DNA of 64,000 nt from contig JAMQCK010000082.1 in assembly GCA_024196135.1 (NCBI GenBank), forward strand, positions 1-64,000, in the 5' to 3' direction. The first letter of the stretch is position 1, and each line of letters begins with the position of its first letter. This document shows positions 1-64,000 of the stretch, in pieces. The position numbers and the translations under genes were made by a program. Under the pieces are notes generated by a model. It worked only from the letters and a program-made list of their open reading frames with translations, searched no databases and had not been told where the DNA came from. The DNA comes from Pleurotus ostreatus/Saccharomyces cerevisiae fusant (lineage: Eukaryota > Opisthokonta).

Positions 1-465
1 CGGCTCGAAGGCGGCGAGGAGGTCTTCGTAGAACAAGTTCTCCGTCTCAAAGGACGCAGCAGGCGTCGAACTCTGCGAGCTCTATGCGAGAACATGGTCT
101 TCCTCCTGCGTCTTAAACCATCTGAGCCTATGTACAAGGCCTGGGCAGCCCACTTCGCCCAGGCACAGCTTCTCCTATCCTCGCCGTCATTCTACGGGGT
201 AGCGGCACCGAAGGTCTTCGTCGACATGTCAGTGTGTGCTGCGATGTACGTGATGCAGTTTCCTGGCGAACTGATTATGCAGATCGCTGCTCGCGATGCT
301 GTACGCATGCTCTGTTCGCTTTGCTCGCTTTCGCCTCATACCTGCAATCTAAACCGCGCAATCGAGGCAGGCGTCTTCGAGCTGGTGATTGGCTATGCGC
401 GCACAGGACTCTCCTTAGGCGAAACGACGCCCGCGTACGACCTACTTCATGCATGGAATGCTTGA
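1..465 (+). CDS. 3' end of an unrecognised protein gene (partial)
   Basis: One frame is open from the first base to a stop at 463-465, giving the last 154 residues of a protein whose start lies left of the window. The segment is mixed in composition, with many Leu, Ala, Met and Cys and helix-like stretches (for example PGELIMQIAARDAVRMLCSL), and has no low-complexity bias, which argues for real coding. I recognise no domain; an all-helical repeat fold is possible but is only an impression. The internal ATG at 94 is unlikely to be the start because the frame is open upstream of it. Just downstream (466-560) a short stretch near the stop, containing GCATGCATGGAATGCTT, is repeated. Confidence 0.55.
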   Translation, partial: RLEGGEEVFVEQVLRLKGRSRRRTLRALCENMVFLLRLKPSEPMYKAWAAHFAQAQLLLSSPSFYGVAAPKVFVDMSVCAAMYVMQFPGELIMQIAARDAVRMLCSLCSLSPHTCNLNRAIEAGVFELVIGYARTGLSLGETTPAYDLLHAWNA

Positions 466-565
466 ACTGGCAGACGCGGTATATAAATCTATTCCCCCCC
501 CACTGCATGCATGGAATGCTTAGTAGATATGCACAGCAAAAGACATGAAAATGAGAGCGAAGGAA

Positions 566-698
566 GAAATACAATCTCTACAGTAATATGATAAAAAACT
601 ACAATCTCTAATATGATAAAAAACTACAATCTCTAATGCGATAAAAAACCACAATCTCTAATATGATGAAAAAACTACAATCTCTAATACAGTAAAAA
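566..698. repeat. AT-rich tandem repeat, unit about 27 nt
   Basis: About five head-to-tail copies of a unit containing ACTACAATCTCTAATATGAT followed by an A-run. Copies differ by single bases (TATG, TGCG, TACAG). It lies directly after the partial gene at the left edge and is much more AT-rich than its surroundings. Confidence 0.85.
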
Positions 699-712
699 AG
701 CGATCAGAAAGC

Positions 713-2199
713 TCACAACCTCGCCCGCCACCGACGCTCCTCCCGCCACCGACGCTCCTCCCGCCACCGACGCTCCTCCCGCCAGCCGCGCGCGTGCCAT
801 GTATGCGCGTCACTCGCGGGTGTCTTGTCTTCGTCGCTGAGTGGTCGCCGTGCAGATACGTTGTCGGCCCTCATCGAGGGCATATCGTTCACGCGCGCTT
901 CTTCTTCTCCGCCACCCCTTCCTAGCTCCCCTCGCCCGTCTCTTCCAAGCTCCCCTCGCCCGTCTCTTCCAAGCTCAGCCTCGTGGACACCGCCATCCGC
1001 CTCTGGCTCCCCTCGCTCGTCTCTTCCTAGCTCCCCTCGCCCGTCCCTTCCTAGCCCCCCTCGCCCGTCTCTTCCTAGCTCCCCTCGCCCGTCGCTTCCT
1101 AGCTCTCCTCGCCCGTCTCTCCCTAGCTCCCCTCGCTCGTCTCGTCGCCGATCCACTCCTGGCGGCGCCGCCCTCCACCCCCGCCCCCGCTCCGTATCGA
1201 TCTGGTAGATGAAGAATTTACCGACGGTGACGCGCTTCACGAGGCGGTAGATTCTGGGCGAGGTGAGGGGTTAGTGGCAGTCAAGTGGGGTTGCGGGAGC
1301 GGATGGATGGTGAGCAAAGGGGATGGATGGTGAGCGAAGGGGGTGGATGGTGAGCGAGGGAGGAGAGGGAACAGGCGATGAGAAGAGGATGGGGAGGAAA
1401 GAAGCGGGAGGGGAAGAAAGACGCGGCAGTGTCACTCACTCGTGATGCCACTCGTGCGGGAGAGAGGCGCTAGGGAGATGTTAGTTCGCGTTGGTGGGCC
1501 AGCGGGATGAGGGGGCGAAAATGCGACGAGGAAGGAAGAGGTGAACAAGAGGACTCGACCGAGGTCGAGCAGGAGAATTACGCTAGCCACCCACCGAAAA
1601 GCGTCCATATCCTCAAATGCAGCGGCGAAGCCTAAAAGAGGCACATCAGTAAGGAATGGCGGAGCGTCTTCGTGAGTAAAGGCGGTGATGAAAGAGCGAA
1701 GCGCATACATGCGGTAGGGATATGACGAGATGCGGATATTCAGGAAGGGACGACATGCAGATATTCAGGAAGGTCAGCTCACCAAAATTCCTCCCCTCCG
1801 CGCGCTCGTTGCTCGCGGCGATCCCCTCATCTATTCCGCGCCCTTCCCTTGCATCGTTTCCATCTAGCCCGCTCCTTGCTTCCTCACCCACCGACGCATC
1901 AGTCGAGCGCGCTCCGCCTTCCCCGCCGATCGACGATTCTTCGACTGATGTGTCGCCGACCGACGATGCTTCGACCGATGTGTGGCCTTCCACCCCCACC
2001 CCCACTGGCGGCCCCGCCCCCACCCCCACTGGCGGCCCCATCCCCGCTCCCACCGGCGGCCCTACCCCCACCCCCACCGGCGGCCCCACACACCACCCCC
2101 GCAGCCCCGGCACGCGCTGCGCCCCCAGGAGCGCGTCCACCCGCGCGAAGACGGCCGCGCGCGCGGATGGGGAGAGGGAGGGGTGGAAGGTGGCGAAGA
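713..2199 (-). CDS. Unrecognised multi-exon gene with two micro-exons (5' end unresolved)
   Basis: Minus-strand model: complement(join(713..1253,1440..1469,1595..1631,1783..2199)), plus unresolved upstream exon(s). The 2199 edge follows a clean acceptor (ACTAAC branch, then CCCCAG), so the start codon lies further upstream. The 37-nt and 30-nt exons are supported because the phases agree across all three introns (1, 2, 2) and each intron has a good branch site (TTACTGAT, GAACTAAC, CCACTAAC). The joined product reads NFGFAAAFEDMDAFR, then SLPHEWHHEIYRLVKR, then VTVGKFFIYQID. A low-complexity C-terminal tail follows, with octapeptide repeats (GELGRDGR type) and WREERR repeats encoded by minisatellites. 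A GPPVGVGV repeat lies in the 1783-2199 exon. I recognise no family. The tail may vary in length between strains because it is minisatellite DNA. Confidence 0.45.
720..788. repeat. 18-nt minisatellite (GCTCCTCCCGCCACCGAC)
   Basis: Three to four perfect or near-perfect copies of an 18-nt unit. On the minus strand it is in frame and encodes repeated WREERR at the C-terminus of the gene at 713-2199. Confidence 0.85.
921..1145. repeat. 24-nt minisatellite (CTCCCCTCGCCCGTC core)
   Basis: About nine copies of a 24-nt unit, CTCCCCTCGCCCGTCTCTTC with a CTAG-like end, one interrupted by a diverged copy near 980-1010. On the minus strand it encodes the GELGRDGR octapeptide repeats of the gene at 713-2199, so all copies keep frame. 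Confidence 0.85.
1983..2095. repeat. Minisatellite encoding GPPVGVGV-type repeats
   Basis: Four copies of a 24-27 nt unit (CCCCCACTGGCGGCCC type). It is in frame on the minus strand within the 1783-2199 exon, giving repeated PPVGVGVG or PPVGAGMG. Confidence 0.75.
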
Positions 2200-3720
2200 C
2201 TGGGGAGGAGGGTGAGTTAGTTTGAGGTGAGTGGGTTTGAGGTGAGTTGGTTTGAGGGTGGTGCAAGTTAGTGGGGAGGACTGGGCAGGCGAGGAGGTCG
2301 AGGTGAGGGTAGAGTAGAGCAAGTTGAGGGTAGAGAAGAAAGGGGGGAGAGCGGGGCGAAGGAAGATGGGAAGGAGGGAGGAGAGAGGGGGTGAGCGGGT
2401 GAGCGGGTGAGATAGGGACGGGCGGGGAGAGACAGGGACGAGCGGGGGGAGAGACTCAAAGATGTAGGCATGGGGTCATGGTATGAGAGAAGAAAGGGGG
2501 GAGAGCGGGGCGAAGGCAGGGTGAGAAGAGACGAAGAGGCGGGGCAAGGAAGGACGCACCGAAATGATGCACGGTCATTCGGGGCTGTGGGTATATGCGT
2601 CGTTTGTCGATGTGTGCGTTGGCTGGTTGCGGGTTCGGGTTATACCCGGTTGAGGGAGGAGCGCGGATAGACCACCAATCGCGTTAGCGAGCGCTTGAGA
2701 GGGGAGTCTGCGGCGCCTGAGAGGGGAGTCCGCAGCGCCTGAGAAAGGACGATGGTGAGCGAGCCCACGAGGATCAGGTAGAGTCGACGAGGACGATGGT
2801 GGCGAGAAAGAAGAAGATCAAGATAGATCGCCGACAGCACATATGCGCGGAGGGAAGCCGCGCCGTCATCGCCCACGGCTCACTGCCCGTCACCGAGTAT
2901 AGCAAGCTCATCATCGAGCTCGCCGCATGGCACCGCGCACAGCATTATATGGCAGGGGCATGCATGAGAAGCCTACTTGACGGGAGGCACGCTCGGGCCG
3001 GACGAGGTACGCATGCAAAGGACCACGATGGGTGATGATTGCGTGCAATGAACGCCGCAGATGAAGAACATGAAGGGTGTGAGTGCATATCGGAAGTTCA
3101 TATCTAGTCGCCTTGCGATGACTACGAGCAGACACTTCGTTTGCACGGCTGTACTTGACTCGATAGTCTCAAAAAGAGAGAGCGGCTACTTCGATGACCA
3201 GAGACGTAGAGAAAGGCCGGGCGACATCAGGTAGAGCATTGACCAAGTCGCCCGAGCTTGCTTGACGTACCCATGCCGACCTACATCATCAGCGAAGATT
3301 ATCCTGCCAAGAAGGAGCAATCATCCCAGCGGAAAACGCTGCTGTGTCAAGAAAGAAGCCCGGCATAGAGTTGTGTAGAGGTGCCTGTCAGCGAGGTAGA
3401 GGTGCTTGTCAGCGAGATAGAGTTGCGAAGGCACCGCGTATTGCAGGCAGATACGAGAGCCGAAGATGCCAGATATCATGTCATTGGGCAGATATACGGA
3501 AGGGATCGTCGTTGTCAAGCGTAATAGGGAGTCCACCGGCAGGGTGAGAGAGCGTTCGACATCGGAGGGTCCGTATATCATGGAGGCAGCGCGCTCCTAG
3601 AGCTAAAGACGCGCGACCGCCTCGAGGCTGGAGAGAGCGCGAAAGTTGAGCGGAGATTGAACCGAACGGCTCGACATGGCGGGAGGAAGACGGAGGTGTC
3701 CTGACACGTGGCCGTCCTTT
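2200..3720. other. No confident gene; probable intron or 5' part of the minus-strand gene
   Basis: The part next to 2199 is pyrimidine-rich on the minus strand (2200-2600) and reads like a long intron or untranslated leader. Between 2640 and 2880 the minus strand has a hydrophobic open frame (YVLSAIYLDLLLS) that could be an upstream exon, but I could not find a splice chain that holds phase. Between 2690 and 2740 a 24-nt segment (GAGAGGGGAGTCTGCGGCGC type) is duplicated. From 3380 to 3420 a short segment (GAGGTGCTTGTCAGCGAGAT type) is repeated three times. I see nothing else assignable. Confidence 0.3.
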
Positions 3721-4693
3721 CGGCAATTAGACCTGCTCAATTCTCAAACATCGCGGAATTCCCAGAAAGGAAGGCGAGGTGTCGCGGCGCGCTTTTGGGC
3801 CCTTTCCGTCCGCGCATGGCGTCCCAAATTCGAGGAAAGTACACAACAATCGATGATTAATCGAGTTGAATCTCTATGTCGAGTTTGGTGACCGTAGCGT
3901 GAGTGCGCGCCCCGCAAATCCGCTCGAAGTGGTCGGGCGGACGCACGGCTTGCCTAAAATGGTAGCAGCCATCTCCGAACGCTGTCTCTGCCCTTCGCCG
4001 TCACGCAGGGGCGTCGGACGCCTTCGAAATTATCATAGTCATCAAGAAGGAATTATTCCGGACTATCCTGCGATGTTTTTTGAGCATGGCTGCATTGCGG
4101 CAAGCAGAATAGCCTTCAGACTGGATTAAGTCTCTCAAGCGATGCATTTAAGGACAGAAGGTGCGGGAAGGCTTCCTCTCGCCCACAGACTATGTATAGT
4201 AATGCATAATGAGGCTGAGCTGGTAGCTCTTTTGGAATATATAGCAGGAGCTCTATAAATCGTGTTGCAGCACCAGAAATGGCCAGAATGTCAGTGAGAG
4301 GTCTTGGCGAGCTGTGGTTTGTTTTGGGGGGCCAAAGAGCGGTCCTAGGTAGATTATATGTATTCCTTCTTGGTGACTATGATGATTTCAAAGGCGCCAG
4401 AAACCCCTGCGTGACGGCGAAGGGCAGAGACAGCGTTCGGAGATGGCTGTTGCCATTTTAGGCAAGCCTTGCGTCCGCTCGACCACTTCGAGCGGATTTG
4501 CGGGGCGCGCACTCACACTGCGATCACCAAACTCGGTATAGAGATTCAACTCGATTTATCATCGATTGTTATGTCCTTTCCTCGAATTTGGGACGTCATG
4601 CTCGGACGGAAAGGGCCCAAAAGCGCGCCGCGGCACCTCGCCTTCCTTTCTGGGAATTTTGCGATTTTTGAGAATTGAGCAGGTCTATTGCCG
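3721..4693. mobile_element. Foldback-type element with about 330-bp inverted arms
   Basis: The left arm (about 3721-4053) and right arm (about 4362-4693) are close reverse complements. Outer ends are CGGCAATTAGACCTGCTCAA on the left and, read inward from the right, CGGCAATAGACCTGCTCAAT. Inner ends meet at AAGAAGGAA and TTCCTTCTT. The arms differ by scattered substitutions and small indels (for example CATGGCGTCCC against CATGACGTCCC). The loop of about 310 bp has TATA-like ATATATAGCAG and CTATAAATC but no long open frame. I saw no clear target-site duplication and no transposase, so a non-autonomous DNA transposon or foldback element fits best. A local inverted duplication is the alternative. 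Confidence 0.75.
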
Positions 4694-4974
4694 CTCCGCC
4701 CTCTCCTCCCTGCCCCTCTCCTTCCTCGCTAGCTCCCTCGTCCCCTTACACACCGTCAGACCCTCTGCCCGCAAGATCAGTCAAATCGCATCTGCCCGCA
4801 AAATCAGTCGAATCGCAATAGTCTAATCAACCAACAAACCCAATTGCCTTTATATACTGGTACACCGTACACGAACGACGAGGGAGGATAAGTATTGGAT
4901 GAGGAGGTCATGTAAGGACCACACGCGATGGTCATCGTCGAGCTGCGCTACCCGACGCGTCGAGCTGCGCGGCG

Positions 4975-5165
4975 AGCAGCACTATGCACCGCGGCGCGAC
5001 GCAACGAGCAGCGCTATGCACCGCGGCGCGACGCAACAAGCAGCGCTACCCGACACGGCGAGAAAGACGAGCGAGGAATAAGTAAAGCGCAACACGTCGC
5101 GAGGAATAAGTAAGGCGCAACGCGTCGCGAGGATAAGTAAAGCGCAACACGTCGCAAGGAGGGTG
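4975..5165. repeat. Two adjacent minisatellites
   Basis: First, two copies of a unit containing TGCACCGCGGCGCGACGCAA. Next, at 5075-5160, three copies of a 27-28 nt unit containing GGAATAAGTAAAGCGCAACA, with small changes. A second pair of repeats (GCCGGCGGTGAG) follows at 5216-5310. Confidence 0.75.
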
Positions 5166-5557
5166 TTTGTGTGAATATACGGAGCGTAACATACTTGGAC
5201 ACGCCGGCGCTGTGGCCGGCGGTGAGTGAAGCAATCGTCCCATGGCTGGCGATGAGTGAAGCACTCATGGCTGGCGGTGAGCGGACACGCCGGCGCTACG
5301 GCCGGCGGTGAGCGAACACGCTTGACGAGGGGAAGGTCAAGAAGATAAAGCACGAAGAGGTCATAAGATAAAGCACGAAGAGGTTAAGAGATGCAGTCAA
5401 GGGAGATGTATGCGGACAAAGAAATAGATGCAAGCGAGGGGATGAGGGCGTGAGCATAAGTACGAGGACCCAAAGATGGAATGTATGCATGCGAGACCAA
5501 TGAGAAGCAGGTGTCCGAGAGAGCGATGTCCGAGGCGAGGGATGATGGAAACGTCGT

Positions 5558-5628
5558 ATGCGACACCAGGTGAGGCGCCGTATGCGACGCCAGGTGAGAC
5601 GCCGTATGCGACGCCGAGATGAGCGTAG
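5558..5628. repeat. About 24-nt tandem repeat
   Basis: Three copies of a unit with GCCGTATGCGACGCCAGGTG, differing at one or two bases. It lies about 300 bp downstream of the secreted-precursor gene on its 3' side. Confidence 0.75.
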
Positions 5629-5913
5629 GGTGGCGGGGAGATGAGGCAAGGGGGAGCGGGGAGATGTCATGGGAGGTAGACGACGGGTGGATAGGAGGAG
5701 GAAGATGACGGGTGGACGGGGGGTTGGTGAGGGCGGGCGACGAGGGCGGAGGGCGAGCGATGAGGACGACGTCGGGAGCAGGGGGTGATGACGACGACAT
5801 TGGGAGGCAGAATTGACCAACGAGGGCGGGGCGAGCGGTGGTCGAAGACGACGTGAGCAGCGGTGGCGACAATCAGCGGCGTGATCTACGCCTCAGCCTC
5901 CTCGCGGCGCACT

Positions 5914-6870
5914 CTACGCCTCAACCTCCTCCCTCCGCCAATCGTTGGTGCGGAACCCCGGCTCGCGCTTCCAATCGTTGGTCCTGAACCCTGCCTCCCG
6001 CTTCCAATCATTCGTCCGAAACCCGCGGGCCTCCTCCTCAGGTCCGCGCTTCCACGACGGGCTCTTCACCTGCGGCTCAGGCTCGCGACGCCAGTCGTTG
6101 GTGCGATATTGGCGCTCCTCGACGCCCTCCGTGTGGGACTCGACGTCCTCCGCGCGAGACTCAACGCCCTCCTCCTCCCGCTTCCAATCATTCGTCCTGA
6201 ACCCAGCTTCCCTCTTCCAATCGTTGGTGCGATATTGTCGCTCCTCAACGTCCTCCTCCCGCCTCCAGTCACTCGTCCGGAACCCAGCTTCCCTCTTCCA
6301 ATCATTCGTCCTAAACCCGCGGGCCTCCTCCTCGGGCTCGCGCTTCCACGACGGGCTCTTCACCTGCGGGTCGCGGCGCCAGTCGTTCGTCCTGAACCCT
6401 GGTTCGCGCTTCCAGTCATTCGTCCTAAACCCGCGTGCTTCCTCCTCAGGTGAGCGACGCCAGTCGTTCGTGCGGAACCCGCGCGCGTCTACGTCGGCTT
6501 CGGGTGCGGGCTGGGAGAAAGGTTGATTAGCGTTGGGTCATGAGGGAGGTCAGAGTTGGGTCATGAGGGAAAGGGAGAACGGTGAGAAAGGGGGGAGGGG
6601 TGAGAGGAGTGGAGGGGGCGGAGATGGATGAGAGGGGAGGGAGGAGAGTGGAGGGGGCGAGAGGGTAGGGTAGAGGGGAGGCGAGAGGGGAAAGTGGAGG
6701 CTGAAGGGGAGGAGAGGCGGAGGTAGACCGGGGTCGACGAGGGAGTACGGGGAGGAACGCGCGCAGCGGACAAAGGGCGAACGAGGAAACCCCAAACTCA
6801 CCACGGGCGATCCAACGGCAGCAGACGCGAGCAGCGCGGCCGCGAAGGCGAGAATGTGGTCGAGGCGCAT
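5914..6870 (-). CDS. Secreted Kex2-processed repeat peptide precursor (KEP-like)
   Basis: Model complement(join(5914..6510,6802..6870)), 221 residues, phase-0 intron of 291 nt (GTGAGT donor, CGCTAATC branch, CTCCCAG acceptor). Exon 1 is almost exactly a signal peptide (MRLDHILAFAAALLASAAVG). The secreted part is a string of short blocks ending in KR or RR. Eleven blocks end in a core of RTNDW type (mostly GFRTNDW, one GFRTSDW, two QYRTNDW) and two end in SPSW. After each dibasic site the next block starts with an acidic or small-residue spacer (EA, EP, EE, DP, GP, SP). Known biology: Kex2 cuts after KR/RR in the Golgi, and dipeptidyl aminopeptidases trim X-Ala/X-Pro spacers, as in yeast alpha-factor. 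Fungal KEPs and dikaritin RiPP precursors share this plan. Inferred product: several copies of a heptapeptide, role unknown (signal, RiPP or effector). Repeats use different synonymous codons (TTC/TTT, CGC/AGG, AAC/AAT), which supports selection on the peptide. No UstYa-like modifying gene was seen nearby. Confidence 0.78.
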
Positions 6871-7130
6871 GGTGAGGTGTAGTGGGTGGTGTCGGTGCGG
6901 TAGGGGAAGGGATATGAGGACAAAGGTCGTCGGGCGTCAGTCAATGACGCGGCGGTCGGTGATCGAGGACGGGGCGATAGCTCGATTCAGTACAAGGAGG
7001 ACGAGACGTTATCTGTCGACGGGTACAGGCCTATATCAGGTCGAGAGTGGGCTTATCGGGGAGGACTGCCAACGGGCAACCTCAATCAGCGTCGGCGGGG
7101 CAGAAAGGGCGGTCGCATCGCCGCGCGGCG

Positions 7131-7140
7131 CCTTATATAC
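7131..7140 (-). promoter_or_regulatory. TATA-like box upstream of the KEP-like gene
   Basis: On the minus strand this reads GTATATAAGG, about 260 nt upstream of the precursor's ATG at 6870. It is the only strong TATA-like match in that flank. Position suggests a core promoter with a long leader; transcription start evidence is lacking. Confidence 0.4.
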
Positions 7141-8020
7141 GACGCACTGCCCCGCCCCTTATGCGGTACGTCGTTCCGGCCCTGTCGCCGTCACCGGGAC
7201 CTGTCTGCCCATTTACTCGGCCCTGTCTTGTCAGGTTCAGGGCGGATGCGTATATGGGCCGGGGGTTCCGGGATCACGCAGACTGCGCGTGGTCTACACG
7301 GTGTATTGAACGGCGCATACAAAACAGAGACCACGGAGTGCGTCCGCCCGACACAGAACTGCGACATGCGCCCGAGAACGCAGTCCAAACACACCAGCGC
7401 GCAGTGCCGAGTCCGGCGGAGGCGACAAGGCGGCGCCAGTCAGGGGCAAGAAACCAGGAAGCGACCACAGAAAGACAGCCATCGGACACGCACCCAAGGC
7501 TTCGAAAGCTCCGCCCTGGCCCTGATCGGCGGGTGCCTGGCGGGCGGGGCGGGGAATTTCGGTTACCTATTTCTGGGCGGGTGTTCTGTGTCGCGTTCAC
7601 CCATCGAGAGTACACGAGAGGTAAAGGGAGAGTAGTAGGAGAAGGGCAAAGACTAGAAGGACTAGGGAGAGGCCAAGACGCACCACGCATCGAATGGGTC
7701 GCGGAAAACGACGATAGCGCGGCTCGGCGGAAATGACGCACGCGTCATCGGCGAATGCCGGTAAGTAGGGTGGAAGTATCGAGTCGGTCCGATGCTGCTG
7801 CCGTCCGGTGTCTCTGCCGCTGGTTGTTGGCTGCCGCTGCTGCTGTTAATCTTTTGCTGGTCGCTGCGCTCAGAGCCAGGATCGCTGTCGCGCATCCCTC
7901 GTGCTTCCTGCCTTCGAGATCGCTGCCATTGCCCTTTCATGCTGCTTTCATGAGCGTCGCGGTGCCTTCATGTCCATGGTGACGGCAATTTATGGCCAGG
8001 AACGCGTTTGTCGTGACGCA
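7141..8020. other. No gene assigned
   Basis: Overlapping open frames exist on both strands in this GC-rich stretch, but none shows a domain, a phase-consistent splice chain or a start in good context. It may hold upstream regulatory DNA of the KEP-like gene. Confidence 0.3.
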
Positions 8021-8039
8021 CCGAGGAGGCACGGAGGAG

Positions 8040-8185
8040 GCGCGGAGGAGGCATGCTGGCTGCGAGGACGAGGCATGGTGGCTGGGAGAAGACGCGTTGG
8101 CTGGGTGAAGACTCATTGGTTGGGTGAAGACGCATTGGCTGGGAGAAGACGCATTATTGACTGCGAGGAATGGTGGCTGGGAGCG
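8040..8185. repeat. About 21-nt minisatellite (GAAGACGCATTGGCTGGG)
   Basis: Four to five imperfect copies of GAAGACGCATTGGCTGGGTG, flanked by two longer copies of a segment containing GAGGCATGGTGGCTGGGAG. It opens a run of minisatellites that reaches 10.4 kb. Confidence 0.75.
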
Positions 8186-8454
8186 ATGATCAGCAGTGAG
8201 TTAGTCTTGTCCTGCTGAAAGGGACGCGGAATGGTGGCTGATACCCCAGGCATCGAGCGGGCTTGCCATTGGTACTGAACAAGGTCACGGCGCGCCACAG
8301 GAGTTTGAAGGTCTAACTACGCGATGACGCACCGAGGACAGGAAGATTCCAGTCAATCGATCACCGATTTCGAGTAGATGGGCACGTTAACTCGAGTAGT
8401 TAGTAGATCATCTGGTAGATGGGCCCGTTAGCGAGACTGGGCACAGACGCGGCG

Positions 8455-8535
8455 CCGCATCCGATGCTGCCATGCGGCTCTGCGACCGATGCTGCCAGGC
8501 GGCTCTGCGTCGGATGCTGCCAGGCGAATCTGCGA
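8455..8535. repeat. 24-nt minisatellite (GATGCTGCCAGGCGGCTCTGC)
   Basis: Three copies of a unit like CGATGCTGCCAGGCGGCTCT, spaced 24 nt, with a few substitutions. Confidence 0.75.
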
Positions 8536-8671
8536 CCGTGGTATCTCTCGGCGCGATGCCGCCACACCGTCGACTCTTCTTGAGAGACATCCGATCGCGC
8601 TTCGCGTCTTCTCAGACAGCGTCGGGTCCAACTGCTCCCCTTCACACCGACGTCCTCCTCGTTCTGCTCGA

Positions 8672-8805
8672 TGTCCTCCTCTCGATGTCTAACCACCTTC
8701 TCGATGTCTAACCACCTTCCCGCTGACCAACCACCTTCTCCATGTCCAACCACCTTCTCCATGTCCAACCACCTTCTCGATGTCCAACCACCTTCTCCAT
8801 GTCTG
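8672..8805. repeat. 18-nt minisatellite (CCAACCACCTTCTCCATG)
   Basis: About seven copies of an 18-nt unit alternating CTCGATGTC and CTCCATGTC between CAACCACCTT blocks. Confidence 0.85.
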
Positions 8806-8877
8806 CTCAGCAGCTCTATCATCTCCATATTTGACGCCATCCATCACCTGTCCGCGTCGCCATGCGCCCACGTCGGT

Positions 8878-8995
8878 TCTGTCTCGCAGTTGCGTGTCGA
8901 TTTTGTCTCGCAGTTGCGCGTCGATCCTGTCTCGCAGTTGCGTGTCGATCCTGTCTCGCAGTTGCGTGTCGATCCTGTCTCGCAGTTGCTATCGC
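8878..8995. repeat. 24-nt minisatellite (GTCTCGCAGTTGCGTGTCGA)
   Basis: Five copies of GTCTCGCAGTTGCGTGTCGA followed by TCCT (or TTTT), spaced exactly 24 nt, nearly perfect. Confidence 0.9.
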
Positions 8996-9134
8996 GCTTG
9001 ACGCGTCTGTTCATCTGCTACCATCCTCGATGGCTCTGTTCATCTGCTGCCGTCTTCGATGCCTCTGTTCATCTGCTACCGTCTTCGATGTCTCTCGTCT
9101 CTGCTCAGCTTCTCGTATTTGGCACTTCTGACCA

Positions 9135-9305
9135 ACTTCTACCACTCGGTACGTCTGATCGTTTTCTCCCAATCGTCTCGTCTGATCAACTTCTCCCACT
9201 CGGTACGTCTGATCAACTTCTCCCACTCGGTAGTACGTCTGATCGTTTTCTCCCAATCGTCGCGTCTGATCATTTTCTCCCACTCGGTACGTCTGATCAA
9301 CTTCA
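9135..9305. repeat. About 27-nt minisatellite (CGTCTGATCAACTTCTCCCA)
   Basis: About six copies of CGTCTGATCAACTTCTCCCA plus CTCGGTA, with an alternating variant TCGTTTTCTCCCAATCG. A related longer repeat (ATCTGCTACCGTCTTCGATG) precedes it at 9010-9090. Confidence 0.85.
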
Positions 9306-9427
9306 CCAAATGGACGCATCTGCTAATGTGGCTGCCGCCACGCGGCGCGTCTGCAAATGTGACTGCCGCCACCCGACGCGTCTGCAAATCAATCTGACGT
9401 CTCAAAACTCGAAGATCCATCTGTTGC

Positions 9428-9575
9428 CGCGTGTCATGCTCGGCAGCTACTTACCATGCTCTGCAGCTACCATGCCCGCGCGACATGCTCGGCAGCTACC
9501 GTGCCCACGCGTCATGCTCGGCAGCTACTATGCCCACGCATCATGCTCGCAGCTACAATGCCCACGCGTCTGACG
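9428..9575. repeat. Minisatellite (CATGCTCGGCAGCTACCATG)
   Basis: Five copies of a 26-30 nt unit with CATGCTCGGCAGCTAC and CCCACGCGT. Copies differ in length by a few bases. Confidence 0.8.
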
Positions 9576-9604
9576 CGTCTCTGCCTTGGACGCGCGCCGC
9601 AGCG

Positions 9605-9795
9605 CACGTCGACATGCTATCTCGTCGATGCCCATGCCTTGCGTCTCGTCGAGGATCGTGCCATGCATCTCGTCGATGCCCATGCCTCGTCTATCGCCGA
9701 GAGTCGTGCCATGCGTCTCGTTGAGGCCCCTGCCTCGTCTATCGGCGAGAGTCGTGCAACATCCCTTCTCCGAGAGTCATGCCACGTCCCTTCTC
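9605..9795. repeat. Compound minisatellite (CGTCTCGTCGATGCCCATGCC)
   Basis: Alternating copies of TCTCGTCGATGCCCATGCC and GTCTATCGCCGAGAGTCGTG. This is the last of the consecutive pyrimidine-rich repeats; 9840-9960 then has AGTCGAG..AGGGAGAT repeats on the opposite purine bias. Confidence 0.75.
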
Positions 9796-10281
9796 GAAGA
9801 CCGCTTTATCGTGCGTTCTTGCATGCACTGAGCAGTGCAGCAGGCAAGAAGGGAGATTAGGAGTCGAGGAAGGGAGATCAAGAGTCGAGCGCTAGGGAGA
9901 TTAAGAGATCTGAGGAAGGGAGATGAGGAGTCGAGCGCTAGGGCTCTTTCAAGAGTCGAGTGCTAGGGCTCCTCTCGAGCAAAGGATTCGGGGCGCGGAA
10001 AGCGATGAAGAAGCCCCTCCGGATAAGGCGAGCGCTGAAAACCTCACAGCGAGCGTTGAAGAACCGCGCAGCGAACGTTGAAAACCTCGCGGCGAAATGC
10101 GCGTGGGCGCCTGTGTATCTTTGTGGGTGCGACGCACGTGCTTTCAGCCGGTGTGCGTCCTTCCTTCGCTCCACCATCGACGCTCCGGAGGATTTGTCGG
10201 TCGTTGTACCACTGAACTTTTGAACGTCTGCTCTGGAAAGTAGTTGGGTGGTCTCCCGAGGACGCTCTTGATGCTATATCG

Positions 10282-10420
10282 CTCCTTTCTCGATGGTGAA
10301 CGACAAACTCGATGGCGAACGGCAAACTCGATGGCGAACGATAGGACCTGGCTTGACGGCGGACGATAGGACCTGGCTTGACGGCGGATGATAGAACCTG
10401 GCTTGACGGCGGACGACCCG
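10282..10420. repeat. Two adjacent tandem repeats
   Basis: Three copies of AACTCGATGGCGAACG, then three copies of a 25-nt unit containing ATAGGACCTGGCTTGACGGC. They sit next to each other with no spacer. Confidence 0.85.
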
Positions 10421-11408
10421 GATACTGGATACCTGCGGCGATATTCCTACGCTTCTCCGATGCGCTTGGGCGTCCTGCCGAACAACGGGAACCTTGCTTT
10501 TCGTTCCGATCGAGGACACGTACGGATCCTGGTGAGTGTACGCCCTATGTCTCCACAGGCTTACATCGCCTCACGTACTCTCCCCGCTCTGTCGTCTGCT
10601 CGCCTTTTCATGTCATGTTCCTCGCCGTGCTCTCCTTGCCAGTCTCTTCGCCGCGCTTTCCCACCCTGTGGCTTCTCCATCTTCTGCGAGCTCTCCTCCC
10701 CGCGTTCGTTTTCCCTTCGGCTTTGTGGCCACCAGATACGACTCGAGCTAACATATATCCCAGGATATCATTCTTGATCAAGTTAGCCAGAGGCTGGTAT
10801 CGCACTGTTGGGAGCTCAGGCGCGCGACTGCTCGCTGAGCAGCTCATCCAGCTCACCATGCGCCTCGGTATCGGCATCTTCCTCGCATCCAAAGAAGATC
10901 AGGGGGAAGAACTCACCAGGACAAAGTTGCAGGCGTCAATGAGGAGCTGCGCGAGGTCGCACTGCCGGTGCGGTGGTGGTTAAGGCGCGCTGGATGCACC
11001 ACCCTCGTTCCGAGAATGCGCTTTTGCGGCTTCATCTCCCGAAGGTCGCGACTGCCTCCGCCGGCGCACATATTCGACAAGGCTCCCATATCCGACAAGC
11101 TGAGTTGCTCTTTGTCGAAGAAGAGCTGGAAGAAGCGCCTTTCGTTCATAAATGCAACTGCTGGGTATGCCGCTTCGACTGCGCCTGCGCTTTGCAGCTT
11201 ACGCCTATCTAGCGGTGCCGAGGTACATCTCGTCGCGTGCCCACCATTCAAGTCCTCTCAAAGACATCTGGAACTCGTCGGACTCTGGATGCTGCTGTCA
11301 GCGACGCTCTGCACGACCGCCGGTTTTCCCTTTTGGCAACCTTTGTCTCGATCACGTGAGGGGAACGCTGCGTCGCGTCCGGGTGCCCGGCGCGTCTGGC
11401 CGAGCGCG
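10421..11408. other. Coding-like but unresolved; no gene model
   Basis: Two short stretches look protein-coding: on the plus strand near 10430-10530 (GVLPNNGNLAFRSDRGHVR, followed by a GTGAGT donor), and on the minus strand near 11000-11160 (FMNERRFFQLFFDKEQLSL). I could not connect either to further exons with consistent phase, so I do not call genes. Confidence 0.3.
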
Positions 11409-11418
11409 CTATATTATG
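11409..11418 (+). promoter_or_regulatory. TATA-like sequence of gene A
   Basis: CTATATTATG lies about 120 nt upstream of the ATG at 11540 and is followed by pyrimidine-rich leader sequence. Supported by position and composition only. Confidence 0.3.
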
Positions 11419-11539
11419 CTCGCGTTTGCGTTCCACCTCTCTCAACCCGCCACCTCCGCCATCGTCTCTCGCCCCGCATTCTCCTCCACTTGTCTTGCTT
11501 GTCTGTCCTCATCGACACACCCGACATAACGAACGCACC

Positions 11540-13761
11540 ATGGACAGACCTCAAGACACACCGCGCTCGCCGGTCGAGCCTTCAACACCATCGTCGTCAA
11601 CCGAGACGGCACTCGCCCCCCTCGCCACCGCCGGCGGTGGCTGCCCCGACCACATCCAGCACCCCGATCCCCGCCCAGGCACCGTCATCGGCCTCGCCAC
11701 CTCCGTCTACCAGCCCCTCGCCACCTTCCTCGACATCGTCGGCCAGAAGCTGGGCGAGGCGCCGTTGCTGCGGTACGACAAAGGCCGCCGCCCCGCGCTC
11801 GTCGTCGACAGCGGCGTCTCCGAGGACGGCCGGCGCTTCTGCATCGCGCTCCTCCTCGCCACGTTCGGCGGCTGCACGGACTGGCGGGCGGTTTCGGACC
11901 CCATTAGCCGGTGGATGATCCCCGCGCGGCCGGCGGGGGGTGACTATGATTACTTGCCGCTGTGGGATAATGTGCCGGTGCATAATATGGGGCGGGAGAT
12001 GGTTTTTGTGATCACGCTGCCGATCAATGTGTATCATATTGGCGTGAAGGCGTGGGAGTGCGAGCGCTACACGGAGGGCGGGCGGGAGCTTTGGGTAGCG
12101 GAGGAGAGAGCGGAGGAGCTGAGCCGCCTCGCTGACTGGAACGCCGATTCACTGGGACAGGAGCTTCGGACGTGCCCGGAGTACGCGGGCATGTTCGAGC
12201 ATTTCAATGTGCGTGTCGTAGAGTGATATGCTGTCGCCGGCGTGGTGGTACGTTACTGACGAGATCTCTGCAGGCAACGAGCTCTTGGAGGCCTCATCGT
12301 CGTCCGGACGCGTGGGGGCGGGCGTTGTCGTACGAGCGACCTGAGTCTGCGGAAGAAGGCGGCTTACATCCTGTGGAATACGCGTCGCCGACCACGGGCA
12401 CCAATCCCCTGAACTCACCTACGAAGCCTCGCTCGCGTGCGCTGCCAGGCTCTTCCTCGCGTTCACCGTCCAGCTCTCGGCCATCCTCAAGCTCTCGTGC
12501 CCCATCAAGCTCTCGCTCGCGACCCCCATCAAACTCTCGTTCGCGTCCTCCCTCAAACACTCGCTCGCGTCCTCCCTCAAGCTCTCGTCCTACAGCCTTG
12601 TCCTCGCCGTTCAGATCGCCCGTGCCCCGGGCTTTAGCACTCGAAGGTCTCGCGCCCCACGACATTCAGTCGGGACACCTCGCCTCTCACGACGCCGAGC
12701 CCGGAGAACTCTTCGAAGACGAGGACGACGAAGACGATTTGCCTGTTCCTTTCCTGGACACGCCGCAGAAGATGGGTCCGGCGAGTTCGAGGCGCTACGA
12801 CGAGTCGCATTCGAGGCGCTACGAGGATTCGTATTCGGCGTACTACGAGGAGGCGCATTCGGCGCACTACGACGGGACGCCTTCAAGGCGCTATGACGAG
12901 TCGCCTTTTAGGCGCTACGATGGGTCACCTTCAATGCGCCATGACAACTTCGCGTCAAATGACTTTCCCTCGACGCCCTCTCGCGCGCCACCAAGAGAAC
13001 CTTTCTCGTCGCCAACTAGGGCACCCATCTCTTCGTCTAGAACTCCCTTCTCCCCTCTGGCTACGTACTCGCCCCTCCCCGCCGACGTTCCGCAGACTCC
13101 GGTTCGGCGCAATTGCCGTACTATGGACTTCGAGATGTATGAGGGACCTAGGCAAAATGACGACTTCGACGCATCCATCGCTGGCGACGCACACGCGGTT
13201 CCCGACGACTTCATGGATGCACTCATGGCCGATAAGTTCATGACTACTCAGGGATACGCGACCACCGACGACTTCATGCCTGTCGAGGGCTTCACGGCTC
13301 CCCAGAACTTCACAGCCATGCCAGCGACCCCCTCACTGCTGGAGCGCATCTCGACGGCGCGGACCCCCAAGCGTCGGGCGCGCAACAGGCGGCGCAATGA
13401 CAGTGCGAACGAGAGGCGCAATGATAACAATGCGAACAACGTCCCTATCAAACCGAGGAAGCATAATGGCAATGCCGATTCTCAGGATGACGCGAACGCG
13501 ATGGGCATCAAGAATCCGAACAGCATCCCGCTGACGCCCAGGAAGCCTCTGGCGCCGAAGTCGTACACGCCACACACGCCGAACTCAAAGTCATCACCGT
13601 ACACGCCGCTGAAGGCCCCTCAGCTCTCGTCGCGCGGGCAGCGCGCGTTCCAGCCATACCCGCAATCGTCTCCTTCGAAGGCGGGGCGAAGCCTCTTGGA
13701 CCGTATCTCTGCGCCTCTCAAGGATCGCATCTCCGGGCCCGAGGAGCCTGCTGACAACTGA
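11540..13761 (+). CDS. Gene A: two-exon basidiomycete family protein, unknown function
   Basis: Model join(11540..12208,12274..13761), 718 residues, one 65-nt phase-0 intron (GTGCGT donor, TTACTGAC branch, CTGCAG acceptor). Exon 1 encodes a compact region of about 220 residues with GRRPALVVDS, GRRFCIALLLATFGG and a PVHN motif; these recur in gene B at 29259. Exon 2 is long and disordered: SRSRPPS-type Ser/Arg/Pro repeats, an acidic patch (EDEDDEDD), then tandem RRYDES/HYDGT repeats near 12780-12950. It ends in APQLSSRGQRAFQPYP, which matches the C-terminus of gene B. The start at 11540 is the first ATG after a pyrimidine-rich leader and aligns with gene B's start (both begin MDR). I do not recognise the domain. 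The charged, repetitive tail suggests a nuclear or scaffold role, but that is a guess. Confidence 0.75.
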
Positions 13762-14836
13762 TCACCTCTTCCTTCGCTCGAACGTAGTCTCGGCCTCTGC
13801 TCAAACGCTTTCATCTCGACTCGGCTCCTTCTCCCTTCTGCGTCTCGCTCTCCTGCATACCTCCTCGCACGTTTTGACTCTCGCCTCCACTCTAGACTTG
13901 ACTTCACCCTTAATAGATCCCTTCGGTGCGTTCCTCTGCCCTTAATTTCACATTGCCACAGACTGACACTTTTGCAGCCTATAGACACCATGCGTTAGAC
14001 TACTCTCTTTCCGTCCTTCGCTCTTTCCTTCCCTCGTATCTCTCGTTTCCATTCCCTTGTTTTCTCTTTTTCATCCCTTTCTCGCTCCCGTCTCCCCTAC
14101 ACTCATCCCCCTGTATCATAGTCTCTTCAAGTGTATTCGTCTCACGCGCGCTAATTTATTCTCCCACCTCACTCACTCATTCACTACCCACTGTATCACT
14201 AGCATCCGCTGTCGATGTCCGCGCTGTCGTTCCAGCTTGTAGCATCGCGCCGTTGCTCTGCTCTCTGGTCCGCGCTATCGTCTTACTCTGTGGCATCTCG
14301 CTATCGTTCTGCTTTGTACATATACCTCTGCAGGCTCTCGTCCTCCTCGCTCCTTACCAGCCCCTTTTCTTCCTTAGACCCTTCCTCGGTTTCTATGATG
14401 TTCCGCGATCCGTCAATTCCACACTCCTTTATATTTATCTGACGCTGGGAAGATTCTAGTTTGTTAGACGGGTGTCATGCTCAGGTACGTGCGCTCGTGA
14501 GGATGCTGGCTGGAGTCATTCGAGGGAAGCGCTCCTCCGCCTTGACCCTCATCGAATAGAAGAAGCAGTTCCGAGCGATGGAAGCACTTCCGCCACTACT
14601 ATCACGGACCGGACTATTCTGGACGCGTTGAATGCTTATTGTGAACAGAATTCGGTACAATAGTCGGTCCGTCCGAGGCCTGGCATTCTCTTCCCAGAAC
14701 GCCTGGACCACCAATTATTCGAGAGCTTATAAGGGAATATCCTCGCTGTAGGTCCGGACGCGTAGCTTTCCCTCTCGCCTTACCCTCGTCGTATTCTCCG
14801 TACTGAGTACTAGTGGCCACATATTCCTGCAAAATT
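13762..14836. other. 3' flank of gene A and leader of J-domain gene
   Basis: 13780-14440 is strongly pyrimidine-rich on the plus strand, as is the 3' flank of gene B, and probably contains the 3' untranslated region. I see no gene. The open frames are Ser/Leu/Phe-rich readings of C+T-rich sequence. Confidence 0.35.
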
Positions 14837-15640
14837 ATGTCCGGCGACTCTCGTGGCAACAGTCGTCAACAGAGGGAGAGAAAACAGCGGCACACCGGGG
14901 AGAGTAGACAGCGGCACACCGAGGAGAGCAGACGCGTGGTGGAAGAGCGGTTCGCACGGGAGCGCGACGAACTTGAGGAGGCGGGAAGGCGCACGACCAG
15001 CATGAGCGCGGCCGAGCGAAGTCAGTACCTTTGTGGCGACGCGGAGGAAGAGTTCAAGAAATCCGCGAAGCTCCACAAAGTCAAGGGCAACACGACGAGC
15101 GCGAAGCGGGCGACGAAGGCTAGTTCATCTCATCTTAGCAGAACGGCAGTCCTCCGCGCTGTCGCGACCCGACAAGCCCACCGCTGCACGAAGCGCGACG
15201 CCCAATGGCCCGCCCGCGACGGCTTCTTTCTCAGCGTCCAGCACGCCCTTGGTCGCTATCGCGTCGTCAGCGAGGAGTTCGACCGCGCGCAGTTCTCCAT
15301 CGATGCCTACCCACTCGTCATAGGCAGTGTGCCGTGGCCGACGCTGGTGCATCCGAGTACGCTAAAGCATGGACCGAGTCGGCTCGTTGGTGACAAATGC
15401 CATGGCAAAGGTGCTCAAGGAGGCATGTCGTGGGAGGACGTCGAGCTTTTTCTCCGAGGGGTCAAGCAGATTCTGAGACCGAAGGAGTATCAGGAGCTAC
15501 TGCGCAAGGCCAGGCTACAGTTCCATCCGGACAAGTGGGCGAGTCGAGGGATTCTGGAGAGCGTTCTGGACGATGAGCTTCGCGTGCAGCTGCATACCTG
15601 GTGTGTGATAGTCTCGCAGGCTGTCAACGCGGCGTCTTAA
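14837..15640 (+). CDS. J-domain-like protein
   Basis: Single open frame of 267 residues. The start is the ATG at 14837; the frame is open a little further upstream but without an ATG. The N-terminal third is highly charged with repeated RHT(G/E)ESR and an Arg/Glu-rich helix, likely coiled coil. The C-terminal 75 residues carry MSWEDVELFL, YQELLRKARLQFHPDKW near residue 232, and a final helix ending VSQAVNAA. This matches the J-domain-like proteins common in Agaricomycetes, where HPD is the J-domain signature that stimulates Hsp70 ATPase. Whether this shortened form acts on Hsp70 is unknown. It stands alone between gene A and the BTB cluster. An intron between 15120 and 15330 cannot be excluded. 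Confidence 0.7.
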   Translation: MSGDSRGNSRQQRERKQRHTGESRQRHTEESRRVVEERFARERDELEEAGRRTTSMSAAERSQYLCGDAEEEFKKSAKLHKVKGNTTSAKRATKASSSHLSRTAVLRAVATRQAHRCTKRDAQWPARDGFFLSVQHALGRYRVVSEEFDRAQFSIDAYPLVIGSVPWPTLVHPSTLKHGPSRLVGDKCHGKGAQGGMSWEDVELFLRGVKQILRPKEYQELLRKARLQFHPDKWASRGILESVLDDELRVQLHTWCVIVSQAVNAAS

Positions 15641-16002
15641 AGGAGAGATAAGTATATGCAGCCATCTGCGCCATGGATTCCGCGTCGGCGCTATAGGCGT
15701 GATGTCCTGCTTCGATGTTGACTCATGTCAGACACGGACGACTGTACGCATGTAATGACAATTAGGATGTGTGTTACAAGAAATATGATTCAACCAAGAA
15801 CCGCTTCGACTCTTCTAATAACCTTTCTGAAGGTGAGCACTCACATCCACCGTCGCTCGAGGGTATGATTGGGGTTACCGCTGAGATGACTGTCGGCCGT
15901 CAGATGGAATTCGGTGGACTATTCAGCGACGACTGTCGTTCACGAAGCGTTCATATACGCTTCAGTCATCAAAAAAGCCGCTGATAATATCGGTGCATGA
16001 CC
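15641..16002. other. Intergenic, nothing recognised
   Basis: No open frame, repeat or motif stands out between the J-domain gene and the duplicated NYN fragment. Confidence 0.4.
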
Positions 16003-16330
16003 TCAAGAATTCAATGTGAGCGGTGGGTGGGCGAGCCAGCAAGTCGCCGTCTCGTCCTTGCATGCGGTCGGCGTTTGCCGAGGACCTGTGTAGTTCCGTT
16101 TCCCCTTTTGGGAATCATTGTTCTTGACTTCGACTTCCACGTTGACCGCCTTCGACTCGCGCGCGACTAAACTTCTGCTCGCGGTGTATCGCTTTGTCCT
16201 CTTGCTTTCCCTCTCTTTGGAGCTCTTGCCTTCAACATCGCTTGAGCCAGTGAAGGGCCGCTTCATTGGAATGCCACTCCCTGGACCTCTACTCGGAAAT
16301 CGAAGCTGTTCGCGGGTGTCATGATCCTCG
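16003..16330 (-). pseudogene. Fragment of a NYN-gene copy (N-terminal part of its last exon)
   Basis: The minus strand reads KRPFTGSSDVEGKSS, then VEVEVKNNDSQKGK. This parallels the region after the NYN start in the gene at 22430-26480 (KRPKNPIAESSS, then KVKN and LKKG). A second copy lies at 19365-19640, and the DNA of the two fragments matches in several runs (GTTCTTGACTTCGACTTCC against GTTCTTGACCTCAACTCC; CTCGGAAATCGAAGCT in both). It precedes BTB1 at the same distance as the other fragment precedes BTB2. It lacks the NYN catalytic part, so it is probably non-functional, though a small open frame of about 87 codons survives. Confidence 0.5.
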
Positions 16331-16394
16331 CTGAACGACGCTTTGCTTCAATTTATCCTCCTCATGTCTGTCTCTTTCTTACGCCAGAAGATCT

Positions 16395-16445
16395 GGCGCC
16401 TATAGAAGAGAGCACTCAACGTCCGCGGTATTGATCGGCTTACGG
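16395..16445 (+). promoter_or_regulatory. Shared BTB-family 5' element, copy 1
   Basis: Starts GGCGCCTATAGAAGAGAGCA and ends near TTGATCGGCTTACGG, 84 nt upstream of the BTB1 ATG. The same block lies 65-85 nt upstream of all four BTB genes. Confidence 0.55.
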
Positions 16446-16478
16446 CAACGCCATAGAGCCTTCTCTGTCCCTACAACC

Positions 16479-19045
16479 ATGTCTGCACATGGTCTCGATA
16501 GGGCATATGAGTTTTCGGATGACGAAACTGACATTGACATCCAGTCTGCGCAATGTACGTCTCTTTTGCATGCAGTCTGGGTCCAAGACTCATCGGTAGC
16601 GGCGCGGGGCGCCCGGTCCCCGACTCTCAAACTCGGATAATTCCGAAATGTACACGTGACAAAGTTCGACTTTTCGAGACCTCGCTCTGCGCAATTACCG
16701 TACGCACTCGGCGTGGCGGCACCCTGTATATATGTATTCACGAGAATATTTACTTTCTCTGCTCTCTCTATGTTTTATTGTACCGGAATATAAAGTACCC
16801 GAGCTCTGATCACCTTTCGCTGTAGCTGCTGCCTTCCGACCCAATTACAGTGGCATTCGATTCGCAGCTTCCATCCAACCGCACGCAATTGCTTCAATTC
16901 AGAGTAGCACGACATATTATTTAGTAGTCAGAGATACATTTTCTGCTACGGAGCGCTACTAGGTGATACCGAATACTACCCACGCACGCCAATCCGGCTC
17001 CCGCGCGTATCCCTCTCTCACCCACCCAAGGAAGCCCGCCAGCCCATAGTCCCATGCAGCACCAGCACCCGACGATTAAGGGTCATACAATGCTCGCCGG
17101 TGAGATACGTACCAACCCGAGATTTGACCGCGCTCTTTGAAGTTAGAGCCGAGCGACTCTGGCATGATACTGACTATACACTATAACCCAATCAGCGGCT
17201 GCGTGCGGGTCCAGGAGCTGACACGCACCATCTTCCCGTTCACGCAGGAAGAGCGCGCAGGTAGATCCGGCTGCGGTGCCTTCACGAAGGGTGCGTATAC
17301 TTGATAAAGCGCACAGTGTCCTGCGAAAGACTAGGTGTTAAGATGACAAGCGTCAGCAAGCGTAGCTGGCTGGCATCATAAAGCCCGCACGCACCAGGAC
17401 AAGTAGATACGACGCATATATGCGTCTTCCCCCTCGATCGGTCCTTTCCGTGCCGTATCTCTCGTCAATGCATGACAGAAGCAGGTGGGAAGCACACATA
17501 GTCAGTCCGCTTGAGTACAGGGCGTCAGTCGTATAGGCCTGAGAGAGTGCCTGCAAGTTCTCATGGGCTCTATAGGGCTATCCATTCGTAAGGCGACAAC
17601 GACAATGACGCGAGAGAGGCTCGCGGCGACGGCAGCGACGAAAAGAAGCATGCAATGGCGGTGTACGACATGGCGGCAAGGCGGAGGACGCGCGTTACAT
17701 GTGCGAACGCGTCATCTGGACGCGTTACCGGACCCGCTCGACTCTCGAGGCCATCTTGTCCGATTCGCAGGCTGCCCCAACGACGCTCGTTGAACAATCT
17801 GAACGAGACAGGCGAAGCGATCCTAAAATTCAAATCAGTGTCGGTGAAGTCACGATTGGCCGCTCGATTGACGTTGAAAAGAGGCACTCGATATCCCGGA
17901 ATAGCGCTGGGTAGTGAGTAGGATTCCTGAAAGGTACTTCTCACTGGGCAGTCGAGCCGGTCAAGGGCTATGGTCAATAACGAGCAATAAAGAACGTCGC
18001 CGAGAAGGGCGTAATCTGCGCGTCACCACGTCGTGTTCACGTCGAAATACAGCTTCTAGCGTCCCATCAAAGTACATGGTGCCTGGCACGATCGCGACTG
18101 GACAAACCCTCCTCTCTCCTAACGTCGAGAGTCGGGGATCGTGGACATCTAGTCGCCTCTAACGATGGAGACGTAATTGTTTTCTGCTCCTCAGATGGCA
18201 CCCTGTTCAACATCCACTCCTGCAACCTGCGGTACACGACGGACGGACCGCTGGCCGAAGACTTCCACGCCGTGCCCGGAGAGAAGGTCCAGCTTCCGGA
18301 GGATGCGGATACGCTCGAGATGCTGTTTGGATTCGTCTATCCCAGCATGCACCCGACCCTCGAGGATATACCGTTCTCGCAGTTTGCGTCCGTCGCCGAG
18401 GCTGCGGAGAAGTATCACGTAGCGGCAGCTAGAACCTTGTGTCGTGCCATGATCCGTTTATCGTAGGTCTTTCCATCGAAGTCTCCACGCATGCTATGGC
18501 TGACCAGAACGTAGCGCGCTGTACAAAGATCATCCACTCGAGATACTTGAGTTTGCCTTTCGCCATGATCATCGTGATCTCCTCGATCTCGCAGCTCCAT
18601 TCTCTCTGCGAGAAGAGGTAGGGGCGGCTCGAGAGGCGCTATCCTTGCCTATATTTTCCGCCTGGGTATGTCTTCTTGGCTCGTACAGATTCGCGGTGGC
18701 TGACCGCCTGGACAGGTTACTTATCGGGAAGCGTTTATCGCTGCCTTTCGCTGCGCCAGCCTACGCTTCCATGACTGTCATGGTGATGGTGGAAAACTAT
18801 GCCCGTACTGGCCCGAGGTCGTCTTCGCTGTCGACAAGAAGTTAGAGGAGCAGGGTGGCTACTTTGCGCTGAGGACGGAGCCGGATGCTCTCTTCGACGC
18901 CGGCGAGGCTAAGAGCGCGAAATGTAATTCGAAATCGAGCAGCGGGACCAGGTGCACCGACCAGTTATCAGAATGGAAGGGGCGCTTCGTCAAGAGTAGA
19001 TCGGCCATAGTACCGTTGTCGCGCGTCCTCTTCTGCACGACCTAA
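16479..19045 (+). CDS. BTB1: BTB/POZ-domain protein with a giant first intron
   Basis: Model join(16479..16554,18153..18462,18515..18665,18716..19045), 288 residues. Exons 2-4 are 310, 151 and 330 nt, the same sizes as in BTB3, and phases (1, 2, 0) match all four family members. The BTB fold covers about residues 27-130: DVIVFCSSDGTLFNIHSCNL, then LEMLFGFVYPSMHP, then VAEAAEKYHVAAA. A C-terminal half of about 110 residues with PYWPEVVFAVDKKLEEQ is shared within the family. BTB domains mediate protein-protein contacts; partners here are unknown. Oddity: exon 1 with its GTACGTC donor sits 1598 nt before exon 2, where relatives have 59-62 nt. All exons are open, so the gene may still work if this intron is spliced. 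Otherwise exon 1 belongs to a decapitated copy. Confidence 0.72.
16600..18110. other. Extra DNA inside BTB1 intron 1
   Basis: The intron begins and ends like its relatives (GTACGTCTCTTTTGCATGCA at the donor, TGGACATCTAG at the acceptor) but holds about 1.5 kb of unrelated DNA. I found no terminal repeats, long open frame or transposase motif. Around 17194-17290 a short plus-strand frame reads RVQELTRTIFPFTQEERAG and ends at a GTGCGT donor, which may be a relic of another gene. 17560-17980 has open frames on both strands with no recognised content. Confidence 0.45.
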
Positions 19046-19099
19046 TTGCACACAATGGTACATCAACATTGACACCATACATCCCGCGCGTCAAGGTAC

Positions 19100-19640
19100 C
19101 TGCGTTGACCCCTTGAAACATCCCTCCTCTCGCAACTACTCCGCATACGGCTTCAACTTCACTATCTTGAATCACTCCTTGACTTTGCTCCCTTCGACCG
19201 CCGCTGTCTCTCCTCATTCAACATCGCCCGCCACGCATCGCTCCGCCCACGCGACGCGTTCTACATTCCAACTCCCTCCTCAAGGCTGCCCGAAGCGTGC
19301 AATAGTAGCCCGCCGCGCGGACATCAGCACCACCAGACCCGGTATCATTGCCAGCAAACGCGCAGGAAGGAGGAAATTTCCCCGCATTCCTAAAGCGGTG
19401 CAAGGTTCCGGATTTCCCCTTTCAGGGAAGCGTTGTTCTTGACCTCAACTCCAATTCGAACGCTGGTCTTCCTTTGCTCGTGGCGTGTCTCCCTTGCCGC
19501 TCGCGCGCTATGTTGCGCGGAACTCTGGGATTCAGCTTTGCTCGCTCGAGTCGATAAGGGCCGCTTCATCGATGCCAACCTATACTCGGAAATCGAAGCT
19601 CTCAGTCTACGTCATGAGCCTCTTTGAATGTACCCGGCTT
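19100..19640 (-). pseudogene. Internally deleted copy of the NYN gene's last exon
   Basis: Just after BTB1 the sequence matches the 3' end of the NYN gene just after BTB3: ACTCCGCATACGGC is shared, and the minus strand reads AFAGNDTGSGGADVRAAG against AFAGNDAGSSGADVRAAG in the intact gene. Frameshifts then break the match. At about 19350-19400 the homology jumps to the N-terminal part of the same exon (MKRPL, VEVKNNASLKG), so the middle of the exon has been deleted. The NYN catalytic TGDG segment is missing. It is therefore a dead copy carried along when the BTB gene and its neighbour's end were duplicated. Confidence 0.6.
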
Positions 19641-19686
19641 GGATCTATTTCCTTGTGCCGACCTTCTCTCTGCGCCTGACTATCGT

Positions 19687-19736
19687 GGCGCCTATGGAAG
19701 AAAGCACTTAAAGCCCGCCGTATCGATCAGGTCGCC
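19687..19736 (+). promoter_or_regulatory. Shared BTB-family 5' element, copy 2
   Basis: GGCGCCTATGGAAGAAAGCA through CCGTATCGATCAGG, 70 nt upstream of the BTB2 ATG. Confidence 0.55.
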
Positions 19737-19756
19737 CACTCTTGGCTCCCACTACC

Positions 19757-20785
19757 ATGTCTGACGGAGCTCCAGTTCATGAGGACGGCGCTCCCCCAAT
19801 TGCTGATCAGCAGTCATCGCGATGTACGTTCAGAACCTGCTCTAATGTCGAGTTCCAGGCGCTAATCGTGTTGTATGCCATAGTCGCCTCGACCGATGAG
19901 GAAGTTATCGTATTCCGATCCGTCGACGGCACACTCTTCAATATCCATCGCTGTAATCTACGCTGCGCTTCAGATGGACCTTTCTCCGAAGACTTCCCCG
20001 CTACGCCAGGAGAAAAGGTCGAGCTGACCGAAGACGCCGATACGCTCGAGACCCTGTTCTCATTCGTCTATCCCGGTGTCTACCCATCGCTGGTGGACAT
20101 GCCCTTCGCCAAGCTCGCGCTCGTCGCCGAAGCGGCGGAGAAGTATCGCGTCGCATCGGCGATGGCCATGTGTCGCGTCACAATCCGTCTGGGGTGCGCC
20201 TGGCTCTTCTTGCGTCGTTTGTTGTGCTGAGGCCCCAGCAGAGCTTTGTATAAAGAGCATGCGGCCGAGGTTCTAATATACGCTTATGAGCACGGCTACG
20301 AAGACCTTCTGAATCTTGCCGCTCCGTATTCTCTGACCACGACCGTCCGGGACGTTCGCAAAATGTGGTCATGCCCCCTTATTGCGGCATGGGTGCGTTG
20401 ACATGCATGCCTCCAATATGTGCCTTCGTCTCATTGCCCGCAGGCTGAATACAAAGAGGCGTGGCTACGCGCTTTTCGCGAAGATTGTTATGAGATTCGA
20501 CACCGTGTCGTACATCCCGCCGGTGGGAGTTGTATGTATTGGCTCCGAGTTGTGGGCGTGGTCGACAGAAGGGCGTCTGACGCAGCTTCTCCGGCCCTCT
20601 TTGCGGATTTGGATGCGATGTTCGACGGAGCGTCTCAGGGTTTCCCCTGCGAAGGAGGAACTCCATATAAAACTCATGGTGTTGCTCGCTCAGCATGCTA
20701 CATACAATTGACTGAGTGGAAGGAGCTATTACGACAGAAGACCTCTGCTATATCATCCTTATCTACCTTCATTTCGCAATCATAG
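19757..20785 (+). CDS. BTB2: BTB/POZ-domain protein
   Basis: Model join(19757..19823,19884..20193,20242..20392,20444..20785), 289 residues. Introns are 60, 48 and 51 nt (two GTGCG donors, one GTACGT) in phases 1, 2 and 0. The BTB core reads EEVIVFRSVDGTLFNIHRCN, TLETLFSFVYPGVYP and VAEAAEKYRVASAMA. The third exon continues ALYKEHAAEVLIYAYEHGYE with a helical repeat typical of what follows fungal BTB domains. The C-terminal exon (YWLRVVGVVDRRASDAA) is more diverged than in BTB1 and BTB3. The start ATG follows the shared 5' element and a short leader; an acidic 22-residue N-terminus precedes the first intron. It is probably an adaptor protein of unknown partner. Confidence 0.8.
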
Positions 20786-21288
20786 TCGCAATGGACATCT
20801 TGCCGCCAGTTCAACGGCCGTAAACTAGTACTAATAAGCTAGCCAATAATTTCCGAAATCGCCAAACGCAACGCTCTGAATACCTTGTGTAAATATATGT
20901 CGCGTCAAAGACCATGGATGTTTGTGGCGCGCGACGAGGGTCAAGTTGTGGGTCCATATAATGCATGACACGTGCCTCGCGCGAGGCGGCGGCGGACGCC
21001 GCGCCTGTGTCTGTCTCCCGCAATCATCACTGTCACGAGCCTTCAGTAATGGTCCACTCGTTCTCGTTGTTGGAACTGGCTACTCCACGAATGGGCAGAG
21101 CGGATACATAGGACAAGACACAACAATGCAACGTCCGCCATCTCACATTCGCCTTGGTCGCCGAGGGGCCCGCGTCGAATGAATGAGCATCTAATAACAT
21201 TTCGAACCTACTGGAACGTCTCGTAATCCATGGATTACTCTGTGCTTAAACTCTAGGTGCCAAGCTTCTGACGCCGCCTGACCCTTTC
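20786..21288. other. Intergenic between BTB2 and BTB3
   Basis: No homology to the NYN fragments that flank the other copies is visible here, and no gene or repeat was recognised. Confidence 0.4.
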
Positions 21289-21330
21289 GGCGCCTATCGA
21301 AGCGATGACTCTATCGATAGGCTTACAGCA
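21289..21330 (+). promoter_or_regulatory. Shared BTB-family 5' element, copy 3
   Basis: GGCGCCTATCGAAGCGATGA, then TATCGATAGGCTTAC, 67 nt upstream of the BTB3 ATG. This copy is slightly shorter than the others. Confidence 0.55.
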
Positions 21331-21355
21331 GAGGGTCACCTTCGTTCCTGCTACC

Positions 21356-22374
21356 ATGTCTGAAGAGAAAATGACTGAAGGGGATACGTCGCCAGAGGCT
21401 GTTGACCGCCAGTCACCACGATGTACGTTTTCTCTACCGCTGCAGGTTCAAAATAAATCCTGAACATCGACGCGACTATCTAGTCGCGTCTACCGACAGG
21501 GATATCATCGTCTTCCGCTCGAGGGATGGGACCCTCTTCAACATTCACTCCTGTAACCTGCGCTGCACAACAGACGGTCCACTTGCCGAAAACTTTACCG
21601 CTGTTCCGGGAGAGAAGGTTCAGCTGCCGGAGAACGCGGCGACACTGGAGATGTTGTTTGGATTTGTCTATCCGAGCCTTCATCCATCTCTCGTCGATAT
21701 ACCATTCGCCAGATTTGCAGCCGTCGCCGAGGCCGCAGAGAAGTATCACGTAGCGCCGGCGAGAACTGTATGTCGGATCATCATCCAAGTATCGTGAGTC
21801 TTCATGAGCGCTTGTTGACGGGCGTTTTGGCTGATAGCTTATAGAGCGCTCTACAAGGAACATCCCCTCGAAATACTCGAGTTCGCTTTTCGCCATGATC
21901 ACAGCGATCTCCTCGATCTCGCGGCACCATATTCTTTGAAAGCGGAGGTGAGGAAGGCTCGACAGACCCTACCCTTGCCTCTCTTTGCTGCCTGGGTGCG
22001 TATCCTCTCATGTGGCAGCTCTGGGCTGATCAGTGTCCTATAAGGTTGACTACCGGCAGGCGTTTAACGATGCCTTCTGGTGCTCCGGCATACGCTTTCG
22101 CGACTTTCACCCAGGCAGTAAGAATTCGTGCTCGTATTGGCCAGAAGTGGTCTTCGCTGTCGATAAGGAGTTGGAAACTCAGAGGGGGCTCTCCGCTTTG
22201 TTTACCGATCCAGATGCTTGTTTTGGAGCGGGAAGTGTGCAGAGCAGGCGATGTAACGTGAAGCAAGACAGCGATACCGGCTGTTCTAATCAGCTATCAG
22301 AGTGGAAGGAGTGCTTCATCAGGGAAAGATCATCCTTACTGCCATTGTCGCGTATCTTCGCCTGTACAGAGTAA
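21356..22374 (+). CDS. BTB3: BTB/POZ-domain protein
   Basis: Model join(21356..21422,21484..21793,21845..21995,22045..22374), 285 residues; introns 61, 51 and 49 nt, phases 1, 2, 0. BTB signature segments are DIIVFRSRDGTLFNIHSCNL, LEMLFGFVYPSLHPSLVDIP and AVAEAAEKYHVAPA. The post-BTB helix reads HPLEILEFAFRHDHSDLLDL. The C-terminal exon has SCSYWPEVVFAVDKELE and several Cys residues. Closest to BTB1 (same exon sizes after exon 1, very similar residues), so one copied the other recently. The stop at 22372-22374 is only 55 nt from the 3' end of the convergent NYN gene at 22430, and that junction was copied along with BTB1. Confidence 0.82.
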
Positions 22375-22429
22375 TTGCACACAATGATACACCGAGATTA
22401 CCATCGTATACTCTCTCGCGTCCCTGATC

Positions 22430-25400
22430 CTACCCTTCAAACCAGCCCTCCTCCCACAACCACTCCGCATACGGCTCCAACTCCACTATCTTGAACCTCT
22501 CCTCGATCTCCACCCCTTTCGACCGCTGCCTCTCCTCATCCAGCATCGCCCGCCAAGCCCCGCTGAGACCGCCCGCCCATGCGACGAGCTCTACAGTCCA
22601 CCCCCTCCTCAAGGCCGCCCGGACCGTGCCCGGGAAACCCGCCGCGCGCACATCAGCCCCACTAGATCCGGCATCATTGCCAGCAAACGCGCTGAAAGGA
22701 GGATAGTCTCCTGGATTCCCGTCTCCCGTCGCGAGCACGATCGTCCCGCCGGGCGGCGCGGGGTGGAGTGCGGCTTCGGCGAGCGAGACAGAGGTTCTCT
22801 TGTTTAGGTTGCCATCCGCGCTCAAGAACGCGCGCATTGCTTCCTCCTCGGCCTCCGCCATTGCTTGGTGCAGTTTGAGCTGCAGGAGCTCGTCGACGCC
22901 CTGCTCGCGGTACTTCAGCCGGCTCGGCGTACCGCTGCCGCTCCCACTACCTTCACCTGCCGCGGCAGCTCTGCTGGCGCCGACTCCCATTCTCCCGTCT
23001 CCCGTGGCTATCGCTCGCGCATCGCCCATCGATGTCCCGCGGGCGTGCCCGGGTTTCCTACGCCCCGTCATAACCGACGGGCTGGTGTTGGTATGCTGCA
23101 ACACGCCGTGCGCGTTCCCCACGCTTCCGAAGCGCGTATGTCGGCTCTTCACCGGGCTCGCGTGACGCGTCGTCTGCGTCGTCACCGGTCGGTCGACGCT
23201 CGCATGTCGCCGGTGCTTCCCCTCCTTGTCCTTCGACACCGCGTACCGCGTCTCCTTTCCCGCCCCATTCACGCCCTCCGCGTACCAGCTCGCGCGCTTG
23301 CTCTTCGTCGGCGAGCGGCTTACTCTATCGTGTCGCTCTTCGTAGTGCCCAACATCTGCATCCTGCCGCACCTCGACCTCCACGGGTACGCGACGGAACA
23401 CTGTCACTCGATACCCCGCCTCTCTCGCGCCCTCCATGGGCTGGTAGAGCGGGCTGCTGGCCACGCACTCGCGCCATCGACATGGTCGACCGCGCTCAAG
23501 AATGAGCGCGAGGGCGGCATGCGAGAGATGCCGAGTAGGGCGGCGGGTCAGAGGTGTAGCAGCACCAGTTGTCGTCAGAGACATAGCGCCGTTCTTATTG
23601 TTAGTTGGTATCTGCGGCAGCGGACGCCCGCGCGGCGGCGTCGCAGGCAGCGCGCTAGGAAGAAGGGCGCCCTTCTTCAAGGGCGATCCAGGAGGTACAG
23701 GCGCGGTGCTCCTGTTCTTAACTTTCGCGTCCTTATTGTCGCTGCTGCTCTCTGCTATGGGATTCTTCGGCCGCTTTCTGGGCGAGTTCTGGCCGCTATC
23801 GTGAGAGCGCTTGCTATCGGTGCGCCCGCGCGTCGGGCGGGTCTTCTTGAGCCAATTGAGGAGACCGATGAGGATGTTGGAGCTGCGGAGGAAGGTCAGC
23901 AAGGGCGGTTACAGGAGGCATCGAGACGAAAGGTGAAGAGCTGGACATTCGTTATGCAACAAACGCATAGAAGGAATACATAGTCGCGCAGAAGAAATTC
24001 TGACAATAAAACACTCACTGGTCAATGAATACATGTACCACCGGATCCTCACTCGTCCCCACCAATGGCGCGCCAGCATCCATATCCACGCCGACATCCA
24101 TCCCCGCGACCGGACCCAGAGCCAGTCGATGCGCCTGCGCCTCCAACGCGCTCGCGGCCGCGGGGAAGGCACGAGTAAGCTGCGCGGCGAGGCCGGTGAG
24201 GCGGAGAGCGCGAGCTTTGACCGGGTCTGGCGGCGTAGTTGTCGAATTCATATTGTGTGGTGTAGTCGTATGCGTCGACACCTCGACGCTATGCGCGCGG
24301 CCCTTCAGCTTGCGGCGGCGCGCGGGGGTAGCTGGCGACGTCGCAGCCTCGAGCACGCCGTGCGTGACGTTCAGCAATCCCGCCGCCGAGCCACCGGTCG
24401 TAGAACCGATAACCGTCGAAGAGCCGGATAGCAACGTTGGCGTTGACTTCGATGCGTGCGAAGACAGCGCGGACGCGAGGCGCGAGGTCTTCCTCGCCTT
24501 CTTCGCCAACGCGCTGCTTGATGACAAGTGCTTGCCCGCGCTGTCCGTGCTCAAACCCTTGCTCGCGCTGCTAGTGCTAATCCCCTTGCTCACGCTCCCC
24601 GAGCTCACCCCCTTCCCAGCACTACTGGACGACACCACCGCGGGCGCCGACGACGAGCTGTCGTCCGCGTCTTCGCCCGTGTCAACAGCGGCGAGCACCG
24701 TCTTCTTCCGCTTGTGCCGCCGGCGCTGCCGGGACGCGAGCGCTTCTTGGAGCTGGCGATAGCCCTCGGGGAGGTCAATGATGGGCGGAGCGGTCCGGCC
24801 ATCGCGCCCGTCCGATGTTGGGATGTAACCATCGGGTGCACGAATGCGACCTTCAGGTGCGGAGGCTGCGGCATCCGCTTCCGCATCCACCGCACTTGAG
24901 TTCAACCTCGCCTCTCGCTGCGCCGCCGCGCGCGTGCGCTCCGCGGCGAGGAAGGACAATACCTCGTCGAGGTAGCCCAGAGAGGGTCGCGTGGCATCGT
25001 CCTCCGCGACGCTGTCCGTGCCGTCCGTGGCGGAGGACGCGTCATCGTAGGCGCCGAGGTTATCATAGCCTCCACGCACGTCACGCACGCCACGATATTC
25101 CTCCGCGATGAGGATCGTGCGACCTCCCTCCTCCTCTTCATCATCCTCTTCCTCGACCCCTTCTTCCTCCGTCTCCTCATCCTCCTCATCTTCGTCTTCG
25201 TCTTCTTCCGTTCCATCCTCCTCCTCCTCTGTACCCCCCTCTTCTTCTTCTTCCACCTCTTCTTCTTCCTCCTCCGTAACAGACAAACTCTCCGTCCCAC
25301 CCTCCGCAGTCGACGTCGGCGTCGCGGACCGCGGCGGCGAGGGCGCGCCAGATGACGCGGTGTGCACCTCGAGCTCGATGCTGGCGGCGTAGGATGAAGG

Positions 25401-26480
25401 AGTGAATGCATCGGAGTCGCGATTCGGTGTGAAGGCACCCCGACCCACTATGTCCGTCGGTGTAAGGGTGTCCAACTGGATGCTCGTCGTACGTGCGCTC
25501 AAGCTCGTCTTCTGCGCGTTCGAGCTTGTCGTCTGCGCGTTCGAGCTTGTCGTGAGCGCATTCGAGTCCACGCTCGCCGTATACGCGTGATGACCGACGG
25601 GCGCAAAGCGATCCGGGTACGCCGACGCGAGAACTTCCCGGTCCATCAACGCCAGAGCTTCCGGGTCCACGCTCGCCGTGCGCGATTCTAAGTACTGCGC
25701 AATCGGCTGCCTCGCCCACACCGTGCTGAAGTCCGGGGAGTCTGTCGAGCGCGGCGCGAGGGAGGAAAGGATAGTGGACTGGCGGTCGCGGTCGGTGCTG
25801 GTGCGCGACTGATCGGTAGAGGCGAGCTCGCGGCCTATGCTGGCGGGGTCCCGGTCTGTTGTCGTTGAAGTGACACGGTCATGATCCGTGCTAGCGTGGT
25901 CGCGGTCCGAGGTGGCCAGGTCGCGGTCGGTGGGGACAAGTAAGGATGAAAGGCCATCGTCGCTGGATCCTTGGACGCGCAGTAGTCGCTGCGAGACCGA
26001 GTGTAGGTGGGTGAACTCGCGGAAGACGCTCTGAAAGGCGCCGAGGTCGGGAATTTCTGGTGGTGTTTTGTGTCCGAGGAGAAGAGTGACGCACGGGTAG
26101 GCGGAGCAGGGGAAGGTGCGCGGTGACCGATGTGGCGTCAAAGGAGTCGTTCAGAGGAGTCCGAGTATGGATCAGGGTGGTTGAGGAGCAGCAAGGCGAG
26201 CCGTACGCAGTACAGGGGATGGAGGAGGAGGAGCAAGCGTCAGTAAGAAGTTCACTGGCATGTACTGTATCCACGCACCGTCTGACGTCGCCTCGCTCGC
26301 CTGCGAATTGATCGAGAACGGGCTTATAGGTGTCGGCGACATCGTCGTGCTCCCCGAGCTCGACCTATGCATCCCGTAGGGTGGCGTAGAGCCATAAGCG
26401 CCGCGCGGCGAGCTCGAAGGGGGCGCCCCGTGTGGCGCGCGCGGAGGTGGCGTCGTATGTATCGTGCTTGGTGGGTGCAT
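22430..26480 (-). CDS. Large NYN-domain protein (PIN-like putative RNase)
   Basis: Model complement(join(22430..23882,24019..26056,26279..26480)), about 1230 residues. The last intron (136 nt, GTGAGT, CTGAC branch, CCGCAG) splits the first NYN strand. Joined, it reads VVHVFIDHSNILIGLLNWL, the usual NYN opening with its Asp. Further NYN parts are GYRVTVFRRVPV, GVDELLQLKLHQAM (second Asp), GGTIVLATGDGN (third Asp) and TVRAALRRGWTVELVAWAGG. NYN domains are PIN-like, metal-dependent RNases; all three acidic positions are present. Here the domain is interrupted by two disordered insertions, one of about 190 residues before GVDELL. Upstream lie S/T-rich DRD repeats and a Glu-rich tract (about residues 328-385, DNA 25105-25275). 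The 5' intron is less certain: an alternative uses a GTGAAC donor and a TTTCAG acceptor next to SVFREF. The N-terminal exon is Pro/Ser-rich. Confidence 0.72.
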
Positions 26481-27322
26481 TCCTGTTGTACAACGTCGAC
26501 AGTCGGGATAAAAGGCGAGCGTATAGATAGTCCTGTCCTTGTTCTATTGTTCCTTGTCTGTGATGCTATCCGCTATGATGTCGGCGGCCCGAGCGCGAGA
26601 TGCTGTGATGGCCTGAAGCTGCGGCCGGTCTTGTTGGTGGTGTTTATGTCCGGTATTGTACAATGTCGTTCGGTTTCATTTACAGGTCTAGGAGAACAGC
26701 GAAGGGAGCGAGATTAAGAGATATTATACCGGGCTATGTTGCTAGAGATGACTGTGCGAGAGAAGAAACCGATGCCCGCCACCGTCTATCGCGCGCCACG
26801 CGCATTCCATCGGCGCGCCACGTGCCTTGCGTCATGCATGTGGGAGCTGTACATATGGACCCATACCCAGCTCGTCTGGAGAGATTTGGATCATTCCAAC
26901 GCTCGACTTAGGAGAGCGCGAACACTCAGAGAAAGCAGTGTCATTCATCTTCAGATGCCTGCTGGTTTCGAAATTGAGGGGAGTAGGAAGAGGGCAAAGC
27001 ACATACTTAATCTCTCCGTGGGGTACGTGGGGTCTCACCAGAAGAGTCGGAGGACGAGATCGTAGCATAGGAACCACAGCGTCAAGCCTATAGAGGAGCT
27101 TCCTTCACCAGGTACGAGAGCAAGGAAAGGGCAGTCGGACTTTTCGCCAGCATGGACGAAGTCCGAGGACCGCAAGACAGTGCCACCGCTTCGCACACCC
27201 TCTACCAGGGACAGACATTCCCAGCTCAGTTCGGAAGATAGGCTTGACTATATATTCTCCCAGATGCCGATCTGACGCAAGCTAAGCATTTCGCAGCTTG
27301 CCTCGTATATATACATATATTA
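26481..27322. other. Intergenic, nothing assigned
   Basis: Includes the upstream flank of the NYN gene and the 3' flank of BTB4. Open frames exist on both strands near 26830-27090 but share no motif with known families and have no splice support. Confidence 0.35.
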
Positions 27323-28367
27323 CTACTGATTAAGTCCGGACAAAATTGATGACAGGCTCGGCAGACCTGACAGCATTTCCTGGAATTGTGCCTTCCACAA
27401 TGCCAACTTCGGCACGCATCCGGTGGCGCTACTGTCTATGTAATGGATGGTATCACAGCCCACCCTTTCTGCTACGTCCTGGAATAAAGCATCTGCATCC
27501 ATAAAGATATTCATGCCCCGCACAGACACTCTTCGCTCGAGGCCGAGAACAACGCGCGGCCACGCTTGACAGTCTTTGTATGTTGACTCATATTTGTGCA
27601 TGACTCCAAGTCGAAAATTGTCGCATCCTGTGCGGAAGGCGTCCAATCGAGCGTCTCGATATATGACCTATTCAATCGCATCAGCCTGTGAAGAATAGTG
27701 CTGAGGAGTTCGCACCCAGGCCGCGAAGAGAGGCAGTGGCAATGCCTCGCACGCATTTGTAGTCGGGACGTCGAGAGAATATGTGACTGCCTGATCAAGA
27801 AGGTCTTCATGTCCGTGCCGATAAGCGTACGCCATTATAAGTAAAGGATCGTCTTTGAAAAACGCTCTTGCGTATCGTCAATGTCCCTTCACTCACGGCG
27901 TGAATGTGCTATCCGGCTGTCACTCACCTTATCTCGATGACGAAGGCGCACACAGCCAAGGCCGGCGCGACACGATACTTCTCTGCCGCCTCTGCGAACT
28001 TCAAGAGTTCCTCGATTGGGAGCTTCTTCAACGACGGATACGCTCCAGGGTAGACGAAGGCGAAGAGTGTCTCGAGTGTCTTCGCGTCTTCGGTGAGTTG
28101 CACGACCTCGGTCGGAGTGGAAGGAAAGTCCTCAGCGAAAGGTCCGTCTGTAGTGCATCTCAGGTTGCTGCGGTGGATGTTGAAGAGGGTGCCGTCGCTC
28201 GAGCGGAATACGATGACATCGTCGCCGGTCGAAGAGACTGGGGTGCGCATTTTCGACGGCGGTCAGCCCTGGCACGAATAGAAGTGACAAGACGACGCAC
28301 ATCGCGACGACTGACTGTCGCCCTTCTCTAAGTCAGGAGCTCCTGCAGCTGCGTTGTAATAAGCCAT
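27323..28367 (-). CDS. BTB4: BTB/POZ-domain protein (minus strand)
   Basis: Model complement(join(27323..27667,27716..27866,27928..28237,28301..28367)), 290 residues. Exons of 67, 310 and 151 nt are identical in length to BTB2/BTB3, phases 1, 2, 0, introns 63, 61 and 48 nt. The BTB core reads DDVIVFRSSDGTLFNIHRSN, LETLFAFVYPGAYPSLKKLP and FAEAAEKYRVAPALA. The next exon has RAFFKDDPLLIMAYAYRHGH, and the last ends LSSILSGLNQ. The first exon encodes a short N-terminus ending GDSQSSR, very like BTB2's QQSSR. It is the only inverted family member, separated from the others by the NYN gene. Confidence 0.8.
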
Positions 28368-28399
28368 GGTGGATGGAGGGAGGAGACGCGGCGTCGTTG

Positions 28400-28448
28400 T
28401 CGTAAGCCAATCGATACGGCGGGCGTTGAGCGTCTTCTCGATAGGCGC
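28400..28448 (-). promoter_or_regulatory. Shared BTB-family 5' element, copy 4
   Basis: On the minus strand GGCGCCTATCGAGAAGACGC through CCGTATCGATTGGCTTACG, starting 81 nt upstream of the BTB4 ATG. Confidence 0.55.
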
Positions 28449-29258
28449 CGAGATAATCATATTCGGCCAAATCCAGCACGGGTAGGTCATATGCGCCGAG
28501 CATACCGGAGCTGAGCGTCATGCCACACGCCCGAGCCTCTCTGCGCCGGCTTCGATTTTCTAGTACAAGATACCCGGTTGGATTGACGACCATTGCCATC
28601 GTGGGAGCCACGTCCGTACAATGTAAGTCATGATTGAGACAGCCCCAGAGCGTAGACACAGGTGACTTGCGACAACGAGTATAAGGCCAAGAGAAGATAA
28701 CTGCTCAATGGGGAAGCCCGGAACTATATGGCTCCTCGGCGAATGCCGGACACGAGGCATGCTGGGCGTGCGAGACGTGCTCGATGCCTCTCCTTCCAGT
28801 CTTCGACAACCTCTGAAACCAACTAGGATGGACAACTACCTTGCGAAAGGCGCCTTGATGAGGAATATCGGACATGAGGCTAACGCTTAACGTCGGGGCG
28901 ACGCGCAAGGTCAGGGCCTTCAGGCGCAGTTCTTTCACGTTCCGGCCTTTCCTGTAGGAGACCCTAGCATGGATTCACTTGGGTCTTTTGGAATGCAGAG
29001 TAGGCGGCGGGGCCTCGTTGCCGACCCTTTTATCGATCGCCCATGCCCATGAAGACAGGCATGGTCTGATCACATGATGGCAACGTTTTGTTGATATCGG
29101 AGCCCGCCGCGCTTTGCTGTGCTTGCTTATGTACACTTTTCTCGCACTCAACTCCTCTTGTCCCAAACCGCCACCTTCACCTCTGCGTCAGACGCTCTCC
29201 CGAAACCTTTCTTCCCCACCCCTATCTCTTGTTCCCACACGCTTCGCTCAGAGCAATC
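28449..29258. other. Intergenic plus gene B leader
   Basis: No gene assigned. 29100-29258 is C/T-rich and probably the leader of gene B. The frame of exon 1 is open upstream to 29088, but that stretch (Cys/Leu-rich) has no counterpart in gene A. Confidence 0.35.
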
Positions 29259-31225
29259 ATGGATCGCCAACCTCAGGCGCTCACAAGAAACGGCTCCTTC
29301 AAGATTTGGTCCGCAGAGCAGTCCAGGCCACGCTTGCCTTCCATCGCTGACGAAGATTACTTTCCCAACAAACAACTCTACCGCACAGGTCACCTGTACC
29401 GCGCAGGGGTATCGATCTGGCAAACTATGGCGCGCAACCTACGCCGCGAAGGCTTCCCATACGACGGGCCACTCGCATACACCAAAGGTGATCGTCCCGC
29501 GCTTCTTCTGTATCATCGAGTTCCGGCAGGCGGTCGGCCTATATGTGTTGTCTTCCTGCTCGCGACGTTCGGTGGCATAGAAAAGGACGAGATCCCGAGC
29601 TCTTTCCAACCATTCCTCGTTCGCACGCGCCCAGCGTGCGCGAGATACAAGGACACGCCACTCTTGGACACGGACCCCGTGCCCATCCACAACTGGAACA
29701 GGTGGGATAGCTACATTATTGCCCTCCCTATTGAGCTCGATGACTCCGCCATCGACACCTCGCAATTGAAGTCGTGGACGATCGGACAAGATAGGACATG
29801 GATCAGCCGCGAGTGGCTCAAGCACCTGCGAGAATTGGCGTCCAAGAACGCGGAGAAGCTCGGAGCAATATGCGAGGGAGATCCTGAGTTCATCACGCGA
29901 GCTTGGAATGAGATGGTGCGCGGCATGACCTCGTCGCGCGGTGTCTTTTGCTCATTCTTTGTCTTCAACAGATTGCCGCGAGAGGATCGGAGCGTCGTCT
30001 GCCTCCGATTATCTGTACCCAACCTTCAAAGTCTTTCTCTTCCGCCGGTTATACAGCTCTGGAAGCCTGCGCTCGGTCTTACCTGAACGCCGCCATCTTG
30101 CAATACGGTCTCGAGCCTATAGCGGTCGACCTCCTCCCCCTCGACGTGCACGGCATCCTGGACTACCTCGAGGCCCGCAAAGCGAATGCCAATGGCTCCG
30201 GAGCTCTCGTGCCCTACAAACCTCGATACACCGAAGCCGCGCAAGAATTAGAAGAAGGCGAAATCCCCGGAATCACGATGGATCTTGAGCTTCGTGCCGC
30301 GCGGATCCTGGAAGGCGAAGACCTTGACAAGCTGTTCTCAGATTGGCCCATCAAGTTCGACGACGGTGAGGTTCCCGGTCTTCGTATGGCCACGTCTCGG
30401 AAGATGATGGCTGCTTCGTCGTCGTCGGCAATGGAGATTGTGTCGCCGTCAATAGCGTACCCGTCCACGCCGGTCAAGTGCTCGTTCGCGCGGAACGAGG
30501 GCCCATTCACGCCGACAAATGGTCCATTCACGCCGATGCAATACACCCCATCTCAATATACGCCAAGCCAAGCCTTATACACGCCCCAACCGCTACAGGC
30601 GCCTCTTGTCGAGCACGACATCCCGCCGGAAGTCGAGGAGCGCTTATTGGAGCGACGCAAGTTGCGCAAACTACGGGAGCAGGCGCTGGCTACGCGCAAG
30701 AGCCTTCTTTCCGCGCGCAAGGACCAATGTACCTCGACGCGCAAGGGCCAAGATCCATCGACGCGCAATGGCCAAGATCCATTGGCGCATAAAGGCGAAG
30801 GTCTGTCCACGATCATGGAAGAGGGCCCGTCGACGACGACGTCTCCCGACCGCTGGAGACCGCCACCGCCTCCTGACCGCAGGCGGCGCACGAACGCGAC
30901 GCCGAGGACACCCATGAAGGCGATAACGAATACTTCGACGGACGCGACAACAACTTCGCCGATGGATATAACACCGCAGACCCCCAAGCGCGGCAATGAA
31001 TCGGCGTGCATTCCTTGGACGCCGGAGACGCCGACGCCTTTGACACGTTCGCGCTCGATATGCGAATCACCGACGCGTCCAACGCTCAGGCGGACGCCCT
31101 CAACGCTCAAGAAGACATCCTCGTCGTCCTCCTTCAAGGCTCCGTCGCTCACCTCGCGCGGGCAGGGTCATTACACGCCGTACCCCAAGCTGTCCAAGGC
31201 ACGACAAGTCGAGCGGCCTGAGTGA
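29259..31225 (+). CDS. Gene B: paralogue of gene A, unknown function
   Basis: Model join(29259..29915,29972..31225), 636 residues, one 56-nt phase-0 intron (GTGCGC donor, AACAG acceptor) at the same place as in gene A. Exon 1 shares with gene A the order KGDRPALLL, GRPICVVFLLATFGG, PVPIHN. Exon 2 begins with a segment gene A lacks: YTALEACARSYLNAAILQYG and VDLLPLDVHGILDYLEA, followed by acidic repeats (EEGEIPG, FDDGEVPG). It then becomes disordered, with YTPSQ repeats, STRKGQDPSTRNGQDP repeats and many TP sites. The end, APSLTSRGQGHYTPYPK, matches gene A. Start chosen at 29259 (CAATCATGG context) because MDR aligns with gene A. TP-rich tails are often phosphorylated, but I can assign no function. 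Confidence 0.75.
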
Positions 31226-32289
31226 CTACAAGATGGCGTGTTTGAATATGCTCGTGAGGCGCTTTGGAAGTCGGTCGCGCGAAGGATTACCGCTTCCATC
31301 GCGCTCAGCGGGGCTTCGTCCTTCGTTCTGCCCAGCGCACCTCCCTCGCCTCCTTCGAAGTTCTTGCCACTCGTTGCTCAAGCGTACTTCGGACATCTGC
31401 TTCAACCGAAGGCAGAACCGCCTACGCAAGCGTTGATTCTCCGTCACCTTCAGTAGTTCAATTCGCCACCGTCTGCATCAAGGCTTGTCAGGGAATCATC
31501 TGCATAGCCGCCTTCATCGTTCTGCTAATGTGCCCCAATTTCCTACTCACATATTCCAATCCTTCTCATTTATCATTTCTTCTCACCTGTGCCATAGCAC
31601 AATTGAATCGCCGCCGTACTCACTCATTCTCGTCTCCCTACACTCATCCGTCTACTTTATTTTTTGTGCCCCGATTTTCTGCATTTAGCCTGAGGATTGT
31701 CATCTACTAGTAGTCTACCCGAAGTTAGGCAGTCGACCTACTCTGTACATATGCTCTCGGTCTCATTCTCAATGAACCAGTCACTCCTTTGTATTTATGC
31801 ATGAATGCTCGCGCGGCGCGAGAGAATCGCAACATGGGGAGAGTGCGTGATGCGTGACATTATCATTCACGTGCGTGTGGAACCCGGATAATCTGTGGCG
31901 CACCCCATGTCGCGACCTCTGTCGATGAGCCACGGCGCGCCAGCGCGGAAAATGTAGCCAGCGACATGAGAATTCCTCAACATTAAGGGGTATACACGAT
32001 CTCATAATGCAGGAGGCGCTGACCGTAGCCCCAGCACCGCCTCATGCTAGGCCATACCGTTCGTGCTTAGGTTGACCTCGCCGTCGTGTTCGTACCAGGC
32101 CAGCTGCGCGTACTACGCTGCAGCCAAGTGCTACGCAATATGAACGAAGTCGCTCCACTGGATATGGTCACTGACTCTTGACAGAGGTTTGGATCCGAGT
32201 CCTTCGACGACGCGCCACCGCCCTTGCACCTCGGGTAGCTTCCATTGTCCTCAGCATGCACAGCGCAATGACTCGAACAATGCTGAGCT
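31226..32289. other. 3' flank of gene B and left edge of the repeat array
   Basis: 31230-31700 is C/T-rich, like the 3' flank of gene A, and probably transcribed trailer. From about 32080 the sequence begins to resemble the upstream flanks of the array units (AGCCAAGTGCTACGCAAT against AGCCAGCTGCTACGCAAT before unit U1). Confidence 0.4.
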
Positions 32290-34620
32290 CGGCACCGAGA
32301 CTTCTGGTGAAGTTTGAGCGGAGTTCGAAAGACGACACACATAAGCGGTGCGTGCTCGGGATTTGATGGGCACGCCCTCTTGTCTCTTACCCTCATCTGC
32401 GCCACCACCACCCTGACCTTTCCCTCTTCCAGCCTCGACATACCGGTCTCGTCACGCGCACCGATGATTCGACGACTTGAAGCGCCGTCAACGCACTCGC
32501 GGGCTAGCCCAATGCGACGACGAGGGGTGCGCTCAATGGTCCGTGGTTCCACATTCCTTCGGGCTCTCCGGGCTGACCGTCGACCTTAGTTCTCGTCAAG
32601 AACCAGCTTTCAAAGCCTGCGCAGCTCAGGAGCGCCAATGCTCGCGCGAGTGTACCCAATGCCACAGCGGATGGGCAGCTCATTGGTGCGCCGTGCGAAT
32701 GATCAGCGTGCTCACGCTCCTCAGCCCCACGACGCCTCGCAGGTGCATTTTTATCACGCAATCTCGTGCTCGTCTCATACTGCGATGCCTCCCACAGCCC
32801 GAAGGTACGCTACTCGATCGCTCGACGTGTTCGCGTCACTGACTTTGTTTTCCCCAGCTCAACATCCAGCCACTTGGCCAGCACTTACCGACGCTACGCA
32901 AGCGCGTCAATGCCGGTGCCGTGCAAGAGCATCTATGCCGATGCCATCCAAGAACATCGATGTCCATGCCACGCAAGAGCATCAATGCCGATGCCGCGCA
33001 AGAGCATCAATGCACTCGCGACAAGGACCTCTTCCCCCACGAGCGGGCCCAATGGCGCGGTGATAGGGTCGTTGAAGGGTGCGCATATTTCGTGTGTTCG
33101 TAGACTCGTCACTGACGGCGCTCGTCAGATCTCTCAGGCATCGCACTTTGAGCTTGAAGAGCCCGGTGCAACGAGTCCAAATGGTCGCCGCAGTCGTCCA
33201 AGCCGCCAGGTGGCAATGTCGAAATGAAAGCTCGCTCGTCCTTATCAAGGATAGACATGTGCGTACGCGTGGAAGCTCTACTCCGCGCGGACTAATGCAC
33301 CTCTAGGGCTCTGTCCAATGTACTCATTCTCGACTACGATAATTTTATCCTCGACTGCGACATTTCCATTATGGGCTGCGACGCTTTCAGCCTCGGAAGC
33401 GATCGTCAAGGACAGCGATCATAAGGACGAGAGGCGGGGTAGAAGATCGAGCTCTAAGGACCGACGTCGCCCAATTGCACTCGTCCCGCGCGGCGACGCA
33501 ATGCATTTCCTCCGCGCCGGGCGCAATGACTCGGGCGCGGCGACGCCTAATGAATCTCCAGCGCAGTGGCGCAATAGCTTTCTTCAGCGCGGTTTCGCAA
33601 TGCGCTTCGCGCAGCGGCGCAATGACCCTGCCGGCGATGCAATGAGGTCGGCGTGCCAATGAGGCCGGAAGCCAACATTCTCTGCATCGACGAAATCCGC
33701 CAATTCCTTCCCCAACGAAGGACTGCGCGCTCAAGTCGCAATATGCTGTAGCGCCCTGGCGCAATGTCCGAGCCTCAAACTCAAGTCGCCGCCATAAGCT
33801 TCAGCTACTGCATCAAGCTCAAGCTGTCGCATCAGCTTGAGGGTCGTAGGTTCGCATACCTATCATCTTCCAGTTGTCGCCTGTGCAGTAACGTCTTCTG
33901 CAGAGCGGTAGATGGATGCCTCCCGACTCCGCCTAACGACTTCACATCGTCCTCAGTATGCCTCTGCTCCGCCGCTCGTAGGCTGACAATTCCCTTCGAA
34001 TAATGTTACTCACGTGCTTCGCCTCAGGGTCTCCGTCATACCTGGATACATCAGTAGACCATCGCTCTGATGCTACCACACACCGCCGCCTCGGCGGCCG
34101 GGCTCCACTCTCGCTTCGGCAGTGGACACTCGGTCCCTTCGTGATCTTCTTCTATTCTTCCTGCAGTATCTGAATTTCCGACAGGCTAACTACTCCTGCG
34201 CTGGCTGCGCTTCTGAAGGAAAGTTCGTGGATGGAGGAAGGGAAGGTCTGTCGATGAACGAGGAAGCGGTCTGATGGTGGATTAGGAAGCGGACTGGCTG
34301 GCTTGAGTGGGCGTCATGCGTGCATGGTGTCAGATTTATTTCTATGTTTTCCGTCGGCGCTGTGTGTAGCAGGCTTATAAATTCGATGGGTCTATCTATG
34401 GGTGGACGTGGAACTGGAAGAACGACGTGCGTGTTAAGTTGAAGTTGCCGATCTGCGGCGAGGCAGACGGATTACCCAGTGGCCCTAATCAAAACGCCTC
34501 GGCATCATGTTCGATATATTTATTTCTGTTGGTAACCCGCAGCTAGCAACACCACCCGAGCCAGCTGCTACGCAATGTGCGCAGTGCGGATCTCGGAATC
34601 GAACAATGAGCTTGGGCTGG
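32290..34620 (+). repeat. CAATG-rich spliced unit U0 (diverged, leftmost)
   Basis: This is the most diverged plus-strand unit. The leader is recognisable (GCGGAGTTCGAAAGACGACA, then TTTGATGGGCACGCC near 32365), but the TAACGTGAC box is not intact. It contains exon-like blocks with CAATG (for example 32636), a GTGCGTACGCG donor at 33258 and a GACTAATGCACCTCTAG acceptor before 33307. A tail with CAATG roughly every 20-30 nt lies at 33480-33700. The late intron (GTATGC at 33958, CGCTCGTAGGCTGAC) has lost its usual CAG acceptor. Confidence 0.6.
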
Positions 34621-37233
34621 TAACGTGACCGCCATGCGCAGCGGAGTTTGAAAAGCGACACACATCAGCCTCGCGTGTCGACGATTTGATGGGCGTTCTC
34701 TTCTGTCTCTTACCCTCATCTCCGCCACCCACATTCCCCTTTGCACTGACCTCGACAGTCTGCCCTCGAATCCGCCAACCTGCACCCAACCACGCCAGTC
34801 TGTTCTTTATAGCGATATCTCGACGTCGATGGCTCGCAAGCGCCGTCAATGTTCTCTCGGGCTCGCCCAATGCCACGACGAGAGGGCAACCCAATGGTAC
34901 GCCGCTACTCATGTAGCGTGACGTTTTCTCGTCGCTGACCTCATCTGTCAGATATCGCGGACATCCCCAAGCTCACAGCGGCTCGCAAGTGCTGTCGAAA
35001 TCGCCCGAGGTAGCCCAATGTTTCTGTGGCCAGGCTCCTCAATGGTGCGCTACTCGACTTCTAGCATACGCGTTCTCATTAGCTGACCTCGGCACTACTA
35101 ATCTAATCAAATCGTCTGCGCTAGGGATCCTCGAGACTTTCGCGCCAAACTTCAGTCCTCGGCGAGGACTGTACTCGAGCTGCAGCCCTCGATGTGTCGC
35201 AAGTGCATCAATGCTCTACCGAGTCAGCCCAATGGTGCTGCGAATGGGTAGCTCAATGGTGCGTCCGCGATCGCTCAGCGTATCTGCGTCGCTGATCCTC
35301 ATCGGCAGACACTCGACATCGTCTACTCGCCCCACGGTGCTCCGCAAGTGCACCAATGCCCCCGAGAGCTCGCCCAATGCCGCGGAAATCGGGCCGCTCA
35401 ATGGTGCGTCACCATCGGTATCCCCTTTTCCTGTTGCTGATCATGAGCCCCAGATTCTCTCGATGTCGTCTAATCAAACCCCACGATGCATCGCAAGCGC
35501 ATCAATGTATCGCGGACCCGCCCAGTGCCACAGTGACCAGGACAGCCGAGTGGTACGCCACTCGACTCCCGAAAGTGTTCGCGCCTCTGACTTTGTTTGC
35601 CATCTCTCAGAATCAAGCTCTTCGACCTGCACTTACCGAAGTCACGCGAGAACATCAATACGATGCCACGTAAGAGCAACAATGTCGACGCTATGCAAGA
35701 GCGTCAATGCCGATGCCGCCCCAAAGTATCAATACCTCCGCGACAAGATCATCATCGCCCCCGCGAGCTTACCCAATGCCGCGAAGACAGGGTCGCTCAA
35801 TGGTTCGTGGGCACCTTTTTTCCCAAGCTCGCCACTGACCGGCTTCGTCAGATTTCTCCGGCATCGCATCTCGGCCAGTCTAGCGCCTCAAGCGACAGAA
35901 GAGCGTGACGCCTTAAGTACAAGCCGGCAAGTTGCAATGAGCTTTGTCCATGAACATCAGGCGGCCTGCGTAGCGGGAGGAAAGTTTTCTCGCTCCCATG
36001 AAGGGTAGGCAGGTGCGTTCGCGCGATGAATTTCCTACCACTCGGACTAACGCTGCTTCAGGGTGCTGCTCAATGCCATCGTACTCAGTACCGATGTATT
36101 CAGCCTCGACTTTGACGTTTCCAGCCTCGACCGCGACCGTCAAGGACCTCGACTTCGATCCTCAAGAGCAGCGGAAAGAGGTAGAAGATCAGGCCTTGAG
36201 GACTAATGCCGCTCAAATATCTTTCGCTCGCGTGGCGACGCAGTGATATCCTCCCCGCGCGGCGTCGCAATGTTCTCATCCAGCACGGCGATGCAATGAG
36301 GCTGACCGGTCATTATGAGGTCGGCAGGCCAACGATCTCCTTCGTCCCTTAGCTGTGAAGCGGCTATCCTACGCACTAGGACTTGCGCTCAAGTCGCAAT
36401 GTGTATACGTCAAGGTCAGGTCGCCCCGTCAACCTCTAGCCCTCGCTTCAAGCTCAGGCCATCGCGTCGAACCCAAGCCATTGCGTCGGCACGTTGAAGG
36501 TGTGTTCGTGGATTCTTCGACGATCACTCGTGAATTTACGCCGTCTTCAGCACTGTATGAGACGGATCGCTCAAGGATGCCCCCGGGTTCTCCTTGAACG
36601 CTCCCTAGCATATACAGCGCCTTCACTTCGTCTTCGGTATGCACCCGGTCCGCCGTTCGTGGACTGACAGTCCTCTTCTCAGTATATCCCCTGCAAGCTC
36701 GCCTTTCTGTGTGCCCTCATATCCGAACGTCCCGGTCGCTTCGGTGGCTTGCCATACAGGCACCTCGTGACCGGACCCTTCGACGGTGGCGGTTGTTATT
36801 TCCTTCGCGATCTCCTTTCACTCTATCAAACCCTTCGACAGGTTCACTTTTCCTGCGCTGGGTTCGCGTCTACAGGGCAGTTCGTAGATGATGGGAGAGG
36901 TGTTGGGAGAGCTGAGGAGAGACGATGCATGTTTGGAGTCGGATGGGTGACTCGTATTGTGCGCTGTGTGTTTTGTATAGCAGACTTTCGCATCCTATGG
37001 GTTTATCTATGGGTGACCTCGGGACTTGAATCGTGACGTGCGGATTGAATTGAGCTTGTCGATCGGTGGCGGCGCAGACGGAGTACTCGATGGCCACAAT
37101 GACAAGGCCTCAGCATCAGGACAGTTATCTATGTCTCGCCTTGATACCTGTGAGTCGTCATGCTCCTCCACCGCCGAGCGATTTGCGCAGGGGACTACAC
37201 AGTGTAGACCTCGAACAACGAGTCTGGTCAGGT
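34621..37233 (+). repeat. CAATG-rich spliced unit U1
   Basis: Begins with TAACGTGACCGCCATGCGCA and the leader TTTGATGGGCGTTCTCTTCT. Introns with GT-AG ends and CTGAC/CTGAT branch sites lie at 34897-34951, 35259-35308, 35404-35453 and 35553-35610 (55, 50, 50 and 58 nt). The exons between them (93, 95 and 99 nt for complete ones) are variants of one another, each ending CAATG or GAGTG immediately before the donor. Another intron starts at about 36012 (GTGCGTTCGCGCGATG) and ends CTTCAG before 36059. A late GTATGC intron begins near 36637. A 339-codon frame at 34989-36008 reads through these introns, so I do not call it a protein. Confidence 0.75.
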
Positions 37234-39718
37234 AACGTGACTGCCATGCGCAGCGGAGTTTGAAAAGCGACATACAAAAGCGGCGCGTGCTTGCGAATTG
37301 ATGGGCATTCTTTTCTGTCTCTTACCCTCATCTCCGCCACCCACATTCCCCTCTTCCGATCACGATGCACCGACCGCGACATCCCGCACTCAACACCGAC
37401 GCGTCCGCCTCGATGGCTTGCAAGCGTCGTCAATATACTCGATGGCAGGCAAGTGCCGTCAATGTTTTCGCGGGACAGCCCAATGCCACGACGATCGGGT
37501 AGCCCAATGGTGCGCCACTCGGGCGTTCCGGCATGTCTCCGTTGCTGAACTTGACGGTCAGATAGCTTCGACATCCTCAAGCGTACAGCGACTCGCAAGT
37601 GCCGTCCACATCTCCCGAGGTAGCCTAATGCCACTGCATTCGGGCTCCCCAATGGTGCGTCACGCGACTATCATGTATGTGCTCTCGCTGCTTACCTCAG
37701 CGCTAGAATCACTCAAGCTTCGCCAAGTATCTACTCAAGTCTTCCGCGCCCGCTTCTCGCCTAAAGTCTTCGGCGAGTGTATACTCAAGCCCTCAATGCG
37801 TCGCAAGTACATCAATATTCTCCTGAGTTCGCCTGATATCGCAGAGACTGGGCGGCTCAATGGTGCGCCGCGCGATTGTTGTGCGAGTTCCTTTCCCTGA
37901 CCTTCATCTGCAGAACCCCTCGACGTCGTCTCCTCATGCCCCCGATGGCTTGCAAGCGCATCGATGTACGGGCGCGCTCAATGGTCCGGCGACCGAGCGT
38001 CCCAATGGTGTGTCTTTGCCTATTCCTCCATGTCCTCCCCGCTCACCTTCGGCTGCAGTTTCCCACCCTAAGACTGCACAAGAGCGTCAATGGCGATGCC
38101 ACGCAAGAGCTATTGTCGACGCTATGCAAGAGCGCCAATGTCGACGCTGCACAAGCACGTCAATACCAATGCCGCAAGAGCATCGATAACAATCTCCGTG
38201 ACAAGGACATTAATGCGCCTCGCGAGCTTGCCCAATGCCGCGCAGACCGGGTCGCTGTATGGTGCGTGAACTCCATCAGTATTTTCTGTGCTCATCGCTG
38301 ACCGCCTTCGTCAGAATTCCCGAAAATAGCTTCCCAAGCCGACGCTTCACCTCGAACAACCTGGCGTGTCCCGAATGGCCTGTCGCATCAAGGTAATGGC
38401 CTGACGTCTCGAGCGCTCGAGGAGCCCTGACCCTCAAGCGAGTGAAGATTTCGAATTCTCGAGCGCCAGCCATCAAGCCGCAATGTCATCCGTGCCGTCA
38501 AGTGGCAATCGCATACCTGTCGTCAAGTGGCAATGTTTACTCGACTTGGACTGTATGAGCAAGAAGCGGGGAAGGAGATCAAGGAGAGACGCCACCCAAT
38601 TATATTTCTTCCGCGCGGTGCCGCAATGACTTCCTCTGGCGTAGTGGCGCAACCACTCTCGCGCGGCGACGCAACCAGGTCTGCGTGCCAATGAGGTCGT
38701 CGAACAAATGAGGTCGGCGGGCCAATGCTATCCTTCGTCAACAAACTTCGACAATGTCTATCCCGACTACAAGGTCACGAATTGCAGTAGCGCCTAAATC
38801 GCAATGTTCTAGCTCAATTCGAAATTTGGTATACCTCAAGCTCAACTTGTCGCGGGCTTCCCAAGTCATCGCTTCAAGCCCGGGTCGCTGCGTCAAACTC
38901 AAGTCATCACGACGCGCCAGATTGCGGGAAGAGGACAGTAGGTAGGTGCGTGCACCGTAGACTTCTTAGTTGTCGCTTGCGCGCAAACGTCTGCAGGATT
39001 ATCGTAGCCGACAGATCGTGTGTGATGGCTCTCGACAACCTCGTACCCTTATCGTCTTGGGCGCTTCTGCGCGACCCCGCGCGTTGCCTTCACCCTGACT
39101 TTGGTATGCCCTCGGTCCGCCGCTCGTAGTCTGACAATTTCTTCTCAGAACATTTCCTGCGAGCTCGCCGTTGAGAGCGCCCTCGTGCCTTGACACTGCA
39201 ATGCGCAAGTAGACCGTCGCATCGGTCGCCGGACCTCACTTTCGCTGAAAAGGCAGTGGTCAATTTCACGCTTCGCGTTCTCCTTCTACTCTGCGTACAT
39301 CATCTCATTCTTCGGCAGATCGATCATTCCCGCGCTGGCTGGACGCTTGGATCAAGGTTGGTGGATGGCCAGGAGGCGGTATGACGATGGATGAGAGAGC
39401 AGGCTGGATGGCTAAGGAAGCGATCGGGATGGCTGAGAGGGAATGAGGCTATGGTGTCTTGTGTATTCTCTGTTGCTCGTTGTGTGTTCTATACAGCAGA
39501 CTTGCACAGTTTGCGGGGATCTATGCGTGGATTCTGGACCGGAAGTTTAAAGTGTGTTGAGTTGAAGTTACCCACCTGCCGATGCGTAGACGGAGTACTA
39601 GAGATATCTGACATGATGCAGAGGCCTTCCTACCATGGCCTCCGCCTCTGTTGAGCTCTCGCGGCTGGGCATGCTCCTCTAGCCGCAGCCCTGAGGTCGG
39701 ACAACGAGCGTAGGGCAG
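37234..39718 (+). repeat. CAATG-rich spliced unit U2 (best-resolved unit)
   Basis: Begins TAACGTGACTGCCATGCGCA. Seven introns fit consensus: 37510-37561, 37655-37706, 37863-37913, 38008-38058, 38262-38314, 38946-38996 and 39104-39148 (52, 52, 51, 51, 53, 51, 45 nt), most with CTGAC or a near variant about 10-15 nt before the acceptor. Exons of 93, 156, 94 and 203 nt lie between the first five. A first-exon frame starts ATGGGCATTCTTTTC (MGILFCLLPSSPPP, signal-peptide-like) but meets a stop at the first junction. Other exons are open in different phases (for example exon 5 as SVNGDATQELLS). Coding status is therefore unresolved. The tail (38480-38760) has CAATG repeats and no long frame. Confidence 0.8.
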
Positions 39719-42061
39719 TAACGTGACCGCCATGCGTGCCACTGATGGCGGAGCGGAGTTTGAATGAGCAACATACATAAGCGGCGCGATTTGATGGGCG
39801 TCCTCTCTTCACCCCTACTTTCATCCCGTCGCCCCATCTGCCCCTTCATCGACATCGACAACTAGCACTCGACAACGGTATCTCGATCTCGATGGCTTAC
39901 AATTGTCCATATCGTCGATGGCTAGCAAGTGCCGTCAATGTTCCGGTCGAGCCCAATGCCACGACGAGCGGGCAGCCCAATGGTACGCCACTCGGAGGTC
40001 GTGGCATGCTTATGTAGCTCACCCCTTCCGCCAGATACTGTCGACGCTCCAATTGCCCTCAAGCCTTCAGTAACCCGCAAGCGCCGTCTATATCTCCCGG
40101 CACCGAGGTAGCCCAATGCCCTCGCGACCGGGCTCCTCAACGGTGCGTCGCGCGACTATCATACGCGCTCGCATTGCTGACCTTGGTGCTGGTATCACCA
40201 AGTCTTACTCAAGTCTTCGGCGAGCAAGCTCCTCAAACTTCCGATGCTACGCAAGAGCATCAAGTCATCGCGAGCTCCCCCAATGCCACAACGTACGGGC
40301 AGCTCAATGGTGAGTCACAGCCAGCAGCGCTTGCGCTTGTCGCTGACCTTTGTCGCTAGATCCCCTCGACATCGTATGTTTAACCTCAAGAACCCCTCAG
40401 CATCGTCTAACAACCTCCCGATGCCACACAAGTGCGTCAATGTAATCGCGCTCTCGAGTTTGCACAATGCGGCGATGACCCGGGAGCCCGATGCCCCGGC
40501 GACCGGGCAGTCCAATGATACGTCATTCCCCTTGTATTCTCTGCGCTGAGCGCTGACCTTCGGTTCAGATCTCATTGACGTCTAGCTGATCGGACCACAC
40601 ACACCGACGCCGCGCAAGAGCGTCAATGCGGATGCTACACCAATGCCGGTGTTTCTCAAGAGCATCAATGTCGATGCTGTGCAAAAGCAAGACAACGGGG
40701 ATGCTTCAAAGAGCGTCAATGCCGATGCCACGCAAGTGCATCAATGTCCTCACGAGCTCGCCCAATGCCGCGGAGGGTCGCTCAATCGTGCGTGTACATC
40801 GTTTCTCGATCAGTTTACCACTGACCGCCTTCGCCAGATCTCTCGGCAAGCGCCTATCAATAAGGCCGATCCCTAAAGCGACCGAAGAGCACGGCACCTT
40901 GATCGTTCGAGCCGTCTAGTAGCAATGTACAAAGAAAAGCTCACTCGTTCACATTTATGGCAGTCAGGTTCGTCCTCACGATCGACTGCCTACCGCTCGG
41001 ACTGACGCCGCTTCAGGGATCTCCTTGATTTTTTCGTTCTCGAGTTCGACAGCGACCGGAAAGGACAGCGAACCTAAGGCGAGTGGCAGGGCAGAAGATC
41101 AAGGACCGACGCCACCCAATAATTTTTCTCTGCGCGGGGCGCAATGACCTTCAGCGCAACCTCGCAACGATTTCTTCCGGCGCGGCGACGCAATGGCTTT
41201 CTCTGGCACTACGTCGCAATGTGGTCGGCAGGCCAATAGTCTCTTCCATCCTCAAGCCATTTCCTGCCAAAAAGGGTTGCAGTAGCGCTCAAGTCGCAAT
41301 GATCTAGTACGCCCAATCTGCGATGCGCTATACCTCAGACTCAAGTCGCTGCGTCAACCTCAAGTATTGAGACACCGCGTCACGCTCGAGCTGTTGCGTC
41401 AAGCTCTGAACGTTGGAAGGTAGTAGGTGCGTGTACCGCTTGATTAGTTGTCGCCTGCCCGCTAACCTCCTCTTAGAGCGGTGGATCGATGCGTCCTGAC
41501 CGCACTCAACGGCTTCATATCGTCGTCGGCAAGCCTCCCGCTCCGCCGCTCGTATACTGATACTTCTTCGCAGAATTGAGCTCGCGATGTTCCGGTCGAG
41601 CGTCGCCTCAGTGACCGGACCTCGCCCCGGTTCGACTGCGAGGATCGTTTTATCCCTTTGCAATTTCCTTCTATTTTGTCTATGTCATCTAATTCTCCAG
41701 TAGGTCAAGTATTGGCGCGCTGGCTGGACGTATGGAATTGGTGGATAGACAAGGGAGCAGTGTGAATGGCATGATGTGTGTTTGGGATGTTGGATGTGTT
41801 CTGCGTTTTGTATTGCGTGTAGCAGATTCTCACAGTCGATGGGCTTATCTATGGGTGAACTCGGAAATCAAGCGTGACGTGCGTGCTGAGTTGAAGCTGC
41901 CAACCTGCGGTGGCGTAGACTGAGTACTCAGCAGTCATCATGCAAAGGTCTCTGACTCACGACAAATGCAGTGTAAACTGTCTCCTTTGAGCTTCTGCGA
42001 CTGGCCATACTCCTCCAGCCAGCTGCGCGGATATCGGAGTCGAACAACGAGCCTGGGAAGG
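39719..42061 (+). repeat. CAATG-rich spliced unit U3
   Basis: Begins TAACGTGACCGCCATGCG. The leader carries an extra segment (TGCCACTGATGGCGGAGCGG) also seen in V3 and V5. Exons end CAATG before GTACGCC (near 39981), GTGCGTCGCGC (near 40143) and GTGAGTCACAG (near 40310), with CTGACCTT branch sites. A long exon with DATQVHQC-type reading lies near 40570-40790. Late introns occur near 41420 (GTAGGTGCGTG to CTTAG) and 41540. It is diverged from U2 and more like U5. Confidence 0.75.
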
Positions 42062-44393
42062 TAACGTGACCGCCATGCGCAGCGGAGTTTGAAAAACTAC
42101 ATACATAAGCGGTGCGTGCTTGCGATTTGATGGGCATTCTTTTCTGTCTCTTACCCTCATCTCCGCCACCCACATTCGCCTCTTCCGACCACGATGCACC
42201 GACCGCGACAGCCTGCACTCAACACCGACGCGTCCGCCTCGATGGCTTACAAGCGTCAATATACTCGATGGCTGGCAAGTGCCGTCAATGTTTTCGCGGG
42301 CTAGCCCAATGCCACGACGATCGGGTAGCCCAATGGTGCGCCTCTCGGGCGTTGTTGCATGTCTCCGTTGTTGAACTTGACGGTCGATAGCCTTTCAAGC
42401 TCACAGCGACTCGCAAGTGCCCTCCACATCGTCCAAGGTAGCCCAATGCCACTGCATACGGGCTCCTCGATGGTGCGTCATGCTACTATCATGTATGCGT
42501 TCTCGTTGCTTAACTCAGCGCTAGAATTCCTCAAGCTTCGCCAAGTACTTACTCAAGTCTTCCGCGCCCCCTAGTCTCCTGAAGTCTTTGGCGAGTGAAT
42601 ACCCAAGCCCTCGATGCGTTGCAAGTACATCAATATCCTATCGAGTTCGCCCAATATCACAGAGACCGGACGGCTTAATGGTGCGCCGCGCGATCGTTGT
42701 GCGAGTTCCCTTCCCTGACCTTCATCTGTAGAACCCCTCGACGTCGTCTCCTCATGCCCCCGATGGCTTGCAAGCGCATCGATGTACGGGCGCGCTCAAT
42801 GGTCCGGCGACCGAGCGTCCCAATGGTGTGTCTTTGCCTATTCCTCCATGTCCTCCCCGCTCACCTTCGGCTGCAGTTTCCCACCCTAAGACTGCACAAG
42901 AGCGTCAATGGCGATGCCACGCAAGAGCTTCAATGTCGACCCTACGCATGAGCGTCAATGTCGACGCTGCGCAAGCACGTCAATACCGATGCCGCAGGTG
43001 CATCGATAGCAATCTTCGCGACAAGGACATCAATGCACCCCGCGAGCTCGCCCAATGCCGCGGAGACCGGGTCGCTGTATGCTGCGTGAACACCGTCAGT
43101 ATTTTCTGTGCTCATCGCTGACCGCCTTCGTCAGAATTCCCGAAAATAGCTTCCCAAGCCGACGCTTCATCTCGAACAACCTGGCGTGTCCCGAATGGCC
43201 TGTCGCTTCAAGGTAATGACCCGACGTCGCGAGCGCTCGAGGAGCCCGGACCCTCAAGCGAGCGAAGATTTCGATTCCTCGAGCGCCAGCCATCAAGCCG
43301 CAATGTCATTCGTGCCGCCAAGTGGCAATAGCATACCTGTCGTCAAGTGTCAATGAGTACTCGACTTCGACCGTATGAGCAAGAGGCGGGGAAGAAGATC
43401 AAGGACAGACGCCCCTCAATTATATTTTTTCCGCGCGGTGCCGCAATGACATCCTCCAGCGCAGTGGCGCAATGGCTTTGCACAATGGATCTCACCCGCG
43501 CGGCTGCGCAATGACTCGAGCACGGCAAGGCGATGAGCCCGGCTGGCCAATGATTTTTTTTCGTCAAGCGCATTTGACAATCCCCAACCTGGCGAAGGAA
43601 TTCAGTAACGCTCCAGTCGCCATGTTCCACCGCGCCTAATTCGCAATGCGCTATCCTTCGACCTCGACAATATCCGGCCATCGCTTCAAGCTCGAGCCGA
43701 CGCGTCGGCACGTTGAAGGTGCGTTTGTAGATTTCTTGATGATTGCTTGTGTATCAACATCGCCTGCAGCACCACATGGGATGGACCGTTCAAGAACGCT
43801 CTCTATATCCAGCGCATTCACTTCGTCCTCGGTATGCCCCCACACCACCGCTCGTAGACTGACAATGCTCTTCCCAGAACATCCACTGCGAGCTCGCCTC
43901 GACTGCGCTAGTAGACCATCAGTTCGCTGACAAGTGAATCGTCGGCTCGGTGGCCGGACCCCACTTTCGCTTCAAAGGCGGTGGTCATTATTACGCTTCG
44001 CGTTCTCCTTCTACCCTGCCTATAAAATCTGACCCATCAACAGACTGACTATTGCTGCGCTGCTCGCGCGTTTGAAGGGCGGTTTTGAATGGACGAGGAG
44101 GCAGGCTGGATGGCTGGTGGGAGCGATCGGGATGGCTGAGCGGGAATGAGGCTATGGTGTCTGGTGTATTACCTACTGTCCGCTGTGTGTCCTACGCAGC
44201 AGACTTGCACAGTTTGCGGGAATCTATGGGTGGGCTCTGGACCGGAAGTGTAAAGTGTGTTGAGTGGAAGACAAACACCTGCTGATGCGTAGACGGAGTA
44301 CCAGAGATGTCTGTCATGATTCAAATGCCTTCCTAGCTCTCGCGGCTGGTCCTCTAGCCGCAGCCCTGACGTCGGACAACGAGCGTGGGCCAG
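42062..44393 (+). repeat. CAATG-rich spliced unit U4 (near-duplicate of U2)
   Basis: Begins TAACGTGACCGCCATGCGCA. Much of it (especially 42690-43380) is almost identical to U2 (37870-38540). Between 42286 and 43648 I count 18 sense-strand CAATG pentamers. Relative to U2 the first exon lacks three bases (one codon), and the first-exon frame MGILFCLLPSSPPP stays open and can join the next exon through a shifted acceptor (GATAG). Later exons acquire stops (TGA near 42948 in the frame that is open in U2). Late introns lie near 43719 (GTGCGTTTGTAG) and 43831-43880 (GTATGC to CCCAG). Confidence 0.78.
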
Positions 44394-46830
44394 TAACGTG
44401 ACCGCCATGCGCAGCGGAGTTTGAAAAGCGATCTACATAAGCGGCGCACGTGCGTGTTTTGATGGGCATCCGCTCTTGTCTCTGACCCTCATCCCGCCAC
44501 CCAGCTCCCCCCCTTCCGACCACAATGCACCGACATGGACAGCCCGCTCTCAACACCGATGCGTCCGCCTCGATGACTTGCAAATGTCGTCAATGTTCCC
44601 GATGGCTGGCAATTGCCGTCAATGTTTTCGCGGACGGCCCAATGCCACGACTAGCAGGAAGTCCAATGGTACGCCACTCGTATCGCGTGTGATGATTTGT
44701 CGCTGACTCAGACTTTTCAGATATCCTCGACTTCTTCGCCGTCCCAAGCCACAGGTGGCTCGCAAGGGCTGAGAATATCTCTCGAGGTAGCTCAATGGCA
44801 CTGAATTCAAGTACCTCAACGGTGCGCCACTCGACTTTCATACGCATTCTCAGTCTGCAGATCCCATCGACGGCGTCTGCTATCCTCCTCGATGTCTCGC
44901 AAGGGCATCAATGTATTGTCGGCTCGCCCAATACTATTGCGACCGGGTAGCCCATGGCACGTCATTCCATATATCCATCCGAACCCTCGGCGCTGACCCA
45001 CGACATCAGAACTAACACCGGCCACTCTACCCACCCTAAGGCTGCGCAAGAGCGTCAATGTTGATGCTTCGCAAGAGCGTCATTGCTGATGCTACGCAAG
45101 TGCATCAATTTTCTCGAGCTCGCTCAATAACACAGCAAACGGGCAGCTCAATGGTGCGTCGCTGCCCGCATTGCTCGTCCCCTTCTCTGATCATGGTACC
45201 CAGGTCCCCTCGACGACGTATACCCAAGCTCTAGAGCCCTTCGGCATCGCCTGGAAGCCTTCCGATGCTACGCAAGTGCATGAATGCAATGCGCTCTCCG
45301 GTTCGCTCAGAGCCTCGGAGACCGGGCGGACCAGTGGTACGCCACTTGAACGTACAACACGCACATGTTACTGACTTACTGTTCTTCAGCTCAAGTTTTG
45401 GTTGCTCGACCTGCAGTCACCGATGCCACGGGCGTCAATGTCGATGCTACGCAAGAGCATTAACGTCGGTGCCAAGCAAGATCATCAATGCGATGCCACG
45501 CATGAGCGTCAATGCGGATGCCACGTCAGAGCATCAATCCGTCCGCGAGACCTACCACCGTGCCGCGCGCTCGCCCAATACGTTCTGACCGGGCAGCTCA
45601 ATGGTGCGTGGACGTCGTTCTTAGTCCTTGGGCTCGTCGCTGACCGTCTTCGTTATATCCTCTCCCGGGCTCGATCAGGCCGACGCGGCTCAAGTCCGAA
45701 CAACCGCCCAAAGTCCGAGCCGTCAACTGGCAATGTGCTCTATCCGTGAACTTCAGGCGGCTGGGCAGCGAGAGGAAGGCATTCTCGCTACAACGGGAAG
45801 TAGGTCGCTACCACGGAGAGTAGGCAGGTGCGTGCGCACGATGATTTTCCTCCTACCTAGACTGACGCCATTCTAGGGCTCTGCCCGTTGTTCTCGTTCT
45901 CCACATCGACGTTCTCAGCCTCAACGTTGATCGTCAAGAACATCCACTATAAAAAATATCCACTATCAAGAAAAAGGCCTACGCAGAAGACCAAGGTAAA
46001 CCGACGTCGCCCCCAGTATATTTTACCCGCGCGGCGCCGCAATGAATTTCCCTAGCGCGGCAGCGTAATACACTCACCTCGCGTGGCGGCGTAATGGATT
46101 TCTCTCGCACGACTCCGCAACGAATTTCTTCCGCGCGGCGCCACAATGTATTGTCCTCGCGCGGCGACGCAATGACTCCCTTCCGGCACGACAACGCGAT
46201 GAGGCCGGTGGGCCAATGAGGCCGGCAGGCCAGTGTCCTCCTGCATCGTCAATTCCTCTCCCGAAAAAAATGCAGTGGCGACGGAGGCGCAATGTCTCTA
46301 CCGCGCCCAAGTCGCAATGTTTCTACCGCGCCCAAGTCGCAATGCGTTATACCACAAGCTCAAGGCGCCGCGGTTTCCTCAAGTTCGAGTAGCTTTAGGC
46401 TCAAGTCTAGTCTCGTAAACCATCCTCCTACTCAAGTCCTCGCGCCAACCTCAAATCATCGCGTCGAGCTCAAGCCGTCGCATCAGCTAGATGGCAGAGG
46501 ACGGTAGGTGCGTATGCCATTTATCGCTGGCGCGCTGACGTCTTCTTCAGAGCGATAGATTGATGCCTCCCGACACCACTCAGCGGCTCCACATCGTTCT
46601 CGGTATGCCTTCCACATCGTCCTCGGTATGCTTCCCGCTCTGCCTCATGTAGACTGATGTTCTCCTTGCTAGGCTGGAATATCCTCTGGCTAGGTTGGAA
46701 TATACTCTGCAAGCTCGTCTCAAAGGGACGCTACTCGACCCGGATAATTCGGGTAGTGACCGGACCCCACCCTCGCTTCGATGGCGGTTTGTCCCCCGCA
46801 TTAGTCTCTCCAAGATCATCTCTACCCGCA
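44394..46830 (+). repeat. CAATG-rich spliced unit U5 (rightmost plus-strand unit)
   Basis: Begins TAACGTGACCGCCATGCGCA. The upstream flank (44140-44390) is close to that of U3 (39430-39715). Exons end CAATG before GTACGCC (44669) and later GTGCG donors. Intron 45825-45873 (GTGCGTGCGCACGATGA to CTAG, GACTGAC branch) is clear. The tail 46020-46240 has CAATG-type blocks every 25-30 nt. The conserved end segment (GTGACCGGACCCCACCCTCG) lies at 46755-46775, after which similarity fades into the central region. Confidence 0.75.
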
Positions 46831-47564
46831 TATATCTGATACCTTTTCCAGAAATCGTCTACTCGTACTCGTTCTGGTCTACTCGTACTCGCGCTGGATT
46901 GGTCGAGGGGCGGTTGGGGATGGGGCAGGAGGCGTGTGTGGTGTTGGATGCGTGTACATGTATTATGTAGCAGTGCCGGAAGCGAGTGCGGTGTCGGGTA
47001 CGGTGTTGGATGCGCGTGTTGGTGCTCTTGTAAATCATGTATTGTGGGTGTATAGAACATGGCGTTCAGTGCTGGATTCTTTGCGGCGACGTAGACTCGA
47101 TGACTCTTGGCTACAGTAAGCCTCTACAGGGACCCACAAACAACATCGTCCACACGGACCCACAGGTACGCACGTTCCTCCTCGGCTTTTACCGAAGTTC
47201 TCCATTGAATCCCAAAACGTGCGCTCCTCTGCCACCTGCCCTGCTGCCCCGCGCCTCCCCGCCAGCTACATACTTTGGTGCTTCCCTGCCAGCTACCTCG
47301 GCGCTTCCCACCCGCGAATATCTGTGTGCTGCTTGGCGAGCCTGAAGCATAGCGCCCGCTCCAACGCACCCATTTCTGGCCATGACATTCCACCGATGAC
47401 ATGCCCTCGCCCCAGCGCCGAATCCTGATGACATGCCCCCGCCTCGTGGCTGGGGCGCGGGCTATGTGTGTTATCTACTTCGAACGGCCATGTTCTCAGT
47501 GCTCGACATGCCCCCCTCGCCGTCGAACATGCTCCCTTCGCCGCTATGTTGGCGGCGCTCGACT
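46831..47564. other. Left part of the array centre
   Basis: Unique sequence between the plus-strand array and the central gene. G/T-rich with GGTGTTGGATGCG repeats at 46920-47030. The frame of the central gene's first exon is open upstream to 47433, so its start could be at 47433 or 47490 rather than 47565. Confidence 0.4.
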
Positions 47565-48816
47565 ATGATGATCGTCCTCACGCTACTGCTCGCCCTCGGA
47601 GCCCGCGCCGCGCCCGCTGATCGCGATCGGCGCGGGGTGACGCTGCGAGTCGATCTGCATCCGGGGCTGCTTGCGTTTGGTCCCGCGGCGGCGGTCGTGC
47701 TCGCGAGGGAGGGGGAGGAGGAGGGGTTGGCGGGGGTGCCGTTGGTGGGGAGGTCGAGGGACGCGGCGATGCTTGGGAGAGCGAGCGACGGACCAAAGGG
47801 GGGTGAGGGGAAGACTGAGGTGCGTGGATTATTGCTGCTGTGGGGGAAGGCGGTGCTGATTGGTGTGGGGTGTAGGGAGAGGAGGAGGATGCTACTGAGT
47901 GGGTTGTGGTCGCCGCCGAGGACGACGGCCAGCAGCAAGACCCATCGGACGGTGGCGATGCGCCAGGAGATGACGATACGCCTGAAGACGACCTCGTGCA
48001 GCCAAAGGCGCACCCGAGCCGCCGGGGGATCGTGGGCATCGTGTTCCTCAGTCTGTACGTCGAACCATTCGTCTGCCCTCAGTCCATCGACCACCCTCCC
48101 TTCCCCTCTTCTCACCCTAGCTCCCTTCCCTTCTTCCCGCCCCAACTCCCTTCGCCCGCGTCTCCTCATTCTTCCCTTTCCTCGACCTCATTCGCGTCTC
48201 CTCGTCCTTCCTCGTCCTTCCTCATCCTTCCCCATCCTCTCTACCCCCATCACCTATCGCTGACCCTCCCCCTAGAACCCTCGTCCTCACCCTTTTCCTC
48301 GCCGCCTACCCGCCCGCACGGCGAAGGACGGTAATATATGTTCAGAAGACTACAACCCACGTTCGCGTCATCACCTCGCGTATCCACCTCCCCTCTGCCC
48401 TCTCGTCCCTCACCCACCCCTCCTACCACCGCATTGGGGAGAAAGTGGGGAGTCTGTTCCCCACCAAGCCCTTTGGCAACGTCAAGACGAGGCTGTCGAA
48501 GACATCGGAATCCAAACTGGTCCGCTGGGCGGAGGAGGATATGGGCCTCGACGCCGCAGAGGGTCATCTCGCGTTGGATGATCTGGAGAACGACCACTTC
48601 CTCAACGAGGACGGCACCGCTGCTGCTGATGCCCTCTTCGCCGCCGACGGACCCCTCTTCACCGCCGACGAAGACCTCGAACTCGCCGACGGCGAGTACA
48701 TACCCCTGCGCGCCGCAAAGGGGCGCGCGCGCGTGTACGGCACGGTCGGCGAGGGCGTGTACGGCACGGTCGGCGAGGGCGAGCGCAAGACGGCGGGGAG
48801 GAGGTGGTGGAGGTAG
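47565..48816 (+). CDS. Small membrane protein of unknown family in the array centre
   Basis: Model join(47565..47819,47876..48054,48276..48816), 324 residues; start at 47565 gives MMIVLTLLLALGARAAP, a signal-peptide-like N-terminus (alternative ATGs at 47490 and 47433 are in frame). Introns are 56 nt (GTGCGT, phase 0) and 221 nt (GTACGT, CGCTGAC branch, CCCTAG, phase 2; very pyrimidine-rich). Product order: lumenal region with LRVDLHPGLLAFGPAAAVVL; acidic linker (EDDGQQQDPSDGGDAPGDDD); a transmembrane helix formed across the second intron (GIVGIVFLSLTLVLTLFLAA); then a cytosolic-type tail with SLTHPSYHRIGEKVGSLFPT and a duplicated VYGTVGEG near the end. The phases agree at both introns. Type I topology is inferred. 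It is the only non-repeat gene between the two opposing arrays. Confidence 0.6.
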
Positions 48817-49789
48817 AGGCGAGGTGCGCGGGGAGACGTGCAGCGACGCCGATTGGGTCGCATATACGCGTTCTTGCGGTGCATACATGCGTCCTTATAG
48901 TGCATATATGCGGGCTGGACGCGTGGATGCGCGACCTGGCGGTCTAGCGCAGCGGGGGACGACAGGCGAAGGCGATGCATGCGCATATATGCAGATTTGA
49001 GCGCAGGTATGCGGCTCGCGGGCGGCGACTTAGACTGGCTCCATGTAGTACTACTTTATGTTCTTATTTTCTTGCTTGTATCTCTCGGTTTCCTCCCTGG
49101 CCGTGTATTTCTCGGTCACCTCACTAGTCGTGTACCTCAGGCCTGGTCTACTCACATACTAACTATGTACCACTACTCTATCCCCATAGACGAAAATGTA
49201 TCATGATGAATGATCTGCGTGTGGCGACAACTCTAGTCGAGCGCGTCGGGTAGTCGGTCTCGTTGATCAGCTTCCAGTGCGGAGGCCGGTTAGTCTCGTT
49301 GACTAACCTCCATAAGTACTGGAGTTCGAACCACCGTACGGCTAAGAGAGCCTGAGGGCGTTGCATGCCACCTCAGAGAGATCGGGGAAAGGCCTCTTCT
49401 CGGTCCAATCTGGCTACTTGTTCCCAGTACGGCGCCGCGAATTCCAATGCACAACACCAGGATATATACACCCACAGTATATGCAACGCATCCGGCACTT
49501 CACACGCATCCGATACCATAGATGCATCCGGTCATATACCGGCGCCATAACACGTCTCCAACACCATTTCCACGACGGATATAACACTGCGCATGCGCCC
49601 TTCCCCACCACCCATCCCATTGCCCCTTCAGCTCTCCGCGTCACGCCCCTCCATCCCCTGCATGTCGCCCCTTGAGTCAAAAGACAGTATGAGAGAATGT
49701 CTGAGGAAAGCATCAGCTATGCCAGTACAGACGACCTGCTGAAGAAGATTGCGAGGAAAAATCTACTACTCATCGCCACCGATGCTAGA
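48817..49789. other. Right part of the array centre
   Basis: No gene seen. 48860-48990 has repeated GCATATATGCG/GCATACATGCG motifs. 49240-49310 has a short duplicated segment (GTCTCGTTGA). From about 49480 the sequence starts to resemble unit 3' flanks. Confidence 0.4.
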
Positions 49790-51812
49790 GTGGGACCTGA
49801 CCCTTGAAGCGACGCTCTCCACGATCCGGTCATGAGAAGGCGAGATCGCAAGGAGTATCCTAGGAATAGCACTGTCAGCCTACGAGCGGCGGAGCGGGAG
49901 GCATACCGTGGACGATGTGAAGCCGTTGTGTGGGGTCGGGTGGCATAGCTCTACTGCTTAAAATGAATAAACGCGACAATTCGACGTTGATACATCGTGA
50001 TGGCTGGAGCTTGAAGCGACGGCTTGAGCCTGACGCGACGACTTGAGCTTGAGGTATAACGTATTGCGGATTGGGCGCGCTAGAACATTGCGAGTGGGGC
50101 GCTCCTAAATTCCTTCGGTTGGATAGCGATTGCCGTATGCCGTCTATGAAGGTATCATTGGCCCGCCGACCTCATTGCGTCGCCGCGGTCGAGTCATTGC
50201 GCCACTGAGCTGAAGAAAGTCATTGCGTCGCCGCGCGTGGGGATTTCATTGCGATGCCGCTCGAAGAATGGCATTGGACGGTGTCCGTTTTCGACCGGTG
50301 ACCTTCTGCACTGCCTCTTGCCCTTATGGTCGGCGCCCTTGACGGTCTCTGTCGATGTCCTTGAAAATCGATGTCGGGGATAAAAGGTCGAAGTCGAATA
50401 CAAGACAGCGATCTCGAGGACAAATATGTCGCATTCGAGGATGGAAACGTCAATGTTGAGGATACAGGATGTCGAAGTCGAGAAACAGAGCATTGGGCAG
50501 AGCCCTTGAATGGCGTCAGTCCGGGCGGTAGTAAAGTCATCGCGCGCACGCACCTGCCTACCCTCCGTAAGAGCGAGAAAGCTTTCCTTTGAGCCTTGCC
50601 ACTTGACGGCTCGGACGATCGAGGCGCCGCGTTGTTGGAGTTGAAGTGTCGGACTGGTTGAGACGCGATGACAGAGATCTAACGAAGGCGGTTAGTGGTC
50701 AGCGCAGGAGATCACGGTGACGACGCACCATTGAGCTAACCGATCTTCGCGACATCGGGCGAGCTCGTGGGGGACCGTCGGTGTTCTCGCTGCGGTGGCA
50801 TTGATGCTCTACGCGGCGTTGGGCCAGCTCGCGGGCGCTATGTCCCCGCCGGAGGAGGCATTCGTGCTCTTGCACGGCGTCGGTATTGATGCTCTTGAGA
50901 GGCATCCACATTGATGCTCTTGCATAGCATCGGAGTTAACGATCTGGCTCGAGGCTGGCGAGACTGGACGATGTCAGGCTTCAAGGCAGGACGTCAGCGC
51001 GAGGGAAACGCTGAAGAAAGTTAGAGCGACGTACCATCAGGTCTGCCCGCTTGTTGTGCATTGGGAATTCCGATCGCAGAGGCATTGACCAACGCCGCAA
51101 TGCATTGATGCACTTGCGAAGCATCCTGAGGTCATGTAGACGATGGCGATTAATCTGGTGACGATCGTGAGTGAAGCGAACTCGCACGAAAATCTCATGG
51201 CACACCATTTTACCGCCCATCTGCAGTGGCATTGGGCCGGTTCGAGAGAACATTGATGCACTTGTGCCGCACCCTGAGCTTGAAGAGAGTACTTGCAGAC
51301 GACCTGAAGACATCTAGCGCGGACTAATTGAGAACTATAGCCGAGGTCAGAAATACGAACGCATATGTAAGTCAGGTGGCGCACCATTGAGGAGCCCAGA
51401 CTTCGCGGCATTGGGCTACCTCGGGGAATATTATTGACACTTGCGAGCCACTGAAGGCTTGGAGTGAATGACACATCGACTAAATCTGTCATTTGAAGTC
51501 AGCGACAAACGTACGCCGCTACTCAGGTGGCGGCGCACCATTGGGCTACCCGCTCATCGTGGCATTGGGCTCGCCCGAGGAGAACATTGACGGCACTTGC
51601 AAGCCATCGGGAACGCTTGCAAGTCATCGAGGCAGAGGCTTCGGTGTCGGAATCGGACTGTCGAGGTCGAGGGTATACTGTCGTAGTTAGTGAAGGGGAA
51701 TGTGGGTGGCGGGATGAGGGTAAGAGCCAAGAGAGGACACCCATCAAATCGCAAGCACGCGCTGCTTATGTATGTCCCTTTTGAAACTCCGCTGCGCATG
51801 GCAGTCACGTTA
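49790..51812 (-). repeat. CAATG-rich spliced unit V1 (minus strand, nearest the centre)
   Basis: Read on the minus strand it starts with TAACGTGACTGCCATGCGCA at 51812-51793 and the leader TTTGATGGGTGTCC. The first-exon frame reads MMGVLSWLLPSS (TTG then ATG), parallel to U2 and U4. On the plus strand the CAATG lattice appears as CATTG. Late-intron homology (plus-strand CTGTCAGCCTACGAGCGGCG) lies at 49877-49910 and the conserved end segment at 49800-49835. It therefore ends just right of the centre, mirroring U5. Confidence 0.72.
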
Positions 51813-54665
51813 CCTGCCCAGGCTGGTTGTTCGAGACTCTGACTTACATCGTGTAGTACACTGCGCAAATCGCTTGGCAGTGGAGGAGCACAACAAGCCA
51901 CAAATATTGAAGCGAGACATAGTGGCCATAGTGATAAGGCATTGGCATCAAGACAGATATCTGAGTACTCCGTCCAGGCTGCCGCCGGTGGGAGGCTTCA
52001 TCTTAACACAGCACGCACGTCACGCTTCCAGTTCCAGTGTACCCATGCATATCCCCATAGCCCGCGAAAGTCTGCTGAACACAACGCACAACACAGAAAA
52101 TATTGTACATCACGCCCGCTCAGCCATCCAGACCTGTCCTGCCTCCATCCCGAATGCTCCCTCATCCACTCAAAAACTGTCCTTCAGACGCCTGAGCAGC
52201 GTAGGAGTAGCCAATCTGTTGGCGAGTTAGGTAACGTAAGCGGAGTCGAAGAAGATTGCAAAGGGAAAAAGCGATCACCGCAGTCGAAGCGGCGCAGGGT
52301 CCGGCCTCTGAGGCGACTGGCGCACGACTAGAAAATCGAAGCGAGGGTGTAGCCGAGGTGTCCAGGAATGAATGCGAAGCTCGAGGCGAAGCGCGCGAGG
52401 CAAAGACTGCGAAGAGAACTATCAGCCTGAGAGCGGCGGAGCGGGGGACTGACCGAGAACGATGTGAAGCTGTTCAATTAGTTCGGCAGTCTCTGAAGAA
52501 GACGTTAGCGCGAACGAACGGTACACGCACCTACCATCCTCTACCAGCAAGCTGACGCGTCGTGATGACTCGAGCTTGAGGACCGCGGCGACTTGAGCTT
52601 GAGGTATAGCACATTGCGGATCGGGCGCGTTAGAATATTGCGACCTGCACGCTACTCATGTATTCGTCGAGATAGGGATTGTCGAGTTTCGTTCATGAGG
52701 AAATCATTGGCCCGCCGGCCACATTGGTCCGACGACCGCATTGGCACGCCGGCCCCATTGCGACATTGTCGCGCGAGAGAAATGCATTGCGCTGCCGCGC
52801 GGAGGAGGTTTATTGCGCCACCGATCCAGAGAAAGTCATTGCGATGTCGCGCAGGAAATCCATTGCGTCGCCGCGCGGGAGAGACATCATTGGGCGGTGC
52901 TGGTCCTTGATCTTCTGCGTAGGCCTCCTGTCTTGATGGTGTTGCCCTCAAAGATTGATTGTCGGGGTCCAAGGTCAAAGTCGAGAACGAGAGCAATGGG
53001 CAGCGCCCTAGAACGGCATCAGTCTAAGTAGAAGGAAAATCATCGTGCGGACGGACCTGCCTACTCTCCGTAGTAGCGAGGCAGCCTTCCTCTCGTTGCT
53101 CGGACCGCCTGATGCCCATGGACAGAGCTATTGCCTGTTGACGGCTCGGACTTGAGGCGATTGTTTGGACCAGAGCCGCGGTGGCCTGGCCGATGCAGAG
53201 GCGATCCAGGGAGAGGATCTAATGAAGGCGGTCAGCGACGAGCCCAAGGACTAACAACGATGTCCACGAACCATTGAGCTGTCCGGTCTGCGCACATTGG
53301 CGGCACGGTGGTAGGTCTCGCAATCCGAATTGATGCTCTGACGTGGCATCCGCATTGACACTCTTGCGTAGCATCGGCATTGACGCTTTTGCATAACGTC
53401 GTATTGGTGATCTTGCGTGGCACCGACATTGACGCCCGTGGTATCGGTATGTGGTCCAGCAGCTGAAGTTCTCGGATGAAGGATCAAAATCAGTGACGTG
53501 AGCACATTAAACGGTCGAGTCGCGTACCGTGCGGCGGCTCAATTGCCGTGGCATTGGGGGAACTCGTGCGATGTCGCAGTATTGCGCGAGCCCGAGAGCG
53601 CATTGTATTGATGCACTTGCGAAGCATCAGAAGATTTTCAGGCGATGCCGAGGGGCTCAAGAGCTTGGGTATACGTTGAGGAGACCTGATTACCATGATC
53701 GACGACAAGGCGAAGCGATGCCGGCGGGGACGCTCCATCGAGCTGTCCGGTCTCCGCAACATCGGGAGAGCTCATGGGTACCTTCAACTCTCTTACGCGG
53801 ACATTGATGCTCTTGCGTGGCATCGGCATTGACGCTCTTGCGCGCCGCCGGGTTGGGGCGACTAGGCGTTAACGAGATCTAAGGCCGAAGGTCAGCGCCG
53901 AAAATACGGATGGATAAGGGATGGCGTACCGTCAGGCTGCCCGGCCAATGTGACATTGAGTGAGGTCCAGATTCATTGATGCATTTGCGAAGCACGGGGA
54001 GATTGCTGAACGACGTAGAGGGGATTTGTCTATGAAGGTCAGAGTCGGAAACACACATGACGATGGCGGAGCGCACCATCGAGCTGCCATCCGCCGTGTC
54101 AGAGAAATTATTGATGCACTTGCGACGCATCGAGAGCTCGAGCCGGGTACCTTTTGAAGACTCAAGGACATCGAGCACTGGTGGCCGGAGGAAGTCCGGC
54201 GAGGACGACTTGGGGAGACTATCGCAAAGGTCAGCGACGAGAATGCATATGAAAGTCGCGTGGCGCACCATTGAGGAGCCCGGGCACAGTCACAATTGGA
54301 CTACCTCGGGAGGATTTATCGGCACGAGCGAGCCACCGAAGGCTTCAGGATGTGTTGAACGTCGAGGATACCTGGAGTCCAAAGTCAGCAACAAAGGCAT
54401 GCTTCGCCACCTGAGTCGCGCACCATTGGGCTTCCCGCGCGTCGTGGCATTGGGCTCGCCCGAGAAAGCATTGCCGGCGTTTGCAAGCCATCGAGGCAGA
54501 GGAGTCGGTGGCCAGCGCGGACTGTCGAGGTCAGAGAGTCAGTGCAGGGGGGTGTGGGTGGCGAGATGAGGGTAAGAGTTAAAAATGGACGCCCATCAAA
54601 TCGCAAGCACGCGGCGCTTATGTATGTCGCTTTTGAAACTCCGCTGCGCATGGCAGTCACGTTAC
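51813..54665 (-). repeat. CAATG-rich spliced unit V2
   Basis: Minus-strand start box TAACGTGAC at 54665-54657. It carries exon blocks ending CAATG before GTGCG donors (seen as CGCACCATTG on the plus strand, for example 54268 and 54418), with CTGAC branch sites seen as GTCAG. The tail at 52660-52900 is a run of CATTGCG/CATTGGCCCG blocks on the plus strand. The late intron (plus-strand CTATCAGCCTGAGAGCGGCG) starts near 52422. It is the longest unit (2.85 kb box to box). Confidence 0.75.
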
Positions 54666-57325
54666 CGGCCTAGGCTCGTCGTTCGACATGCGCTGCATAC
54701 GTTGCGAGGCAACTGGCTGGGTGAACATCTCCAGCTGCATGTAATCAACAGACACTAAGCATCTAACATGATGCTGAGGTCTTAGAATTATGGCCACTGA
54801 ATTTTTGTCTACATCGCCGCAGGCGAGTCTCAACAAGTTCAGCTCAACACGCAAGTCACGCTTCGAGTTCCGGGTTCACCCATGAATAAAACCATCGCCT
54901 GTAAAAATCCGCTATACAGGACACACAGCGCAAAGCATAGGTAATATATCCAGCCCATCCTCATGCCATCCAGACCATTCCCTCGTCCATCCACAACTTC
55001 CCTTTAGGCGAACAATCGGCCAAGAGTAGTTAATCTATTGGAAAGTTAGATAGTTTTCCCGGAGTAAAAGGAGATTGAAAAATGACCGCCGCCGTTGAAG
55101 CGACCGAAGAGTGCGGTCCAGTCACCGACGCGACGGTATACGCAAGGCGTCTGCGTAGAATATTCTAGGAAGAGAACTGTCAGCCTGCGAGTGACGGAGG
55201 GGGAGGCATACCGAGGACGATGTAAAGGCGTTGAATGGGGTCGGGACGCATCGATCTACCGCTCTGAAGCGGAGGTTAGCACGCAGGCGAAACCAGATAA
55301 GATGGTACACGTACCTACTATCCTCGAACGTCGAGCTGACGCGATGGCTTGAGCTTGACGCAACAGCTTGAGCCTGGGGTATAACGCGCTGCGGATTTTG
55401 TGCGCTGAAACATTGCGACTTGGGCGCTATCGAAGCTCTTCGTTGGATTGGGGTTGTCGAAGATCGTTGACGAAGAAAACCATTGGCTGGCTGACCGCAT
55501 TGCGTGACCACGCGAGAAAACTATTGCGTCGACGTACAAGAGAATTCATTGGCCCATCGCCTCATTGTAATGCCCCGCCGGAGGTGATTATTGCGGGGCC
55601 GAGCGAGAGTTCATTGCGCCGCCGCGCTGGGAGCTCCATTTTATCGACGCGACGGTGAAGGACATTGCGTCGCCGCGCGGGGGAATGAGGATAGGGCGGC
55701 GTCGGTCTTGAACAGTTGAGGTCGTGACGGGGTCCTTCGAGGCCGATAACGTCGAAGGCGAGGCCGAAGCCGAGCACAAAAACGTCGAAGTCGAGAAGGA
55801 GAGCATTGGGCAAAGCCCTAGAGCAGCATCAGTCTGTGTGGTAGGGCATAATCAAACAGACGCACCTGTATACCCCTGGCGGGATGAGGGAGCATTCCTC
55901 TAAACATTGCCACTTGACGGCTCGGACAATCGAGGCACCGGGTTGTTGTAATGCGCCCGACTGGGCGAGAGGCAATTCTCGAAAGATCTGATAAAGGTAA
56001 TCAGCGACTAGCATAGAAGAGACTAACGTCGATAACGCACTATTAATCGACCCGATCTACGCGGGATCGGGCTAGCGCGCGGGGGGCATTCACGTCCTCG
56101 TCTCGGAGGTATTGACGCTCTTGCGTAGCATCGGTATTGATGTTCTTGCGTGGCATCGTCTGGACGCTCTTGCGCAGCGCCGGCGTTGATACTCTTGCAT
56201 AGAATCGTCTTCACGCTCTTGCATAGCGCCGTATTGATGCTCTTGCGTGGCATCCGAAAGTGCAGGTCAACGAGCTGAAGAGAATGAAGTCAGTGGTGCG
56301 AGCACGTTGAGCGAATGTGTGGCGTACCATTACGCGGATTCTTCGCCGCGCCATTGGGCGGTCCCGCCGGACATTGCTGTACTTGCGAGGCACCGGGAGG
56401 TTGCTAGGCGGTGTCGGGGGGCTCGTAAGTTTCAGCATACGACGTCGAGGGGTTCTGTCGATGATGGTCAGCGACGAGGACACGCGATGCCGACGGTAAC
56501 GCACCATTGAGCTGCCCGGTCTCCGCGGCAACATTGGGCAAGCTCACGGGGACCTCAACGCTCTTCCGCGGACATTGATGCTTTTGCGTAGCATCGGCAT
56601 TGATGCGAGTGACCTCGATATTGACGCTCCCGCGCGGCGGTGGGGTTGGGAGGCTGCATGTTGTCGAATTCTAAATCCGAGGGTCAGCGGAGAGGACGGG
56701 GAATATATATAATGGCGTACCATTGGGCTGTCCTGTCCCCGCAACCTTGGGCGAGCCCGCAATAGATTGATGCGCTTGCGAGGCATCGAGGGTATGAGAC
56801 GACGTCGAGGAGTCTGTTGACCATGTTCAGCACTGAGAAAGTGTATAAGTATCAAGTGGCGCACCATTGAGGAGCCCGAACGCAGTAGCATTGGGCTACC
56901 TCGAGGAGGTTGGTCGGCATTTGCGAGCCACTGGACGCGCAATGGTGGTGTACACGTTGAAGACATCTGGTGAACATGATTAGTGAGGAACGCATATTAC
57001 GCCGCAATAGTGGCGTACCATTGGACTGCCCGCTCGTCGTAACATTGGGCTCGCCCGAGAAAACATTGACGGCGCTTGCAAGCCGTCGAGAATATCGAGG
57101 ACGTTTGCAAGCCTTTGAGGTGGAGGCGTCGCTCTTGAACGCGGACTGTCGTAGTCGAAAGCATACTGTCATTGTCAGTGGTGGGGGGAACATGGGTGGC
57201 GGAATGACGGTCAGAGTCAAGAGAGGATGCCCATCAGATCACACGCGCGCGCCACTTGTATATATTCAAACTCCGCTGCCATCAGTCACCAAAAGGGGGA
57301 AACACCCGCATGGCTGTCACGTTAC
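54666..57325 (-). repeat. CAATG-rich spliced unit V3
   Basis: Box at 57325-57317. The leader contains the extra segment (plus-strand CCATCAGTCACCAAAAGGGG) shared with V5 and, in shorter form, U3. Exon ends appear on the plus strand as ACCATTG at 56319, 56702 and 57017. The late intron (CTGTCAGCCTGCGAGTGACG) is at about 55178. Tail CATTG blocks run from 55485 to 55680. Confidence 0.75.
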
Positions 57326-59773
57326 CGGCCTAGGCTCTTTGTTTCGACTGGGAGATCGGCGCTGCGCGCATTGCGTGGGGGATGTCCATTGACAGTCGCC
57401 AATTGATAGTAGCAAGCTAAGTCGAGAGCCTCGAGATAAGCTTGCAGGAGATGGCTTAGGAGACTGTTCAGGCAGAGATTCTGAGCGCCCTGGTGAAAGG
57501 ATGACCATTATGATCACCTAGTCCACGCCGCCGCAGATCGATAAATTCAGCTCAACAAGCCAGTCACTCTTCGAGTCCCAAATATACCCCTGGACAATTC
57601 CAATGGCCGGAGAAGTCTGAAATACACAGCACGGCACTATACACGCATCCAACACCATACGAGCATCCTACCCCTTCGGCCCTCCGCGCATCGTCTCCCC
57701 ATCCACTTGAAACTGCCTTTTAGAGGTCCAACCAACGCAGGAATGTATGATCTGTTGATAAGTCAGTTAATGCAAGCAGAGTAGAAGAAGACCGCGAAGG
57801 AGAAAGATGACCACGGCCATCGAAGCGCGAGTGAGGTCCAATTACTGAGGCGACGGTCGACCGGAGCATCTAGGCGATGGTCTACTGAGGTGTCCAGGTA
57901 TGGGAGCGCACCCAGATGCGAAGCCCGCGAGCTTTACTCTGGAGAAAATTGTCAGCCTACAAGGTGCCGTGCGAGAGCATACCAGAGCCAAGGTGAAGGT
58001 AATGGCGAGAGTCATCCGAACGCGATGAGTGAGGTAGGGAGCAATTGCACGTATTCCGCTGCCTTTCAAAAAGGTTAGACCGCGAACAGCTGCGAGGTAC
58101 ATACGCCGTGCATGCGTCTTTGATCCTGAAGCTGACGTGTCGACTTGAACTTGACGCGGCAACTTGAGCTTGAGGTATAGTGCATTGCGAACTGGGTGCG
58201 CTAGAACATTGCAATTTGAGCTCTACTGAAGTCCTTCGTCGAAGATATTCGACAATCCCTACCCCGGCGAAGGAAACATTGGCACGCCGACCTCATTGCA
58301 TCGCCGACCTTATTGCATCGCCGCCCGAGCCATTGCGCCGCTGCGCGAAGTGCATTGCGCAACCGCGCTGCAGAAAGCCATTGCGTCGCCTCGGGAGAGT
58401 CATTGCGTCATCGCGCGCGAGATATCTCATTGCGTCTTCGCGCCCGCGTCATTGCGCCCCGCGCGGAGATAGATGATTGGGCGGCGTCAGTCCTTGATCT
58501 TCTGCCCCGCCACTCTCCCTTATAGTCCATGTTCTTGACAATCGATGTCGAGGATAGAAGCCGGTATTGAGGACAAAAACCGTTCAAGTTGAGAGCGAAA
58601 GAGCAGCGCCTGTGAGCAAAAACTTAGAATGACATTAGTCCAAGCGGTAGGGATTTTATCGCGCGGACGCACCTCTCTGCATGACCGAACTTTCCTGCGA
58701 GCATTGCCATTGGATGACTGGGGCTTTAGGCGTCCGATCCGACTCTTCGAGAGGCGGTGGTACCGGAGACCTAACGAAGGCGATAAGTGGCGAACTTGTG
58801 GAAACATGTTGTGCACGCACCATCGAGCGACCGGTCTTTCTGGCATTGGGCGAGCTCGCGAGCATCGACATTGACGCTCTTGCATAGCCTCGACATTGGT
58901 GCTTTTGGGTGGCATCAGCGTGGATGCCCGTGGCATCGGTAAGTGCGTCGAGGGGCTGGATGTGTAGCTGAGGCGAACAAAGTCAGTGACACGTGCATAT
59001 TGAGCGGTCGAGTCACGTACCTTTAGGCTGCATGGTCTCCGCAACAATGAGCGAGCCCAAGAGCGCGCGACATTGATGCACTTGCGCAGCATCGGGGCGT
59101 CAAGCATACGACATCGAGAGGACCTGTCGATTACGATTAGCAACGAGAGCAAGCAAGTTTGGCGGTGACGCACTATTGAGCTGACCGTTTGCTGTGGCAT
59201 TGGTCCGACTCGGTAAGAGATCGATGCTCTTGTGTAGCATCAGCATTGACGCTCTTGCGCGGCGTCGGGCTGGGTGGATGGGACGTCGACGAGTTCTGAT
59301 ATCAATAGTCAGAGAAATAAAATCAGACGATGATCGCGGAATGTACCACTGAGGAGCCCGGACGCAGTGAGATTGGGCTACCTCGGGAGATGTCGTTGGG
59401 GCTTGCGAGCCACTAAGATCTCGGGGGCAAGTTGAGCGTCGAGGACATCTGGCGGCCAAATTCAACGACGAACGCATGCCGCGCTACACAAGTGGCGGCG
59501 CACCATTGGGATACCCGATCGTCGTGGCATTGGGCTCGCCCGAGAAAGCATTGACGGCACTTGCAAGCCGTCGAGAATATTGACGACGTTTGCAAGCCAT
59601 CGAGGCAGAGGCGTCGGTGGCCAGCGCGGACTGTCGATGTCAAGGAGTCAGTGAAGGGGGTGGTGGGTGGCGGGATGAGGGTAAGAGTCAAGAATGGACG
59701 CCCATCAAATTGCAAGCACGCGCTGCTTATGTATGTCGCTTTTGAAACTCCGCTACGCATGGCAGTCACGTTA
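57326..59773 (-). repeat. CAATG-rich spliced unit V4
   Basis: Box at 59773-59765 and leader TTTGATGGGCGTCC. Exon ends are visible as CACCATTGG near 59500. The tail at 58270-58480 has one of the densest CATTG runs of the array: about ten CATTGCG or CATTGG blocks in roughly 200 bp. The late intron (TTGTCAGCCTACAAGGTGCC) lies near 57952. Confidence 0.75.
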
Positions 59774-62216
59774 CCAGCCTAAACTCGTCGTTCGACATCT
59801 GCGCTGCGTATGTTGTGTGGCGGCTGGCCGGAGGAGTATGGCCAATCGCAGAAATGCAAAGGAGACAGCGTACCTGTAATGATCCAAAGGCCTTTATGTT
59901 ATGGTCGCTGATTACTCAGTCTACGCGGCCGCAGGTCGGCGACTTTAGAGCTCAACTCGCACGTCACACCTCAAATTCCAAGTTCACCGGTGATTCGACT
60001 CAGAGACCGTAAACGTATGCTACACCTTCACAACACAGGAAATACATCCGACACCATACATGCATCATGCTCGCTCGGCCATTCAGATCGCCCCCTCAGC
60101 CATCTACGGACTTCCCTCCAGACGCCCGAGCAGCGCAGGTCAGATGATCTGTTGAGGGGTCAGATAGAGCATGCGGGGTAGAAGGAGATCGCGAAGTGGG
60201 GCCCGGTCACCAAAGCGATGGTCTACCCGAGATAGGGCGCACCCGAAGGAATTCTCGGAGTGGATGTTCTATGAAGGGAATTGTCAGCCTATGAGAGGTG
60301 GAGGGGGAGCCATACCGGAATCAAGGAGAAGCCGTTGGGTGGATTTGGGGCCCATTGCACACAGCATGTCACTCTGAAGAAGCCGTCAGCGCGCAAGGGA
60401 CGGTTGGGCGATTCACCTGGTCGATCGATAGCAGGTTGAAGGATATCACATTGCGCCTCGGGCGCTGCGGCAGTCCTTTGTCGGGATAGAAATTGACCGT
60501 TTTCGTCGATGCAGGAGATCATTGGCCGGCCGCCCTTATTGCGCCGCCGCGCTGGAGGGAAGTCACTGCGAAGTCGCACGAGTGGATCATTGCGCCACCG
60601 CGCTAGATAAAGTCATTGAGCTGCCGCTCGCAGAAAGCCATTGGGCCACCGCGCGGTCAAATCCACTGCGCCGCCGCGCCCGAGTTTCTGGGCCGCCGCG
60701 CGGGAGGGATATGATTGGGCGTCCCTAATGATTGATCGCCTCGACGATCGCTGTCGATGCTGGTAACGTCGAGTTTGAGGATCAACATGTCGAAGTCGAG
60801 AACAGAAGCATTGGGCAGGACCCTAGAGCGGCGTCAGTCCATGCGGTAGGGGGATAATTCGATCGAGCCAACACACCTGTTTACCCTTGATGGAGACAAG
60901 CAAGCTTCCCTTCGAACATTGCCACTCGATGACTTGAAAATTGAGATGACCGTTTCGCCTTGAGGCGCCGCGTGCGATGGACGAGCAATCTACGATGTCA
61001 GTCAGCGGCGCACTTGTGGAAGTACGTTGTCCACGCACCATTGAGCGACCCGGTCTCCGCGGTATTGGGCGGGCTCGCGGGGTCTGCCCTCAAGCGGGCT
61101 TTCCTTGAAACATTGCCACTTGACGGCTCGAACCTCGAGGCGTCGATCGGTGTGCGAAATGCCTAAGAAGGCTGTCAGTGATGAGCGCAGAGAAAATCAA
61201 GAGTGTCTACGCACCTTTGAGCGACCCGGTCTTCGCGACATTGGGCGAGTTCGCGAGGTCGGTTATGCTCTTGAGGCGAAGGTGTTGATGCTCCTGAGCA
61301 GCATCGGCATTAACGCTCTGGTCCGGCCATTGACGCTCTTGCATGGCATCGCATTGATGCTCTTGCGCGGCATCGCCATCAAAGCTCGCAACATCGGTAT
61401 GTGCAAGCCGAGTGGCTGGATGCTGGACTGAAGAAAAAAGAGTCAGTGGCGCGAGCACGCTGACGGTTCAGCGACGTACCATTGGTCCGCACGAGTCGCT
61501 GCGCCATTGTACGGGTCCGCGATACATTGATGCACTTGCGGGGCATCGGGGGCTTGCATAGACGACGTCGAGTCGATCTATTTGCGATCGTCAGTGACGA
61601 GGGCTCGCGCGACGACCGCGTGACGCACCATTGAGATGCCCATCTGCAGTGGCATTGGGCTGGCTCGGGAAGGTATTGATGCACTTGCGACGCATCGCGG
61701 GCTTGAGTCGAATACTTGCCGTGGACCTGAGAAAACTGTCGTCAAGGTCAGCAGTGAGAGCGCGGATACCGGCCGAGCAGCGCACCATTAAGGAGCCCCG
61801 ATGCCATAGCATTGGGCTACCTCGGGAGATATCGACGGTTCTTCAGAGCCACTGGGAGCTTGAGGGAGCCTGAGCTTCAAAGATATCTTGCATACAATGT
61901 CAGCAACAGAAGCATGCCACAGAACACGACTAGCGTACCATTGGGGTACCCGCTCAGCGTGGCATTGGGTCCGCCCGCAAAAACATTGACAGCGCTTGTA
62001 AGCTGTCCAAGTAGAGGCATTGAGGGCAAAAGCGAGCTGTCGGGATTGAGAGCCAGCTGCGGGGGTCAGTAAAGAGGGAAGTCCGGGTGGTGGGGTGAGG
62101 TTGAGAGACAAGAAAGAACGCCCATCAAATCGCGCACATGTCCGCTTATGTGGATTTTCAAACTCCGCTGCGCCATCAGTGGTCAAAGGGGAAGCGCTCG
62201 CATGGCGGTCACGTTA
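59774..62216 (-). repeat. CAATG-rich spliced unit V5 (rightmost)
   Basis: Box at 62216-62208. The leader carries the same extra segment as V3 (plus-strand GCCATCAGTGGTCAAAGGGG). Exon ends CACCATTG occur at about 61040, 61480, 61628 and 61935. The late intron (TTGTCAGCCTATGAGAGGTG) is near 60281. Array homology stops to the right of about 62350. Confidence 0.72.
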
Positions 62217-62359
62217 CCGGCCTGGGCTCGTTGTTCGACATCTGCGCTACGCACATTGCGCACCAGCTGACTGGATTGGAACGGCTGGCCTCATTCAATT
62301 GGAAGAATATGGCCAGCGGAGATTACTCAACAGGAACCGAGACATCAGACATGATACAA

Positions 62360-63127
62360 AGTCCTTTTCGCCAAATTCGCCAGAGGAGCTGGGAAGGGGC
62401 GAAGATGGGCTCAGAGCGGGGCGAAGGACTCCACAATTGATCGAAATCCTTCGAGTCTGCGCTGGTCGATATCGCTCGAGGTCTGCTCTGGTTGACGACC
62501 TCCGGGTCTGCGTGCCCTTCTCTCATCGTGCGTCGGCGCCAGTTGGGCGAGGATTGAAAGAGCGTGGAAATTGTTGGCCGAGGATATGTACAGGACATAG
62601 GGTAGATGAGTGAGAAGACGGTGCATGTGGTGAGTACATGAGTGAGCATGATGGGTATACGGGTGAACATGGGGGTATAAGAATGGGCATGGGTAGTATT
62701 TAGATGCGTATGTTGGGCATATGTGGGTATATGAATTGACGTGACGAGTGTACGGTGAGCATGACTGCGACCAGCGCAATAGATAAGTGATAAATTAGCA
62801 TGTGCGAATAAGAGAAGACGAACATAAGGAGGAAGAAGCGAAGACAGTTCAATGAGGGAGAGATATAGTAGATACAATGAGCGTTATATGCGAGAGATGG
62901 GATACAATGAACGTGGGTGGATGAGAGACAGAAAACCAGTCAAAGGAAAGTGGATGGGCTACAGCGGATGGAGATGATACATAAGGCACGCGTTATGAGT
63001 AAGTAGTTATTCTACGAGATGGTCAGCGCGAGCGACGAAGAAAAAGGATGAAAGGGGACGTACTAATAGGTGCGTCAAGCCATACGTGTTGGAGACTACT
63101 GAAATCGCTCGACGTCCCTCGCGCCGA
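62360..63127. other. Intergenic right of the array
   Basis: Unique, less GC-rich DNA. 62610-62760 is rich in GGGTATA and GAGTACATG-like short repeats. No gene or splice chain seen. Confidence 0.4.
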
Positions 63128-63973
63128 CTAAGCATCTTCTTCTACCTCCCCGCGCTGCCGCTTCGTAGGATGCTCGAATGCGGCGCTGACTAATTTGCGC
63201 TTCTGAAGGTTGGGTTCGTCGGTCGGTGATGGCGTGGAGACCGAGGACGTCAACGACGGTCGAGTGAGCGAGGATGTCGATGGCTTGGCGACGTAGAGGA
63301 CTGTCGACGCGGAGGACTGAGCCCAGGCGTACGAGGAACAAGCTTCGGCGAGTGTCTGTGGGATGGCGGGGGGCTCAGGCTCGGGGGTAGACGAGGAGGA
63401 TTTCCGTGATTCAATCGACGAGGTAACTCCGGGTTGAGAGGGCTCCGAGGCAGCGGACTGAGCACCAGAGGAAGCGTGGAGAACGTCTGGTATTGTCGGC
63501 CGTGAGTTGTCCTGTTCCTTTTCGCTCCAGATAGACTTCGAATTCTCGGTGGACGGCGTCAGTAGAGGGCGCGCCTCCGACGAAGACGAGCGATGTGGGA
63601 CCGGTGTAGGTGCCTTCTCCATTAGCCGACGAGCCTGCAGCCTCTCCATCGCCGCCAGCATCGTGCCCGAGTGACGTGGAAGTTCTGATAACAGCTGAGT
63701 CTCCCGAGGAGGAGTTTTCGACACCGACGCCAACCTGAATATCTCCTTGACTATGCGCGCAGCAGGCGACGGTGATGGCGACGGCGACCGCTCGAACGTC
63801 CGAGTCGGCTTGCCTTCCGATCTGCGTTTAGAAGGACGCGACGGAAGCGGCGTGTCCGAGGTGCGTTTCGGCGGGGTGCGAGGGTCAGGTGTGGGCGGGA
63901 TGTGCGAGGTCTTCGTCGGCGTAATGGGCTCAGCGTTCTTCTTGTCTAAGTCGGCGTCGGCGGTGGAAACCAT
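63128..63973 (-). CDS. Ser/Pro-rich protein with basic clusters, unknown function
   Basis: Single open frame on the minus strand, 281 residues, ATG at 63973. The N-terminal part has repeated TPxK/TPP motifs (ITPTKTSHIPPTP) and a basic patch (RPSKRRSEGKPTR). A short ordered-looking segment follows (ARIVKEIFRLASV, then SGTMLAAMERLQARRLMEK). The rest is Ser/Thr/Pro-rich, ending HPTKRQRGEVEEDA. The two basic clusters resemble nuclear localisation signals and the TP/SP sites resemble kinase targets; both are inferences from composition. I recognise no domain. The gene could have further exons beyond the right edge, since the first codons lie only 27 nt from the window end. Confidence 0.6.
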   Translation of the reverse strand: MVSTADADLDKKNAEPITPTKTSHIPPTPDPRTPPKRTSDTPLPSRPSKRRSEGKPTRTFERSPSPSPSPAARIVKEIFRLASVSKTPPRETQLLSELPRHSGTMLAAMERLQARRLMEKAPTPVPHRSSSSEARPLLTPSTENSKSIWSEKEQDNSRPTIPDVLHASSGAQSAASEPSQPGVTSSIESRKSSSSTPEPEPPAIPQTLAEACSSYAWAQSSASTVLYVAKPSTSSLTRPSLTSSVSTPSPTDEPNLQKRKLVSAAFEHPTKRQRGEVEEDA

Positions 63974-64000
63974 GTCAGCGGAAGAGACAAGATATTCCCC

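Follow-up and report, generated by a model that had tools for sequence, protein, structure and literature searches.

Convergent arrays of predicted spliced repeat units in Schizophyllum commune, a candidate family of CAAUG-rich noncoding RNA genes

The arrays and their relatives in the assembly

The window is the whole stretch of DNA that was analysed, with a length of 64,000 nucleotides. Judged by an HSP70 exon, the species of the assembly is Schizophyllum commune, the split-gill mushroom. Eleven repeat units lie in the window, six on the plus and five on the minus strand, in two convergent arrays. This arrangement, described in a sequence-only reading of the same DNA, was confirmed by the leader positions, which start at the lower coordinate of each plus-strand unit and at the upper coordinate of each minus-strand unit listed below. 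The nine closed unit-to-unit spacings in the window range from 2323 to 2852 nt. The exact box TAACGTGAC ("box" in the list) occurs ten times, five per strand, and is absent from U0; that reading had also reported ten intact leader boxes.

32276 to 34598, plus strand: U0, the most diverged copy in the window; no intact TAACGTGAC, no TATA-like match, GATGGG at 32365; 5 pattern introns; 19 CAATG
34599 to 37210, plus strand: U1; box at 34621, GATGGG at 34688, no TATA-like match; 7 pattern introns (34897-34951, 35259-35308, 35404-35453, 35553-35610, 35807-35851, 36005-36061, 36637-36682); 23 CAATG
37211 to 39696, plus strand: U2; box at 37233, TACAAAAG at 37273, GATGGG at 37300; pattern introns at 37510-37561, 37863-37913, 38008-38058, 38262-38314 and 39104-39148; 20 CAATG
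39697 to 42039, plus strand: U3; box at 39719, TACATAAG at 39774, GATGGG at 39793; 4 pattern introns; 20 CAATG
42040 to 44371, plus strand: U4; box at 42062, TACATAAG at 42102, GATGGG at 42129; 5 pattern introns; 20 CAATG
44372 to 46700 (3' end estimated), plus strand: U5; box at 44394, TACATAAG at 44434, GATGGG at 44461; in a 2701-nt slice 7 pattern matches and 22 CAATG, the final one at 46340
46900 to 49100, no strand assigned: centre between the convergent arrays; 3 open frames, none with a Pfam match
49500 to 51834 (3' end estimated), minus strand: innermost minus unit; box at 51812, TACATAAG at 51772, GATGGG at 51745; in a 2701-nt slice 5 pattern introns and 22 CAATG, the final one at 49622
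51835 to 54686, minus strand: unit; box at 54664, TACATAAG at 54624, GATGGG at 54597; 6 pattern introns; 26 CAATG
54687 to 57346, minus strand: unit; box at 57324, GATGGG at 57235, no exact TACATAAG; 9 pattern introns; 22 CAATG
57347 to 59795, minus strand: unit; box at 59773, TACATAAG at 59733, GATGGG at 59706; 4 pattern introns; 23 CAATG
59796 to 62238, minus strand: outermost minus unit; box at 62216, GATGGG at 62126, no TATA-like match; 7 pattern introns; 23 CAATG

The nearest copy of U2 is U4, with 91% over 1.44 kb. In U5, the pattern match at 44450 is doubtful, overlapping the promoter. Contig C1039 matches the outermost minus unit over its first 315 nt, and its flank as far as 63993, at 94.6%.

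The unit family is not limited to the window, and at least 34 further leaders were found elsewhere in the assembly. The family appears to be spread over about nine loci and amplified in tandem, and copies and haplotypes diverge by about 10%. One part of the aligned pair C187L/C599R is identical and may represent overlapping contigs. Several arrays have housekeeping or core genes within a few kb, including HSP70, COQ5/UbiE, a KAT11-type acetyltransferase, a single-subunit RNA polymerase, an asparaginyl-tRNA synthetase, and an adaptin. The gene at 29070 in the window gave no match when used as a protein query.

A subtelomere-like expansion had been suggested. With core genes this close, and with no array contig among the five contigs with TTAGGG repeats in the matches listed (100 of 138), a subtelomere origin finds no support in these observations; a transposon origin likewise finds none in a Pfam scan of 50 frames, one of them inside a unit, which gave no transposon domain. 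Ten frames of the window, one in U1, had no Pfam match, and no match to Rfam reached the gathering score within the window. A literature search returned no multicopy spliced RNA family with a common promoter and no described fungal counterpart, and the available part of PMC8893723, an lncRNA lead, holds nothing on the CAATG unit family. The earlier statement that the family was not recognised holds for Rfam in the window, for Pfam with one unit frame, and for the literature search.

Leaders, introns and splice signals

Exact GATGGG occurred in 40 of 44 leaders and exact TACATAAG in 31 of 44, while an ACGTGAC box was found in 25 of 44 only. A TATA-like word lies 27 nt upstream of GATGGG in 26 of the 44 leaders, and 26 of 28 TATA/GATGGG pairs show this spacing; in U3 it is 19 nt. 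Leaders without a TATA-like match were those of U0, U1, the outermost minus unit, its C1039 copy, C401:4180, and C907, and the four C352 leaders carry another form of the word. Searching 40 Mb genome-wide with TACATAAG-N15..21-TTGATGGG gave 24 matches, all 24 at unit leaders, compared with 0 for the reversed pattern. Each copy appears to have its own conserved promoter, most with a TATA-like word at fixed spacing, and GATGGG occupies the position that would be expected of an initiator. As this promoter is common to the units, they are probably transcribed together.

Matches to the intron pattern numbered 247 on the unit strand of the 44 units (from offset 150), compared with 15 on the reverse complement and about 26 in Markov sequences. 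Units have about six such introns of about 50 nt each, with a range of 1 to 9, and the extra C401 unit has none. Intron totals of 247, 244, and 242 in this study come from differing length limits and offsets. At the junctions 37509/37562, 37862/37914, and 38261/38315, put forward by the sequence-only reading, the bases do read as a GT...branch...CAG intron. Public S. commune gene model P0122 gave 15 spliced-junction matches at 3 places and 0 unspliced ones.

Five aligned pairs of copies have 47 introns in common, out of 58 and 60, while 11 of 58 and 13 of 60 are not common at exact columns. Donors were substituted at 18 of 409 sites (4.4%) compared with 320 of 2399 (13.3%) in the rest of the intron (p 2e-8), and branch and acceptor sites at 33 of 355 (p 0.03) and 16 of 207 (p 0.02), respectively, in constraint tests that, like those on CAATG below, treat sites as independent. 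This constraint at the splice signals favours the proposal that splicing matters or recently mattered, and we infer that the units are transcribed and spliced.

CAATG words and alternative readings

CAATG occurs 856 times on the unit strand of the 44 units, about 19 per unit, compared with 101 for CATTG, 130 in Markov sequences, and 82 expected. By composition it is the top-enriched 5-mer, with 660 occurrences in 35 units compared with 43 expected and 41 for the reverse complement; five loci that were second haplotypes or overlaps had been dropped from this set, as had short units. Over a third-order background it reaches only 1.16 times the expectation because its own 4-mers are also enriched, and the enrichment claim rests on composition, strand, and the contrast between exons and introns. 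In 42 of the 44 units (units below 1300 nt left out), exons hold 834 CAATG in 89.9 kb (9.3 per kb) and introns 9 in 12.4 kb (0.7 per kb). CAATG is not limited to the CAATG-rich tail of the sequence-only reading, with most words at offsets 200-2000, in exons. Part of the clustering could go back to an ancestral repeat of 24-26 nt.

Outside the leader, 57 of 881 CAATG sites were substituted (6.5%) compared with 10.2% expected from non-CpG base rates in a per-site test (p 6e-5). The direction was the same in all five aligned pairs, while in C187L/C599R the CAATG value (3.8%) barely differed from background (4.2%). A permutation control of the same composition gave 150 of 208 intact, compared with 575 of 1138; as motif gains count against rare words, this control exaggerates the effect, and the per-site test was therefore relied on. 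The constraint on CAATG appears moderate, and selection probably acts on both donors and CAATG. As would suit a decoy, the units offer many copies of a short word in exons, under this moderate constraint.

Taken with the promoters and introns, the CAATG evidence favours the spliced noncoding RNA option of the sequence-only reading. Tentatively, and with a probability approaching an even chance, the units are an RNA polymerase II-transcribed, spliced, unstructured noncoding RNA family whose members would be multivalent platforms, as decoy or scaffold, for a putative RNA-binding protein.

It is less likely that the act of transcription and splicing matters and not the RNA, with the arrays as transcribed regulatory regions and CAATG as an exonic splicing signal aiding weak donors. 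In favour of this reading, CAATG immediately precedes 106 of 244 introns, and 151 of 242 array introns have C at donor position +6, compared with 26 of 95 in flanking genes. However, 728 of the 834 exonic CAATG do not lie at donors (if all 106 donor-adjacent words are exonic), and constraint persists in the words away from donors, with 46 of 706 sites substituted (p 4e-4).

Equally unlikely in our estimate are satellite-like selfish or neutral tandem repeats, locally duplicated from one transcribed ancestor and drifting, in which the apparent constraint would be residual or come from gene conversion. The arrays are indeed tandem and inverted, those of C187 and C599 are alike, U0 and the extra C401 unit (C401:30143) are eroded, and mean leader identity is 0.75 within contigs (82 pairs) compared with 0.67 between contigs (864 pairs). 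Such drift is hard to reconcile with the constraint that aligned pairs show at donors and CAATG, with a promoter spacing fixed across loci, or with introns that diverge more than exons (13.3 and 9.1%, respectively).

That spliced transcripts of many loci are small-RNA precursors, feeding RNAi against CAATG-bearing or homologous sequences, is improbable. Read-through of convergent arrays could yield double-stranded RNA, and the commonest CAATG spacings are 24, 21, 17, and 25 nt (often 17-27 nt); yet these spacings are mixed and not phased, and conserved introns are not needed for RNAi. No folding excess was found in the spliced units either (mean z 0.35 over the first 900 nt of each spliced sequence, for 13 of the 25 closed units), and RNA structure as the selected feature is not supported at that value.

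A decaying protein family with short repeated exons, also proposed by the sequence-only reading, is hardly credible: long open frames exist (one of 363 aa in U1) and the annotated protein P0122 joins U0-like and U1-like pieces, but substitutions between copies are flat over codon positions (629/621/612, against 0/0/11 in the HSP70 control), nonsynonymous codon changes outnumber synonymous ones 1184 to 373, 43 of 71 frames meet a stop in the partner copy, the length of 67 of 91 exon indels is not a multiple of three, and exon lengths modulo 3 are spread 54/53/35 (142 exons below 260 nt between neighbouring pattern introns). The units have no conserved reading frame.

A candidate RNA platform and comparable systems

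In the platform reading, RNA polymerase II would transcribe the units from about nine loci, and splicing would take out the CAATG-poor introns. The mature RNA would carry its CAAUG words in an unstructured string, often at spacings of 17-27 nt, and could present a multivalent platform to a putative single-strand RNA-binding protein that reads CAAUG. The platform would either soak up this protein as a decoy or, as a scaffold, concentrate it at the array loci or close to them, with the dose set by the many copies and the many sites in each. The fuller form of this proposal, which we hold as possible but with less than an even chance, sees dedicated, co-regulated S. commune genes for spliced noncoding RNA at about nine loci, several of them next to housekeeping genes, in which the selected product is the string of CAAUG sites, a sponge or scaffold based on gene dosage. 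We know of no protein for CAAUG, and a literature search for one returned nothing relevant.

NORAD is a single-copy gene. The available part of PMC4947167 describes it as a human lncRNA that titrates Pumilio, with 12 repeat units of about 300 nt and 17 UGURUAUA words against 0.38 expected; it is unspliced, its repeats have predicted stem-loops, and PAR-CLIP has shown the binding. The units resemble it in being noncoding, built from repeats, and rich in a short word, which in NORAD binds Pumilio (PMC4947167). Unlike NORAD, they have many copies, introns, the word CAAUG, no folding excess, and a putative partner, and no homology is claimed. UGURUAUA is not dense in the 44 units (6 compared with 1.5 expected; CAATG 856 compared with 82), and they were not assigned to the NORAD family.

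According to the available part of PMC4077057, meiRNA (sme2) of fission yeast lures Mmi1 to its own locus with many UNAAAC copies; it has one locus, a motif-rich 3' region, and the demonstrated partners Mmi1 and Mei2. It shares with the units a fungal, noncoding nature and a short word that occurs many times (PMC4077057). Unlike meiRNA, the units carry CAAUG in exons along the unit, at many loci, and have a putative partner. UNAAAC is not dense in the 44 units (30 compared with 68 expected), and they were not assigned to meiRNA on this basis. Drosophila hsr-omega has transcribed tandem repeats, within one transcript of one locus, that are thought to sequester RNA-binding proteins, whereas the S. 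commune arrays repeat the whole promoter-exon-intron gene.

This type of gene is apparently undescribed, and few fungal long noncoding RNAs with a defined sequence code are known to us. If CAAUG binds a protein, the units would allow RNA decoys to be studied in a tractable mushroom system and would account for at least one gene model (P0122) that is currently listed as a hypothetical protein. S. commune is a very polymorphic species, and since copies and haplotypes are about 10% apart, per-base selection on the unit RNA should be directly measurable from population genomes.

Layout and genomic setting

The window holds eleven units, each starting with a shared 5' leader, and the nine closed spacings between them measure 2323-2852 nt. 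The sequence-only reading had described two convergent arrays of eleven spliced units belonging to no recognised family. Its unit layout is correct, and so are its ten intact TAACGTGAC boxes and, as sequence patterns in the window, the three splice junctions it named.

Leader starts in the eleven-unit window layout
32276, 34599, 37211, 39697, 42040, 44372; plus strand; leader starts of U0 to U5
62238, 59795, 57346, 54686, 51834; minus strand; leader starts of the five minus-strand units

The assembly comprises 40.05 Mb in 1277 contigs, with the window on contig C1079. DNA searches with four different units, scoring best candidates only, placed the family on 15, 15, 13, and 14 contigs, respectively, all from one set of 15. 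The ten window leaders whose box is intact were combined into a profile, which after filtering recovered 44 leaders, of which 11 lie in the window and 33 at 17 other loci; one more at about C401:30143 raises the total to at least 45. This extra, diverged unit (C401:28500-33500, leader at 1644) was missed in the first searches and contains 0 pattern introns; with it, C401 too has back-to-back units. Some leaders are second haplotypes of one place. Four units on C885 recur in unchanged order on C976 at 87% identity; the flanks of these two arrays are 90-93% identical and their HSP70 regions 96.7%. The right end of the window and the end of C1039 agree at 94.6%. C187, C599, and C1055 are related to one another either as haplotypes or as inverted copies. 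Grouping haplotypes leaves about nine genomic places. Arrays run in one direction, convergently (C1079), or back to back around genes (C187, C599, C401). On C187, two back-to-back arrays (within 1-10000 and 20000-29999) enclose about 20 kb of genes; its left array matches the right array of C599 at 90.8%, while the right ends of the two contigs reach only 81%, which suggests exchange between the inverted arrays.

The HSP70 exon adjoining the C976 array matches Schizophyllum commune proteins at 100% identity, against 98% for S. fasciatum and 97% for S. amplum, so that the organism, judged by this exon, is S. commune. Besides HSP70, array neighbours include a KAT11-type acetyltransferase, a COQ5/UbiE methyltransferase, GTP cyclohydrolase II, a single-subunit RNA polymerase, asparaginyl-tRNA synthetase, adaptin, and a GMC oxidoreductase, and on C935 (77000-86999) a single unit lies between two HMG-box genes. 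Among 40 frames scanned around the arrays and the window centre, 26 had no Pfam match at the thresholds used and none had a transposon domain. Judged by these surroundings, the arrays do not look like a telomere or a transposon nest. Elsewhere in the window, two similar open frames at 17981-20230 (BTB-like) and two similar hypothetical protein frames at 11360-12226 and 29070-30086 look by eye like paralogues. The first pair, scanned as unspliced frames, gave no Pfam match, nor did the second pair, and a protein search with the 29070-30086 frame gave 0 matches at E 0.001.

Promoter words and introns

The strongest blocks of the leader alignment were CGTGA, AGCGGAGTT, ATAAG, and TTTGATGGGC, and ACGTGAC, TACATAAG, and GATGGG occurred in 25, 31, and 40 of 44 leaders, respectively. 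A TATA-like word was paired with GATGGG in 28 cases, 26 of them spaced exactly 27 nt. Searched against the whole assembly, TACATAAG-N15..21-TTGATGGG gave 24 matches, all 24 at family leaders, and its reversed pattern gave 0. The two words probably act as TATA box and initiator for Pol II. The TATA-like match is absent in six leaders (U0, U1, the outermost minus unit, its C1039 copy, C401:4180, and C907), and the four C352 leaders show another form.

On the unit strand, 44 units gave 247 matches to a fungal intron pattern, versus 15 for their reverse strand and about 26 for Markov sequence. Lengths peak at 50-51 nt, with 1 to 9 pattern introns per unit (mean 5.7, n = 35). In flanking genes, the same pattern gave 95 matches in 191.6 kb, both strands counted. 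C stands at donor +6 in 151/242 array donors versus 26/95 flank donors and would weaken the array donors. Constraint was measured in five aligned pairs: the haplotype pairs C976/C885 and C187R/C1055, C187L/C599R (an inverted copy or an overlap), the window neighbours U2/U4, and C1216/C814. Forty-seven introns coincided, of 58 and 60; since introns were called by pattern, sites lost from both copies are missed. Donors diverged by 4.4%, branch sites by 9.3%, and acceptors by 7.7%, versus 13.3% for the remaining intron sequence and 9.1% for exons.

The CAATG word and the coding test

By composition, CAATG is the most enriched 5-mer of spliced exons, occurring 660 times versus 43 expected in 35 units (11-26 per unit), with its reverse complement at 41. 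Outside introns it occurred 834 times in 89.9 kb versus 9 in 12.4 kb within them; its density at window 1-31800 is 0.93 per kb per strand. Spacing in exons is often 17-27 nt, and triplets with 11-24 nt gaps number 212 genome-wide versus 10 for the reversed pattern, with 44 on array contigs among the 100 matches listed. Outside the leader, 57/881 CAATG sites differed between copies, where non-CpG base rates predict 10.2% (p 6e-5), and away from donors 46/706 did (p 4e-4), both p-values being approximate because sites were treated as independent. The word is conserved in the same direction in 5/5 pairs, one barely (3.8% vs 4.2%), and the two bases directly 3' of it were the least conserved among those examined.

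A protein-coding reading is rejected. Across 71 spliced frames of at least 70 codons, substitutions fell evenly over codon positions (629/621/612), versus 0/0/11 in the HSP70 control exon of the same two haplotypes; 373 codons changed synonymously and 1184 nonsynonymously, 43/71 frames were stopped in the other copy, and 67/91 exon indels were not multiples of three. Rfam gave 0 matches in the window and Pfam 0 for the U1 frame. A protein search with this longest unit frame (363 aa) returned two matches: P0121, a short frame from a metagenome, and P0122, a public 551-aa S. commune gene model in which U0-like and U1-like pieces are fused. P0121 matched unspliced sequence in 5/6, and P0122 matched 15 spliced junction peptides at three places and 0 unspliced; a separate gene caller therefore used such introns, with or without RNA evidence. 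P0122 appears to be an artefact fusing two noncoding units.

Interpretation as probable noncoding genes

The units are probably selected, transcribed noncoding genes, whose transcripts would be spliced into mature RNA. Since the constraint falls on a short, repeated exonic word without folding excess (mean z 0.35), the spliced RNA may act as a multivalent binding platform for an RNA-binding protein, a tentative proposal given slightly less than even confidence. NORAD and meiRNA are among the closest in way of working; the word of neither is dense in the units, and no homology is claimed. No description of such a family was found in the literature searched, with subscription journals mostly outside it. 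The abstract of PMC9187340 terms S. commune the most polymorphic species known, and owing to this diversity, selection tests on the units are strong and readily extended.
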